From: Norana najaformis
Lineage: Eukaryota; Annelida; Clitellata; Crassiclitellata; Hormogastridae
Length of the DNA: 64,000 bases
NCBI GenBank assembly: GCA_964023275.1
Contig: OZ029920.1
Span: forward strand, 5,791,014-5,855,013
Reading direction: 5' to 3'
The notes beneath the pieces are model-generated. The model ran no database searches, was not told the origin of the DNA, and saw only the letters and a list, made by a program, of their open reading frames with translations. A program made the position numbers and the translations under genes. Below are positions 1 through 64,000 of the stretch, in pieces. The stretch's first letter is position 1. Every line of letters begins with the position of its first letter.

Positions 1-2640
1 TTAATGACAACATCACTCAAGCAGCGAAAAGGAGTCTTTGACCAGCATACTAAATTTCTGTACAAATTAGTGAAAAATATACCATTATTGATTACGGTGT
101 AGATTTTTAAAGCAGAGCAGTTGTGTAATGTTTTGCGTTTGACAGAAAATATATCACTTTTCACTTAAACTTGTTAAGAATTGAGCAATTAAGGAAGAAT
201 CTTTGAAAAAGAAAGCAGGTGATCGCCAGTGAAATCTACTGCACACAATAAAGCAGCTCTATTTAGAAACTTATTCACTTCCACAGAATGACGTTATTGA
301 CTGCAAAGACGTTTTAATTCCGTCGTTTTATATTTGTTTTTGCAAACACAAAGCTAAAACATCCACTATATTCTAGCTGTTTCCAGTGAATACCACTGCT
401 TTCTATAGGGACCATGACAAAGTGCTTGTATTCTGTCCAAATAGTCTGGGTCAAGTTTTGCTGAAGAGGAGGCAGTACTACGTAGCCAAAACTTTCGATA
501 TATTGCTGAAGTACATTCTTTCGCAGTTTGAGAAGTTCATATCTCCAACGTTGTTTATGGGAGCGATATGCTTGCGATTCGACAGTAAAAGAAAGCGAAC
601 ACGAGGCTTGTTGAAGAAGTTCTTTTTTCTTCCTCAAGTTCGTGGACTAACCGCCCTTTGTTGTCGATCGCGCGCCTCACTATATTTCTCTTTTGGCTCC
701 TGTCGTGCGCTAATAAGCTCAGCTTGTGCATATCCGTTTTGCACCAATCCTGAAAACACTTAAAACCGAACTTTTCTAGCTATCTTATTATGTTTCCGCT
801 CTTGCACCATCACATAACCACCATCATCAACGACTTCCATCGCACATAGAGAATTGATCCATGCCGCATCTCAAGCCCCTTCAGAATCTGAACTGGCACT
901 GAAAGTGACTAAACAGCCTGGCACTTGCGGACTTCATTTGACATAGCCCCGGTAAGTAAACGGGTCTCCGTCGTGCAGCTTTGCGTGACGCTGAAACCAC
1001 ATCACAATACAATACCTGATATCATCCAATCATCCTCTGCTTGGTCTAGGTCTACATCTGATCCCTTATGTATTCTAATCTATCCTAAAGACTTCTATAA
1101 CGCTGTTTTCATAATTCTCAAGACAACATAAGATGGTCACTTTAAGTGAAGTCGTAATCAGAATCGTAATCCATTAGAGAAGCCAAGTCGAATTCATATC
1201 GACCAGAGAAACCAGAAGGCAAGCAACTGTGGAAAGGGAAGTTGAAAGACTGGCCTCTATAGTTTCGAGCTGAATGACAGAACAAACTAAACTTTGCAGT
1301 GAATTTCAAAGCTTTTGACCAGCTAGCGAAACTGATGGTTGTATATTCGTCATTACAAATAAGAACTGTTTCGCCACCTTGATCTTACATATTGAAGTAG
1401 CCAACGCACACTTAAAATTAGCGATGTACAGCTGTTTACATGTGTTACACCAGTGTTTAATACATGTTGAGATATTGTTGTTTGTTCAATAGTAACTTTT
1501 GGACGAACCTATCTTCCTCTCAAATTAAGTTCTTCTCGTTTTCCTCTGGAAGTGACAGCTCAGGTCACGATAAATCGTGCCTTTTGAAACCTCTTAGGTA
1601 GCCATGTTTCAGAGCGTTTTGTCAGGCAAAACAAAAGGCTTATATAAACAGTCATATGCATACATACAATGCAAATCGTTCAACACGAAATGCAGGTACC
1701 AGGATGAACAAATCGTGTTACCTAAATTTCTGGTTTCTGTTAATTCCAGTTTTTAACTTAGTTTATATAGACAGACCCTGTAGACGCATCGATTGAGTAA
1801 AGCACCAATAATAAATGACACGCACTCAAAAACACTGCCAAAAACTACACAAATTAATTTAATTCCACATTGTAATAAATTTAAAAGATAACAAAAGATA
1901 AACTTGGAACAAAATTAAAGATGCTCGGCCAATCAAAGTTAATAAAAGTTCATATGCCTCCAAATAGCATCGCCATGCTTCAAATAATGAGTCATAACAA
2001 AGACTAAGTTTATGGTAAACAACAGCTAATGTGCTTATTCTACTTCCAATTTATTTAGGGCTTAACAATCATATCTCAATATAACTTCTACATATAATTT
2101 CTCTGCTTTTTCATCTACTTTCTAATAAAATAGTCATTAATATTGCTTTGTACTGCGCCAAAAATAATTATCAGATTAATGGACTCATCACTCTCGCTGA
2201 AGGCAGCCTCCAGCCAGTTTCAAATACGCATAGTGTCGCCTAATGCCTTGGACATTATGATACAAGACGAACAGAAGTCATTTGAAAAAATAAGATTAGA
2301 TTAGATTATATGGCTACGGGTTGCGTCGTATGCATGAATTTTTAAGTACTACTTTTTGTCATCAAAAAGATTAATATAATCATATCAATTGATATAAACA
2401 CATAAATTGCCGGTAGTCCTTAATTTACATCTTATCGTAAAGTAATAAAAGTTAAAAGCAAGTTTCCTAAGTACTAATGTTCCATGTATCAGGAAGATTA
2501 ATACATTTTTACCCGAGGTATTTATGATCCCTCAGGAATTACAAAATTTTTCGAAGAATGAAGAAAATATATGATAATATACCTACTAATTATTAAAAGC
2601 TAAGCGGATATAGATTATTCATAGGACTAAATGAATGTCT
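1..2640. other. Intergenic region downstream of FREP-A, no supported gene
   Basis: The stretch repeats at 29,180-31,840 and, more diverged, 55,613-58,370. An open frame at 386-763 is kept in B but its substitutions change amino acids freely and it is frame-broken in C. A SINE/LINE-tail-like piece (about 1,010-1,110; CTATAACGCTGTT with TCTAATCTATTCTA) and ATTAGATTAGATTA at 2,289 are the only structures seen. Confidence 0.5.
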
Positions 2641-2642
2641 TA

Positions 2643-2648
2643 TTTTAA
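2643..2648 (-). terminator. Candidate poly(A) signal of FREP-A
   Basis: ATTAAA on the minus strand about 145 nt after the stop codon, next to a short palindrome (TGCTCAAAT-G-ATTTGAGCA). The same hexamer is kept in FREP-B and FREP-C. Confidence 0.4.
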
Positions 2649-2790
2649 TGCTCAAATGATTTGAGCATCTTCTCATTGCTCAAATGTTTATATCATAATA
2701 ATCTTCGTCGGCTAATCGATATCCACTGCATGTAGTCGTTGTTCCAATTTGTCAGATCACCATAGAAGAAGCCGACTTCCAGTCAAAGAA

Positions 2791-3044
2791 CTAATTTCGA
2801 GGAGCAATTTTCATTTCCGTCTTCTTTAGAGAGTGTTTCCAACCATGAAACGAGTACCATATAACACCGTCCCGGTACGACCCTTCGCTGCCACGCAGGT
2901 ACCTCCCGTTCAGACATGCCCAGTGGGATCCACCGTAGAACCACCAAGCTCCATGGAAACTCTGGGCAAAGTTAATATCACTTTCGTCATTATCGGCATC
3001 CCTTGTGGTGAACTGCTGACTATTCTGATATTGCAGACTGTCTC
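2791..3044 (-). CDS. FREP-A exon 5: FBG calcium/ligand-binding end
   Basis: 254 nt from a CCAACTTAG acceptor to a TAG stop at 2793-2791, giving the end MKIAPRN. It contains the calcium-binding [18 protein letters not shown] and the terminal SLKKTEMKI. The canonical NCA cysteine is phenylalanine here and the usual cysteine after GAWWF is missing. One cysteine sits just before LNGRY instead. About 33 of 84 residues differ from FREP-B. Confidence 0.88.
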
Positions 3045-6000
3045 CTAAGTTGGATAAACAAGAAGAATAGCAGTTCCTCTCGTGGCAGTCATTGATGTGC
3101 AGTTTTACCGACTTCATTTCTTAGCCTCGGCAAAATTAAATTAGTTAGTGCTTTATCTCACCCGTTGATATACCCACCAACAGACAGAGAGTATGCGATG
3201 TTTGTAGCTGAGTTTACTCACTAGGTGGCGCAGTTGGAGCAGAAATCTCAAAACATACTTCTGCCTTCGCGAGATTGTTACACCATGGCAAAAGTGCACT
3301 TTTACAATGCAGTCAGAACGTAACCTTACATGTGTAAATATGTAGGCAGATCACAATGAATGCTTAAAATACAACCAGAATTCGAATCCATTAAAAATAA
3401 TACTAATCAATTAATGAATAAAACGAATACCATTTCGTGCTTTTTCTAAAACAATATGTTTGAAATCGTCATGAACACTTCCATCGATTGGTTAAAAAGA
3501 AGAAAATACAAACAGACATGCAAACAAACAAATACGCCTGCAAGCATACATACATACGTTCGTACATACCTGCATTTCCAGAGTATCCAGAAACACTGAG
3601 TCTGTAGTTATCAGAGGCTGAGCCGATAGTAAACTGTGAATATTCTGCGTATCGTTTATTTCCATTAAAATCTTCCAGTTCAATTCGCAACTTGTAGTTT
3701 CCGTTTGAGGTCAAATGATGAAGTGCATTGTTACCTGAAATTGAACCTCCTCATAGCTTTTGTAACCTTTCGCAAGACGAGAAATATCAGGCACATTAAA
3801 ACAGTTGGCAGCCAGTGAAATTAATCAAGTTTTCCTACTGGTGTGTTCTAAATGGCCTTTCATACCCTTACCTCACCGTAATTCACCTTAACTTAATTAA
3901 GCTTACTTTACCTTGATTAACCTGATCTCAATGTACTTTGCCTTGCCTTCGGCCTATCTTACCTTACCTTCCATTACTTCCTTTATCTTACCTTACCTTA
4001 CCTTTCCTCAGTTCTCCAGCACAAAATTCCGTATCTGACTGCAATGAATTATTAATATTGAAATCATAAAACTGCGTACCAAGCCAGAATTCGCCTCTGA
4101 GATTTCCGAAGCCATTTGCATATTCGGTCCAATTCCTGTAGAAATTCTCGCTTCCATCTTTACGTCTCTGAAACACCTAAACGTTAACGAAAAGAGGACT
4201 TAGTACTCGTTCGGCAGTATATATTTATTGAATTGTTGAATCCTATGGGACACTGAACTTTCAAACAAAACTTTGTCTTCATTGGGAAAAATGTACAGCG
4301 ACTTCCAAATTCAGATTCTTACACGTGTAATTTTCAGTTTCGTCAATTTGCAATGTAATGAAAAGTACTCAGTACTCATATGCTGTCAAAGTAATGCATG
4401 CCAAAGAGAAATACTAATGTGGCTAGAGCACTAAAAACGCACACAATATAATATATGTCTGGCAAAAAGTTTATTGAAAACAATAAATAGCAGAATATCA
4501 GTCTCCCAGAGAAATATTCTCCTCCATTTAAGAAATTGTGGAGCATTTTGTTACAAAATATACTTAGCAATTTATGCTTTAAACATGCACAGATTACACA
4601 TGCAGTGTATACAATGCACTTACTCGTTGCCCATCTTAAGGTCAAACAGTGTTTACAATAGCAATCTTGACCAAAGCGAAATGATTTTGCATATCTAATT
4701 TTTGTCTGGGATTCAACTTCTGGTGCCTCATCTGAAACTTACATGTACAACTGAAGCTGTTTAACCCCATAAAGAATAGATCGCTGTCTTCGAGGATAAA
4801 TGCGATAGAGCAGGACAATAAATGAACGAACTCCTTGTCTCGTCTTAAAAGTCTAATTCTTGTTGGAAGAATCTCAATTTCGACTCAGAAATGTTAGTGA
4901 AACATGGAGTTTAAATTAGTGAAGAATGCAGTTTTCGTTTACTCACAAGCCAGCTTCCAGTCGACGAACTCATGTCGCAGTAGACACTGAACAGCTGAAG
5001 ATCTCGCAGGTAAGTTTTACCTCGTGACGAACCAGTTCCAAGGTCATAAACTTTATATACATCACTTAAATTCTGACCGACTTTTCTTATGTCTGCGCAG
5101 TCTCGTGTCCACGTAACAGTAACACAATCATCTACAATAGCACAACAGTTAACTTCTAGTAACAAAAGAATGTATAAGTTACTGTCTTTTAATCCTACAT
5201 AATATAGTTTACTTACATTCCTATCTTGCTGTAACGTTGACTACGGCACATGCGACCTCATCTGTAAGAAGCGGGACAGCTCCAGGTTCCGCTGCAGAGC
5301 TAACATTCCACGCGCCAACTCAAAGCGGTCGGCAAGAGGCATTTGTCCCCGTTAGTCCCTCCTACGTAGACCGCTTAATATATATGGCCAGCGAAGAGAC
5401 ACCAAATTGCCCGCTCCTTAATAGCCCGAAGAGCGATGAGCAATATGGTATAGAAATTGCAAAGATCCATGTGAGAAACTCTTCGACTTTGAATTTACCG
5501 CAGTAGCTCGCCAGGTAAACGGAAGGTAGTCATCGAATAGTCACCCTTAACCGTACTTCGAATCATCGAGCAATAGCTTGGAACTAGCCAACGGCGTAAT
5601 GGTTCGCCGAACTCTTGTCCTCCCTTAGTACCTTAGACTTCATGGAGATCCGGTTCTATGGCAATTCGGAATGGACATTTCGGCGCCGACAATTCGGAGT
5701 GTACATCTCGGAGCGGGAGAATGTTTTACTTGCGAACATAAAATTAACATTTCAGTTTTAATGAAATTTAATCATGTTATACCAGGATAATGCCAAAAGT
5801 TACAAAGTGCAGCTTGCAACCATGCAATCTTATAACAATACTATGCTGACTAAAAAACGTCACGCACGAAATGTTTAAAAAGTTTTCTGAAAATCGTAAT
5901 TCTATCTGTTTTTGTTTGTTTGTTCGAATAAGTTAATGTTGTGGCTGCATCCGTGCAATGGATGTGCCGTTTCCGTAAAAGAAGGAAATCAGCTTAATGT

Positions 6001-9000
6001 CGAAGGAAAGGTTGACCCTTAACCGTACTTCGAAGTTGAGGTTGAAGATTGTTGTCAACCTGAAATGGAAGCTGAAGATATCTTCTGAAGTTACGTTTGA
6101 TGGTTTCTGTTTTTCGAACAGTTGCTTGAGCTGAAGGACTCAAATTCTCCAACGCTGACTGTACAATCGCTTTGGATGGTTCCTCAGAATCTTCTGCAAG
6201 TAGCTCGATGGTTGATCTAACTCGAGCTTTCTCCAGTTGACTGGTAGATGGTGCATGTGAATGTTCATATGGCGTCTTCACTATCTCTCCATTTGCTGTA
6301 TGGCGGCGACCTTTACAGGAATGATCACAGCATCCCCATATCTCCCTCTGTTCAGTTTTCTTTTTCACGTGATAAAGGTAACCATGGTAGATTAGCATTC
6401 TCTTACTTTTCTCAGACTCCAAAAATTCTACATCCATTTATATGGTCTACATTTAGTACTACTATGCAGACTTCTTGAAAAAAGAAAAAATTAGAGCTTT
6501 TTTATAATATAATGAAATTGCAGTTGCTATTATATTAACTTGTTATAGATTAACTAATATACAATATAGACAAAATACATGCGGACGTCGCTGAGCGCTG
6601 ATTTTTTCTTTCTCACCTGATAAACATATCCCTATCGCGTGAGTCATCTACTCCTACATTACGTACCAATTTTACAATTACAAATTTACACCGAGTTGTC
6701 CGCCCCGAATTATCCGTTTTTCACTCGGAAATCTCCGCGCCGAAATGTCCGGCTCCGAATTGTCCTGTTACCGGATATCCTCTGCTCAACTGACCGTTGT
6801 GATCTTCACCTGGAGATGGATCTAATATTACAAGACGGCGTGTCGTATGAAACTGGGCGACTCGGGGACGCGATATTACGTCATCATAAATGGCAATTGC
6901 TGTTCGCATTGACCTTGATCAATAGCAATGCAGGAACTATGCTCGCCGAAATCAAACACTAGACCTGTTTAGTACTAGCATCCTACATAATACATATACA
7001 ATTGTGTACATGTCAGAAGTCCCCAAAAATGCAGACAACGCAGCGTGCGGACGTCTGTGCGGAGGACAGACTTTCGACTGGTCGCAGGAAAACTTCTTGG
7101 TTGACGGTCGATGTCTCTCAAACGATCATTGTACTTACCTTGACTAGAATAGTAAACCCAGAAGGAATAATGTTGTTCTGCTACCGGCTTCGTCACAATT
7201 ACATCAATGATTGTAATTTATATGTATTAGTTAATTATTGTATTAATGTATTAAAGTATTAATGTAATACTCACACATACGCATGTGAGCATCATATGGT
7301 CCCCCTAATCCAGAGATCATAAAATGATTGAAATCCTAGTTTTCAGCAAACCCTCTTTATGTTTATCCTCAAAATATCAAAGCTTAGATGTGTTGCCTTC
7401 CTCTCTGCCGTAGAAACAGAAAGGCTAGATTTTTCGATGAATACAGTAGACGTTGTATCACTATATCCCATATCTCATCAACTAAATTTAGGGTCTAGCT
7501 TTGCCGTCCCTGCCGTGGTAGTTGTTGTCGATTCACATTGACTCCAGCAGAACTCATCATGCTACCTGGTTTCGCATTAGAATTTGCCATGAACGGTAGA
7601 AGTGAAAAGCCAGAGGAATTCAGAACTACATAGACACGAAAGCGTAGGACCTTTACGACTCGTAAAGAGATTCAGATTCAGATCCTTTAATAATCAGCAA
7701 AAAAACAGAACACTGCTCCACACTGTCGCGTGCTTTGGGGTCAATGGGTAATTTATTTATGATTGCAGAGGTGACATCATTCTACTTCTATATTCTAATT
7801 CATTCAATTATTCTGCATATACATTTGACATCTTTCATTCTATTGTCTACCTCTACATTGTACATCATTCACCATACTACAAATAAATAATCAAACTGGA
7901 GTACAGAAACGTTCAGAAGATACTGTGCTCGTACAAAGTCATACCGTGAATTTAAATAAGGTCTTCAAAATAATCGATAGGATATTAGAATTATTTGAAA
8001 CTGATGTAATTAAGGCAGGCCATTGAGTTCATTTATTCTAAGTTAACACAGACTACATATAGAGCGCAATTCAACTAAATACGAAAGAAAAAGAGGAGGA
8101 GGAGGAGCAGGAGGAGTAGTCTCTTAGGCTAGCCCTAAGAGGCAGCTATGCTTTTTAAATGTTGTCGACTTAATTTTTAGCTTCGGCATACGACAGCGGG
8201 TGGCCAGCTTTCTCCAGCGTCGCCTGATCTTCTCATTATCAGCACAACATCATTGCTGAGTTGGCAAGGGACGCAAGTGAAGCCAATATCTCGAAACAAA
8301 TGTTATCCTTTGCGGGGATTCTAACCCCCGACCACTCGATTGAGAGTCAAGCACGTCAACCAATACAGAATCGCGCTTCGCATACATAAATTCCCTTCAC
8401 TTACTTATAATAGAGTATAGAGGGATAGGTCGCCGAAGGGAGCACACGTGTTCCTGAAAGCGCGACTGGAGAATTGTGATATCCAGCGATCTTGGCGAAG
8501 ACTTAAACGGTGAGCTGTATCGTTTCTTGTGTTTAATTATTTCAGATTTATACTTCAGACTTAACACTGTTATTGCATAACTGTAGACTTGTAGTTTTAA
8601 ATCCATTTCGGTTTTTATTCCCTTGCTGCCGTTCGCTATGAACGCTGGTGAGGAAGCCACTACCTCGGGGTCTGCCACTTATGAGCCAAGACCTGAGGGA
8701 ATGGATTTTCTTGACCTTCCAATTCTGAAATAGAAGAGGAAGATATCAGATGCAGAAGGCGGCAATCCGTATTTTATCACCGACAGTGATGCCGATAGTT
8801 TTTCGGCAGATGATGAAAACGGCTTTGAGGTCGTCCGCAGAAAGAAAGCCGGCAGCGACGAACGACGGGCCGAGAAGAGAGAGAAGGTGCCCAAGGTTTC
8901 CCTTGCTGCCCTGCGGAAAACCCCAGGAAAACTTGACCTGGTACCTCGGAAAAAAAGTTAAGCAACGTACACCTGGGAAAAGGTACGTGCAAAAGGTCAT

Positions 9001-12000
9001 AAAAGGTATCCCTAGCACTATCTGACACCGACATCTTGTGTTCCCGGTGATAGAAGCTGAGAGGATCCACAAGATCCAGAACAGCGTGAAGGTACCGACG
9101 ACAGCGGTAGGCCTACTCTTCAATTTTGAACCGTGTACAATTGTGCCAAACAAGATTTCTATCGGTTTTCTTGTTTTCAAGACTTATGACTACGTGTCAC
9201 CGCCCACTCGCTGTTTTGTCTGTTTTTCTTCCGGTCATATAGCGAAGCACTGTACGAAGTGCCAGAAGTGCAGCATATGTGCCGGAGAGCACGAGTACAC
9301 CGACTGCAAACAAAATGACACACCGAAGTGCGCAGCCGGCGGTGGGTCACACTCCGCGCATTCCAGCACCTATCCGAAATACATTCAGGCGAAGACTGCC
9401 GTCACAATCAGCTTCAAGGACCAGAAGCTGCCGAGCCTGTCGTATAAATAAGCGCTGCTGCGACAGAAGGCGAGTGGACGGACTCAGCGAGCACGGACCA
9501 AACAAAGCCTTCAAACGCACACGCCCCTGCAGGGGCCGTATGCACGACGCAGGAGTAAGTTCTACGCCAGAGTAAATTCGGCCTACTCCGAGTAGAGAAT
9601 CTATTTCGGTATGCACGACGACATAGTAGCGCACAACTCTGGAGTATCCCTGGAGTATCTCTATTCGACCCAGCAAGCAGGAGTGAGTGGTCTACTCCAG
9701 CGTAAGAGAAAGAATTCAAAATGGCGGATGTCCCAATTCGTCGCATTCAACGCAGTTTACGACGTCAAAAAGTATTTAGGGATAGTCGAAATCTTCTCGA
9801 TTCATTGTCCGATGACGAGCTTTACGATGCGTTTCGTTTTCATCGTCACATTGCTAGTAATTTGTGACGAACTTACGGCCGATGTGGAATTCGCTGTACC
9901 ACGACATGGGTCTGCCGTGCGCTATACAGGTAGGGCCTACGATTAATGTAACAGTAATTTTTCACAGCCACAGTAGAATCTAACTCATGCCACATCTAAA
10001 CCTAACTTAAATTTCTTTGTGTTTGTGTTTAAGAAATGGCAAAGCAAATTATTTATTGCGTGGTTATATGTAGTATTCATTTGGCTTTGTAACACAATAA
10101 TAATAACAATAATAATAATGAAAATAATAATAATAATAGTAATAATATAAATAATAATAATAATAACAACAATAACAACAACAACAACAACAACAATAAC
10201 AATAATAAAAAAAGGAAGAAACTTCTAAACTTCTAATGTGCCGCTGTCTAATACACAAGCTATCAACCGATGGCGCACCAAAGCCAAGCCACAATCAGGT
10301 CAATATCCATAAGGTCAGTCCACATGACAGAGAGGCGGCCTACGGTGGATAAGCAATTTGAAAAAGGTACGTTTTAAGTTGAGAAGAAAATGACAAAAGT
10401 GACTGAGCAGAACGAGCAGACACAGAGAGGAAATTCCAAAATTTAGGTCCAACAACCGAAAAAGCCCATTTACCCATAACAGTTCTAGTTCAAGGTATGA
10501 CCAGAGAAAGACAATCATATGACCTTGCAGAATAATGATAAGATTTGGGAATAAGGACTGATTTTATGTATTGTGGTTGGCCGTAGTAATGTTTTATAAA
10601 CTGTAAGTCCCAATTTGAAACAAATCCTTTGCTAAACAGGAAGTGCTGAATATGGTGCTGTTTCTGCATTCAGCAAATGAAAATTACAGGCATATGTTCT
10701 TCATTTATACCTTATTATTACTTTTAGGCAAGATGTAATGCAATAACTAATAACGATACACAAAATACAAATTCACACAGAGATGATTTTGTTGTATTTC
10801 AGTTTATGACAACAAATAGATATTTCTGTTTTGTTAATCAAGGAGGAATTGTACAATTGCAGGTGATGCTGACTTAACATTTCTATGCAGCCAGAACATT
10901 CCAAAGCATCACTGGAGAGTTCTTTGGAGTTGATCAATCAACGGCAAGTCGAGTCATCAGCCGTGTCTCCAAATCATTCATGCGACAGATGCCAAAATGT
11001 GTTAATCTACCCAGCCAGGAAGAAGCAGACGCAGCAAAGGCCAAATTCTATGTGAAGGCCAGATTCCCAACTGAACCATGTCTTTGACGACATTATCATG
11101 GACAATAATGAAGATGATTTTGACAATGGCACTACAGCCATAACCTCTTAACATCAAGCAGCAGGCACGAGTAGCTGCAGGGAAGGTGGCACAGGACCAA
11201 CTGATAATGTCTTTTAGTAATTTCAGGAATCATTAATGCATAACTGTGTTTTTGTAAATTCAGGAATCATTACTGCAACATTTTCTGTATTGTTATGGAA
11301 GTTGATAAGTGAAAACCAAGTGCATCACTTCTCAGCAAACAAACCCCGTGCATTTGGATGGCTCGTTCGTCAGCTGATTTAAGCAGGATTTATTATATAG
11401 GTTCAGATTGCAGGCGATTTTCTTGATTCTACTGTCTTGTTTACTTATCTGTCTCTGTCTGTCATTGTGTCTTTTTTGTGTCTCTGTCTGTGGGTCTGAG
11501 CTTCCTAGGGGCTCTCATGCTGGAAGCGCCTCTGAGTAGTTTGTTCTGTAAGAAGCACCATATAAGTTATCAAATCAAATCAAATGAGCTATTGCTTATC
11601 AGCTGCCAGAGACTTATTCGTTGTGGCCATCCTTCTTGTGTCTCATACACAAGCCTCTGTTGCTTTGTCTCACTTGTCTCTGTTTCTGTGCCTGGAATAG
11701 TCTTCCTGTAGACATCTAAGAAGCCGAGAATGTTTTTGTTTTTAAGAGACTTTTGAGATCCTATTTACTCTCAGTTAAAATTTTCTGTTTACTGTCTGAC
11801 TCCAGTATCAGCATTTGATTTTGATTTTTATACATCGTCCATTTATCATTTATTGTTGGACTCTTGTTCGTGCAAACATTTGACATAAATCACCCTTGAA
11901 GTAGATTGCTACTGACGATGCTGTATAAATTGTCATGATTACAGTTACAATTACAAGTTTCTCATTTGTTGCACTGTGTTTCTCTGTTTGGGTGTATTTC

Positions 12001-15000
12001 GTTCATCTCCCTGTCTTTGTCGCTGTGATTGGTCTATCTGTACTTCTTCCTTAGTCTTTGGAGAAGGGTAATAGCATTGACCAGGGTTACGTATATTTCC
12101 AAATTTTACTGGGAATCTGAAAGACACTTATGAAAGCTGAAAGCGGATAAAATGTGGAGACCTTCTTGTCAAAATCTCCATATGGTGGGATTTGGGCATG
12201 CACACATTCACGAGTGCACGGCAAAGATTGGCAATCTAACCAAAGTAAATTGCATTAAAAAACCATAACCAACTAATACAGCCCTTTGTGATGAGGAAGA
12301 ATGTTGATATGGGCATTATCCTGACTTGAAATACCACATAAGCATTATTTATGTTAAAAGATACGAAAGAGTAAAACTTTTATTATTCATATCAACATAT
12401 AACACATAATAATAATTATAAGTAGTAAATCTTTGCATGGGGACGCAGGTAATATTACAGTTTACACGCCTCCTTCTTGCCCTGTGCTGTCAGTGCACCC
12501 AGCAACTTGGACTATATACTGTAGCGTCCTTTTCTTGTACTATCCCCTCCAACGTGCACCGCACCTATTTGTCTATGAAATTTGGCTTGCGCTGCCCTTT
12601 TTTCGCACTCCATTCTAGCTAATATTTCTAAACAGTAACACTCGACCATAACGTAAACACTCCTACCAAAGAAGCTTAGTGTCCTCTTTAGATAGCTACG
12701 CGCATGCGCCAGCAGCCAAAACAGGCTAAAAGAGGCGAACCCTGCGTGAGAAATATTCCGTCGCTCACTGGGTGCAGCGAGTAGCTATTCGGCTGTCTAC
12801 TCCTGCGTCGTGCATACCGTTTATCGTCGGCGGCTACTCGGTGAACAGTTATTCGGCGAGGAGGCGCTATTCGGCGAATAGCTTACTCCTGCGTCGTGCA
12901 TACGGCCCCTGGTGCGTCCAACGCTGTCACGGTCGAGTCTACGAATACGCCCGTGTCAGCCTGTGATGCATCTTCAACAGACCGGAGTGGGGTGAGGAAA
13001 AGCGGGAAGATGATCAGCACGTGGTGGAGACGTCAATTTGCAGGAAGGACGCCACACGCGAAGACCACCCTGGAGCGAACGGCCGACATCAAGGCGCGGA
13101 ACCCGACCAGGGGAAACGACAACGCTCTGCAAGGACCCCACCACCTCTCTCCCTCCGCACGACCACCCGAACCCACGGATTGGGAAAACGACAGAATGAC
13201 AAATCTCGAGCAAAGAGAATGAATGAAACAGGGCGAACTAGATGAAACTTCATACCCCGTTAAAAGGGTGATCCATCAAGGACCCAGAGGGCCAGTGCCT
13301 CTCGGGCCACCTAGGGAGTTAATTGCGGTCGGTTGCCTGTATAGAAACAAGAGGGAACGCTGAAGAAAGGGCTCGGTTCGGACCAACATGTCGAAGTAAC
13401 AACGTTGGCCTACGACGTATTCTCACACAGATTCAGAGACTGTGACGCTTCGTAACAGATTCGTTGAGAACTTCGCTAGATTTAGAACAGTTATATAGGC
13501 GTAGGCTTTAGTTTCTTCATTAGTTCCAAATTAAAAGAATAAACCTTCTCCGTTTCGAGATTGAATGTGCCGCACCCTCAAAAGGCCACGACGGCAGTTT
13601 GTGAGGGTCGCGACAAACGGACAGGGGACATCTCGGCCAGCAAACGCACACGCCCCTGGTGCGTCGAAGGAATGGGGAAACGAAGCAGCAAATTCATCGA
13701 ACGTAAACTCCCCTGGAGCGTCCAAAGGACAGGGGAAAACACGAGCAAAAAACGCACACACCCCTGATGCGTCACAAGGACAGGGGACAAGTGAGACCCT
13801 GATCAGAGAAGCCATCGTACAACTCAAGGCTCTCCAAGCCATGTGCCAAGCCGCCTATGCGATCGGAGATGAAGTCGGTAAAGGGAACTACGCCTCGTTG
13901 CCAGCAGGGAAGCTTCTAGAATTGCTTTCGGCAGCCATCCACTCGCACTCAACATCCCGATGGATGTGGTCACCGACAAAGTCACCAGCACAATCAACGA
14001 AGGGTTCGAATCCAAGAAAACCACGTCTGCCACTCCTCTCTGTGAAACACAACATGGATCTCACCATACTGCAGTGGAACGCGTGTAGCCTCAGAGCCCG
14101 CCTGGGGGAGCTGAGGCACCGCATCTCCAAGATGCGGGACCCGCCATCGGTCATATGCGTTCAGGAAACATGACTGAGACCAACGAGCAGTCGTCTTTGT
14201 TTGGTCCGCGCTCTTGTGTGCTCCGTCCGCACGCCTTCTGTCGCAGCAGAGCTTCTTTGTACGACAGGCTCGGCAGCTTCTGCTCCTTTGACGCTGATCG
14301 TATTTCGGAGAGGTGTTGGAGAGCGCGGAGTGTGGCCCATCGCAGGCTGCGCACTTCGGTGTCTCATTTTGTTTGCAATCGGTGTACGAGTGCTCTCCTG
14401 CACATGTGCTGCACTTCTGGGACTTCGCACAGTGCTTCGCTATACTTTTGTCAGTAACAACTCCGGAACTTCCAGTCATCTGGACCTTGCGGTGGCTTCG
14501 ACGCTCTTGGCGCAAAAGTGCACTTGGACAGTCCTGGACGACTCGATGGGAAAAACGTCGTGTCATCCGTCTACTCTGGATGGGAATCCGTTGGCAGGCC
14601 TCTGTGCGCGTGCGCGGACTTGTCACCGGTGACTATTTTAGTTCTTCTAGCAATTGACTGCTAAATGATAAACTTTATTATCTTAATGACATTTCTAACA
14701 TCATGAGTTTTGCTCAGAGAGCGACACTGATGAGTTTGTCTTGAAGTGGCGCTACAAAAATATTAAATTACAATTACACATTATAATTACAATGATTCCA
14801 CGCCACCTTTACTCACGCTAATAGAAGTCCAAGTAATAACATTACGATACTTGTTTAAAGAACGCGTGCGAGGGTCATGTAACTTATTTTTTACAATGCG
14901 TCCAATGTCTAACTGATCTCATTTTATTGAGCCGACGAAAGTAATATACAATATTCATTATCGTAAACTCCAAATTTCTATAGTGCTACTTAACAGTTAA

Positions 15001-15910
15001 ATCCAGTGCACCGCTTATTCACGAGCGCTGCGTCAAGTCAATGGGGTTGTCCAAAGATTCACTTCGAACTCATCAAGAACCAAGTTTCCTTACAGAAGAC
15101 CAGAGAGAGAAGGGGAAAGGAGCTGATAGGGTCGCTGTGCTTAATTTGACGGAAATGGGAAGAGAGCGGATTCTATGGATCAAGGTGGGATTTCTTCAAA
15201 CGGTGAGACCAGTTTTGAATGGAACACATCAAGAATAACATTGTAGATAGAGGGGCTTGAGATGGGTGATGACGGGTGAACGACGAAAGGGTAGAGGAAC
15301 ACAAAATTTGCGAAATTTGTGAGGCAATATTGTCTTAAAATCTATTGTATTTACCTTGGAAAGAGTAGTTGGAAGCTTCACTTCGATTCTTCGAATATTC
15401 TTCGTGTTCTTCGAGCAATCGGCCAACTGACTGAATATGTTCGTCGTGATTTTCGGCAAACTTCGACAAATTGTCAAACTTTAACTGCAAACGTTCGCTA
15501 AATTCAAAACCATTCCGAACATCTTGATCTAAACCTTCGAGCCGGTTGCTGAAACTTTGAAGAGTTTCATTTATACTATTCAAATGCCGACCAGTGAGGC
15601 CTTCAAGCCGATCGTTGAAACTTTGATTCATACTTTTCAAATACTGACCCAGGAGATCTTCAAGCCGATTGTTGAAACTTTGATTCATACTATTTAAATG
15701 ACGATCAAGGAGGTCTTTGAGTTCGGTGCAGTTGTAGCTAAAAACGCTCATCCGATTTTGAACGTATCTTATTTCGTCCAAAATCGTACTCTCCGTCTCA
15801 GTCGCCAAGTTCAGGCCATTAACCTCACAATCTCCGAAAGTAGACTGTCCGTCAACAGTAAAAGCCTCAAACAATGCCACGATTAGCAGCACAAACATCA
15901 TATTTGACAT
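2791..15910 (-). CDS. FREP-A: secreted coiled-coil fibrinogen-related protein, 5 exons
   Basis: Predicted secreted FBG-domain protein, probably a lectin-like recognition molecule (family knowledge; the ligand is unknown). Joined exons 15910-15355, 5131-4947, 4176-4080, 3734-3570 and 3044-2791 total 1,257 nt and give 418 residues without a stop. Intron phases 1, 0, 1, 1 match at every junction and all introns are GT-AG; the intron 3 donor (GTACGC) is weak. The order is signal peptide (about residues 1-21), an N-glycan-rich coiled coil to about residue 185, then FBG to the end. The FBG part carries the DCADI..VYCDM cysteine pair, [24 protein letters not shown] and the calcium-site DADND. It lacks the usual NCA..C cysteine pair late in the domain. 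Intron 1 is 10.2 kb and full of transposons. Expression is not shown by the sequence. Confidence 0.88.
3570..3734 (-). CDS. FREP-A exon 4: FBG core
   Basis: 165 nt, phase 1 at both ends, acceptor TTTCAG, donor GCAG/GTATGT. It encodes [23 protein letters not shown], the [15 protein letters not shown] stretch and SGYSGNAG, all typical of the middle of an FBG domain. Confidence 0.88.
3863..4006. repeat. (ACCTT)n pentamer tract in FREP-A intron 3
   Basis: Degenerate ACCTT repeats. In gene sense they read AAGGTAAGGTAAGG, so each unit resembles a 5' splice site. The tract begins just after exon 3. Confidence 0.85.
4080..4176 (-). CDS. FREP-A exon 3: FBG core
   Basis: 97 nt from a TTTAG acceptor, encoding [12 protein letters not shown] through GEFWLG. 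The donor is TTG/GTACGC, a weak match to consensus. A stronger in-phase donor lies 78 nt downstream at 4001 (see finding). The encoded residues are identical in FREP-B. Confidence 0.88.
4947..5131 (-). CDS. FREP-A exon 2: start of FBG domain
   Basis: 185 nt, phase 1 in and phase 0 out. The acceptor is a pyrimidine-rich stretch ending TTGTAG and the donor is CTT/GTGAGT. It encodes the canonical first FBG cysteine (RDCADI), the [12 protein letters not shown] stretch that replaces the usual SGVY, and VYCDM with the second cysteine. Confidence 0.88.
5648..6776 (-). mobile_element. MULE-like DNA element with FLYWCH ORF (A)
   Basis: About 1.13 kb bounded by imperfect inverted repeats. The left end begins ATCCGGTTCTATGGCAATTC. 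The right end, reversed, begins ATCCGGTAACAGGACAATTC, and similarity runs on for about 55 bp with iterated GGACAATTCGG / GGACATTTCGG blocks. It contains a FLYWCH zinc-finger ORF on the minus strand but no transposase core. FLYWCH fingers are common in Mutator-like transposases. No clear target duplication was found. Confidence 0.6.
5994..6437 (-). CDS. FLYWCH zinc-finger ORF, 147 aa, truncated transposon protein
   Basis: ATG at 6437 opens [20 protein letters not shown], then WGCCDHSC and HSHA. FLYWCH features are Y20/Y22, W34, C36 or C37, C41, H59 and H61. Residues 68-118 resemble the [31 protein letters not shown] segment that follows FLYWCH in MULE-type proteins. The frame ends at residue 147 without a transposase domain, so it is probably a relic rather than a host gene. 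The unit B copy has a stop in the FLYWCH domain, so there is no sign of selection to keep it. Confidence 0.6.
   Translation of the reverse strand: MDVEFLESEKSKRMLIYHGYLYHVKKKTEQREIWGCCDHSCKGRRHTANGEIVKTPYEHSHAPSTSQLEKARVRSTIELLAEDSEEPSKAIVQSALENLSPSAQATVRKTETIKRNFRRYLQLPFQVDNNLQPQLRSTVKGQPFLRH
6780..8090. other. FREP-A intron 1 part, no supported gene
   Basis: The orthologous sequence is at 35,730-37,010. There are short open frames only. A good donor-like CAAG/GTAAGT on the minus strand near 7,137 is conserved in B, but no exon ORF with a matching acceptor was recognised. Confidence 0.4.
8100..8400 (-). repeat. tRNA-like SINE candidate (A)
   Basis: On the minus strand, GGTTAGAATCC (8,326-8,316) is a good B box. 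Upstream, TTGGTTGACGTGC resembles an A box, and a 5-bp anticodon stem CTTGA/TCGAG encloses the loop CTCTCAA. The acceptor arm does not pair, so this is not a working tRNA. The downstream body ends near a CTCTTAG..CTAAGAG palindrome and a purine-rich run at 8,090-8,120. Confidence 0.45.
9038..9451 (+). pseudogene. LINE ORF1 zinc-knuckle segment (A)
   Basis: The frame reads [20 protein letters not shown], then [11 protein letters not shown] and two CCHC knuckles ([14 protein letters not shown] and [13 protein letters not shown]). The third knuckle has lost its second cysteine. It ends KLPSLSYK with TAA where the inverted copy at 14.2 kb has GAA. These RNA-binding knuckles are typical of gag-like ORF1 proteins of I/Jockey-type LINEs. 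Confidence 0.8.
9530..9559 (+). repeat. Harbinger left terminal inverted repeat
   Basis: 30 bp, exact reverse complement of 12,882-12,911. Confidence 0.95.
9721..9960 (+). pseudogene. Harbinger transposase, N-terminal remnant
   Basis: ATG at 9721 opens [19 protein letters not shown], then [20 protein letters not shown] and RFHRH, the usual start of a Harbinger nuclease. A TGA ends this frame at 9,865. The next frame continues with [18 protein letters not shown], which fits the next conserved segment, so one frameshift has occurred. A possible donor (ACAG/GTAGGG) follows near 9,930. Confidence 0.7.
10094..10212. repeat. (AAT/AAC)n microsatellite
   Basis: About 120 bp of AAT and AAC triplets ending in an A-run. 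It probably grew from the tail of the LINE fragment beside it and occurs only in unit A. Confidence 0.9.
10094..10620 (-). mobile_element. LINE 3' fragment nested in the Harbinger element
   Basis: Minus-strand frame with [20 protein letters not shown] then [15 protein letters not shown] resembles the WN-LP..SFK..LK..LF end of CR1/L2-type LINE ORF2. It is followed in that sense by a long (TTG/TTA)n tract at 10,094-10,212, the likely 3' tail. It is heavily 5' truncated. Confidence 0.6.
10890..11087 (+). pseudogene. Harbinger transposase, helix-turn-helix remnant
   Basis: The frame reads [20 protein letters not shown], then [10 protein letters not shown], then [17 protein letters not shown] and a TGA. 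GDLFGVSQSTVSRVI-like sequence followed by FY..FP is diagnostic of Harbinger/HARBI1 nucleases. The catalytic DDE segment that should follow (GAIDGTHI) is absent. An acceptor-like TTTCTATGCAG lies just before it. Confidence 0.75.
11098..11219 (+). pseudogene. Harbinger transposase, C-terminal remnant
   Basis: Acidic [11 protein letters not shown], then after a frameshift [18 protein letters not shown], like the R..LI..F end of Harbinger nucleases. It follows the helix-turn-helix piece after only 10 bases, so most of the catalytic core has been deleted. Confidence 0.5.
11420..11970 (+). repeat. LINE/SINE tail-like sequences inside Harbinger
   Basis: Two tail-like ends are visible. One is GCGCCTCTGAGTAGTTTGTT followed by AAGAAGCACCATATAAG and (CAAAT)n at about 11,525-11,586. 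The other is ATGCTGTATAAATTGTC followed by (ATTACA)-like units at about 11,928-11,957. Both resemble CR1/L2-type 3' ends. No coding frame is recognised between 11,220 and 12,880. Confidence 0.4.
12882..12911 (-). repeat. Harbinger right terminal inverted repeat
   Basis: 30 bp, exact reverse complement of 9,530-9,559. Similarity continues weakly inward (ATTCGCC / TCTACGCC). Confidence 0.95.
13226..13566 (+). repeat. LTR-like insert inside LINE ORF1 (A)
   Basis: A non-coding block between two ORF1 segments. In unit B it has a TATA box (TATATAA, 38,894) and an AATAAA about 190 bp later. In A the TATA is changed to TATAGAA and AATAAA lies at 13,538. This promoter-then-poly(A) order suggests a solo LTR. 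Terminal TG..CA and a target duplication are not clear. Confidence 0.35.
13620..13790 (+). repeat. Imperfect minisatellite within LINE ORF1 (A)
   Basis: Repeats around ACGCACACGCCCCTGGTGCG followed by AAGGACAGGGG, encoding [11 protein letters not shown]-type repeats. The same repeat borders the Harbinger insertion site (CCCCTG). Confidence 0.55.
14054..14173 (+). pseudogene. LINE ORF2 start: endonuclease N-terminus (A)
   Basis: [20 protein letters not shown] then [18 protein letters not shown] matches the first 40 residues of an APE-type LINE endonuclease, with the catalytic N in QWNACS and E in CVQET. The next codon is TGA. In this copy it is in frame with the upstream ORF1-like text from 13,565. 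Confidence 0.75.
14175..14640 (-). mobile_element. Inverted ORF1 piece of the zinc-knuckle LINE (A)
   Basis: On the minus strand the frame includes [40 protein letters not shown] and then, in another frame, [14 protein letters not shown]. This is the same ORF1 as at 9.2-9.5 kb, so the two LINE pieces lie tail to tail and meet near 14,180. It is more intact at the KE codon than the plus copy, so it comes from a separate or older source copy. Confidence 0.7.
14640..14805 (+). repeat. LINE 3' end with hairpin and (ATTACA)n tail (A)
   Basis: Non-coding end with AGCGACACTGATGAGTTTG, then GAAGTGGCGCT and a tail of ATTACA-type units. The stem is mismatched here but perfect in unit B (40,298-40,331). 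Confidence 0.6.
15355..15910 (-). CDS. FREP-A exon 1: signal peptide and coiled coil
   Basis: ATG at 15910 is followed by a hydrophobic run ([14 protein letters not shown]) and a likely cleavage site near VDG/QS. The rest is heptad-like, with three consecutive 19-22 residue repeats carrying [14 protein letters not shown]-type sequence, and seven N-glycosylation sequons (NCT, NQS, NQS, NET, NLS, NRS, NYS). It ends in SFQ plus one base (phase 1) at a CAAG/GTAAAT donor. This start was chosen because a TATA-like box lies about 60 bp upstream and the leader follows at once. Confidence 0.88.
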
Positions 15911-15969
15911 TTTTCACTTCGTCCAGGAGGAAGATAAAAACTTGTGAGTTCGTTGGCTGACAAGTGCCA

Positions 15970-15975
15970 CTTATA
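15970..15975 (-). promoter_or_regulatory. TATA-like box upstream of FREP-A
   Basis: TATAAG on the minus strand lies about 60 nt before the FREP-A ATG. A TSS about 25-30 nt downstream would leave a 5' UTR of only about 35 nt. The same element, within AATATAAGTGG, is at the same place in FREP-B. Confidence 0.4.
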
Positions 15976-16029
15976 ATGAAAATGAATAGTTCGCTGGTTC
16001 ACTAGTACTTGAAAATCTCATCTCTAAAG

Positions 16030-17200
16030 TCCTTTATGTACACGGTGTTCAGAAAAAAGAAATCCTAAGATAAACAAGAAGCTGGTCATATCTGGTGATG
16101 TCAGTCTTTTGCAGGTTTTTGTTAAGTCTGACTAGTATTTATCCTTTATACGGAAATTCTTCAGACAAACATTTTGTACCGTAATTCTTATTTTCAAGTA
16201 CAGATTAAATTCCAATTATATCTTCTTCATTATGGCTTAGAGTCAGCAAAGCCGAGCGCCTAAAGTGGTTATTGGAGAATTTACCATAGTGGCCATCTTT
16301 ATCGGGAAGTTACAAGAGCTCGTTGCTTTAAGCGTGCAATCAATTGCACGTTTAAATTGCAGAAGAACTATATGCACTTAATATAGTTGTTCGCAAAGAA
16401 ACTGGACGATTTCTCAATTACTGGCCTGCTGACATTTTCGCATTTTCTGTTGTGCGCATCTATAACACTGTTTCAAAGTCACAAGTCGACAAGCCGAAGA
16501 AAGCCCCGTCAAGTTATATCATAAGATGTCGATTGAGCTAGGCAAAAATAATTGCGTGATAGTATAACGGAATTTTAAGGGACCTTTCATAAACTGATTG
16601 TTTATAGTAAAAGTAATAAATTGTGAAAGAAACTTTTAGTTCGATTTAAATGTCATGAATTTTTGCTCAAATTAGACTAAAGGTTCATTTTTTCTGGACA
16701 CATTGTATGAAGTCTTGCTAGTAATTCAGTTTAAGTTACATACTAATGTGATACAGAACAGAATCACAAACAGCTCAAATATCATTAAACTGTTGTTCCT
16801 TGTTCTGCTGTATGCCTGTATAAGCTTAATTATGACGCTTTCAAAACTTCCTCGTAACTGTTTATAACCTGTTTAATAGGAAGGCTGCATAGTGTTGCTG
16901 TGTAATTTCTGATTGCTTTGCAATTTGAAACTCTGCATATGGCCATCAATTTTCTATACAAAGTCTATCTATTACAGAATCTGATCCCTCATTGGGAATT
17001 ATTAGAGATATTTAACCGGATTCAGACGCATAATCTAGTCTCATGGTTTGGGTTGGTGGTATTAAATCCATTTGTTAGTTTTAATGCATAAACTTCAATA
17101 TCATGGACATCAATCACATGGCTCTCGTACTATCACGAAACTCTCCGATTGAAATTAAAGCATGGAGCATCTGGGTTGCAGTTTCTCCTGAAATGGGCGT
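16030..17200. other. FREP-A upstream region, nothing recognised
   Basis: AT-rich sequence matched by 41,800-42,950. No coding frame, tandem repeat or transposon end was recognised. Upstream control elements of the FREP genes could lie here but none can be named. Confidence 0.4.
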
Positions 17201-17209
17201 TTTGTTACC

Positions 17210-17880
17210 GTAATCGTAATTGTAAACTTGAGATTTCAACAACGCCCAACGACAGTTACATCGCGGAAATCAGTAAATTTACAGGCGCTACAAGAAAACT
17301 AAATCGTTAGGCAGAAGGGTTAGAAATGGTTCCCGTTCGAGATCCAAGGGTCAGGCAGGCAGGTAGTCAGATGGTTACAGTGGATTGTGTTTGGAATTTT
17401 AGCGACTAGATAGATAAGAGGAAGAAGAGGCATCAGGATAGGACCTCCGGAAGAGAAGTGTTTTTAGTGTTGAGTGAAAGACCTGCACAGAAATTTCAAG
17501 GGTGTGGTGTTGGTAAGTTGTCTTGGTGTATCAGATAGTTGTCGTAATTCTTGTGGGAGTTTTTTCCAGAAAGGATGGGCAGCTATCGCTAAAGAGCGAT
17601 TTCCAAATTTTAAGGATGAGGCGACGAGAGGGCGGGAAGTGTAAGGGAGAAGAGGAGCGGGTTGAACGTAGTGGTTAAATTGTAAGTATTTGACGAAGAT
17701 AGCATTGTTTGAAGGACTGGAATATGTTGTAGGTTAGTGATGGGATTTCGAACTTTATTCGTTGAGGTAATTTAAGCCAGTGGAGTGATTTGAGGGAAGG
17801 GGTGGTATAATGGTGTTTGGGGTTTTGATTACAGCACAATCGAGAGCATTCTGGAGAGCTTGAAGGCAGTTTCTTTGCAT
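17210..17880 (-). mobile_element. CR1/L2-like LINE 3' fragment (A)
   Basis: The minus strand encodes TTPSLKSLHWLKLPQRIKFE, LTYNIFQSFK, LRSTRSSS and, after frame breaks, LPQELRQ. These match the end of CR1/L2/Rex1-type ORF2 proteins. A (TTACGA)-like tail is at 17,212-17,235. It has stops and frameshifts. Confidence 0.7.
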
Positions 17881-18079
17881 TATGTACATATTCATGAAAA
17901 GTGCATTGCCGTGAGGTTAAACTTGATCAAGGCGTTAGCGCCATTTATTAATGCATTGCTATTGGACGTAGGTTGATGGCGGCCCACGCGTATGAGAAGC
18001 GCGTAAAGCCTGCAACATTTCCTTTTTCACCATCGAAGTTGTATGAGCTCGATTTCCACCATCGTTTAAAATCTTGAAC

Positions 18080-18510
18080 TTTGTGGATTATATTCTTCGG
18101 TTTTTACCGTTGTTACGTAACTTGTCTTTTCAAAGATGAGACCCTTCCGTTTCTCAGAAATGCTCTATTGTTTTGCATTCTTTTAAGAGTCATGGTCTTG
18201 ATGCTAATGACATGGCCAATTGTCGACCTATGTCTAAATTATGTTCGTGTCATATCATTACTCGTAGAGCTTTGGCACGCTGCTATCGCCTATGCAAAGT
18301 GCTCCTTGTTAACCAGAGCGTCCTGTTTGACTCTTCTCCGAAACTACGATGCGCATCCTGGCTGAAATACTTACGTAGTAGGCGTTGGTGACATGTGCCG
18401 TATAGGAAACGCGCAGAATCCTCCGCATATTTATCACTGCTGAAAATCGTCTTAATTTGCATGCATGTACGTATGTATGTATGTACCTACGTGTATATAT
18501 ATGTATATAT
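18080..18510 (+). mobile_element. LINE ORF2 scrap with (ATGT)n tail (A)
   Basis: GLDANDMANCRPMSKLCSCH resembles the NYRPIS motif of LINE reverse transcriptases. The block ends ACATGTGCCGTATAGGAAAC and an ATGT microsatellite (18,465-18,510). Confidence 0.5.
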
Positions 18511-19689
18511 GTTGCGGAATTTCTCTTGAAGAGGCGTTATAAAAAAATCGTGATTGCAATTTAGTTAGAAGTATAGCTACAGTAACTAGCGCAATTAATA
18601 ATTTTATAGACCTACGGTGTGTAAAGAGTGAATTGATGAACAAAAGTTTATTATCATTAAGGATTCGCCGGATTATGGCTCAGAGCAGCGTTTGCCAAAC
18701 TCTTTCCTAGACTGTGTTTCTTTATATTAATTACTAACTGTACACTGTCCAGATATGCAGATAGATTATACAAGTTACCCGATTAGAACTTAATGGTAAT
18801 CCTGTAACGTGATACAAGTTGCTGTTTAACGACGCTGTATCATAACGAAGATAATTAACATCACCCTCCACCTTTATTCAGGCTTGGGACTGGCACCGCC
18901 CGAGTACGGCAGTGGCAGAGTTCCTGTAATGTGACTATAGTTTAAATTCATCTAATAGAGCTGTCCTTCTTATTAAGTTTTTTTCTAGATACACATTTTA
19001 TTTTCGACTCTTCAGTCATTGGTTTAATTCTTCAGTCGACCAAAATATTTTGAAATATTTAATTTGACAAAACCTTGATGAATAAGCTGGCATGCACGCT
19101 TGCATCTGTTGTCACGGTTACTCGCGATATGTTGTACAGTGCACACGAAGAATGTCGTGATCATTCGAAAAGTGTAACCGTCAAAGAGGGGAATTCCACA
19201 GCTAGAGTGAGATCAAATTATATGTAAGATAAGTCATTGAGAGTGAGATCAAATTTGAAGTAAGGTAAGGTAAGACAAGACAAAGTCAGCGTCAACGGCT
19301 GTGGCAACCATAAGATTTCTTTATACACTTGAAACAACTACCGAATTTAGTTCAGCGTCAGATCAGTTAGAAGTACGACAACTCGAGGCAGCAGCAGAAT
19401 TAGCTAGAACTTTTACTTACTAGAACACGAAGAATTGTAATGTTAAATGCGTTTGTCTACAAGATTTAATTAATTTTAAGACAACTTGCAGCAAAGTGAA
19501 TTCGTCACATGTTTTTATGCCAAGAAAGAGTATAGAGAAGAAGTTGTCACCTGTGCATAAAAACAATTAATACAGATCTCTTCATTTACCATTCAAAAGC
19601 TTGCAAAAACATCCAAAACACTGGCCATTCTGACAAGGCTGACGTCGACAAGGAAATGAGCTGAGAATATTTGACGGTTTACATTACAT

Positions 19690-20175
19690 TTGAATTAAGT
19701 ACAAAATCACATCATTTACCCATAACTCACTTCAATCCTCTCATCCCTCCTAACTTCGTCAGTTTCTTACCATCCAACCACTCTGTTCAACCCGCTCCTC
19801 TTCTGCCTTAACTCTTAGCTACCATGCCTCTGGAATAAACTCCCACAAGAATTATAACAAATACCTAACTCATCATACGAACTCTCCAAAACTTCACCCT
19901 TTGCAATCGCTGCTCAGGTCTTTCGCTCAAAACTGAAAACATTCCTCTCCCACAAATCCTCTCCTGATTCCCCCTCTTCCTCTAATCTCTCTTGCCTCTC
20001 GAATTCCAAACACCATCCACCGTAGCCGTCTGACTGTATGCCTGCTTGACCTGGAACCGAGTCTGAATCTGATCCTTCCTGCCTATCGATTTTGGATTGG
20101 CTCAACTGGATACCGCGACTTGGCTGCCGTTAGGCGCTATAGAAATCTTGAGTGCATCCTTACGATTACGATAAC
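19690..20175 (+). mobile_element. CR1/L2-like LINE 3' fragment (A)
   Basis: Contains WNKLPQEL, then SKTSPFAIAAQVFRSKLKTF, then a non-coding CATCCACCGTAGCCGTCTGA 3' region and a TTACGATTACGATAAC tail. Frames are broken. Confidence 0.68.
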
Positions 20176-21024
20176 ATCTTCATTCTTGTAACCCATAGCT
20201 TAAACGACATATTAGTTGACCACATTATCAAGCAATTCAAAATGTACACAACTGATGTAGCCTGATACTATGACGATGAATATTATAAGCAGACAGTTTG
20301 TGGTTTTGAATCACGACCATTAAACTGAGAGCTGTCATAAACTCGTTCAATCGCGACGATACGCTGGAGGAAATACTGCAGTTTCCTTAATCGATTGTTT
20401 GACAACTGGTGGTTATGAATGCCAGGGTATTTCAGACAGATAGCCCAACAAGTTTTTTGTGTTTGCCTGAAAGTTCCTTTTCCTGGCTACAATGTATACA
20501 ATCTTGTTGGTGATTAGTATCTCTTACATGAAAAAGCGACAAATGTAGAATCATTACCAGCCTGCAGATCATCAAATTATTGCTTGTTGGTATGATATAT
20601 AATAATATATGTGGAAAGAAGCTTATTGGTTACTCTTATAAATGCAGTTGTGGTGCTAGCAGTGCAGTTAGGAATTCTACATATTTTATTTTTATATTCA
20701 TTCAGCTATCAAGTGTCTACCCACGTCACATGAATTAAAAATCAGAAATGATCTAAAAACTGATTCAAATCTAAAAATTTAGGTGTTAAAAGCTCGGACT
20801 AGGGCTGTCGTATAAATATTTTATTGTTAGCAGGAACTCCTCGATTTTGGTATGCTCTCCAAAACAGTTTGCGTTCGACTCTTCTGAAACGATCCTTGCT
20901 GTGGTCAAACTTGAACAAGTCCTCACAGAGGCGACCAAAGGTGCTTCGTCATTCGACGGTAGGCTAGTGGCACCATATAACAAATACACTATTTAACAAA
21001 ACGTAAACAACTAGCAATGTGTTG

Positions 21025-21880
21025 CGTTGTTGTTTATCTCAAATGAAGGCTCTCTACCGCCAACCTTCTCCCCGACTGACATTAGGATGTTGCAATTGGA
21101 GCCTGTCTCCTTCGAAGACCTGCACCAGTTGTTGTTGTCGTTACCAATGAAGTCGTGTGTGCTCGACCTACTGCTGTATTTCCAATTAAGGGCTTTGAGA
21201 ATGGATTTCAGCCGTTTTTACTGATGTCATGTGACATTTCTTTGAGTGATAGTCGCTTATCGCTTCTCAGGAACGATCTATGGGTTTGCCTGTTTTCTTA
21301 GTCGTGGTCCTTATGTTACTGATATGGCCAACTATCGTCTTTTGCCCAAAGAAACTTTTTAATCAAAAATAGTTGAAAAATATGTCAATGCAGGTTTTGC
21401 GTTATCTTGAGACAATCATCATTTTCTGTGGCCTGTCCCTCTCTGGAGCGTTGCCATTTCCTGAACACGTTGCCACCCGTCTCTAATCTGAACTCGTCTC
21501 CAGGCCGTGTAGACCGAAACTTGGGAGCGCAGGTCGGACTCCTTTATTCTGTCCAAGTGTGGCGATAGCGTCTATATGGTCTCTTCCAAACTCTTGGAAG
21601 CCGAAAATCATGGCTCATTGAGCTCATGCATTGTCCTGCTCACCTTCACCATCTGCGATGTGCCAAAGAGTCGAAACTTCTTCGTTTGAACCGAATCCAA
21701 ACCTGGAAGTGCATAGGGCACCAATAGGCTATAGGCCTACTTCCGCGTCGGTCACATGTGCCGTATAGGAAATGCGCTCCTATTCTCCTTAGATATTGCT
21801 GCTGAAAAGCGTCCAATAATATATTTATGTAAGTAAGTAAGTATGCTTGTATATATTTATGTATGGACGTTTGCATGTAA
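21025..21880 (+). mobile_element. LINE ORF2 fragment with (ATGT)n-like tail (A)
   Basis: SLPPTFSPTDIRMLQLEPVS, then FEDLHQLLLSLPMKSC, resembles the start of a CR1-type RT domain (F.PVS..D....L..LP.KSC.LD). TDMANYRLLPKETF follows in another frame, then the RVGHMCRIGN-type 3' end and a GTAAGTAAGTATG tail. There are many frameshifts. Confidence 0.6.
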
Positions 21881-22079
21881 GTATGACAGAGCTAGAAAGT
21901 GCGCTATATGTATTGTATGATTCAGAGCATATTGGCAAAGGCACTTAGTATTAATTGCTTTCCTTAAAATGAACCAGTATTGTATCCCACCTAGCAAGGG
22001 GATAAAATGCGCTGGAGTGCAGAGAGCTATTTTTAGCACCTAGCACTCTGCATGTCAATCATGGATAAGGGATGTAGTC

Positions 22080-22350
22080 ATCCGGATAACCAAATACGGA
22101 CATGTTAGAAACAAATATGGTTATGGGGTCCATCCTGGGCTAGTGAGAGGCGCTTGGGGGCCTAGAGCAAATCCGCCCAGAGGCCGAAAGGATTCTAGCT
22201 AGAATAGTCCGGAGAATGCGCACTTGGAAGCAGTTGGAAAGAACAGATCGGACAGGCAGACGGTTCAACCAGAAGCGGAGAAGATGGAAGACGATGACAA
22301 CGGAGAAGACGAGAACCGAACTAGATCATAGAATTTATGTAGAACTCAAA
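22080..22350 (+). other. Unidentified basic ORF-like block (A)
   Basis: One frame reads KYGHVRNKYGYGVYPGLVRG, and a second picks up RPEAERILARIVRRMRTWKQ and RTGRRFNQKRRRWKTM, ending VELK before a TAA. It looks like a frameshifted piece of a basic protein, possibly from a mobile element. I do not recognise the family. Confidence 0.25.
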
Positions 22351-22669
22351 TAACGTGAATATATTAGGGATTAGATTAGATTAAGCTGAGTGCTGTCAAT
22401 TCACATGCAATCTCTATACGATCGTGTTATCTGAAGGTAAGTGTATTAAACCATTATTTTATAATAATCCATCGTTTCGTTATTCATTCATTATTGAAAA
22501 TTCATGTAGCGCCTCTTTAAGAGTATAACCACTTCGAATTATCAGCTTCTAGCGCGCCAGCATTTAATGTCCACTGCATCACTTAAGACACACACAATCC
22601 ATGCGGCTAGTTCACCTACAGGAATAGAATACAGGTCGGAACAATTGGGCTACATAGAGCCTAGGCCAC

Positions 22670-22750
22670 ATAATTATGTATGCTTGTATGTATGCACGTA
22701 TGTAGGTATGCTTGCCTGTATATATATATGTAGGCCTATATGTATATATT
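22670..22750. repeat. (ATGT)n microsatellite (A)
   Basis: ATTATGTATGCTTGTATGTA and following units; the orthologue lies at 48,412-48,482. Confidence 0.75.
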
Positions 22751-22939
22751 GAGATGCTTAAAATAGCGCTTTCAACTGTATCCCAATAGAGCTATCTAAG
22801 ATAACCTAAACGATGTTAAAGTCATTATGAGATAAAAGTTCTCTATTTGCTAACAGCGCTCAGATGACTAAAAAATTCACCGTTTGATCGTCGTCTTCTG
22901 TTCTCAGTTCTGGGGAGCCACAGAGTAGTTCTTGAAGAT

Positions 22940-23415
22940 ACGTTACTTAGGTTCGGGATTACACTTCTACGACCTTCCGGCGCCTCTTCGTTAAAATTTG
23001 GAAATTGCTTCATAACCGCAACTGCTTCGCCACTACGGAATAAACTCTCATCAGGAGAGTGACCCATCCTATGAACTCATTAACACTGCACCTCCTGCAA
23101 TCTTTGCGCAGGTCTTTCACTCAAAACTGAAAACATTTCTCTTCCACAAATGCTATCCTGATTCCTCCTATTTCTCTCGCCGCTCTAAACACCATCCACC
23201 GTAGCCGTCTAACTGTCTGTCTGTCTGCCTTTTTGCCTGCCTGCCTGCGTGCCTGGCTGCCTGCCTGCCTGACCTAGGGTGTTGACCTGCAAGTGAATCT
23301 GACCTTACTCCCTATCGTGTTTGTTTGAAAGAGGGCAAGAGAATTAGCTGTTTCTCACAACTTGGCTTTCTGTGGGTGTTGTAGAAATCTAGTGTTTACG
23401 ATTATTATTATGATT
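22940..23415 (+). mobile_element. CR1/L2-like LINE 3' fragment (A)
   Basis: Same family: AAACTGAAAACATTTCTCTT, CATCCACCGTAGCCGTCTAA, a (CTGC/CTGT)n stretch at about 23,210-23,270 and a degenerate TTACGATTATTATTATG tail. Confidence 0.65.
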
Positions 23416-24599
23416 ACCATAGATAATCATATGACTAGACTTTCGCAGAAGCCTTATCAGAATGCACAGCGTTACTGTGTCAACATAGATACAAGGACAG
23501 TCAAACAGACACATGAATGAACAGGATGCCATTCAGTTATAGTTCAATAATTAAATGACTATGTTGCCGTAGAGTCCACAATGAATATGGTGTCAACACA
23601 GACATATAGACAGACAAGCAGACATATGGTGGGGGGCAGCGCATGCACATACAGCTAGGATAGTGATTTTGGAGTGTGTGCATCAACAACTCTGAATTCG
23701 AAAACAAACTCAGTGCAGTTTGCAAGTCATGAGAGATACGCAGAAATACAGAGGGATGGTCAGAAGGACGGGTGAAGGTGTAAACTGGTGTGGGGTCTCA
23801 TGATGATTGACGATCAGAGTCAATCATATGACAAATCATCGCAGGAGTAGATTGCAGCGGAGTCCACAGTAGTTATGGTGTCAAGCGTCAACATCGAAAT
23901 ATAAATAGACCAACATATGGGTGTACAGCGCATTCACATTTAGCTGAGACAATGACTTTTAGAGTATTTGTATCTGTAGCGATTCTCCCATTAATTCACG
24001 TTTGTATTTGTTGAATTAAGCTGACAGCAGCTTACTTACCTTCTTGGTTAGTGCATAGTAGTTTAGTATAGTTTGTACAGAGATTGCAGATGATATAGTT
24101 CTGTAGGAAGGCCAGCGCATAAGTTTAAAAGCTAGATATAGAACATGACCAGCTTAAGTAGGAATGTAGACCTATGAATTGTATGGGCGAGTGTGGCGTG
24201 TCAGTACGCCGTATTTTAGCCTACAGGACGATTTACAAGGAACTAATCTGATATGACAGCAAATTTGAAAATTGAGCACTGGCTGATGTCACAAAGCAGA
24301 CGACAATTATAATGGAGAGTTAGCACTGGACATGCGCAAATCAGCGAGGGCGTTTGGCCGCCATTTAAAAATCAAACGAACTCCTGAGGGTATAGAGGAT
24401 GCTTTCTGTGTTAAATCGTCAGATATATTCGTTGGTAGATGTTGGTGCAGACATGTAGAAAATCCGTTTGAGATCAAACGTTCGTAAACTTCGATTATCA
24501 TTCGTGTTAGAAGTGTCCTAAGTCGTAGGAACTTCGACAGTAACTAAGACTTACCTCCTTACTGAGGAAGCGTTAACCGTGTCGAACTCTACAGAAGTC

Positions 24600-24830
24600 A
24601 TAATCTACGCTATGGACTGTGATAAGACACGCGCATAATCCTCCACATGTATCACTGCTGAATGGCGTCCTAATATGCATGCCTGTACTTATGTATGTAT
24701 GTACCTACTCATATATATAATATACGTATGTATGACTGTGTACGTATTCATGTACGTATGCATGTACCTACATATATATATAAATATATGTATGCATTTA
24801 TGTACGCATGTGTGCATATATGCATGCGCA
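24600..24830 (+). repeat. LINE-tail and (ATGT)n microsatellite (A)
   Basis: ACGCGCATAATCCTCCACATG..GCTGAATGGCGTCC 3' end followed by about 150 bp of degenerate GTATGTATG and TATA runs. Confidence 0.65.
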
Positions 24831-25439
24831 TGAGTGATGAAGAAAAGTTTATCATGAAGCTGCTGATGTTTTGTGATGACAGAATAAAGACACAGAGCAG
24901 CGTTTTCCAAATCTTTTCCCGATTCCGTTTCTTTCTGTTAATTTTATTAACGCTGTCTACATATGCAAGTAGTCTACATAAGTTATCCAATTAGATCGGG
25001 ATGGCAGACCTGTATAATGTGACCAAAGTATAAATCCATATATATACACTGGATAAAAAAGTTTTCCAGATGTACAATTGTACATGTTATTTTAGAGTCT
25101 ACGGTCAGTGGTTTAATTTTTAGGTCGATCACTGAATGGCCAGTTTTCCATTCGACTAAAAGCTGTTCAGTAAGCTGGTATTCACATTTTCATCTATTGT
25201 CACTGTTACTAGCGAGATGTTGCATATTGTACACGAATAACGTGATGGTCGTTCGCGTGATGTAAACCGTCAACGAGGGAAATTCCAACGCTACTCACGA
25301 GATGTCGCCGCAGACGGGTTTCTAGAAAATTCCTACACCTATGCGACAAGACAATTAATATAGCGCTTTTAATTTACCGTTCCAAAGGTTGCACAAAGAT
25401 TCAAAAGCTGGCCATCCTGACAGGGCTCTAGAGTGATGC

Positions 25440-26235
25440 TGAGAATATTTGGCAGTTGACATTACATTTTGAATAGAGTACAAAATCATTTCACTTGCCT
25501 ACAACATACTTCAATCCTCTCAATCCTCCTATCTTTGTCAGCCATTTACAATAGGCCTACAACCACTACATTCAACCCGGCTCTCTTCCGCCCTTACACT
25601 TTTCCGCTTTCCCGTCACCTCATCCTTAAAATTTGGTAATCGCTACATAGACATAGTTACTGCACCTCTCTGAAATAAACTGCCGACAGAATTATGACAA
25701 TTATCTGACACATCCTACGAACTCACCAATACATCACTCCTTGTAATTTATGTTTCAGTCTTCCACTCAAAACTGAAAACTATCTTCTGCCACTTGTTAT
25801 TTTGATTCTTCCTATTCCCCTTATCTATCTTGCCGTTCCAATTTCAAACACCATCCATCATAGCCGTCGGACTATCTTCCTACCTGACTCTTCGATCTTG
25901 AAGTGGAATCGAACCTGAACCTTTATGCCTGTCGATTTTGTTTCGACTGATCTGTTGTGTATAAGCTGGATCCGTCTACTTTGCTTCTTTTGGCTCGGAA
26001 GAAATCTAGAGTTCACTATTACGATTACGATTACAAATTTTATAATCTTCTAAGCCATAGATTAATCGGCACATTAGTTGGCTACATTCTCAAGCGATTC
26101 AAAATGCAGACAACTATTGTGGACAGACGTGGTACAGTGACGACGAATATTTTAATAGTAATTGTAATTTGACATTTATGAAGCGCCACTTTCAAGAATA
26201 AACTCATCAGGGGCGCTCCCTACCCGAGAGAGTGA
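25440..26235 (+). mobile_element. CR1/L2-like LINE 3' fragment plus inverted LINE tail (A)
   Basis: The plus-strand LINE end (AAACTGAAAACTATCTTCT, CATCCATCATAGCCGTCGGA) closes with TTACGATTACGATTACA at 26,016-26,033. From about 26,145 to 26,235 the minus strand carries the other LINE tail type (GGAGCGCCCCTGATGAG..AGTGGCGCTT). Confidence 0.62.
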
Positions 26236-26631
26236 GACCAATGTCAAATAATACAGACTTCAGGGGCTTGCGAAACTGCGTAAGGAACAACCTGAGAAAC
26301 TATTCAAAATAATATAATCATATATATATATAATGTTCATAAAATAATTCAGTATCTTATTTTAATGTTCAAATTGTTTGCATGCTTAAGTAGGTCTACG
26401 ACTGATTTCGGACATCATAAAGATTAGCATTTTTATATTATTTGACATAAGCACATATAAATTGATTCTATGATTGAACTCGTATCTATTTATAACATTC
26501 AAACGTTCATGGCATTATCTCATTGCTCAAATATTTATAACAAATTTCGTCAGCCAATCCACATCCACTACATACAGTTGTTGGTCCAGTTCGTCAGATC
26601 ACCACAGGAGAAGTCGGCTTCCACGCAAAAA

Positions 26632-27640
26632 CTAATTTCGAGGACCGATTTTCATTTCCGTCATCGTCAGAGAGTTATAGAGACCACGAAACGCCCTCCA
26701 TCCGATAGCATCGGCGAAGGATTCATTATGCCCTTGCAGGTATAGCCCGTTGAGATTTGCATAATGGCAATCTTGTACCATCAAGCTCCACGAAACCTCT
26801 GGCCACAGCTGTAATCCACGATGAGATCATGAGTTTGGCATCCATTGTGCTGAACAGCTGGCCATTGCGATATACCAGAATGTGTTCTAAGTTAGATAAA
26901 CAAGAGGAATTGCAGTTCCTCAAACTAACCTCTAGTGGCAGTCGTGGATATTGAATGTTTACCGACTTAATTTTCTCATTCTTGGCATGAGAAAGTCGGG
27001 GCTATTGCTTCCTCTCACCCTTCGATCTACCCACCAACAGACAGACATCATGCGATGCTTACAGCCCTCTGCATTGGCGAGGATTAAGAATATACTACAT
27101 AGCTACATATTACAATGCAGTCATAATGTTACAATACACGTGTAGATATGCAAGCCTACCTTTAAGAATATTTACAACACAACTGGCATCCAAACCCATT
27201 AATAGAATGATAATATCTACATGGCTTATGCTAATTTAAAACAAGAAGATACTGTGCATTTTGTGAAACACTTTTTGAAAAGGTGATCAACACTTTTTGT
27301 CAATCGGCTAAAAGAACAACAGATACAAGCACACACAGAAACAAACAAAGATACACATTTAATGCATATTGCATAAATACACGCATTTATGCATACATAT
27401 GTATGTATGTATACATGCATGTATGTATGCGTAACTGTATTTCCAGAAACATTGAGTGTATAGTTATCATAGGCTGAGCCGGAAGCAAACTATTCATATT
27501 ACGCGTATCGTTTACCTCCATCAAAATCTTCCAGTCCAATTCGCAACTTGTAGTTTCTGTTTGAGGTCAAGACAAGAAGTTGGCACCCCGTCCTTAGCGC
27601 GCACCCATGAAGTTCATTGTTACCTGAAATTGAACCTCCA
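26632..27640 (-). pseudogene. F2-A: truncated FREP pseudogene
   Basis: Remnants of FBG exons 5 and 4 only. The exon 5 relic (26,632 to about 26,892) keeps VYRNGQLFSTMDA, then in a second frame DYSCGQRFRGA, then in a third frame ANLNGLYLQG and TEMKIGPRN with a TAG stop. That means at least two frameshifts, and the tryptophan codon after RGA is TGA. The exon 4 relic (about 27,430-27,640) has two in-frame stops near YA*YE* and a roughly 35-bp insertion after the TSNG-like region. Exons 1-3 are missing: beyond 27,840 the sequence turns into a LINE scrap and ATGT microsatellites. Confidence 0.8.
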
Positions 27641-27839
27641 CCTAGCTTTAATAACCTCTCCAATGACGAAAATTATCCTGCATATTACAACAGTTTACTA
27701 GCAGTAAATTCACGCTGCTGTTTATACAGGTATCTGGAAAGTGGTCGACTACCTTACAATGCCCCGCCTTACCTTAACTCATTTGCCGAAAAGAGAAGTA
27801 TAGAATTGTCGCATAATTAAACCCCACTTTGCATTCCAT

Positions 27840-28540
27840 TATGAATCGTGGTCTTGATGTTTATCGCATGGCGAATCATCGACCTATGTCCAAGTGATCG
27901 TGAAGTCATGTCATTGCTCACAGAACTCGGGCATGGTACAGCCTCCTACGTAACGTACTTACACTAGTCATGTTTGTACGCATGTATTTATGTATGAGTG
28001 TTTGTATGTATGCATGCAAACACATATGCATTTTTCTATCTGTGAATGCTTGCTTATATGAATTTATCTATGCATCTGTGTACTTTTGTATGTTTGTATG
28101 TACTTACGTAGGTATATATATATGTATATATGGACGTTTGTATGTATGTATTATGTAAGTTTGCATGTATGTATGTATGTATACAAGTGACACCGTCGTG
28201 CATGTATGTATGCATCAATGTATGTATGTATTACCTCATTAAAAGCGCCGCCTACGCCAGCCTAAAAATGTTAAGTTTATATAAAGAAAACTTTTATCAG
28301 TACAAGAAAAAAGGGGCTCATATAACTGGAAATGTCACTCTTTGTTCGTGGTCTTCTGCTGTCGAATCGGGAGAAGCAGCGAGGAATTTCCCATGTTCGT
28401 AATTGCAATTTTAATTAGGTATACAAGTATAGTAACAAGTTTATAAGTTTATGTACAAACAGTATGTATATATGTATGTGTGTATGTTTGTAGGTGTATG
28501 TTTATATGTATATGTGTGCATGAAACGATGAACAAAAGTT
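27840..28540 (+). repeat. LINE scrap and long (ATGT)n tracts, unit A only
   Basis: 27,845-27,960 resembles the GLDANDMANCRPMSK scrap. ATGT/TGTA tracts then run over 27,970-28,260 and 28,450-28,530, with a gap at 28,260-28,440. The block takes the place of F2 exons 3 and 2, which F2-B keeps. Confidence 0.6.
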
Positions 28541-29160
28541 TGTCATTAAGCTGGTGATGTTAAGCGTTCACGGATTTACGGAACAGAGCAGCGTTTCCCA
28601 AACACTTTTCCAACTCGTCTTTCTTGATTGTTGTACACAGTCTAGATTTTTCATTATCCAGTGTCAGTTACAGCCATCAGCTGAATACCTGCTTCATGTT
28701 GAAATATCACTCCAAAAAACTGCTATAAAGTATTATTCATATTGGAGCATTAATAGACTAAAAGAAGATTAGTAGATTAAAGAAAATTGTAAAAAAGAGG
28801 CCCCCTGAATATTTAGTCAGTGAAACAAAGTATCAAAAAGACAAAATGAATGCGTTAATTCGCGACACTGTGTTCATGCTTGATTCGCAAATGAATATCG
28901 AAAGAACCTTTCTAGTATTTAAACGTACTTCTCAAGTGCGCATGTGTTGTAGCAAAGAAATGCAACAGTTGATAATTTTGCATGATAGCACAGACCGACA
29001 TTTTGAAAGACATACTGGTATACAAAACACGACTTTATACTTTTATCCACATAAAATACGGCGACGAATTTGACTAAATATGGAAATTAGAAAAATAGGC
29101 TGCATGAAAGCATTTTTAGATGAGGTGCTGAGTATTCTATTTATGAATCAAACTACGCCG
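28540..29160. other. A/B junction spacer, nothing recognised
   Basis: Short open frames without homology. Resemblance to the B/C junction (55,370-55,600) starts near 28,950, which marks the unit edge. Confidence 0.4.
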
Positions 29161-31842
29161 TGATGGAGCAGCTCAGCGTTAATGACAACAAGCAGCGAAA
29201 AAGAGTCTTTGGCAATTATACTAAATTTCTGTACAAATTAGTGAAAAATATGCCATTATTGATTAGAGTTCAGATTTTGAAGCAGAGCATTTGTGTAATG
29301 TTTTGCGTTTTGAAAGGAAATATATCATTTTCACTTAATCTTGTTTAGAAATGAGCAATAAAGGAAGAAACTTTTGAAAAACAAAACAGTTGATTGACTG
29401 TGAAATCTACTGCACATAATAAAACAGCTATAATTGGAAACTTTTTCAGATCTACAGAATGACGTTACTGACTGCAAAAAGCGTTTTAATTCCGTCGTTT
29501 TATATTTGTTTTTGCAAACACAAAGCTAAAACATCCACTATATTCTTGCTCTTTCCAGTGAATACCACTGCTTTCTATAGGGGCCATGACAAAGTGGTTG
29601 TATTCTGTCAAAATAGTCTGGGTCAAGTGTTTCTGAAGAGGAGGCAGTACTACGTAGCCAAAACTTTCGATTTGTTGCTGAAGTGCATTCTTTCGCAGTT
29701 TGAGAAGTTCATATCCCCAAAGCTCCTTACGGCAACGATATACTTGCAATTCGACAGTAAAAGAAAGCGAATACGAGGCTTGTGGAAGATGTCCTTCTTT
29801 TTTCTTTCTCAAGTTCGTGGACTCACCGCCCTTTGTTGTCGATCGCGCACCTCACTATGTTTCTCTTTTGGCTCCTGTCGTGTGCTAATAAGCTCAGCTT
29901 GTGCACATCCGTTTTCCACCAATCCTGAAAACACTTAAAACCGAACTTTTCTAGCTATCTTATTATGTTTCCGCTAATGCACCATCACATAACCACCACC
30001 ATCAACGACTTCCATCGCACATAGAGAATTGATCCATGCCGCATCTCAAGCTTTGCAACCCCCTTCAGATTCTGAACTGGCACTGAAAGTGACTAAACAG
30101 CCTGGCACTTGCGGACTTATTTGACATAGCCCCGGTAAGTAAACGGGTATCCGTCGTGCAGATTTGTGTGGCGCTGAGGCTACATCACAATACAATACCT
30201 GATATCATCCAGTCATTCTCTGCTCTGTCCAGGTCTACATCTGATCCCTAATATATTCTAATCTATTCTAAAGACTTCTATAACGCTGTTATCATAATGC
30301 TCAAGACAACATAAGATGGTCACTTTAAGTGAAGTCTTAATCAGAATCGTAATCCATTAGAGAAGCCACGTCGAATTCATATCGACCAGAGAAACCAGAA
30401 GGCAAGCAGCTGTGGAAAAGCAAGTTGAAAGAGATGCCTCTTTAGTTTAGACCTGAATGACATCAAAGATTTGACAGAACAAACTGAACTGGGCAGTGAA
30501 TTTCAAAGCTTTTGACGAGCTAGCGAAACTGATGGTTGTATATCCGTCATTGCAAATACGACCTGTTTCGCCATCTTGATCTTACATATTGAAGTAGCCA
30601 ACGCACACTTAAAATTAGCGATGTACAGCTGTTTACATGTGTTACACCAGTGTTTAATACATGTTGAGATACTGTTGTTTGTTCAATATTACCTTTTGGA
30701 CGAACCAACTGCATACCTTTCTCTCAAATTAAGTTATTCTCGTTTTTCTCTGAAAGTGGCAGCTCAGGTCACGATAAATCGTGCCTTTTGAAATCTGTTA
30801 GGTAGCCATGTTTCAGCGCGTTTTGTCAGGTAAAAAAAAAAAAGACGTTATATAAACAGTCATATGCATACATACAATTTAGTTCAACACGAAATGCAGG
30901 TACTAGTATGAACAAATCGTGTTACCTAAATTTCTGGTTTCTATTAATTCCAGTTTTTAACTTAATATAGACAGATCCTGTAAACGCATCGATTGAGTAT
31001 AGCACCAACAATAAATGACACGCACTCAAAAACACTGCCAAAAACTACACAAATTCATTTAATTCTACATGGTAATAAATTCAAAAGATAACAAAAGATA
31101 AACTTGGAACAAAATTAAAGATGCTTGGCCAATCAAAGTTAATAAAAGTTCATATGCTTCCAAATAGCATCGCCATGCTTCAAATAATGAGTCATAACAA
31201 AGACTAAGTTTACGGTAAACAACAGCTAATGTGCTTATTCGAGTTCCTAATTATTTAAAGCTTAACAACCATATCTCAATATAACTTCTACATATATTTT
31301 CTCTGCTTTTTCATCTACTTTCTAATAAAATAGTCAATAATATTGCCTTGTACTGCGCCAAAAATAAGTATCAGATCAATGGACTCATCACTCTCGCTGA
31401 AGGCAGCTTCCAGCCATTTTCAATTATGCATAATGTCGCCTAATGCCTTGGACATTATGATAAAAGACCAACAGAAGTTATTTGAATAAATCAGATTAGA
31501 TTAGATTACATGGCTACGGGTTGCGTCGTATGCATGAATTTTTAAGTACTACTTTTTGTCATCAAAAAGATTAATATAATCATACCAATTGATATAAACA
31601 CATAAATTGCCGGTAGTCCTTAATTAACATCTTATCGTAAAGTAATAAAAGTTAAAAGCAAGCTCCCTAAGTACTAATGTTCCATGTATCAGGAAGATTA
31701 ATACATTTTTACCCGAGGTATTTATGATCCCTCAGGAATTACAAAATTTTCCGAAGAATGAAGAAAATATATGATAATATACCTACTAATTACTAAAAGC
31801 TAAGCGGATGTAGATTGTTCATAGGACTAAATGAATGTCTTA

Positions 31843-31848
31843 TTTTAA
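31843..31848 (-). terminator. Candidate poly(A) signal of FREP-B
   Basis: ATTAAA about 145 nt downstream of the stop, at the position equivalent to FREP-A. Confidence 0.4.
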
Positions 31849-31990
31849 TGCTCAAATGTTTTGAGCATCTTCTCATTGCTCAAATGTTTATATCATAATA
31901 ATCTTCGTCGCCTAATCGATATCCACTGCATGTAGTCGTTGGTCAAATTTGTCAGATCACCATAGAAAAAGTTGACTTCCAGTCAAAGAA

Positions 31991-32244
31991 CTAATTTCGA
32001 GGAGCAATTTTCATTTCCGTCATCTTCAGGGAGTAATACGAACTATGAAACGTGTACCAAGTAACACCTTCGCCGCCCGACGTATGGCTGCCACGCAGGT
32101 ACCTCCCGTTCAGACATGTATAATGGTCCCCACTGTAGAACCACCAAGCTCCACGGTAACGATGGGCGTCGTTAGTACTACCTCCGTCATGATCTGCATC
32201 CATTGTGCTGAACTGCTGACCATTGTGATGTAACAGACAGTCTC
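31991..32244 (-). CDS. FREP-B exon 5: FBG calcium/ligand-binding end
   Basis: 254 nt from a TAACTTAG acceptor to the TAG stop. Key parts are [35 protein letters not shown] and TEMKIAPRN. It is strongly diverged from FREP-A between these fixed motifs although introns on both sides are nearly identical. Confidence 0.87.
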
Positions 32245-35200
32245 CTAAGTTAGATAAACAAGAAGAATAGCAGTTCCTCAAACTAACCTCTAGTGTCAGT
32301 CATTGACATGCAGTTTTAGCGACTTCATTTTCTTAGCCTCGGCAAAATTAAATTAATTAGTGCTTTATCTCACCGGTTGATATACCCACCAACAGACAGA
32401 GAGTATGCGATATTTGTAGCTGAGTTTACTCACTAGGGGGCGCAGTTGGAGCAGAAATCTCAAAACATACTTCTGCCTTCGCGAGATTGTTACACCATGG
32501 CAAAAGTGCACTTTTTACAATGCAGTCAGAACGTAACCTTATATGTGTAAATATGTAGGCAGATCACCATGAATGCTTAAAATACAACAAGAATTCGAAT
32601 CCATTAAAATAATACTAATCAATTAATTAATAAAACGAATACCATTTCGTGCTTTTTCTAAAACAATATGTATGAATATGTATGAAATCGTCACGAACAC
32701 TTCCATCGATTGGTTAAAAAGAAGAAAACTACAAACAGACATGCAAACAAACAAATACTCCTACAAGCATACATACATACATTCGTACATACCTGCATTT
32801 CCAGAGTATCCAGAAACACTGAGTCTGTAGTTATCAGAGGCTGATCCGATAGTAAACTGTGAATATTGTGCGTATCGTTTACCTCCATCAAAATCTTCCA
32901 GTTCAATTCGCAACTTGTAGTTTCCGTTTGAGGTCAAGAGATGAAGTGCATTGTTACCTGAAATTGAACCTCCCCATAACTTTTGTAACCTTTCGCAAGA
33001 CGAGAAATATCAGGCACATTAAAACAGTTGGCAGGCAGTGAAATTAAACAGTTTTCATACTGATGTGTTCTAAATCCCCTTTCATACCCTTACCTCACCG
33101 TAATTCACCTTAACTTAGTTCAGCTTACTTTACCTTGATTAACCTGATCTCAATTTACTTTACCTTGCCTTAGGTCTATTTTACCTAACCGTCCATTAGC
33201 TTCCTTAATCTGACCTTACCTTATCTTTCCTCAGTTCTCCAGCACAAAATTCCGTATCTGACTGCAATGAATTTTTACTATTGAAATCATAAAACTGCGT
33301 ACCAAGCCAGAATTCGCCTCTGAGATTTCCGAAGCCATTTGCATATTCGGTCCAATTCCTGTAGAAATTCTCGCTTCCATCTTTACGTCTCTGGAACACC
33401 TAAAGGTTAACGAAAAGAGGACTGAGTACTCGTTCGGCAGTATACATTTATTGAATTGTTGAATCCCAAGGGTCACTTTGAACTGTCAAACAAAAACTTT
33501 ATCTTCATTGGAACGAATGTACAGCGACTTCCAAATTCAGAATTTTACATGTGTGGTTTTCAGTTTCGTCAATTTGCAATGTAATGAAAAGTACTCAGTA
33601 CTCATATGCTGTCAAAGTAATGCATGCCAAAGAGAAATACTAATGGGGCTAGAGCACTTGCTGTCAAAGTAATGCATGCCAAAGAGAAATACTAATGTAG
33701 CTAGAGCACTAAAAACGCACACAATATAATATATGTCTGGCAAAAGGTTTATTGAAAACAATAAATAGCAGAATATCTGTCTCCCAGAGAAATATTCTCC
33801 CGCATTTAAGAAATTGTTGAGCATTTTGTTACAAAAAATACTTAGCAATTTATGATTTAAACATGCACAGATTACACATGCAGTGTATACATTGCACTTA
33901 CTCGTTGCCCATCGTACGGTCAAACAGTGTTTACTATAGCAATCTTCACCAATGCGAAATAATTTTGCATTTCTGATTTTTGTCTGGGATTCAACTCCTG
34001 GTGCCTCATCTGAAACTTACAACTGAAGCTGTTTAACCCCATGAAGAATAGATCGCTGTCTTCGAGGATAAATGCCATAGAACAGGACAATAAATGAACG
34101 AACTCCTTGTCTCGTCTTAAAAGTCTAATTCTTGTTTGAAGAATCTCAATTTCGACTCAGAAATGTTAGTGAAACATGGAGTTTAAATTAGTGAAGAATG
34201 CAGTTTTCGTTTACTCACAAGCCAGCTTTCAGTCGACGAACTCATGTCGCAGTAGACTCCGAACAGCTGAAGATCTCGCAGGTAAGTTTTACCTCGTGAC
34301 GAACCAGTTCCAAGGTCATAAACTTTATATACATCACTTAAATTCTGACCGACTTTTCTTATGTCTGTGCAGTCTCGTGGCCACGTAGCAGTAACACAAA
34401 CATCTACAATAACACAACAGTTTATTCTAGTAACAAAAGAATATATAATTTACAGTCTTTTAATCCTACATAATATAGATTGTTTACTTACCTTCCTATC
34501 TTGCTGTAACGTTGACTAAGGCACATGCGATCTCATCTGTAAGAAGTGGGACAGCTCCAGGTTCCGCTGCAGAGCTAACATTCCACGCGCCAACTCAAAG
34601 CGGTCGGCAAGAGGCATTTGTCCCCGTTAGACCCTCCAACGTAGTCCGCTTAATATATATGGCCAGCGAAGAGACACCAAATTACCCGCTACTTGATAAC
34701 CCAATGAGCGTTGAGCAATATGGTATAGAAATTGCAAACAGCCATGTGAAAAACTCTTCGACTTTGAATTTACCGCAGTAGCTCGCCAGGTAAACGGAAG
34801 GTAGTCATCGAATAGTCACCCTTAACCGTACTTCCAATCATCGAACAATAGCTTGGAACTAGCCCACGGCGTAATGGGTCGCCGAACTCTTGTCCTCCCT
34901 TAGTACCTTAGAATTCATGGAGATCCGGTTCCCGGGCAATTCGGAATGGACATTTCGGCGATTGTTGTCGACCTGAAGTGGAAGCTGAAGATGTCTTCTG
35001 AAGTTACGTATGATGGTTTCTGTTTTTCGAACAGTTGCTTGAGCTGACGGACTCAAATTCCCCAACGCTGACTGTACAATCGCTTTGGCTGCTTCCTCAG
35101 ATTCTTCTGAAAGTAGCTCGATGGTTGATCTAACTCGAGCTTTCTCCAGTTGAGTGGTAGATGCTGCATGTGAATGTTCAGATGGCGGCTTCACTTCAGT

Positions 35201-38200
35201 ATCTATCCATTTGCTGTATGGCGGCGAACTTTACAGGAAAGATCACAGCATCTCCATATCTCCTTCTGTTCGGATTTCTTTTTCATGCGATAAAGGTAAG
35301 CTTGGTAGGTTAGCATTCTCTTACTTTTCTCAGACTACAAAAATTCTACATCCATTTATATGGTCTACATTTAGTACTACTATGCAGACTTCTTGAAAAA
35401 AGAGAAAAATTAGAGCTATTTTATAAAATAATGAAATTGCAGTTGCTATCATATTAACTTGTTTTAGATTAACAAATATAAAATATAGACAAAATACACG
35501 CGGACGCCGCTGAGCGCTGATTTTTTCTTTCTCACGTGATAAACATATCCCTATCACGTGACTCATCTACTCCTACATTACGTACCAATTTCACAAATTA
35601 CAAATTTTCACCGAGTTGTCCGCCCCGAATTGTCCGTTTTTCACTCTGAGTTCTTCGCACGGAAATGTCCTACTCGGAATTCTCCGCGCCCGAAATGTCC
35701 GGCTCCGAATTGTCCTGTTACCGGATTTCCTCTGCTCAACTGACCGTTGTGCTCTTCACCTGAAGGTGGCTCTAATATTCCAAGACGGCGTGTCGTATGA
35801 AACTGGGCGTCTCGGGGACGCGATATTATGTCATCATAAATGGCAATTCCTGTTCGCATTGATCTTCATCAATAGGAATGCAGTAACTATGCTCGCCAAA
35901 ATCAAACACTAGACCTGTTTAGTACTAGCATCCCACATAATACGTATACAACTGTGTACATGTCAGAAGTCCCAAAAATGCAGACACCGCAGCGTCCGGA
36001 CGTCTGTGCGCAGGACAGGCTTTCGATTGGTCGCAGGAAAACTCCTTGGTTGACGGTCGATGTCTCTCTAACGATCATTGTACTTACCTTGACTAGAATA
36101 ATAAACCCAGAAGGAATAATGTTGTTCTGCTACCGGCGTCGTCGCAATTACATATATGATTGCAATTTATATGTATTAGTTACTTATTGTATTAATGTAT
36201 TAAAGTATTAATGTAATACACACACATACGCATGTGAGCATCACATGGTCCCCCTAATTCAGAGATCATAAAATGACTGAAATCCTAGTTTTCAGCAAAC
36301 CCTCTTTATATTTATCCTCAAAATATCAAAACTTAGATGTGTTACCTTCCTCTCTGCCGTAGAAACAGAAAGGCTAGATTTTTCGAGGAATACAGTAGAC
36401 GTTGTATCACTATACCCCATATCTCATCAAGTAAATTTAGGGTCTAGCTTTGCCGTCCCTGTCGATTCACATTGTGTCCAGCTGAACTCATCATGCTACA
36501 TGATTTCGCATTAGAATTTGCCCTGAACGGTAGAAGTGAAAAGCCAGAGGAATTCAGAACTACACAGCCACAAAAGCGTAGGATCTTTACGACTCGTAAA
36601 GAGATTCAAATTCAGGTCCTTTAATAATCATAAGAAACAGAACACTGCTCCACACAGTCGCATGCTTTGGGGTCAATGGGTAATTTATTTATGATTGCAG
36701 AGGTGACATCATTCTACTTCTATATTCTAATTCATTCATTTATTCTGCGTATACATTCTACATCATTCATTCTAATGTCTACCTCTACATTCTACATCAT
36801 TTACCATTCTACAAATCAATGAAGCATCAAACTGGAGTACAGAAACGTTCAGAAGATATTGCGCTCGTACAAAGTCATACCGTGAATTTAAATAAGGTCT
36901 TCAAAATAATCGATAGGAATATAGAATTATTTGAAACTGGTGTAATTAAGGCAGGCCATTGAGTTCATTTATTCCAAGTTAACACAGACTACATATAGAG
37001 CACAATTCAACTAAATACGAAAGAAAAAGAGGAAGAGGAGAAGGAGCAGGAGGAGTAGTCTCTTAGTCTAGCCCTAAGAGGCAGCTATGCTTTTTAAATG
37101 TTGTCGACTTAATTTTTTAGCTTCGGCATACGACAGCGGGTGGCCAGCTCTCTCCAGCGTCGCCTGATCTTCTCATTATCAGCACAACATCATTGCTGAG
37201 TTGGCAAGGGACGCAAGTGAAGCCAATATCTCGAAACAAATATTATCCTTTGCGGGGATTTTAACCCCCGACCACTCGATTGACAGTCAAGCACGTCAAC
37301 CAATACAGAATCGCGCTTCGCATACATAAATTCCCTTCTCTACATATAATAGAGTATAGAGGGAGAGGTCGCCGAAGGGAGCACACGTGTTCCTGAAAGC
37401 GCGACACTGGAGAATTGTGATATCCAGCGATCTTGGCGAAGACTTAAACGGTGAGCTGTATCGTTTCTTGTGTTTAATTATTTCAGATTTATACTTCAGA
37501 CTTAACATTGTTATTGCATAACTGTAGACTTATAATTTTAAATCCATTTCGGTTTTTATTCCCTTGCTGCCGTTCGCTATGAACGCTGGTGAGGAAGCCA
37601 CTACCTCGAGGTCTGCCATTTATGAGCCAAGACCTGAGGGAATGAATTTTCTTGACCTTCCAATTCTGAAATAGAAGAGGAAGATATCAGATGCAGAAGG
37701 CGGCAATCCGTATTTTATCACCGACAGTGATGCCGATAGTTTTTCGGCAGATGATGAAAACGGCTTTGAGGTCGTCCGCAGAAAGAAAGCCGGCAGGGAC
37801 GAACGACGGGCCGAGAAGAGAGAGAAGGTGCCCAAAGTTTCCCTTGCTGCCCTGCGGAAAACCCCAGGAAAAGTTGACCTGGTACCTCGGAAAAAAAGTT
37901 AAGCAAGGTACACCTGGGAAAAGGTACGAGCAAAAGGTCAAAAAAGGTACCCTAGCACTATCTGAGACACCGACATCTTGTGTTCCCGGTGATAGAAGCT
38001 AAGAGGATCCACAAGATCCAGAACAGCGTGAAGGTACCGACGACAGCGGTACTCATCAATTTTGAACCGAGTACAATTGTGCCAAACAAGATTTCTATCG
38101 GTTTTCTTGTTTTCAAGACTTATGACTACGTGTCACCGCCCACTCGCTGTTTTATCTGTTTTTCTTTCGGTCATATAGCGAAGTACTGTACGAAGTGCCA

Positions 38201-41200
38201 GAAGTGCAGCATATGTGCCTGAGAGCACAAGTACACTGACTGCAAACAAAATGAGACACCGCAGTGCGCAGTCGGCGGTGGGCCACACTCCGCGCACTCC
38301 AGCACCTATCCGAAATACATTCCGGCGAAGACTGCCGTCACAATCAGCTTCAAGGACCAGAAGCTGCCGAGCCTGTCGTATAAATAAGCGCTGCTGCGAC
38401 TGAAGGCGAGCGGACGGACTCAGCGAGAACGGACCAAACAAAGCCTTCAAACGCACACGCCCCTGGTGCCTCCAACGGTGTCACGGTCGAGTCTACGAAC
38501 ACGCCCGTGTCAGCCTGTGATGTATCATCAACAGACCGGAGTGGGGTGGGGAAAAGCGGGAAGATGATCAGCACGTGGTGGAGACGTCAATATGCAGGAA
38601 GGACGCCACACGCGAAGACCACCCTGGAGCGAACGGCCGACATCAAGGCGCGGAACCCGACCAGGGGAAACGACAACTCTCTGCAAGGACCCCACCACCT
38701 CTCTACCTCCGCACGACCACCCGAACCCACGGACTGGGGAGGCGACGGAATGACAATTCTCGCGCAGCGAGAATGAATGAAACAGGGCGGACTAGATGGA
38801 ACTTTATACCCCGTTAAAAGGGTAATCCATCAAGGACCCAGAGGGCCAATGTTACTCGGGCCACCTTGGGAGTTAATTGCGGTCGGTTGCCTGTATATAA
38901 ACAAGAGGGAACGCTGAAGAAAGGGGTCGGTTCGGACCCACACGTCGAAGTAACATTGACCTACGACGTGTTCTCACACAGATTCAGAGACTGTGACGCT
39001 TCGTAACAGATTCGTTGAGAACTTCGCTAGATTTAGAACAGTTATATAGGCGTAGGCTTTAGTTTCTTCATTAGTTCCAAATTAAAAGAATAAACCTCCT
39101 CCGTTTCGAGATTTAATGTGCCACACCCTCAAAAGGCCACGACGGCAGTTTGTGAGGGTCGCGACAAACGGACTGGGGACATCTCGGCCAGCAAACGCAC
39201 ACGCCCCTGGTGCGTCGAAGGAATGGGGAAACGAAGCAGCAAATTCATCGATCGTAAACTCCCCCTGGTGCGTCCAAAGGACAGGGGAAGACACGAGCAA
39301 AAAACGCACACGCCCCTGATGCGTCACAAGGACAGAGGACAAGTGAGACCCGGATCAGAGAAACCATCGTACAACTCAAGGCTCTCCAAGCCATGTGCCA
39401 AGCCGCCTATGCGATCGGAGATGAAGTCGGTAAAGGGAACTACGCCTCGTTGCCAGCAGAGAAGCTTCTAGAATTGTTTTCGGCAGCCATCCACTCGCAC
39501 TTCAACATCCCGATGGATGTGGTCACCGACAAAGTCACCAGCGCAATCAGCGAAGGGTTCGAATCCAAGAAAACCACGTATGCCACTCCTCTCTGTGAAA
39601 CACAACATGGGTCTCACCATACTGCAGTGGAACGCGTGTAGCCTCAGAGCCCGCCTTGGGGAGCTGAGGCACCGCATCTCCAAGATGCGGGACCCGCTAT
39701 CGGTCACATGCGTTCAGGAAACATGACTGAGACCAACGAGCAGCAGGCGTCTTTGTTTGGTCCGCGCTCTTGTGTGCTCCGTCCGCACGCCTTCTGTCGC
39801 AGCAGCGCTTCCTTGCACGACAGGCTCGGCAGCTTCTGCTCCTTGACGCTGATCGTGACGGCAGCCTTCGCCAGAACGTATTTCGGACAGGTGCTGGAGT
39901 GCGCGGAGAGTGGCCCATCGCAGGCTGCGCACTTCAGTGTCTCATTTTGTTTGCAATCGGTGTACGTGTGCTCTCCTTCACATGTGCTGCACTTCTGGGA
40001 CTTCGCATAGTGCTTCGCTATACTTTTGTCAGTAACAACTCCGGAACTTCCAGTCATCTGGACCTTGCGGTGGCTTCGACGCTCTTGGCGCAAAAGTGCA
40101 CTTGGACAGTCCTGGACGACTCGATGGGAAGAACGTCGTGTCATCCGTCTACTCTGTATGGGAATCCGTTGGCAGGCCTCTGTGCGCGTACGCGGACTTG
40201 TCACCGGTGACTATTCTAGTTCTTCTAGCAATTGACTGCTAAATGATAAACTTTATTATCTTAATGACATTTCTAACATCATGCGTTTTGCTCAGAGAGC
40301 GCCACTGATGAGTTTGTCTTGAAGTGGCGCTACACAAATTTTAAATTACAATTACACATTATAATTACAATGATTCCACGCCATCTTTACTCACGCTAAT
40401 AGAAGCCCAAGAAATAACATAACGATACTTGTTTAAAGAACGCGTGCGAGGGTCATGTAACTTATTTTTTACAATGTGTCCAATGTCGAACTGATCTCAT
40501 TTTATTGAGCCGACGAAAGTAATATACAATATTCATTATCGAAAACTCCAAATTTCTAAAGTGCTACTTAACAGTTAAATCCAGTGCACCGCTTATTCAC
40601 GAGCGCTGCGTCAAGTCAATGGGGTTGTCCAAAGATTCACTTTGAACTCATCAAGAACCAAGTTTCCTCACAGAAGACCAGAGAGAGAAGGTGAAAGGAG
40701 CTGCTAGGGTCGCTGTGCTTAATTTGACGGAAATGAGAAGAGAGCGGATTCTATGGATCAAGGTGGGATTTCTTCAAACGGTGAGACCAGTTTTGAATGG
40801 AACACATCAACAATAGCTGGAATCGCCTTTCCCGAGAGCTCCGGCTAGTATTCCTCAGTTTTTCTCTTCCGCAGTTTCGCAAGCGCCTGAAGTCTGTGTT
40901 ATTTGCCAGTGGTCTCACTGGTTCGGGTCGGGAGCGCTTCTGATGAGTCTATTCTTGAAGTGGCGCTTTATAAATGTCAGATTACAATTACAATTACAAT
41001 TACAACAATAACATTGTAGATAGAGGGGCTTGAGATGGGTGATGACGGGTGAACGACGAAAGGGTAGAGGAACAGAGAATTTGCGAAATTTGGGAGGGAA
41101 TATTGTCTTAAAATCTATTGTATCTACCTTGGAAAGAGTAGTTGGAAGCTTCACTTCGATTCTTCGAATATTCTTCGTGTTCCTCGAGCAATCGGCCAAC

Positions 41201-41683
41201 TGACTGAATATGTTCGTCATGATTTTCGGCAAACTTCGACAAATTGTCAAACTTTAACTGCAAACGTTCGCTAAATTTAAAACCATTCCGAACATCTTGA
41301 TCTAAACCTTCGAGCCGGTTGCTGAAACTTTGAAGAGTTTCATTTATACTATTCAAATGCCGACCAGTGAGGCCTTCAAGCCGATCGTTGAAACTTTGAT
41401 TCATACTTTTCAAATACTGACCCAGGAGGTCTTCAAGCCGATTGTTGAAACTTTGATTCATACTATTTAAATGACGATCAATGAGGTCTTTGAGTTCGGT
41501 GCAGTTGTAGCTGAAAACGCTCATCCGATTTTGAACGTATCTTATTTCGTCCAAAATCGTACTCTCCGTCTCAGTCGCCAAGTTCAGGCCATTAACCTCA
41601 CAATCTCCGAAAGTAGACTGTCCGTCAACAGTTAAAGCCTCAAACAATGCCACGATTAGCAGCATAAACATCATATTTGACAT
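31991..41683 (-). CDS. FREP-B: secreted coiled-coil fibrinogen-related protein, 5 exons
   Basis: Tandem paralogue of FREP-A with the same exon sizes and phases: 41683-41128, 34403-34219, 33399-33303, 32957-32793 and 32244-31991. They total 1,257 nt and 418 residues with no stop. Signal peptide, repeated glycan-rich coiled coil and FBG domain appear in the same order. Compared with FREP-A, exon 1 differs at 4 residues, exon 2 at about 6 of 62, exon 3 at none, exon 4 at about 4 of 55 and exon 5 at about 33 of 84. The last exon has DADHD at the calcium site and, like FREP-A, lacks the NCA..C pair but has a cysteine before LNGRY plus an extra one at GDC near its start. Intron 1 is 6.7 kb because the Harbinger element present in FREP-A is absent. 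Confidence 0.88.
32793..32957 (-). CDS. FREP-B exon 4: FBG core
   Basis: 165 nt with TTTCAG acceptor and GCAG/GTATGT donor. It encodes [32 protein letters not shown] and SGYSGNAG; four residues differ from FREP-A. Confidence 0.87.
33087..33232. repeat. (ACCTT)n pentamer tract in FREP-B intron 3
   Basis: Same tract as in FREP-A, with several units mutated (for example ACCTAACC). Confidence 0.85.
33303..33399 (-). CDS. FREP-B exon 3: FBG core
   Basis: 97 nt encoding [12 protein letters not shown] to GEFWLG, identical in protein to FREP-A. The normal donor is again TTG/GTACGC. The downstream alternative donor of FREP-A is changed here (AAAGATAAG), so it would be out of phase. Confidence 0.87.
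33607..33710. repeat. 52-bp tandem duplication in FREP-B intron 2
   Basis: Two copies of a 52-bp unit starting TGCTGTCAAAGTAATGCATG at 33,607 and 33,659. Units A and C have it once. Confidence 0.85.
34219..34403 (-). CDS. FREP-B exon 2: start of FBG domain
   Basis: 185 nt with the same TTGTAG acceptor and GTGAGT donor as FREP-A. It encodes [19 protein letters not shown] and ends [13 protein letters not shown]. No stop codon is present in the phase set by exon 1. Confidence 0.86.
34923..35726 (-). mobile_element. MULE-like DNA element with broken FLYWCH ORF (B)
   Basis: Same element as in unit A but about 325 bp shorter; sequence near 34,960 jumps over what is 5,690-6,040 in A. The inverted-repeat end near 35,590-35,726 has extra GGACAATTCGG-type units. 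The FLYWCH frame has TAG after EFL and a second stop after HTANG. Only the C-terminal helix part (34,859-35,194) stays open. Confidence 0.6.
37020..37335 (-). repeat. tRNA-like SINE candidate (B)
   Basis: Same as in unit A, but the anticodon-like loop reads CTGTCAA and the B box GGTTAAAATCC. The acceptor arm again does not pair. Confidence 0.45.
37579..39726 (+). mobile_element. Zinc-knuckle LINE remnant in FREP-B intron 1 (no Harbinger)
   Basis: Uninterrupted counterpart of the unit A element. ORF1 starts at 37,579 with the same early TAG. Knuckles lie at 37,980-38,222 and beyond ([14 protein letters not shown], then a TGA just after CSICA). ORF1 text continues at 38,507-38,776. The LTR-like insert is at 38,780-39,116 and the rest of ORF1 at 39,116-39,640. 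The ORF2 start is at 39,607 ([16 protein letters not shown]) and stops at 39,726 at the same TGA as A. Shared stops show that most damage happened before the unit was duplicated. Confidence 0.75.
38780..39116 (+). repeat. LTR-like insert inside LINE ORF1 (B)
   Basis: Contains TATATAA at 38,894 and AATAAA at 39,089 in the right order and spacing for an LTR. It is non-coding and interrupts ORF1-like text on both sides. Confidence 0.35.
39728..40210 (-). mobile_element. Inverted ORF1 piece of the zinc-knuckle LINE (B)
   Basis: Minus-strand frame with [48 protein letters not shown] and [11 protein letters not shown]. It is open from 40,204 to 39,704 and better preserved than its unit A twin. It joins the plus-strand ORF2 fragment tail to tail. 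Confidence 0.72.
40220..40380 (+). repeat. LINE 3' end with perfect hairpin and (ATTACA)n tail (B)
   Basis: A 9-bp stem AGCGCCACT (40,298) / AGTGGCGCT (40,323) is followed by ATTACA-like units to about 40,372. Confidence 0.65.
40816..41002 (+). mobile_element. 187-bp LINE 3' end inserted only in unit B
   Basis: Encodes [20 protein letters not shown] then RKRLKSVLF, the end of a CR1/L2-type ORF2. After it come the GAGCGCTTC..GAAGTGGCGCTTTATAAATG 3' end and (ATTACA)n. It is flanked by an 8-bp direct repeat CAACAATA (40,808-40,815 and 41,003-41,010). Unit A has the empty site once near 15,230. Confidence 0.82.
41128..41683 (-). CDS. FREP-B exon 1: signal peptide and coiled coil
   Basis: 556 nt, ATG at 41683, donor CAAG/GTAGAT. 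The encoded protein matches FREP-A exon 1 except V7M, F17L, one L-to-I in the first repeat and one E-to-K near FKFSER. The 19-residue repeats and all seven sequons are kept. Confidence 0.88.
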
Positions 41684-41742
41684 TTTTCACTTCGTCCAGG
41701 AGGAAGATAAAAACTTGTGAGTTCGTTGGCTGACAAGTCCCA

Positions 41743-41748
41743 CTTATA
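41743..41748 (-). promoter_or_regulatory. TATA-like box upstream of FREP-B
   Basis: TATAAG in the context AATATAAGTGGG, equivalent to the FREP-A box. The roughly 80 nt between box and ATG are almost identical in the two copies, but whole-unit identity is so high that this is weak evidence of function. Confidence 0.4.
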
Positions 41749-42949
41749 TTGAAAATGAACAGTTCGCTGGTTCACTAGTACTTGAAAATTTCATCTCTAA
41801 AGTCGGTAATGTACACGGTGTTCAGAAAAAAGAAATCCTAAGATAAACAAGAAGCTGGTCGTATCTTTTGCAGGTTTTTGTTAAGTCTGACTAGTATTTA
41901 TCCTTTATACGGAAATTCTTTAGACAAACATTTTGTACCGTAATTCTTATTTTGAATTACAGATTAAATTCCAATTATATCTTCTTCATTATGGCTTGAA
42001 GTCAGCAAAGCCGAGAGCCTAAAGTGGTTATTGGAGAATTTACCATCTTTATCGGGAAGTTACAAGAGCTCGATGCTTTAAGCGTACAATCAGTTGCACG
42101 TTTAAATTGCAGAAGAACTATATGCACTTAATATAGTTGTTCGCAAAGAAACTAGACGATTTCTCAATTACTGGCCTGCTGACATTTTCGCATTTTCTGT
42201 TGTGCGCATCTATAACACTGTTTCAAAGTTACAAGTCGACAAGCCGAAGAAAGTCCCGTCAAGTTATATCATAAGATGTCGATTGAGCTAGCCAAAAATA
42301 ATTGCGTGATAGTATAACGGAATTTTAAGGGACCTTTCATAAACTGAGGGATTGTTAATAGTAAAAGTAATAAATTGTGAAAGAAACTTTTAGTTCGATT
42401 TAAATGTCATAAATTTTTGCTCAAATTAGACTAAAGGTTCATCTTTTTCTGGACACATTGTATCAAGTCTTGCTAGTAATTCAGTTTAAGTTACATACTA
42501 ATGTGATACAGAACAGAATCACAAACAGCTCAAATATCATTAAACTGTTGTTCGTTGTTCTGCTGTATGCCTGTATAAGCTTAAATATGACGCTTTCAGA
42601 GCTTCCTCGTAACTGTTTATAACCTGTTTAATAGGAAGGCTGCATAGTGTTGCTGTGTAATTTCTGATTGCTTTGCAATTTGAAACTCTGCATATGGCTA
42701 TCAATTTTCTATACATAGTATATCTATTACAGAATCTGATCCCTCATTGGGAATTATTAGAGATATTTAACCGGATTAAGACGCATAATCTAGCTCATGG
42801 TTTGGGTTGGTGGTATTAAATCCATTTGTCAGTTTTAATGCATAAACTTCAATATCATGGACATCAATCACATGGTTCTCGTACGATCACGAAACTCTCC
42901 GATTGAAATTAAAGCATGGAGTATCTGGGTTCCAGTTTCTCCTGAAATG

Positions 42950-43690
42950 GGCGTTTTGTTACGGTAACCGTATTTGTAAACTTGAGATTTCAACAACGCC
43001 CAACGACAGTTACATCGCGAAAACCAGTAAATTTACAGGCGCAACATCAAAACTAAATCGTTAGGCAGAAGGGTTAGAAATGGTTCCCGTTCGAGATCCA
43101 AAGGTCAGGCAGGGAGGTAGTCAGATGGTTACAGTGGATGATGTTTGGAATTTTAGTGACTAGATAGATAAGAGGAAGAAGAGGCATCAGGATAGGACCT
43201 CTGGAAGATAGGTGTTTTTAGTGTTGAGTGAAAGACCTGCACAGAAATTTCAAGGGTGTAGTGTCGGTAAGTTGTCTTGGTGGATCAGATAGTTGTCGTA
43301 ATTCTTGTGGGAGTTTTTTCCAGAAAGGATGGGCAGTTATCGCTATAGAGCGATTTCCAAATTTTAAGGATGAGGCGACGAGAGGGCGGGAAGTGTAAGA
43401 GAGAAGATGAGCGGGTTGAACGTAGTGGTTGAATTGTAAGTATTTGAGGAAGATAGCATTGTTTGAAGGACTGGAATATGTTGTAGGTTAGTGATGGGAT
43501 TTCGAACTTTATTCTTTGAGGTAATTTAAGCCAGTGGAGTGAATTGAGGGAAGGGGTGGTATAATGGTGTTTGGGGTTTTGATTACAGCACAAGCGAGAG
43601 CATTCTGGAGAGCTTGAAGGCAGTTTCTTTGGGTTGTGTACATATTCATGAAAAGTGCATTGCCGTGAGGTTAAACTTAGCGCCATTTAT
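42950..43690 (-). mobile_element. CR1/L2-like LINE 3' fragment (B)
   Basis: Orthologue of 17,210-17,880. A 133-codon frame (43,686-43,285) stays open with NPKHHYTTPSLNSLHWLKLP, RIKFEIPSLTYNIFQSFK and RSTRSSSLLHFPPSRR, typical of the LINE ORF2 C-terminus. Confidence 0.72.
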
Positions 43691-43819
43691 TAATGCATTG
43701 CTATTGGACGTAGGTTGATGGCGGCCCACGAGTATGAGAAGCGTGTAAAGCCTGCAACATTTCCTTTTTCACCATCGAAGTTGTATGAGCTCGATTTCCA
43801 CCATCGTTTAAAATCTTGA

Positions 43820-44270
43820 ACTTTGTGGATTTTATTCTTCAGTTTTAACCGTTGTTACGTAACTTGTCTTTTCAAAGATGAGACCCTTCCGTTTCTCAGA
43901 AATGCTCTATTGTTTTGCATTCTTTTAAGAGTCATGGTCTTGATGCTAATGACATGGCCAATTGTCGACCTATGTCTAAAATATGTTCGTGCCATATCAT
44001 TACTCGTATAGCTTTGGCACGCTGCTGTCGCCTATGCAACGTGCTACTTGTTAACCAGAGCGTTGACTCTTCTCCGAAACTACGATGCGCATCCTGGGCT
44101 GATATACTTACGTAGTAGGCGTTGGTGACATGCGCCGTATAGGAAACGCGCAGAATCCTCCGCATATTTATCACTGCTGAAAATCGTCTTAATATGCATG
44201 CATGTACGTATGTATGTATGTACCTACGTGTATATATATATGTATATATATTGCGGAATTTCTCTTGAAG
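43820..44270 (+). mobile_element. LINE ORF2 scrap with (ATGT)n tail (B)
   Basis: Orthologue of 18,080-18,510, with GLDANDMANCRPMSKICSCH and the same tail. Confidence 0.5.
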
Positions 44271-45429
44271 AGGCGTTATAAAAAAATTCGTGATTACAAT
44301 TTAGTTAGAAGTATAGCTACAGTAACTAGCGTAATTAATAATTTTATAGACCTACGGTGTGTAAAGAGTGAATTGATGAACAAAAGTTTATTATCATTAA
44401 GGATTCGCCGGATTATGGCTCAGAGCAGCGTTTGCCAAACTCTTTCCTAGACTGTGTTTCTTTATATTAATTACCAACTGTACACTGTCCAGATATGCAG
44501 ATAGATTATACAAGTTACCCGATTAGATCTTAATGGTAATCCTGTAACGTGATACAAGTTGCTGTTTAACGACGCTGTAACATAACGAAGATAATTAACA
44601 TCACCCTCCACCTTTATCCAGGCTTGGGACTGGCACCGCCCGAGTACGGCAGTGGCAGAGTTCCTGTAATGTGACTATAGTTTAAATTCATCTAATAGAG
44701 CTGTCCTTCTTATTAAGTTTTTTTTAGATACACATTTTATTTTCGACTCTACAGTCGTTGGTTTAATTCTTCAGTCGACCAAAATATTTTGAAATATTTA
44801 ATTTGACAAAACCTTGATGAATAAGCTGGCATGCACGCTTGCGTCTGTTGTCACGGTTACTCGAGATATGTTCTACACTGCACACGAAGAATGTCGTGAT
44901 CATTCGAAAAGTGTAACCGTCAAAGAGGGGAATTCCACAGCTAGCGTGAGATCAAATTATATGTAAGATAAGTCATTGAGAGTGAGATCAAATTTGAAGT
45001 AAGGTAAGGTAAGACAAGACAAAGTCAGCGTCAACGGCTGTGCCAACAATAAGATTTCTTTATACACTTCAAACAACTACCGAATTCAGTTCAGCGTCAG
45101 ATCAGTTAGAAGTACGACAACTCGAGGCAGCAGCAGAATAACTAGAACTTTTTACTTACTAGAACACGAAGAATTGTAATGTTAAATGCGTTTGTCTGCA
45201 AGATTTAATTAATTTTAAGACTACTTGCAACAAAGTGAATTCGTCACATGTTTTTATGCCAAGAAAGAGTATAGCGAAGACGTTGTCACCTATGTATAAA
45301 AACAATTAATACAGATCTCTTCATTTACCATTCAAAAGCTTGCAAAAACATCCAAAACACTGGCCATTCTGACAAGGCTGACGTCGACAAGGAAATGAGA
45401 TGAGAATATTTGACGGTTTACATTACATT

Positions 45430-45915
45430 TGAATTAAGTACAAAATCACATCATTTACCTACAACACACTTCAATCCTCCCATCCCTCCTAACTTCGTCA
45501 GTTTCTTACCATCCAACCACTCTGTTGAACCCGCTCCTCTTCTGCCTTAACTCTTAGCTACCATCCCTCTGGAATAAACTCCCACAAGAATTATAACAAA
45601 TACTTGACCCATCATACGAACTCTCCAAAACTTCACCCTTTGCAATCGCTGCTCAGGTCTTTCGCTCAAAACTGAAAACATTCCTCTGCCACAAATCCTC
45701 TCCTGATTTTCCCTCTTCCCCTTATCTCTCTTGTCTCTCGAATTCCAAACACCATCCACCGTAGCCGTCTGACTGTATGCTTGCTTGACCTGGAACCGAA
45801 TCTGAATCTGATCCTTTCTGCCTATCGATTTTGGATTGGCTCAACTGGATACCGAGACTTGGCTGCCGTTAGGCGCTATAGAAATCTTGAGTGTATCCTT
45901 ACGATTACGATAACA
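45430..45915 (+). mobile_element. CR1/L2-like LINE 3' fragment (B)
   Basis: Orthologue of the 19,690 copy with the same AAACTGAAAACATTCCTCT coding end and TTACGATTACGATAAC tail. Confidence 0.68.
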
Positions 45916-46759
45916 TCTCCATCCGTATAAGCCATAGCTTAAATATTAGTTGACCACATTATCAAGCAATTCAAAATGCACAACTGATGTAGCCTGATAC
46001 TATGACGATGAATATTATAAGCAGACAGTTTGTGGTTTTGAATGACGACCATTAAACTGAGGGCTGTCATAAACTCGTTCAATCGCGAGGATACGCTGGA
46101 GAAAATACTGTAGTTTCCTTATTAGATCGCTTGACAGCTGGTGGTTATGAATGCCAGGGTATTACAGACAGATAACCCAACAAGTTGTTCGAGTTTGCCT
46201 AAAAGTTCCTTTTCCTGGCTACAATGTATACAATCCCGTTTGTGATTAGTATCTCTTACATGAAAATGCGACAAATGTAGAATCATTACCAGCCAAAAAA
46301 TCATCAAATTATTGCTTGTTGGTGTGATATAGAATAATATATGTGGAAAAAAGTTTATTCGTTACTCTAATAACTGCAGTTGTGGTGCTAGCAGTGCAGT
46401 TAGGAATTCTACATATTTTACTTTTATATTCATTCAGCTATCAAGTGTCTACCCACGTCACATGAAATAAAAATCAGAAATGATCTAAAAACGGATTCAA
46501 ATCTAAAAATTTAGGTGTTAAAAACTCGGACTAGGGCTGTCGCATAAATATTTTTATTGTTAGCAGGAACTCCTCGATTTTTGCATGCTCTCGAAAAAAT
46601 TTTGCGTTCGACTCTTCTGAAACGATCCTTGCTGTGGTCAAACTTGAACAAGTTCTCACAGAGGCGACCAAAGGTGCTTCGTCATTCGACGGTAGGCTAG
46701 TGGCACCATATAACAAATACACTATTTAACAAAACGTAAACAACTAGCAATATGTTGCG

Positions 46760-47600
46760 TTGTTGTTTATCTCAAATGAAGGCTCTCTACCGCCAACCTT
46801 CTCCCCGACTGACATTAGGATGTTGCAATTGGAGCCTGTCTCCTTCGAAGACCTGCGCCAGTTGTTGTTGTCGTTGTCAATGAAATCGTGTGTCCTCGAC
46901 CTACTGCTGTATTTCCAATTAAGGGCTTTGAGGATGAATTTTAGCCGTTTTTACTGATGTCATGTGACACTTCTTTGAGTGATTGTCGCTTATCGCTTCT
47001 CAGGAACGATCTATGGGTTTGCCTGTTTTCTTAGTCGTGGTCCTTATGTTACTGATATGGCCAACTATCGTCTTTTGCCCAAAGAAACTATTTCATCAAA
47101 AATACTTGAAAAATATGTCAATGCAGGTTTTGCGTTATCTTGAGACAAACTAATCATCATTTTCTGTGGCTTGTCCCTCTCTGGAGCGTTGCCATTTCCT
47201 GAACACGTTGCCACCCGTCTCTAATCTGAACTCGTCTCCAGGCCCTGTAGGTCGAAACTTGGGAGCGCAGGTCGGACTCCTTTATTCTGTCCAAGTGTGG
47301 CGATAGCGTCTATATGGTCTCTTCCAAACTCTTGGAAGCCGAAAATCATGGCTCATTGAGCTCATGCATTGTCCTGCTCACCTTCACCATGTGCGATGTG
47401 CCAAAGAGGCGAAACTTCCTCGTTTGAACCGAATCCAAACCTGGAAGTGCATAGGGCACCGATAGGCTATAGGCCTACTTCCGCGTCGGTCACATGTGCC
47501 GTATAGGAAATGCGCTCCTATTCTCCTTAGATATCGCTGCTGAAAAGCGTCCAATAATATATTTATGTAAGTAAGTAAGTATGCTTGTATATATTTATGT
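46760..47600 (+). mobile_element. LINE ORF2 fragment with (ATGT)n-like tail (B)
   Basis: Orthologue of the 21,025 block with the same reading-frame breaks, so its decay predates the unit duplication. Confidence 0.6.
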
Positions 47601-47819
47601 ATGCATGTTTCCATGTATGTATGACAGAGCTAGAAAGTGCGCTATATGTATTGTATGATTCAGAGCATATTGGCAAAGGCACTTAGTATTAACTGCTTTC
47701 CTTAAAATGAGCCAGTATTGTATCCCGCCTAGCAAGGGGATAAAATGCGCTGGAGAGCAGAGAGCTATTTTTAGCACCTAGCACTCTGCATGTCAATCAT
47801 GGAGTAAGGGGTGTAGTCA

Positions 47820-48085
47820 TCCGGATAACGAAATACGGACATGTTAGAAACAAATATGGTTATGGGGTCTATCCTGGGCTAGTGAGAGGCGCTTGGGGGC
47901 CTAGAGCAAATCCGCCCAGAGGCCGAAAGGATTCTAGCTAGAATAGTCCGGAGAATGCGCACTTGGAAGCAGTTGGAAAGAACAGATCGGACAGGCAGAC
48001 GGTTCAACCAGAAGCGGAGAAGATGGAAGACGATGACAACGGAGAAGACGAGAACCGAACTAGATCATAGAATTTATGTAGAACT
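47820..48085 (+). other. Unidentified basic ORF-like block (B)
   Basis: Near-identical copy of the 22,080 block, with the same apparent frameshift. Confidence 0.25.
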
Positions 48086-48411
48086 CAAATAACGTGAATA
48101 TATTAGGGATTAGATTAGATTAAGCTGAGTGCTGTCAATTCACATGCAACCTCTATACGATCGTGTTATCTGAAGGTAAGTGTATTAAACCATTATTTTA
48201 TAATAATCCATCGTTTCGTTATTCATTCATTATTGAAAATTCGTGTAGCGCCTCTTTAAGAGTATAACCACTTCGAATTATCAGCTTCTAGCGCGCCAGC
48301 CTTTAATGTCCACTGCATCACTTAAGACACACACAATCCATGCGGCTAGTTCACCCACAGGAATAGAATACAGGTCGGAACAATTGGGCTACATAGGGCC
48401 TAGGCCACATA

Positions 48412-48482
48412 ATTATGTATGCTTGTATGTATGCACGTATGTAGGTATGCTTGCCTGTATGTATATATGTACATGTATATAT
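48412..48482. repeat. (ATGT)n microsatellite (B)
   Basis: Orthologue of 22,670-22,750, slightly shorter. Confidence 0.75.
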
Positions 48483-48679
48483 TGAGATGCTTAAAATAGC
48501 GCTTTCAACTGTATCCCAATAGAGCTATCTAAGATAACCTAAACGATGTTAAAGTCATTATGAGATAAAAGTTCTCTATTTGCTAACAGCGCTCAGATGA
48601 CTAAAAAATTCACCGTTTGATCGTCGTCTTCTGTTGTCAGTTCTGGGGCGCCACAGAGTAGTTCTTGAAGATACTTTAC

Positions 48680-49155
48680 TTAGGTTCGGGATTACACTTC
48701 TCCGGCCTTCCGGCGCCTCTTCCTTAAAATTTGGAAATTGCTTCATAACCGCAACTGCTCCACCACTACGGAATAAACTCTCACCAGGAGAGTGACCCAT
48801 CCTATGAACTCATTAATACTGCACCTCCTGCAATCTTTGCGCAGGTCTTTCACTCAAAACTGAAAACATTTCTCTTCCACAAATGCTATCCTGATTCCTC
48901 CTATTTCTCTCGCCGCTCTAAACACCATCCACCGTAGCCGTCTAACTGTCTGTCTGTCCGTCTGCCTGCTTGCCTGCCTGCCTGCGTGCCTGGCTGCCTG
49001 CCTGCCTGACCTTGGGTGTTGACCTGCAAGTGAATCTGACCTTACTCCCTATCGAGTTTGTTTGAAAGAGCGCATGTGAATTAGCTGTTTCTCACAACTT
49101 GGCTTTCTGTGGGTGTTGTAGAAATCTAGTGTTTACGATTATTATTATGATTACC
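48680..49155 (+). mobile_element. CR1/L2-like LINE 3' fragment (B)
   Basis: Orthologue of the 22,940 copy, with the same (CTGC)n stretch inside the 3' untranslated part. Confidence 0.65.
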
Positions 49156-50339
49156 ATAGATAATCATATGACTAGACTTTCGCAGAAGCCTTATCAGAAT
49201 GCACAGCGTTACTGTGTCAACATAGATACAAAGACAGTTAAACAGACACATGGATGAACAGGATGCCATTCAGTTATAGTTCAATAATTAAATGACTATA
49301 TTGCCGTAGAGTCCACAATGAATATGGTGTCAACACAGGCATATAGACAGACAAGCAGACATATGGGTGGCAGCGCATGCACATACAGCTAGGATAGTGA
49401 TTTTGGAGTGTGTGCATCAACAACTCTGAATTCGAAAACAAACTCAGTGCAGTTTGCAAGTCATGAGAGATACGCAGAAATACAGAGGGATGGTCAGAAG
49501 GACGGGTGAAGGTGTGAACTGGTGTGGGGTCTCATGATGATTAACGATCAGAGTCAATCATATGACAAATCATCGCAGGAGTAGATTGCCGCGGAGTCCA
49601 CAGTATTTATGGTGTCAAGCGTCAACATCGAAATATAAATAGACCAACATATGGGTGTACAGCGCATTCACATTTAGCTAAGACAATGACTTTTAGAGTA
49701 TTTGTATCTGTAGCGATTCTCCCATTAATTCACGTTTGTATTTGTTGAACTAAGCTGACAGCAGCTTACTTACCTTCTTGGTTAGTGCATAGTAGTTTAG
49801 TATAGTTTGTACAGAGATTGCAGATGATATAGTTCTGTAGGAAGGCCAGCGCATAAGTTTAATAGCTAGATTATAGAACATGACCAGCTTAAGTAGGAAT
49901 GTAGACCTATGAATTGTATGGGCGAGTGTGCCACGTCAGCAAGGCGTATTTTAGCCTACAGGACGATTTACAAAGGAACTAATCTGATATGACAGCAAAT
50001 TTGAAAATTGAGCACTGGCTGATGTCACAAAGCAGACGACAATTATAATGGAGAGTTAACACTGGACATGCGCAAATCAGCGAGGACGTTTGGCCGCCAT
50101 TTAAAAATCAAACGAACTTCTACGGGTATAAGAGGATGCTTTCTGTGTTAAATCGTCAGATATATTCGTTGGTAGATGTTGGTGTAGACATGTAGAAAAT
50201 CCGTTTGAGATCAAACGTTCGTTAACTTCGATTATCATTCGTGTTAGAAGTGTCCTAAGTCGTAGGAACTTCGACAGTAACTAAGACTTACCTCCTTACT
50301 GAGGAAGCGTTAACCGTGTCGAACTCTACAGAAGTCATA

Positions 50340-50560
50340 ATCCACGCTATGGACTGTGAAGAGACACGCGCAGAATCCTCCACATGTATCACTGCTGAAT
50401 GGCGTCCTAATATGCATGCATGTACGTATGTATGTAACTACGTATATATAATATACGTATGTATGACTGTGTACGTATTCATGTACGTATGTATGTACCT
50501 ACATATATATATAAATATATGTATGCATTTATGTACGCATGTGTGCATATATGCATGCGC
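50340..50560 (+). repeat. LINE-tail and (ATGT)n microsatellite (B)
   Basis: Orthologue of 24,600-24,830. Open frames on both strands here come from the repeat alone. Confidence 0.65.
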
Positions 50561-51179
50561 ATAAGTGATGAAGAAAAGTTTATCATGAAGCTGCTGATGT
50601 TTTGTGATGACAGAATAAAGACACAGAGCAGCGTTTTCCAAATCTTTTCCCGATTCCGTTTCTTTCTGTTAATTTTATTAACGCTGTCTCCATATGCAAG
50701 TAGTCTACAAAAGTTATCCAATTAGATCGGGATGGCAGACCTGTATAATGTGACCAAAGTATAAATCCATATATATACACTGGATAAAAAGTTTTCCAGA
50801 TGTACAATTGTACATGTTATTTTAGAGTCTACGGTCAGTGGTTTAATTTTTAGGTCGATCACTGAATAATAGTTTTCCATTCGACTAAAAGCTGTTCAGT
50901 AAGCTGGTATTCACGGTTTCATCTATTGTCACTGTTACTAGCGAGAGGTTGCATATTGTACACGAATTACGTGATTATCGTTCGCGTGATGTAAACCGTC
51001 AACGAGGGAAATTCCAACGCTACTCACGAGATGTCGCCGCAGACGGGTTTCTAGAAAATTCCTTCACCTATGCGACAAGACAATTAATATAGCGCTTTTT
51101 ATTTACCGTTCCAAAGGTTGCACAAAGATTCAAAAGCTGGCCATCCTGACAGGGCTCTAGAGTGATGCTGAGAATATTT

Positions 51180-51965
51180 GGCAGTTGACATTACATTTTG
51201 AATAGAGTACAAAATCATATCACTTACCTACAACATAGTTCAATCCTCTCAACCCTCTTATCTCTGTCAGCTATTTACAATCCAACCACTTCATTCAACC
51301 CGACCCTCTTCCACCCTTACACTTTTCCGCTTTCCCTCACCTCATCCTTAAAATTTAGAAAACGCTACATAGACATAGTTACTACACCTCTCTGAAATAA
51401 ACTGCCGACAGAATTATGACAATTATCTGACACATCCTACGAACTCACCAACACATCCCACTTGCAATTTCTGTTTCAGTCTTCCACTCAAAACTGAAAA
51501 CTCTCTTCTGCCACTTGCTATTTTGATTCTTCCTATTCCCCTTATCTATCTTGCCGTTCCAATTTCAAACAGCATCCATCATAACCGTCGGACCATCTTC
51601 CTACCTGACTCTTCGATCTTGATGTGGAACCGAATCTGAACCTTTATGCCTGTCGATTTTGTTTCGACTGAGCTGTTGTGTATAAGTTGGTTCTGGCTAC
51701 TTTGCCTCATTTGAGGCGGTAGAAATCTAGAGTTCACTAGTACGATTACGATTGCAAATTTTATATTCTTCTAAGCCATAGATTAAACGACACACTAGTT
51801 GGCTACATTTTCAAGCGATTCAAAATGCAGACAACTAATGTGGGTTGACGTGGTAGACTGACGACGAATGTTTTAATTGTAATTGTAATTTGACATTTAT
51901 AAAGCGCCACTTTCAAGAATAAACTCATCAGGGGCGCTCCCGACCCGAGAAAGTGAGATCACTGT
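51180..51965 (+). mobile_element. CR1/L2-like LINE 3' fragment plus inverted LINE tail (B)
   Basis: Orthologue of the 25,440 block, with the inverted hairpin-type tail at about 51,870-51,965. Confidence 0.62.
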
Positions 51966-52326
51966 CAAATAATAGAGACTTCAGGCGCTTGCGATACTGC
52001 GTAAGGCACAAACAGAGAAACTATACAAAATATTATAATGATATATTTAATGTTTATAAAATAATCCAGTATCTTTATTTTAATGTTCAAATTGTTTGCA
52101 TGCTTAAGTAGGTCTACGAATGATTTCGGTCATCATAAACATTAGTATTTTTATACTAATTGACATAAGCACATATAAATTGAGTGTAGGCATGAACTCG
52201 TATCTATTTATAACATTCAAACTTTCATGGCATTATCTCTTTGCTCAAATATACGTGTAACAAATTTCGTAAGCCAATCCACATCCACTACATACAGTTG
52301 TTGGTCCAGTTCGTCAGATCACCACA

Positions 52327-54333
52327 AAAGAAGTCGGCTTCCACGCAAAAAGTAATTTCGAGGACTGATTTTCATTTCCGTCATCGTCAGAGAGTTATAG
52401 AGATCACGAAACGCCCTCCATCCGATACCGTCGGCGAAGGATTCATTATGGCCACGCAGGTATAGCCCGTTGAGATTTGCCTAATGGCAATCCTTGTACC
52501 ACCAAGCTCCACGAAACCTCTGGCCACAGCTGTAATCCACGATGAGATCATGAGATTGGCATCCATTATACTGAACAGCTGGCCATTGCGATATACCAGA
52601 ATGTCTTCTAAGTTAGATGAACAAGAAGAATAGCAGTTCCTCAAACTAACCTCTAGTGGCAGTCGTGGATATGCAATATTTAACGACTTAATTTTCTCAT
52701 TCTCGGCATGAGAAAGTGGGTGGCTATTGCTTCCTCTCACCGGTTGATCTACCCACCAACAGACAGACATCATGCGATGCTTATAGCCCTCTGCACTGGC
52801 GAGGATTAAGAATATACTACATAGCTACATAATTATTACAATGCAGTCATAATGTAACAATACACGTGTATATATGCAAGCCTACCTTTAAGAATATTTA
52901 CAACACAACTGGCATCCAAACCCATTAATAGAATGATAATATCTACATGGCTTATGCTAATTTAAAACGAGAAGTACACTGTGCATTTTGGAAAACACTT
53001 TTTGAAAAGGTTATCAACACTTTTTGCCAATCGGCTAAAAGAACAACAGATACAAACAGACACACATACAAACAAAGATACACATATAATGCATATTGCA
53101 TAAATACATACATTATTATATACATACATACCTTCATTTCCAGAGTATCTAACACCACTGAGTCTATAGTTATCAGAGGCTGAACCGAGAGTAAACTGTG
53201 CATATTTTTCCACCAAAATCCTTCAGTTCAACGCGCAACATGTAGATTCTTTATGAGGTCAAAGATATGAAGTTCACTCTTACCTGAAATTCAACCACCA
53301 CATAGCTTTTGCAACCTCTCGCAAGACGAAAAATATCCCTCAAATTAAAACAGTATACAAATTTACTCCGCGGTTTATACAGTCGTCTGGTAAGTGATCG
53401 ATTACCTTACAATGCCTTGTCTTACCTAATTTACCTTACCAAACATTGCCTCACTTTACCTTAACTCAGTTGCCGAACACAACAGTATCGCATTTAACCG
53501 GATTGTAGCATTGCTAAAATCCTCAATAGCATTTGGCAAAGTGATAAGCCAGAATTCGCCTCTGAGAATTTCGAAGCATTTTGTGTATTTGATTTGGTTT
53601 TCAGTTTGGTCAGATGGCAATATGATAAGTACTTAGCATAATATGCTATCAAATGTAATGCAAGCCATAGGGAAATACTAACGCGGCTAGAGCATTCAAA
53701 AATGTACACAGTATAAAATTTGTCGGGCAATAAGTGCTTTACAACCAACAAAACACTTAATGTCTGCCAGAGGGTTTCTCCTCCATTTAAGAGTGTGCAA
53801 GCATTTTGACCCAAATATACGCAACACTGTGCTTTAACGTCCACAGATTACACTTTTAGTGTATGCTGTGCACTTATTCGTCACCCACCGTACGTTATTA
53901 CATTGTTTACATTCGCAATCTGCACGAATGCGAAATGGTTTTGCATTTCTGCTTTGTATATGTGGGGTTCAAATCCTGATGTTTCATCTCAGATTGACAC
54001 CTCAATCTGTTCAACTCATAAAGGATTGCTTCTTTTGAGGACAAATGCGATAGAGCAGTGCAAAAAAACTTGCTTCGTCTTAAAATTCTTTTGGCAGAAC
54101 CCCAATTTTTACTGAGAAATGTTAATGAAACATAGAGTAGAAATGAGTGAAGAAAAGTTTTCATCTACTCGCAAGCCAACTTTCGTTCGACGAGTTCATG
54201 TCGCAATAGACTGAAATTTCAACGGGTAGGAAATCAGGTCGAAGGGCATAAACTTCATAAACATAACTTAAACTCTGACCGACTTTCGTTATATCAACGC
54301 AGTCACGTGGCCACGTAGCAATATCACGAACAT
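52327..54333 (-). pseudogene. F2-B: FREP pseudogene, four exon relics
   Basis: Equivalent of F2-A but longer. The exon 5 relic (about 52,327-52,612) has a frameshift after MDAN, a TAG where F2-A has a TAT codon, and its terminal stop mutated so the frame runs on. The exon 4 relic (about 53,131-53,285) has lost its start and is frame-broken, but still shows [14 protein letters not shown] and RYSGNEG pieces. The exon 3 relic (about 53,545-53,580) keeps only LRGEFWL. Exon 2 (54,333-54,173) is a 161-nt open exon with both conserved cysteines (PRDCVDI, SVYCDM) but an 8-residue deletion and a GC rather than GT donor. No exon 1 is seen. Confidence 0.8.
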
Positions 54334-54369
54334 CTAGAACAGCCCACCAGTAATCTTCTCGTGATAAAA

Positions 54370-54450
54370 GAATATAGAACTGTGGCGCTCTACTGCGCTT
54401 TGTATCTGTGGTGATGCAAAGGCGCTATATAAATAGCAACATACACTTGA
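54370..54450 (+). repeat. Short LINE/SINE-tail-like end
   Basis: GTGGCGCTCTACTGCGCTTT, then AAGGCGCTATATAAATAGC, resembles the 3' ends of the LINE fragments in this window, just upstream of F2-B. Confidence 0.4.
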
Positions 54451-55370
54451 GCAGCACCGTGTTACAGCATCGATCTGATGCTGATTGCACTTTTCTAAAG
54501 CGTTTGTTCATTGAATTGACTACTAAAGTTTTCGCTCGTTATAAATAGTCAACGGATAAGGCCGTATATATATATATGAGTTATTTCCAATTAGACATTA
54601 ATATGTAGAAATGCAGTTTCGAAGAATATTAAACCAAACTTGCTAAGGCCAGCTAATCACTAAACTTATAAATAAGTTAATGACCTCCCTCCCACTTGAA
54701 GAAGTTCCATGAAACTTCATATTATCCGCTGTCAATTGGATGAAAAGTCTATAGGTCTAGTTTGGTTTCCTGAGGTGTCACCGCGCACTTTGCATTTTGG
54801 TGCGATGACTTCGTAATGGCGTCCTGACCAGCAGACGTTTGGTTCGCCCGTCGAATTCGTTAACGGATTTCTTGCGATATTTTCGAAACAACTTAGCCTT
54901 GACCAGTTCACCGACTCTTAAACTTGTTTCAGCGATAGTTCACCGAAAGCGAGAATTACTTCGACAACTTGGCATTGCGATAATCGCCCGTTCACTTTAG
55001 TCTCAAACACATATCGATTACGGATATCTTTCACAGTTCGCCTAGGACCGAATCTATTCTCTTTCATTCGGTAAGACTTGCAGTTTCATCTGTCGAAACT
55101 ATATCACAATTAATCGCAAAGTCTCACGATAATTAATTACGCCTAAATTATCGATTCTTGACTTTTAACCCATCAGCGTGAAGGCACTTCACACCGTGAC
55201 CAACACAAGACTGTCGATTTCCGAACATCCGTTCTTTAAACTACGCCTCGTCTGCTAACTCCGTGATGTAAATATCTAATCAAGCGAAGACATGATAACC
55301 TCATCCGTTTCCATGGTAAAGTGTCGTCTATAAAATTCATGACGGCTCTTAATTTATGTTTTATAGCAAA
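54450..55370. other. Spacer upstream of F2-B, nothing recognised
   Basis: Unique to unit B within this window. It lies where F2-B would need its signal/coiled-coil exon, and no such exon is visible. Confidence 0.4.
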
Positions 55371-56407
55371 GAAAAGCCACAGTTGATAATTTTGCATGAT
55401 AACATCGACCGTGATTTTTGAAGAGATAACGGTATACAGAACACGATTTGGAATTCCATTGAACCTTTTGAACGGGTTACCCACATAAAATACGACGACG
55501 AATTTGACTAAAGATGGAAATTAGAAAAATATGTTACAGGAAAGCATTTTAGGCGAGGTGCTAAATATTTTATTTTTGAATCAAAGTACGCCATGATGGA
55601 ACAACCAAGCGTTTAATGACAACATTACTCGAGCAGCGGAACAGAGTTTTGGTCAATTATACTTAATTTCTGTACAAATTAACGAAAAATATATGCCATT
55701 ATTTTCTATGATTGCATTCTGTCAAAATAGTCTTGTTCAAGTTTTGCTGAAAAGCAGGCAGTACTGTGTAACCAAAACTTTCGATTTATTGCTGAAATTC
55801 ATTCTTTCGCTGTTTGAAAAGTTCATATCATCAATAATATTTATGGCAACAATAAGCTTGCGATTCGACAATACAAGAAACGCGAATATGAGGCTTGTTG
55901 AAGAAGCCCTTGTTTCTTATTATTCAAGTCCATGGACTCACCGCCCGTTCGTGTTGATCGATCGCCTCACTTTTTTACTCCATTGGCTTCTGTGGTGTGC
56001 CAGTCAGCTCATCTTGTGCACATCCGTTTGCACTAAGCCTAAAATCACTATAAGCCGACCTTTTCTAGCTATCTCATCTTGTGACCGCTCTTATACCATG
56101 CCACCACGACCATCATCAACGACTTCCACCGCAGCACCCTGCCGTCCTCCAGCCTGAGAACCTCCTTCAGATTTGGGACTGACACTGAAAGGGACCAAAC
56201 AACCTGGCACTTGCGGAACTGATTTAATAATTCAAGTGGCTTTTGTATGTCACTGAGAGTACATTAAATGCCTGACATCATCCAGCCATCTCTCCTTGGT
56301 CTAGGCCTGCGTCTGACCTTTAATATTATCTAATCTATTCTAAAGACTTCTATAACGCCGTTACCATGATGCCCAAGACACTAGTCGATGGTTGCTTCAA
56401 GGTTAAG

Positions 56408-56752
56408 ACTGTAAATTCTATATTCTTTTGATATCAGAAATTAACTGTTGTGTTATTGTAGATGTGTGTATCACTGCTACGTGGAAACGAGACTGCGCAG
56501 ACATAAGAAAACTCGGTCAAAATTTAAGTGATGTATATAAAGTTTATGACCTTGGAACTGGTTCCTTACCAGATAAAATTTATCTGCGAGATCTTCAAAT
56601 GTTTAAAGTCTACTGCGACATGAATTCGTCGACGGAAAGCTGGCTTGTGAGTAAACGAAAACTGCATTCTTCACTAATTTAAACTCCATGTTTCACTAAC
56701 ATTTCTGAGTCGAAATTGAGATTCTTCCAACAAGAATCGGACTTTTAAGACG
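56408..56752 (+). pseudogene. Orphan inverted FREP exon 2 with flanking intron
   Basis: A roughly 345-bp block on the plus strand, opposite to every FREP gene here. It carries intron 1 end, a complete 185-nt exon 2 (56,462-56,646) with AG acceptor and GTGAGT donor, and part of intron 2. The exon is open in its proper phase: [34 protein letters not shown]. Its SLPDKIYL and FKVYCDM text matches FREP-C, not A or B, so it was copied from a C-like gene. At this site A and B have only normal spacer (near 1,145 and 30,315). Confidence 0.82.
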
Positions 56753-57210
56753 ACGAAATCAGATTTGTAATCCGTTGGAGAAGGCATATCGAATTCCTAT
56801 ACGCTAGAGAAGGCAGACGCTAGACTATGTTGGGCAAGGAAGTTGAAAAAGATGTCTCTTTTGTTTAGAACCGAATGACGTCAAAGATTTTACAGAACAA
56901 ATTGAACTTTTGAGGAGATAGTGAAACTGATCGCTGTTTATTCGTCAATGCAAATACGGCTTGTTTCACCATCCAGGTCTTACCCATCATGCAACTGTGT
57001 CCACAAATATTTGAGTTCCTGATTCCCTTCCTTTCTCGTTTCTATCTCCCTATTGAAGTAGCCAACGCACACTTAAAATTATAGATGTACAGGTGTTTAC
57101 GCGTATTGCACCAGTGTTTAATACAAGTTGAGATAATGTTGTTGGACAACGTTCGTTTTTACAGTACCTTTTGGACGAACCTATGGCATATCTTCCTCTT
57201 AAATTGCATT

Positions 57211-57267
57211 CCCACGAGACTGCGCAGACATAAGGAAAGTCGGTCAGAATTTACGTGATGTATAAAA
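57211..57267 (+). pseudogene. Micro-fragment of FREP exon 2
   Basis: About 57 bp encoding the [16 protein letters not shown] part of exon 2, again inverted relative to the genes. It replaces a few tens of bases of spacer found in unit A near 1,518. It reads KVGQ (A-like), whereas the larger orphan exon reads KLGQ, so the two scraps are probably separate events. Confidence 0.65.
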
Positions 57268-58370
57268 TCTTTTTTTCGGTCAAGAAAGATTTTCAGGTCA
57301 TCATAAATCGAGCCTTTTCAAATCTGTTATATAGCCACGTTTAAGAGCTTTTTTGGCAGGATCATTATATAAATAGTCATATACATGCAGACAATGCAAA
57401 TCGTTCAACACGAAACGTAGGGGCTAGTATGAACAGTTCGTGTTACCTGAATTTCGCGCTTCTATTAATTCCTGCTTTGAACTTTTTAATTTTAAGCAGT
57501 CATTGTAAATGCATCAAATGATTACAGCACTTCTAATTGAAAACACGTACTCGAAAACATTACCAAAAACTACACAAATTAATTTAATTCCACATGGTAA
57601 TAAATTTAAAAGATAAGAAACGACAAATTGGTAACAAAATCACAAATCCCAACCCAACTTTAAAAATCAAAGTTTATAAAAGTTTTAATGCCTCCAAATA
57701 GCATCGCCAAGTTTCAAATAATGAGTCATAACGAAGACTAAGATTATGGTAAACAACAGCTAATGTGCTTATTCTAGTTCATATTCATTTAACGCTTAAC
57801 AATCATCTCTCAATAAAATTTCTACTCGTATTTACTCTGCCTTTTCATCAACTTTCTAAGGAAATAGTCAATTTTTTTCTTTTTACTACACCAAAAATAA
57901 TTACCAGATCAATCGACAACCTCTCTCTCGTTAAAGGCAGATTCCAGCCAGTTTCGATTATGCATAGTGTCGACTGATGCCTTGGGCATTTTGATAAAAG
58001 ACCAACAGGTCATTTGATTAAATAAGATTAGATTAGATTATATGGCTAATGGCTGCATCGTATGCATGAATTTTTAAATACTGCTTTTTGTCTTTAAAAA
58101 GATTAATATAATCATACCAACTGAAATATATATATTGCAAGAAGTCTTAATTAACACCTGATAGTAAAGTAACAAAATTTCTACCTAACGTATATTAAGT
58201 TCTACTGTTCCCTGTCATCAGGAAGATTAATACAATTACCTGAGGTATTTATGATCCCTCAGGAATTACAAAATTATCCGAAAAATTAAGAAAATATATG
58301 TTCATAGAACTACGAATTAATAAAAGCTAAGCTGATGTAGATTGTTCATAGGACTAAATGAATGTCTTAA

Positions 58371-58376
58371 TTTAAT
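58371..58376 (-). terminator. Candidate poly(A) signal of FREP-C
   Basis: ATTAAA about 140 nt after the stop, conserved although surrounding sequence of unit C is more diverged. The palindrome beside it is broken here. Confidence 0.4.
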
Positions 58377-58516
58377 GCTCAAATGTTTCCAGCATCTTCT
58401 CATTGCTCAAATGCTTATATCATAATGGTCTTAATCGGCCAATCGATATGCATGGCATTAGTGGTTGGTCCATTTTGTCAGATCACCATAAAAGAAGTTG
58501 ACCTCCAGTCAAAGAA

Positions 58517-58767
58517 CTAATTTCGAGGAGCAATTTTCATTTCAGTCATCTTCAGAGAGTATTGTAAACCACGAAACGTTTTCCAAAGAACACCGTCGGC
58601 TTCCGACGTATAATTGCCACGCAGGTACCTTCCGTTCAGATTTGATTCGAGGCACTGTTTGAACCACCAAGCTCCGCCATACGTCTGGGCGCAGTTTTCA
58701 CTGTGTGGGTCATTATCTGCATCCATTGTGCTGAACTGCTGACCACTGTGATATGACAGACTGTCTC
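58517..58767 (-). CDS. FREP-C exon 5: FBG calcium/ligand-binding end
   Basis: 251 nt from a TTTAG acceptor to TAG. It retains both canonical late FBG cysteines (NCAQ and KQC), unlike A and B, plus DADNDPH and GVLWKTF. Confidence 0.86.
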
Positions 58768-61700
58768 CTAAATTAGATAAACAAGAAGAATAGCAGTTCC
58801 TCAAACTAACCTCTAGTGTCAGTCATGGTCATGCAGTTTTAGCGACTTCATTTTCTTAGCATCGGCAAAATTAAATTAATTAGTGCTTTATCTCACCGGT
58901 TGATATACCCACCAACAGACAGAGATTATGCGATGTTTGAAGCTGAGTTTACTCGCTAGGGGGCGCAGTTGGAGCAGAAATTTCAAAACATACTTCTGCC
59001 TTCGCGAGATTGTTACACCATGGCAAAAGTGCACTTTTTACAATGCAGTCAGAACGTAACCTTATATGTGTAAATATGTAGGCAGATCAACATGAATGCT
59101 TAAAATACAACCAGAATTCGAATCCATTAAAATAATACTAATCAATTAATCAATAAAACGAATACCATTTCGTGCTTTTTCTAAAACAATATGTATGAAG
59201 TCGTCATGAACACTTCCATCGATTGGTTAAAAAGAAGAAAAATACAAACAGACATCCAAACAAGAAAATACGCACATACATACATTCGTACATACCTGCA
59301 TTTCCAGAGTATCCAGAAACACTGAGTGTGTAGTTATCAGAGGCTGAACCGATAGTAAACTGTGCATATTCTGCGTATCGTCTATCTCCATCAAAATCTT
59401 CCAGTTCAATTCGCAACTTGTAGTTTCCGTTTGAGGTCAAGAGATGAAGTGCATTGTTACCTGAAATTGAACCTCCACATAACTTTCGTAACCTTTCGCA
59501 AGACGAAATATCAGGCACATTAAAACAGCTGACAGGCAGTGAAATTAAACGAGTTTTCCTACTGGGTGTGTTCCAAATGGCCTTTCATACCCTTGTCATG
59601 TCATGTCATGTCATGCACCAACGTCGCTGCGCGACGGTTGGCTACATGAATGGACTAGAGCTCTCCACTGATGCCTATTGCGTGCAGCGGCGAGAAGATA
59701 AGAACCAGAAAGGTTAGTCCAGGAAAGAATATTGTCGATCCAGTTAATTTGGGGTCTGCCACGGTGTCGATAGCCTTCAACGTGACCCAGAATGATGGAA
59801 TTTTCTATGGAATCTTGAGGAAGTCTAATGATGTGACCAAAATAGCGGAGTTTGCGAGCTTTAGTGGAACTCAAGAGCTCAGGATAAGTTCTAGCAAGGT
59901 GATAAACTTGCTCCGTGGTAAGCTTGAGTGTCCAGGGGATGCGCAGAAGCTTTCGAATGCATTTGTTCTCAAAAATCTGGATTTGCTTCTCTTCAGCTTT
60001 TTTGAGCGTCCATGATTCGCACCCATAGGTTGCAACTGACCACACCAGGGATTTCATCAAACGAAGTTTGGTTTGAGTGCTGATGGATTTGTTTTTCCAG
60101 ACCTTCGTGAGTTTCACCATGACTTCCATACCCATGGCCAATCTGGACTTAACATCGCCGGAGCACTTTGCGTCGCTTGAAATTTTGCTGCCCAGGTATG
60201 TAAAGTTATCAACTTGCTTGAGTTTATCGCCTGCAACTAAAACCTCGAGGACCTCGTCGGTGTTGGTCATAACTTTCGTTTTCGAAGTATTTATCTTTAA
60301 ACTGTACTCCTCAGCAGCGGTTTCGACTCTTCGGACGAGTTCCTGGAGTTCCTCCGGTGAAGTGGCGACCAAGAGGATGTCATCGGCATATCTGAGATTA
60401 CTGACGACTTTACCGCCGATTCTAAAGCCACCGGTGAATCTATCAAGAGCTTTACGCATCACTTGTTCCGCGAGGATGTTAAATAGGCAAGGAGAGATGT
60501 TACAACCTTGTCGAACGCCTTTCTTAACGCGGAACCATTCAGAGGAGATGTTATCAGTTTTGACGGCTGCGCGTTGTTGTTTGTAGAGGTTCCGTAGCAG
60601 TTGGACAAGCTGTGGAGGAAAACCCATGTCCAGCATGGTCAACCATAGTTGACCGTGTTGCACCATATCAAACGCTTTTGTGAAATCAATGAAGCAAAAG
60701 TAGAGAGGCTGGTTTCTCTCTTTTGCTTTTTCCATGATAATCCGGAGGTTCATTATCTGGTCGCGAGTGCCTCGTTTGGGTCTGAAACCGGCCTGTTCAG
60801 GAGCCAATTCAGTGTCAAGCTTGGCTTGAATGCGCTCGAGAATGACTCTGAGGAGAATTTTGCTTGCATGAGAAACCAGCGCGATGGTTCTGTAATTCTC
60901 ACAGCAAAGCAGGTCACCTTTTTTGGGTAAAGGGATAAAAACCGATTGTGTCCAGTCGTCGGGCCAAATGCCCGAGGTCCATACGTCAATGCAGATCTTG
61001 TGTAGCGCGGTAAGGGTCATATCGCCACCGAACCTGAGGAGCTCAGTGGTGATGCCGTCTGGACCCGGGGCTTTGCGCAAAGAAGCTTTGAGCAAAGCTC
61101 TTTCGATTTCTTCTCGCAGTGGTGGGGGTTCCCTTTCCGGGATTTCGAACGTTATCTCATCTTCGTCGCCGGTGTAGAGTCCTTCACAATATTCCTTCCA
61201 ACGTTCGTTGACCTTAGTCGGATCAACCAACTTTTTTCCAGTAATGTCTTTGATAGCTGTCTTGCGCGCCTGAAACGGTCTGGTGAGATTTCTGACTGTC
61301 TGAAAGACCGGCCTATTGTTACCTCGTCTTGCGTTCTCTTCGAGTTCGCAACAAAGCGCATTGAGATTGGCTTCCTTATCTTTCCGAAGTCTTCTCTGAA
61401 CTTCTCCGCGTAGAATCTTGTATTCGATCGGTGATTTCGTCTTGGCTTCACGCTTCTTCTTGATAAGCGCGAAAGTGTCATCGGAAATCCAGTTTTTTCT
61501 CTTCTCTGAGTCTTTGGGAATAATCATCTGCGCGGCTTCCGTGGTGATATTTTTGAGTTGAGACCAGAGTTCAGTGGGAGGGCTGGGTTCTTCGACGCAG
61601 TTTAAAGCGTCGAAGCGGTTGGCTACCTCCACTGCGTATTCATGTCTCAACTGGACGTCACGTAGCTTGTCCAGATCCAGAAGGGGAAGTCTGCGAGATT

Positions 61701-64000
61701 TAGTTTTTCTGAAACGGAGCTTAAATTTGAGGAAGACAAGATTGTGATCGGTATCACAATCCATATCGAGTCGGGTTTTACAATTGTAAATCGACTGAAT
61801 CCAGTGCCTGGGGACCAAGATGAAGTCGATCTGAGATCTATAGATATCTCCAGGGCTTTTGTAAGTGTATCTGTGCCTGGGGTGGAGTTGGTGGCGGGTG
61901 TTAGCAATGACCAGATTGTTTTCCGCACAGAAATCGATCAGCATCTGACCTCTGTCGTTTCTCTCACCGTAGCCAAACTTGCCAAGAACTTCTTTTTCCG
62001 TTGCGCCCTCTCCGACGCGAGCGTTAAAGTCGCCTGTAACGATGATAATGTTTCGGCTGGGTGTTTCCGCAAGTATTTGTCTGATTTCTCCGTAAAATTG
62101 TTCAACTTCCTCGTCGGGCTTGTCAGCCGTTGGTGCATAGCACTGGATGATTGTAAAGTCTCTGGGTGAGGCGGCGATCGTTGTCGAGATAACTCTGCTG
62201 CTGATCGGGTTGTAAGAGATCAAGCAGGGAGCGATGGCTTTGTCGAGCCAGATGGCCACGCCGTGATGTTCGCGTAATCCTTGACAACCAGAGTAAAGAA
62301 TCTTATGTCCTTCGATGGAGGTGAAGTGACCGCTGCCTGGCCACTTGGTCTCAGAAAGGCCACAAATGCTGATACCAAATCTCTGCATCTCCCTGCTGAC
62401 AATCGACAGTTTGCCCACAGAGTTGAGGCCTCTAACGTTCCATTGTCCAAAAATAGTCTGCATTCTGCTCTTGCGGCGATTGGTAGGACCGTCAGAGAGA
62501 TCTGACGGGGTAGAGTCAGTAGCCAACTTTTCGAATCCCATCCTAACTCTCTCAGTGGGAAGCGCGGACCTTTTTAGACCGGGCGACGTCCGAGCCGGCA
62601 TGAAGAAAGTGTTAGAAGTGTCCATTCATGTTCGTCGAGCAATAAGAGATGAGTTCAATTAAGCTCCTCGGTCTTTGATCGAACTCGCAGTAAGATTCGA
62701 CATGCGTCGACTCATGAATCGAAAATCGCCGTTGAACATCGCTAGATGCTTCTTCCGCCGAAAGTCGATTTTCCTACCGGTGTGTTCCAAATGGCCTTTC
62801 ATATCCTTACCTCACCGTAATTCACCTTAACTTAGTTCAACTTATTTTACCTTGATTAAGCTGATCTCAATTTACTTTACCTTGCTTTAGGTCTATCTTA
62901 TCTTACCTTCCAATAGCTTCCGTTATCTTATCTTACCTTACCTTTCCTCAGTTCTCCATCACAAAATTCCGTATCTGACTGCAATGAATTATTAATATTG
63001 AAATCATAAAGCTGCGTACCAAGCCAGAATTCGCCTCTGAGATTTCCGAAGCCATTTCCATATTCGGTCCAATTCCTTTCGAAATTCTCGCTTCCATCTT
63101 TACGTCTCTGAAACACCTACACGTTAACAAAAAGAGGACTGAGTACTCGTTCTGCAGTATACATTTATTGAATTGCTGAATCCTATGGGACACTGAACTT
63201 TCAAAAAAAACTTTGTCTTCATTGGGAAGAATGTACAGCGACTTCCAAATTCAGATTCTTACACGTGTAGTTTTCAGTTTCGTCAATTTGCAATGTAATG
63301 AAAAGTACTCAGTACTCATATGCTGTCAAAGTAATGCATGCCAAAGAGAAATGCTAATGTGGTTAGAGCACTAAAAATGCACACAATATAATATATGACT
63401 GGCAAAAAGCTTATTGAAAACAAGAAATAGCTGAATATCTATGTCCCAGAGAAATATTCTCTGCTCCATTCAAGAAATTGTGGAGCATTTTGTTACAAAA
63501 TATACTTACCAATTTATGATTTAAACATGCACAGATTACACATGCAGTGTATACAATGCACTTACTCGTTGCCCATCTTAAGGTCAAACAGTGTTTACAA
63601 TAGCAATCTTGACCATAGCGAAATGATTTTGCATATCTGATTTTTGTCTGAGATTCAACTCCTGGTGCCTCATCTGAAACTAACAACTGAAGCTGTCTAA
63701 CCCCATGAAGAATAGATCGCTCTCTTTCAAGACAAATGCGAAAGTGCAGGACAATAAATAAACGAACTACTTGCGTCGTCTTAAAAGTCCGATTCTTGTT
63801 GGAAGAATCTCAATTTCGACTCAGAAATGTTAGTGAAACATGGAGTTTAAATTAGTGAAGAATGCAGTTTTCGTTTACTCACAAGCCAGCTTTCAGTCGA
63901 CGAATTCATGTCGCAGTAGACTTTAAACATCTGAAGATCTCGCAGATAAATTTTATCTGGTAAGGAACCAGTCCCAAGGTCATAAACTTTATATACATCA
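58517..64000 (-). CDS. FREP-C: fibrinogen-related protein, 5' part beyond window
   Basis: Third FREP of the array. The exons visible are exon 2 (63,883 to at least 64,000, cut), exon 3 (63116-63020), exon 4 (59460-59296) and exon 5 (58767-58517), with the same phases and splice sites as A and B. The signal/coiled-coil exon should lie beyond the right edge. Exon 5 is one codon shorter than in A and B and is the most canonical of the three: DADND for calcium, [12 protein letters not shown] with its cysteine, a second cysteine four residues later, [10 protein letters not shown] and TEMKIAPRN. Intron 3 is enlarged to 3.56 kb by a full-length RTE retrotransposon in the same orientation. No frame damage is seen in the visible part. 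Confidence 0.83.
59296..59460 (-). CDS. FREP-C exon 4
   Basis: 165 nt, phase 1 at both ends, encoding [32 protein letters not shown] and SGYSGNAG. It lies just downstream, in gene sense, of the RTE insertion. Confidence 0.86.
59554..59594. repeat. Target-site duplication, 3' side of RTE
   Basis: Direct copy of intron 3 sequence around GTGTGTTCCAAATGGCCTTT. It differs from the other copy by one extra G and one C/T pair. Confidence 0.85.
59596..62768 (-). mobile_element. Full-length RTE-type non-LTR retrotransposon
   Basis: A 3.17-kb element inside FREP-C intron 3, in gene orientation. It has a 143-bp 5' UTR (62,768-62,626), one ORF with endonuclease and reverse transcriptase, and a 3' end of four TCATG units (59,596-59,615; CATGA in element sense) that overlap the stop codon. 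It is bounded by near-identical direct copies of about 40 bp (59,554-59,594 and 62,769-62,808). Intron 3 of FREP-A and FREP-B has this stretch once (near 3,830 and 33,050), so it is a true target-site duplication. Confidence 0.92.
59611..62625 (-). CDS. RTE-like ORF: AP endonuclease plus reverse transcriptase, 1,004 aa
   Basis: Intact polyprotein of a non-LTR retrotransposon. The APE-type endonuclease spans about residues 57-300, with QWNVRG (N63), SETKW (E92), GDFNARVG (D199, N201), SQIDF (264-268) and DTDHNLV (H294). Reverse transcriptase spans about 510-830, with [36 protein letters not shown] (645-653), [10 protein letters not shown] (703-712) and catalytic YADD (746-749). The C-terminal part has [16 protein letters not shown] and [11 protein letters not shown] as in RTE and related LINEs. 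There are no stops or frameshifts, and the length suits a single-ORF RTE element. It encodes retrotransposition enzymes and has no host role that can be inferred. RTE is the most likely clade; a close sister clade is possible. Confidence 0.93.
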   Translation of the reverse strand: MDTSNTFFMPARTSPGLKRSALPTERVRMGFEKLATDSTPSDLSDGPTNRRKSRMQTIFGQWNVRGLNSVGKLSIVSREMQRFGISICGLSETKWPGSGHFTSIEGHKILYSGCQGLREHHGVAIWLDKAIAPCLISYNPISSRVISTTIAASPRDFTIIQCYAPTADKPDEEVEQFYGEIRQILAETPSRNIIIVTGDFNARVGEGATEKEVLGKFGYGERNDRGQMLIDFCAENNLVIANTRHQLHPRHRYTYKSPGDIYRSQIDFILVPRHWIQSIYNCKTRLDMDCDTDHNLVFLKFKLRFRKTKSRRLPLLDLDKLRDVQLRHEYAVEVANRFDALNCVEEPSPPTELWSQLKNITTEAAQMIIPKDSEKRKNWISDDTFALIKKKREAKTKSPIEYKILRGEVQRRLRKDKEANLNALCCELEENARRGNNRPVFQTVRNLTRPFQARKTAIKDITGKKLVDPTKVNERWKEYCEGLYTGDEDEITFEIPEREPPPLREEIERALLKASLRKAPGPDGITTELLRFGGDMTLTALHKICIDVWTSGIWPDDWTQSVFIPLPKKGDLLCCENYRTIALVSHASKILLRVILERIQAKLDTELAPEQAGFRPKRGTRDQIMNLRIIMEKAKERNQPLYFCFIDFTKAFDMVQHGQLWLTMLDMGFPPQLVQLLRNLYKQQRAAVKTDNISSEWFRVKKGVRQGCNISPCLFNILAEQVMRKALDRFTGGFRIGGKVVSNLRYADDILLVATSPEELQELVRRVETAAEEYSLKINTSKTKVMTNTDEVLEVLVAGDKLKQVDNFTYLGSKISSDAKCSGDVKSRLAMGMEVMVKLTKVWKNKSISTQTKLRLMKSLVWSVATYGCESWTLKKAEEKQIQIFENKCIRKLLRIPWTLKLTTEQVYHLARTYPELLSSTKARKLRYFGHIIRLPQDSIENSIILGHVEGYRHRGRPQINWIDNILSWTNLSGSYLLAAARNRHQWRALVHSCSQPSRSDVGA
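62769..62808. repeat. Target-site duplication, 5' side of RTE
   Basis: Second copy of the duplicated target, continuing into the normal intron 3 ACCTT-rich tract. About 40 bp is long for a LINE duplication. Confidence 0.85.
62808..62945. repeat. (ACCTT)n pentamer tract in FREP-C intron 3
   Basis: Same tract; the RTE insertion broke the intron just upstream of it in window coordinates. Confidence 0.85.
63020..63116 (-). CDS. FREP-C exon 3
   Basis: 97 nt encoding [20 protein letters not shown] to GEFWLG, with the same weak TTG/GTACGC donor. The stronger downstream in-phase donor (AAAG/GTAAGG) is present as in FREP-A. Confidence 0.85.
63883..64000 (-). CDS. FREP-C exon 2, partial
   Basis: The donor CTT/GTGAGT at 63,882 and the reading frame [17 protein letters not shown] to [13 protein letters not shown] identify it. 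It runs off the window. Its SLPDKIYL segment differs from the SSRGKTYL of A and B and matches the orphan inverted exon at 56,462. Confidence 0.82.

What the first reader, a model, noticed from the sequence alone, without database searches (positions are those of the whole stretch)
2791..32244. Hypervariable last exon on a nearly invariant FREP scaffold
Counted by eye, FREP-A and FREP-B differ at 4 of about 185 residues in exon 1, about 6 of 62 in exon 2, 0 of 32 in exon 3, about 4 of 55 in exon 4, but about 33 of 84 in exon 5. Intron 4 just upstream and the sequence just downstream are almost identical, so divergence is focused on the exon that carries the calcium site and ligand pocket of FBG domains. 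Fixed islands remain ([26 protein letters not shown]) and differences cluster between them. FREP-C exon 5 is a third, different version. This looks like diversifying selection or exon-level gene conversion, as expected of an immune recognition or allorecognition array.
Basis: partly seen in the sequence, partly recalled or inferred. Interest (0 to 1): 0.82.

Follow-up and report, generated by a model that had tools for sequence, protein, structure and literature searches.

The report
Lectin genes differing in pocket exon
Two neighbouring, almost identical copies of an animal sugar-binding (fibrinogen-type) protein gene differ sharply in one short exon, the one that shapes the binding pocket, and a sister gene cluster in the same genome indicates that this exon can be copied from gene to gene, which suggests a way to keep the body of a recognition protein fixed while varying what it binds.

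Summary
FREP-A and FREP-B are complete five-exon genes in a duplicated block (4.6% apart over 23.8 kb). Exon 5 differs at 20% of bases and 33/83 residues; intron 4 and the 3' flank at 3.6%. Replacements run 5 times the adjacent noncoding rate, which drift cannot give. Among A, B and D one scaffold conversion tract ends at exon 5. In cluster C12 one gene has its sister's flanks but another paralogue's exon 5 (p=4e-10). In C12 and C7, replacements concentrate at positions of the FIBCD1 acetyl pocket; A and B both lost its disulfide and kept the calcium aspartates. Best reading: diversifying selection on a pocket exon in arrays where exchange separates that exon from its scaffold. No donor was found for A or B. 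Immune or allorecognition use is untested.

The parts
15355..15910 (-). FREP-A exon 1: signal-peptide-like start and heptad-rich stalk (by eye)
   Evidence: ORF and splice donor
4947..5131 (-). FREP-A exon 2
   Evidence: reading frame and splice sites
4080..4176 (-). FREP-A exon 3
3570..3734 (-). FREP-A exon 4
2791..3044 (-). FREP-A exon 5: calcium site and ligand pocket, the diverged exon
2822..3097 (-). A-B divergence peak, from -53 in intron 4 to +222 in exon 5
41128..41683 (-). FREP-B exon 1
34219..34403 (-). FREP-B exon 2
33303..33399 (-). FREP-B exon 3
32793..32957 (-). FREP-B exon 4
31991..32244 (-). FREP-B exon 5
63883..64000 (-). FREP-D exon 2, window part (whole exon 63883-64067; exon 1 at 67033-67588 in the fetched flank)
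63020..63116 (-). FREP-D exon 3
59296..59460 (-). FREP-D exon 4
58517..58767 (-). FREP-D exon 5, the intact third version
1..27774 (.). duplicated block, unit 1 (A and C)
29179..53427 (.). duplicated block, unit 2 (B and C')
3045..3734 (-). exon 4 and intron 4: A, B and D within about 5% of each other (intron 4: 3.6, 5.3, 3.6%), unlike the 3' flank (D 14-15% away); conversion tract ending at exon 5
4080..4759 (-). intron 2 and exon 3 stretch where A is closer to D than to B (second conversion tract, not next to exon 5)
26632..26886 (-). FREP-C exon 5, frameshifted pseudo-exon
52353..52607 (-). FREP-C' exon 5, copy of C with the same 5-base frameshifting insertion

Best explanation
A, B and D are open tandem genes for proteins with a signal-like start, a heptad-rich stalk (both by eye) and a C-terminal fibrinogen-like (FBG) lectin domain. 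SHOWN: the scaffold (exons 1-4, introns, flanks) is alike because of a block duplication, with site patterns of conversion between A, B and D, while exon 5 is far more diverged. SHOWN by site counts in the sister cluster C12: one gene's exon 5 and adjoining intron tail group with a different paralogue than its flanks do, as expected if a tract of about 300 bp was copied in. INFERRED: natural selection favours new pocket variants, so exon 5 changes are fixed above the noncoding rate, and exon-5-sized exchange plus selection against homogenising conversion separates the age of exon 5 from that of its scaffold. The product would be a set of binders with one shared stalk and different ligand pockets. 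Whether the A-B difference arose in place after duplication, or came from a donor or old allele absent from this assembly, is not settled.
For: Focused peak. Exon 5 replacements 41/199 against 19/470 noncoding, 5.1 times, p=1e-10. Silent sites 9/49.8 against intron 4 19/524, one-sided p=3e-4; unchanged codons 5/50 against 6/318, p=0.009. Exon 1 dN/dS 0.24 and open frames of 418, 418 and 417 residues speak for working genes. Scaffold conversion in A/B/D. Replacement excess also in C12 pairs L034-L038 and L040-L041 and C7 pair L053-L066, 4 of 9 pairs with A-B, uncorrected. In C7 exon 5 has the silent rate of exon 4 (4.38 and 4.29) but twice its replacement rate (2.51 and 1.16), 23 loci. L040 carries L033-type exon 5 on an L041-type scaffold, p=4e-10; tract -65 to +228 with L041 as sister, permutation p=0.0005. 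Replacements concentrate at nine FIBCD1 pocket and calcium-loop positions: mean 11.4 against 2.7 in C12 (p=4e-6), 15.7 against 5.8 in C7 (p=6e-4) (positions from PMC3908420 passages).
Against: No donor for A or B exon 5: the best full-length matches in the genome are each other at 80%; B also has a 60-bp piece at 82% near H3. Site types inside exon 5 among A/B/D are not mosaic (p=0.70). Five of nine pairs show no replacement excess, and that of L040-L041 follows from the transfer itself, so it is not separate evidence of selection. Whole-exon dN/dS is not above 1 in A-B (1.16; replacement against silent p=0.84) and is below 1 in C12 (0.81) and C7 (0.58); the columns above 1 there were picked by their replacement counts. 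The raised silent divergence leans on multiply hit codons: unchanged-codon counts in A-D and B-D are only 4/47 and 4/51. With L037 as sister the L040 tract reaches left to -161. The pocket test weakens if the conserved cysteines and calcium aspartates are added (C12 p=0.0014, C7 p=0.13). No expression, polymorphism or binding data.
Confidence: 0.6

Rival explanations
1. Selection only, no exchange: after the duplication exon 5 of A and B took up amino-acid changes in place at many times the neutral rate.
For: Replacements 5.1 times noncoding; sharp edges close to the coding sequence; conserved islands; no donor in the genome; the exon transfer seen is in another cluster.
Against: Needs dN/dS of about 12-25 at 33-45 codons in simulation and then gives few silent changes: P(sd>=9)=0.003-0.007 without two-base mutations, but 0.03-0.18 if 5-15% of mutations hit two bases, so it is not excluded. 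The intron 4 tail of A is also changed.
Confidence: 0.25
2. Old balanced alleles, as in MHC exon 2 (recalled): two long-lived exon 5 alleles with recombined flanks were captured side by side by the duplication. This overlaps with the best explanation, which leaves the source of the A-B difference open.
For: Raised silent divergence; 23 of 50 A-B differences have both states among the other eight cluster copies; a missing donor is then expected.
Against: No polymorphism data; states shared among copies are also expected from repeated hits at free sites.
Confidence: 0.2
3. Relaxed constraint: the pocket lost its role and exon 5 drifts.
For: Pocket disulfide lost in both A and B; dN/dS near 1.
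Against: Drift cannot exceed the adjacent noncoding rate, yet replacements run 5 times above it; frames, calcium aspartates and islands are kept.
Confidence: 0.05
4. Local mutation hotspot at exon 5.
For: Silent and replacement sites both raised in A-B.
Against: In 23 C7 loci exon 5 has the silent rate of exon 4; islands inside exon 5 are unchanged.
Confidence: 0.04
5. Assembly artefact: the two units are haplotypes placed in tandem, so A and B are alleles.
For: 4.6% divergence is within what a polymorphic animal could show (general knowledge).
Against: No run of N in the window; unit 1 has a 3.4-kb stretch that unit 2 lacks; D and other copies form an array. Read coverage could not be checked.
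Confidence: 0.06

Closest known systems
Primate red/green opsin exon 5 and the divergence-peak model of duplicates under gene conversion (PMC3924837; passages seen)
   Same: Tandem duplicates; introns held alike by conversion; a divergence peak on the exon that sets specificity.
   Different: Here the peak holds dozens of changes in a binding-pocket exon, and an exon transfer between copies is seen in a sister cluster.
FIBCD1, ficolins and tachylectin-5A (FBG lectins)
   Same: FIBCD1 and ficolins are the best-scoring relatives of known structure, tachylectin-5A is among the hits; calcium aspartates kept.
   Different: A and B lack the pocket disulfide C401-C414 and some acetyl-pocket residues (pocket from PMC3908420 passages).
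Snail FREPs (PMC7588048; passages seen)
   Same: Expanded FBG family; variants attributed to gene conversion and point mutation.
   Different: No IgSF domain here; there variants arise between cells of one snail, here the differences are between germline copies and in the FBG pocket exon.
Ciona v-Themis self-sterility proteins (PMC9265791; passages seen)
   Same: Fibrinogen-like, multiallelic recognition proteins.
   Different: v-Themis genes sit in the first intron of PKD1-like genes; such a partner was not searched for here.
Sea urchin 185/333 (SpTransformer) genes (search listings and starts of abstracts only)
   Same: Clustered immune genes with segmental duplications.
   Different: Unrelated protein (recalled); repeat mosaic rather than one domain exon.

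Membership tests
Fibrinogen-related proteins (PF00147) | C-terminal fibrinogen-like domain | tested here: met
   A 231 bits, B 227 bits, cut-off 22
Snail FREPs in the strict sense | one or two IgSF domains before the FBG domain | tested here: not met
   Pfam scan of spliced A and B finds PF00147 only
Acetyl-binding FBG lectins (TL5A, ficolin, FIBCD1) | calcium aspartates D393 and D395 | tested here: met
   kept in A, B and D
Acetyl-binding FBG lectins (TL5A, ficolin, FIBCD1) | pocket disulfide C401-C414 | tested here: not met
   A F401/S414, B D401/D414; kept in D and in 27 of 27 C7 loci with open exon 5
Acetyl-binding FBG lectins (TL5A, ficolin, FIBCD1) | binds acetylated ligands | not testable with these tools
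   needs expressed protein
Duplicates with a divergence peak under gene conversion | low flanks, peak on functional exon, conversion in flanks | tested here: met
   that the exon is functional is inferred
Duplicates with a divergence peak under gene conversion | exon older than flanks (orthologues in other species) | not testable with these tools
   the genome has no relatives held; silent-site excess only suggestive
Ciona v-Themis | nested opposite in intron 1 of a PKD1-like gene | not tested
   only six other window ORFs were scanned: one has reverse transcriptase and endonuclease domains, five have no match

The most novel reading that the evidence does not exclude
A germline cassette system: in several FBG-lectin arrays of this animal, a segment of about 300 bp (intron 4 tail plus exon 5) is exchanged between scaffolds that are otherwise held alike, and selection keeps the variants apart. 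The C12 transfer (-65 to +228 against L041) and the A-B peak (-53 to +222) have similar ends. This would make a repertoire of ligand pockets on one fixed stalk, possibly with high allelic diversity and a use in self/non-self recognition.
Probability: 0.3. Interest if true: 0.8.

Novelty: new variant of a known kind. Interest (0 to 1): 0.57.

Why it matters
How animals without antibodies diversify germline recognition proteins is a long-standing question. Here the variable part is confined to one pocket-coding exon, the scaffold serves as an internal neutral control, and one exchange event has a candidate donor and mapped tract ends, so the process can be tested directly with population sequencing and pocket-swap binding assays.

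Tried and rejected
Donor search for A and B exon 5 in the genome (self included): A gave 10 matches, all in the C8 cluster; B gave 12, of which 11 in the C8 cluster (one a 60-bp piece at 82%) and one weak match on C12; no full-length donor (the tool scores only its best candidates). Mosaic test inside exon 5 among A/B/D: negative. Half exons in intron 1 of H1-H3 as donors: present there, none near A, B or D in the 204 kb searched.

Discordance scan of 39 loci (12 C12, 27 C7): 32 had a flank sister under 25%, 17 had a different exon 5 neighbour, 12 reached p<0.001 uncorrected. Several of those have donor flanks 30-60% apart, hard to align, so I rely on L040 alone. Silent changes sit closer to replacement changes than expected in 14 chosen pairs (mean 2.44 against 3.29 codons, p=0.002): compatible with short exchange or two-base mutation, not decisive. 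In 253 C7 pairs exon 5 exceeds exon 4 in dN in 235 but in dS in only 107. A paper on glycan receptors reports that an apparent selection signal in primate FIBCD1 came from multiply substituted codons (PMC10329266, passages), a caution that applies here too.

Dropped rows: L058 (early stop), H3 and F (broken exon 5) left out of exon 5 alignments; H1 and H2 fell out by a length slip of mine and entered from the earlier codon alignment; pairs with both flanks over 22% were not printed; exon 4 was found in 23 of 28 C7 loci and 0 of 12 C12 loci within the fetched stretches; the nine pairs were chosen. Searches for papers reporting a pocket-exon peak in FBG lectins listed none whose title or abstract start describes it; most of the listed papers were not opened.

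Full report
Setting. The window is C8:5791014-5855013 of an unnamed 608-Mb genome in 17 contigs; the genome-wide Fibrinogen_C search reports 160 exon-level matches, a lower bound, with dense groups on C7, C12 and C8 among others. I joined the window with 70 kb on either side, all contiguous. The local array runs, in window coordinates, H1 (-32 kb), H2 (-21 kb), H3 (-11 kb), A (2.8 kb), C (26.5 kb), B (32 kb), C' (52 kb), D (58-64 kb), a partial copy E (76 kb) and F (79 kb).

Genes. A and B each have five exons with an open frame of 418 residues, and D one of 417 when its exons are spliced; splice sites are present, and D's exon 1 lies outside the window at 67033-67588. Pfam finds only Fibrinogen_C in A and B. 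The start looks like a signal peptide and the rest of exon 1 like a heptad-rich stalk by eye; I ran no predictor. C and C' share a 5-base frameshifting insertion in exon 5; C has no recognisable exons 2-3, and C' keeps an open exon 2 but half of exon 3 and a broken exon 4, so both are pseudogenes. H2 has a frameshift in exon 2, H3 has several, F has one in exon 5.

The observation. A and B lie in a duplicated block (1-27774 and 29179-53427). Mean divergence over 23,835 aligned bases is 4.6%; exon 5 stands at 20% and is the highest interior window of 2285, the next being 13.2%. The single higher window lies at the end of the block, which I read as the passage into older C/C' paralogy. The edges are sharp: dense differences begin 53 bp before the exon (with single ones at -64 and further out), and the last lie about 30 bp before the stop.

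Rates. A-B: exons 1-4 pooled dS 0.037, dN 0.020; exon 5 dS 0.207, dN 0.241; exon 1 alone dN/dS 0.24. Exon 5 replacements (41/199) are 5.1 times adjacent noncoding differences (19/470, p=1e-10). Silent sites are raised as well (9/49.8 against 19/524 in intron 4, p=3e-4; unchanged codons 5/50 against 6/318, p=0.009), so within exon 5 replacement and silent rates do not differ (p=0.84). A simulation of selection alone gives that many silent changes with P=0.003-0.007, rising to 0.03-0.18 when 5-15% of mutations hit two neighbouring bases. So selection alone is strained but not excluded.

Conversion in the scaffold. With D as third copy, intron 4 differs by 3.6% (A-B), 5.3% (A-D) and 3.6% (B-D), while the 3' flank of D is 14-15% from A and B. 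In exon 4 plus intron 4 the sites shared by A and B against D are 16 of 39, in the 3' flank 50 of 64 (p=2.6e-4). In 4080-4759 A is closer to D than to B (27 of 57 sites against 10 of 91 upstream, p=1e-6). The first of these tracts ends at exon 5, where the three pairs differ by 20, 23 and 27%. Inside exon 5 the site types are not clustered (p=0.70). No full-length donor for either exon is found at better than 80% in the genome; a 60-bp piece near H3 matches B at 82%.

Other clusters. I fetched 40 exon-5 loci with flanks, 12 from C12 and 28 from C7, out of the matches listed; all 40 have an AG acceptor at the same place, and 39 have an open exon 5. Of nine close pairs tested, A-B, L034-L038, L053-L066 and L040-L041 show replacements above noncoding (5.1, 3.2, 2.3 and 2.1 times; p 1e-10, 0.003, 0.015, 0.004, uncorrected); L037-L042, L047-L048, L052-L054, L056-L070 and L049-L050 do not. 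The L040-L041 excess follows from the transfer described next. In L053-L066 exon 4 is identical while exon 5 has 12 residue differences. In 23 C7 loci exon 5 and exon 4 have the same silent rate (4.38 and 4.29 per site on the tree) but replacement rates of 2.51 and 1.16, which argues against a mutation hotspot. Whole-exon dN/dS on the trees is 0.81 (C12) and 0.58 (C7), below 1.

A transfer with a candidate donor. L040 is 5.7% (intron 4) and 4.4% (3' flank) from L041, and 13% and 17% from L033, yet its exon 5 is 6.8% from L033 and 13.9% from L041. Informative sites read 86:17 for L041 in the flanks and 5:22 in exon 5 (p=4e-10). With L041 as sister the best segment runs from -65 to +228 relative to the exon start; with L037 as sister it runs from -161 to +203 (permutation p=0.0005 each). 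The A-B peak runs from -53 to +222, close to the first of these, though the right end is set by a conserved tail that carries little information.

Pocket. By alignment to FIBCD1 and its published pocket (PMC3908420, passages seen: Y405, H415, Y431, W443, A432, C401-C414, calcium at D393 and D395), the calcium aspartates are kept in A, B and D. A has lost C401, C414 and A432 and has F405. B has lost C401, C414, Y431, A432 and W443. D keeps the disulfide but has lost H415, Y431 and W443. The disulfide cysteines are kept in 27 of 27 C7 loci, and in 12 of 12 (C401) and 10 of 12 (C414) C12 loci. Replacement counts at nine positions named in that paper (397-399, 405, 413, 415, 431, 432, 443) average 11.4 against 2.7 elsewhere in C12 (p=4e-6) and 15.7 against 5.8 in C7 (p=6e-4). 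With the four conserved cysteine and calcium-aspartate positions added, p is 0.0014 and 0.13. Of the columns with eight or more replacements, 11 of 13 (C12) and 17 of 28 (C7) lie within two residues of the nine positions, against 30 of 80 columns overall; C7 also has hot columns near the exon start. A and B share a cysteine directly before the conserved LNG.

Conclusion. The evidence fits a recognition gene array in which the scaffold is concerted and the pocket exon is diversified, by selection and, at least once in C12, by exon-sized exchange. The closest described principle is the divergence peak of duplicates under gene conversion, known for opsin exon 5 (PMC3924837, passages seen). Immune or allorecognition use is an analogy only (snail FREPs, PMC7588048; Ciona v-Themis, PMC9265791).

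Noticed in passing
window 59611-62625 (-): Open LINE-type reverse transcriptase ORF of 1004 aa (RVT_1 and endonuclease domains) sitting in intron 3 of gene D.
   Followed up: partly
window -29382..-29206, -18754..-18676, -8639..-8460 (left of the window): Orphan 5' pieces of exon 5 lie near or in intron 1 of H1, H2 and H3; none was found near A, B or D. Possible leftovers or donor pieces.
   Followed up: partly
window 26632-26886 and 52353-52607: Pseudogenes C and C' share a frameshifting insertion, so C was probably dead before the block duplicated.
   Followed up: yes
L040 (C12:15208380-15210022) with L033 and L041: Exon-5 transfer between paralogues with mapped tract ends.
   Followed up: yes
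window 2791-3044 and 31991-32244: Both A and B lost the FBG pocket disulfide kept in most other copies and have a cysteine directly before LNG; pairing partner unknown.
   Followed up: partly
C7:29.83-30.18 Mb and C12:13.2-15.3 Mb: Large FBG arrays with many open exon-5 loci; only 40 loci were fetched.
   Followed up: partly
window 9530-12904: A stretch of about 3.4 kb present in unit 1 and absent from unit 2 of the duplicated block.
   Followed up: no
window 4947-5131 against 34219-34403: Exon 2 of A and B has 6.5 replacement and 0.5 silent differences; small numbers, but it may also be under selection.
   Followed up: no
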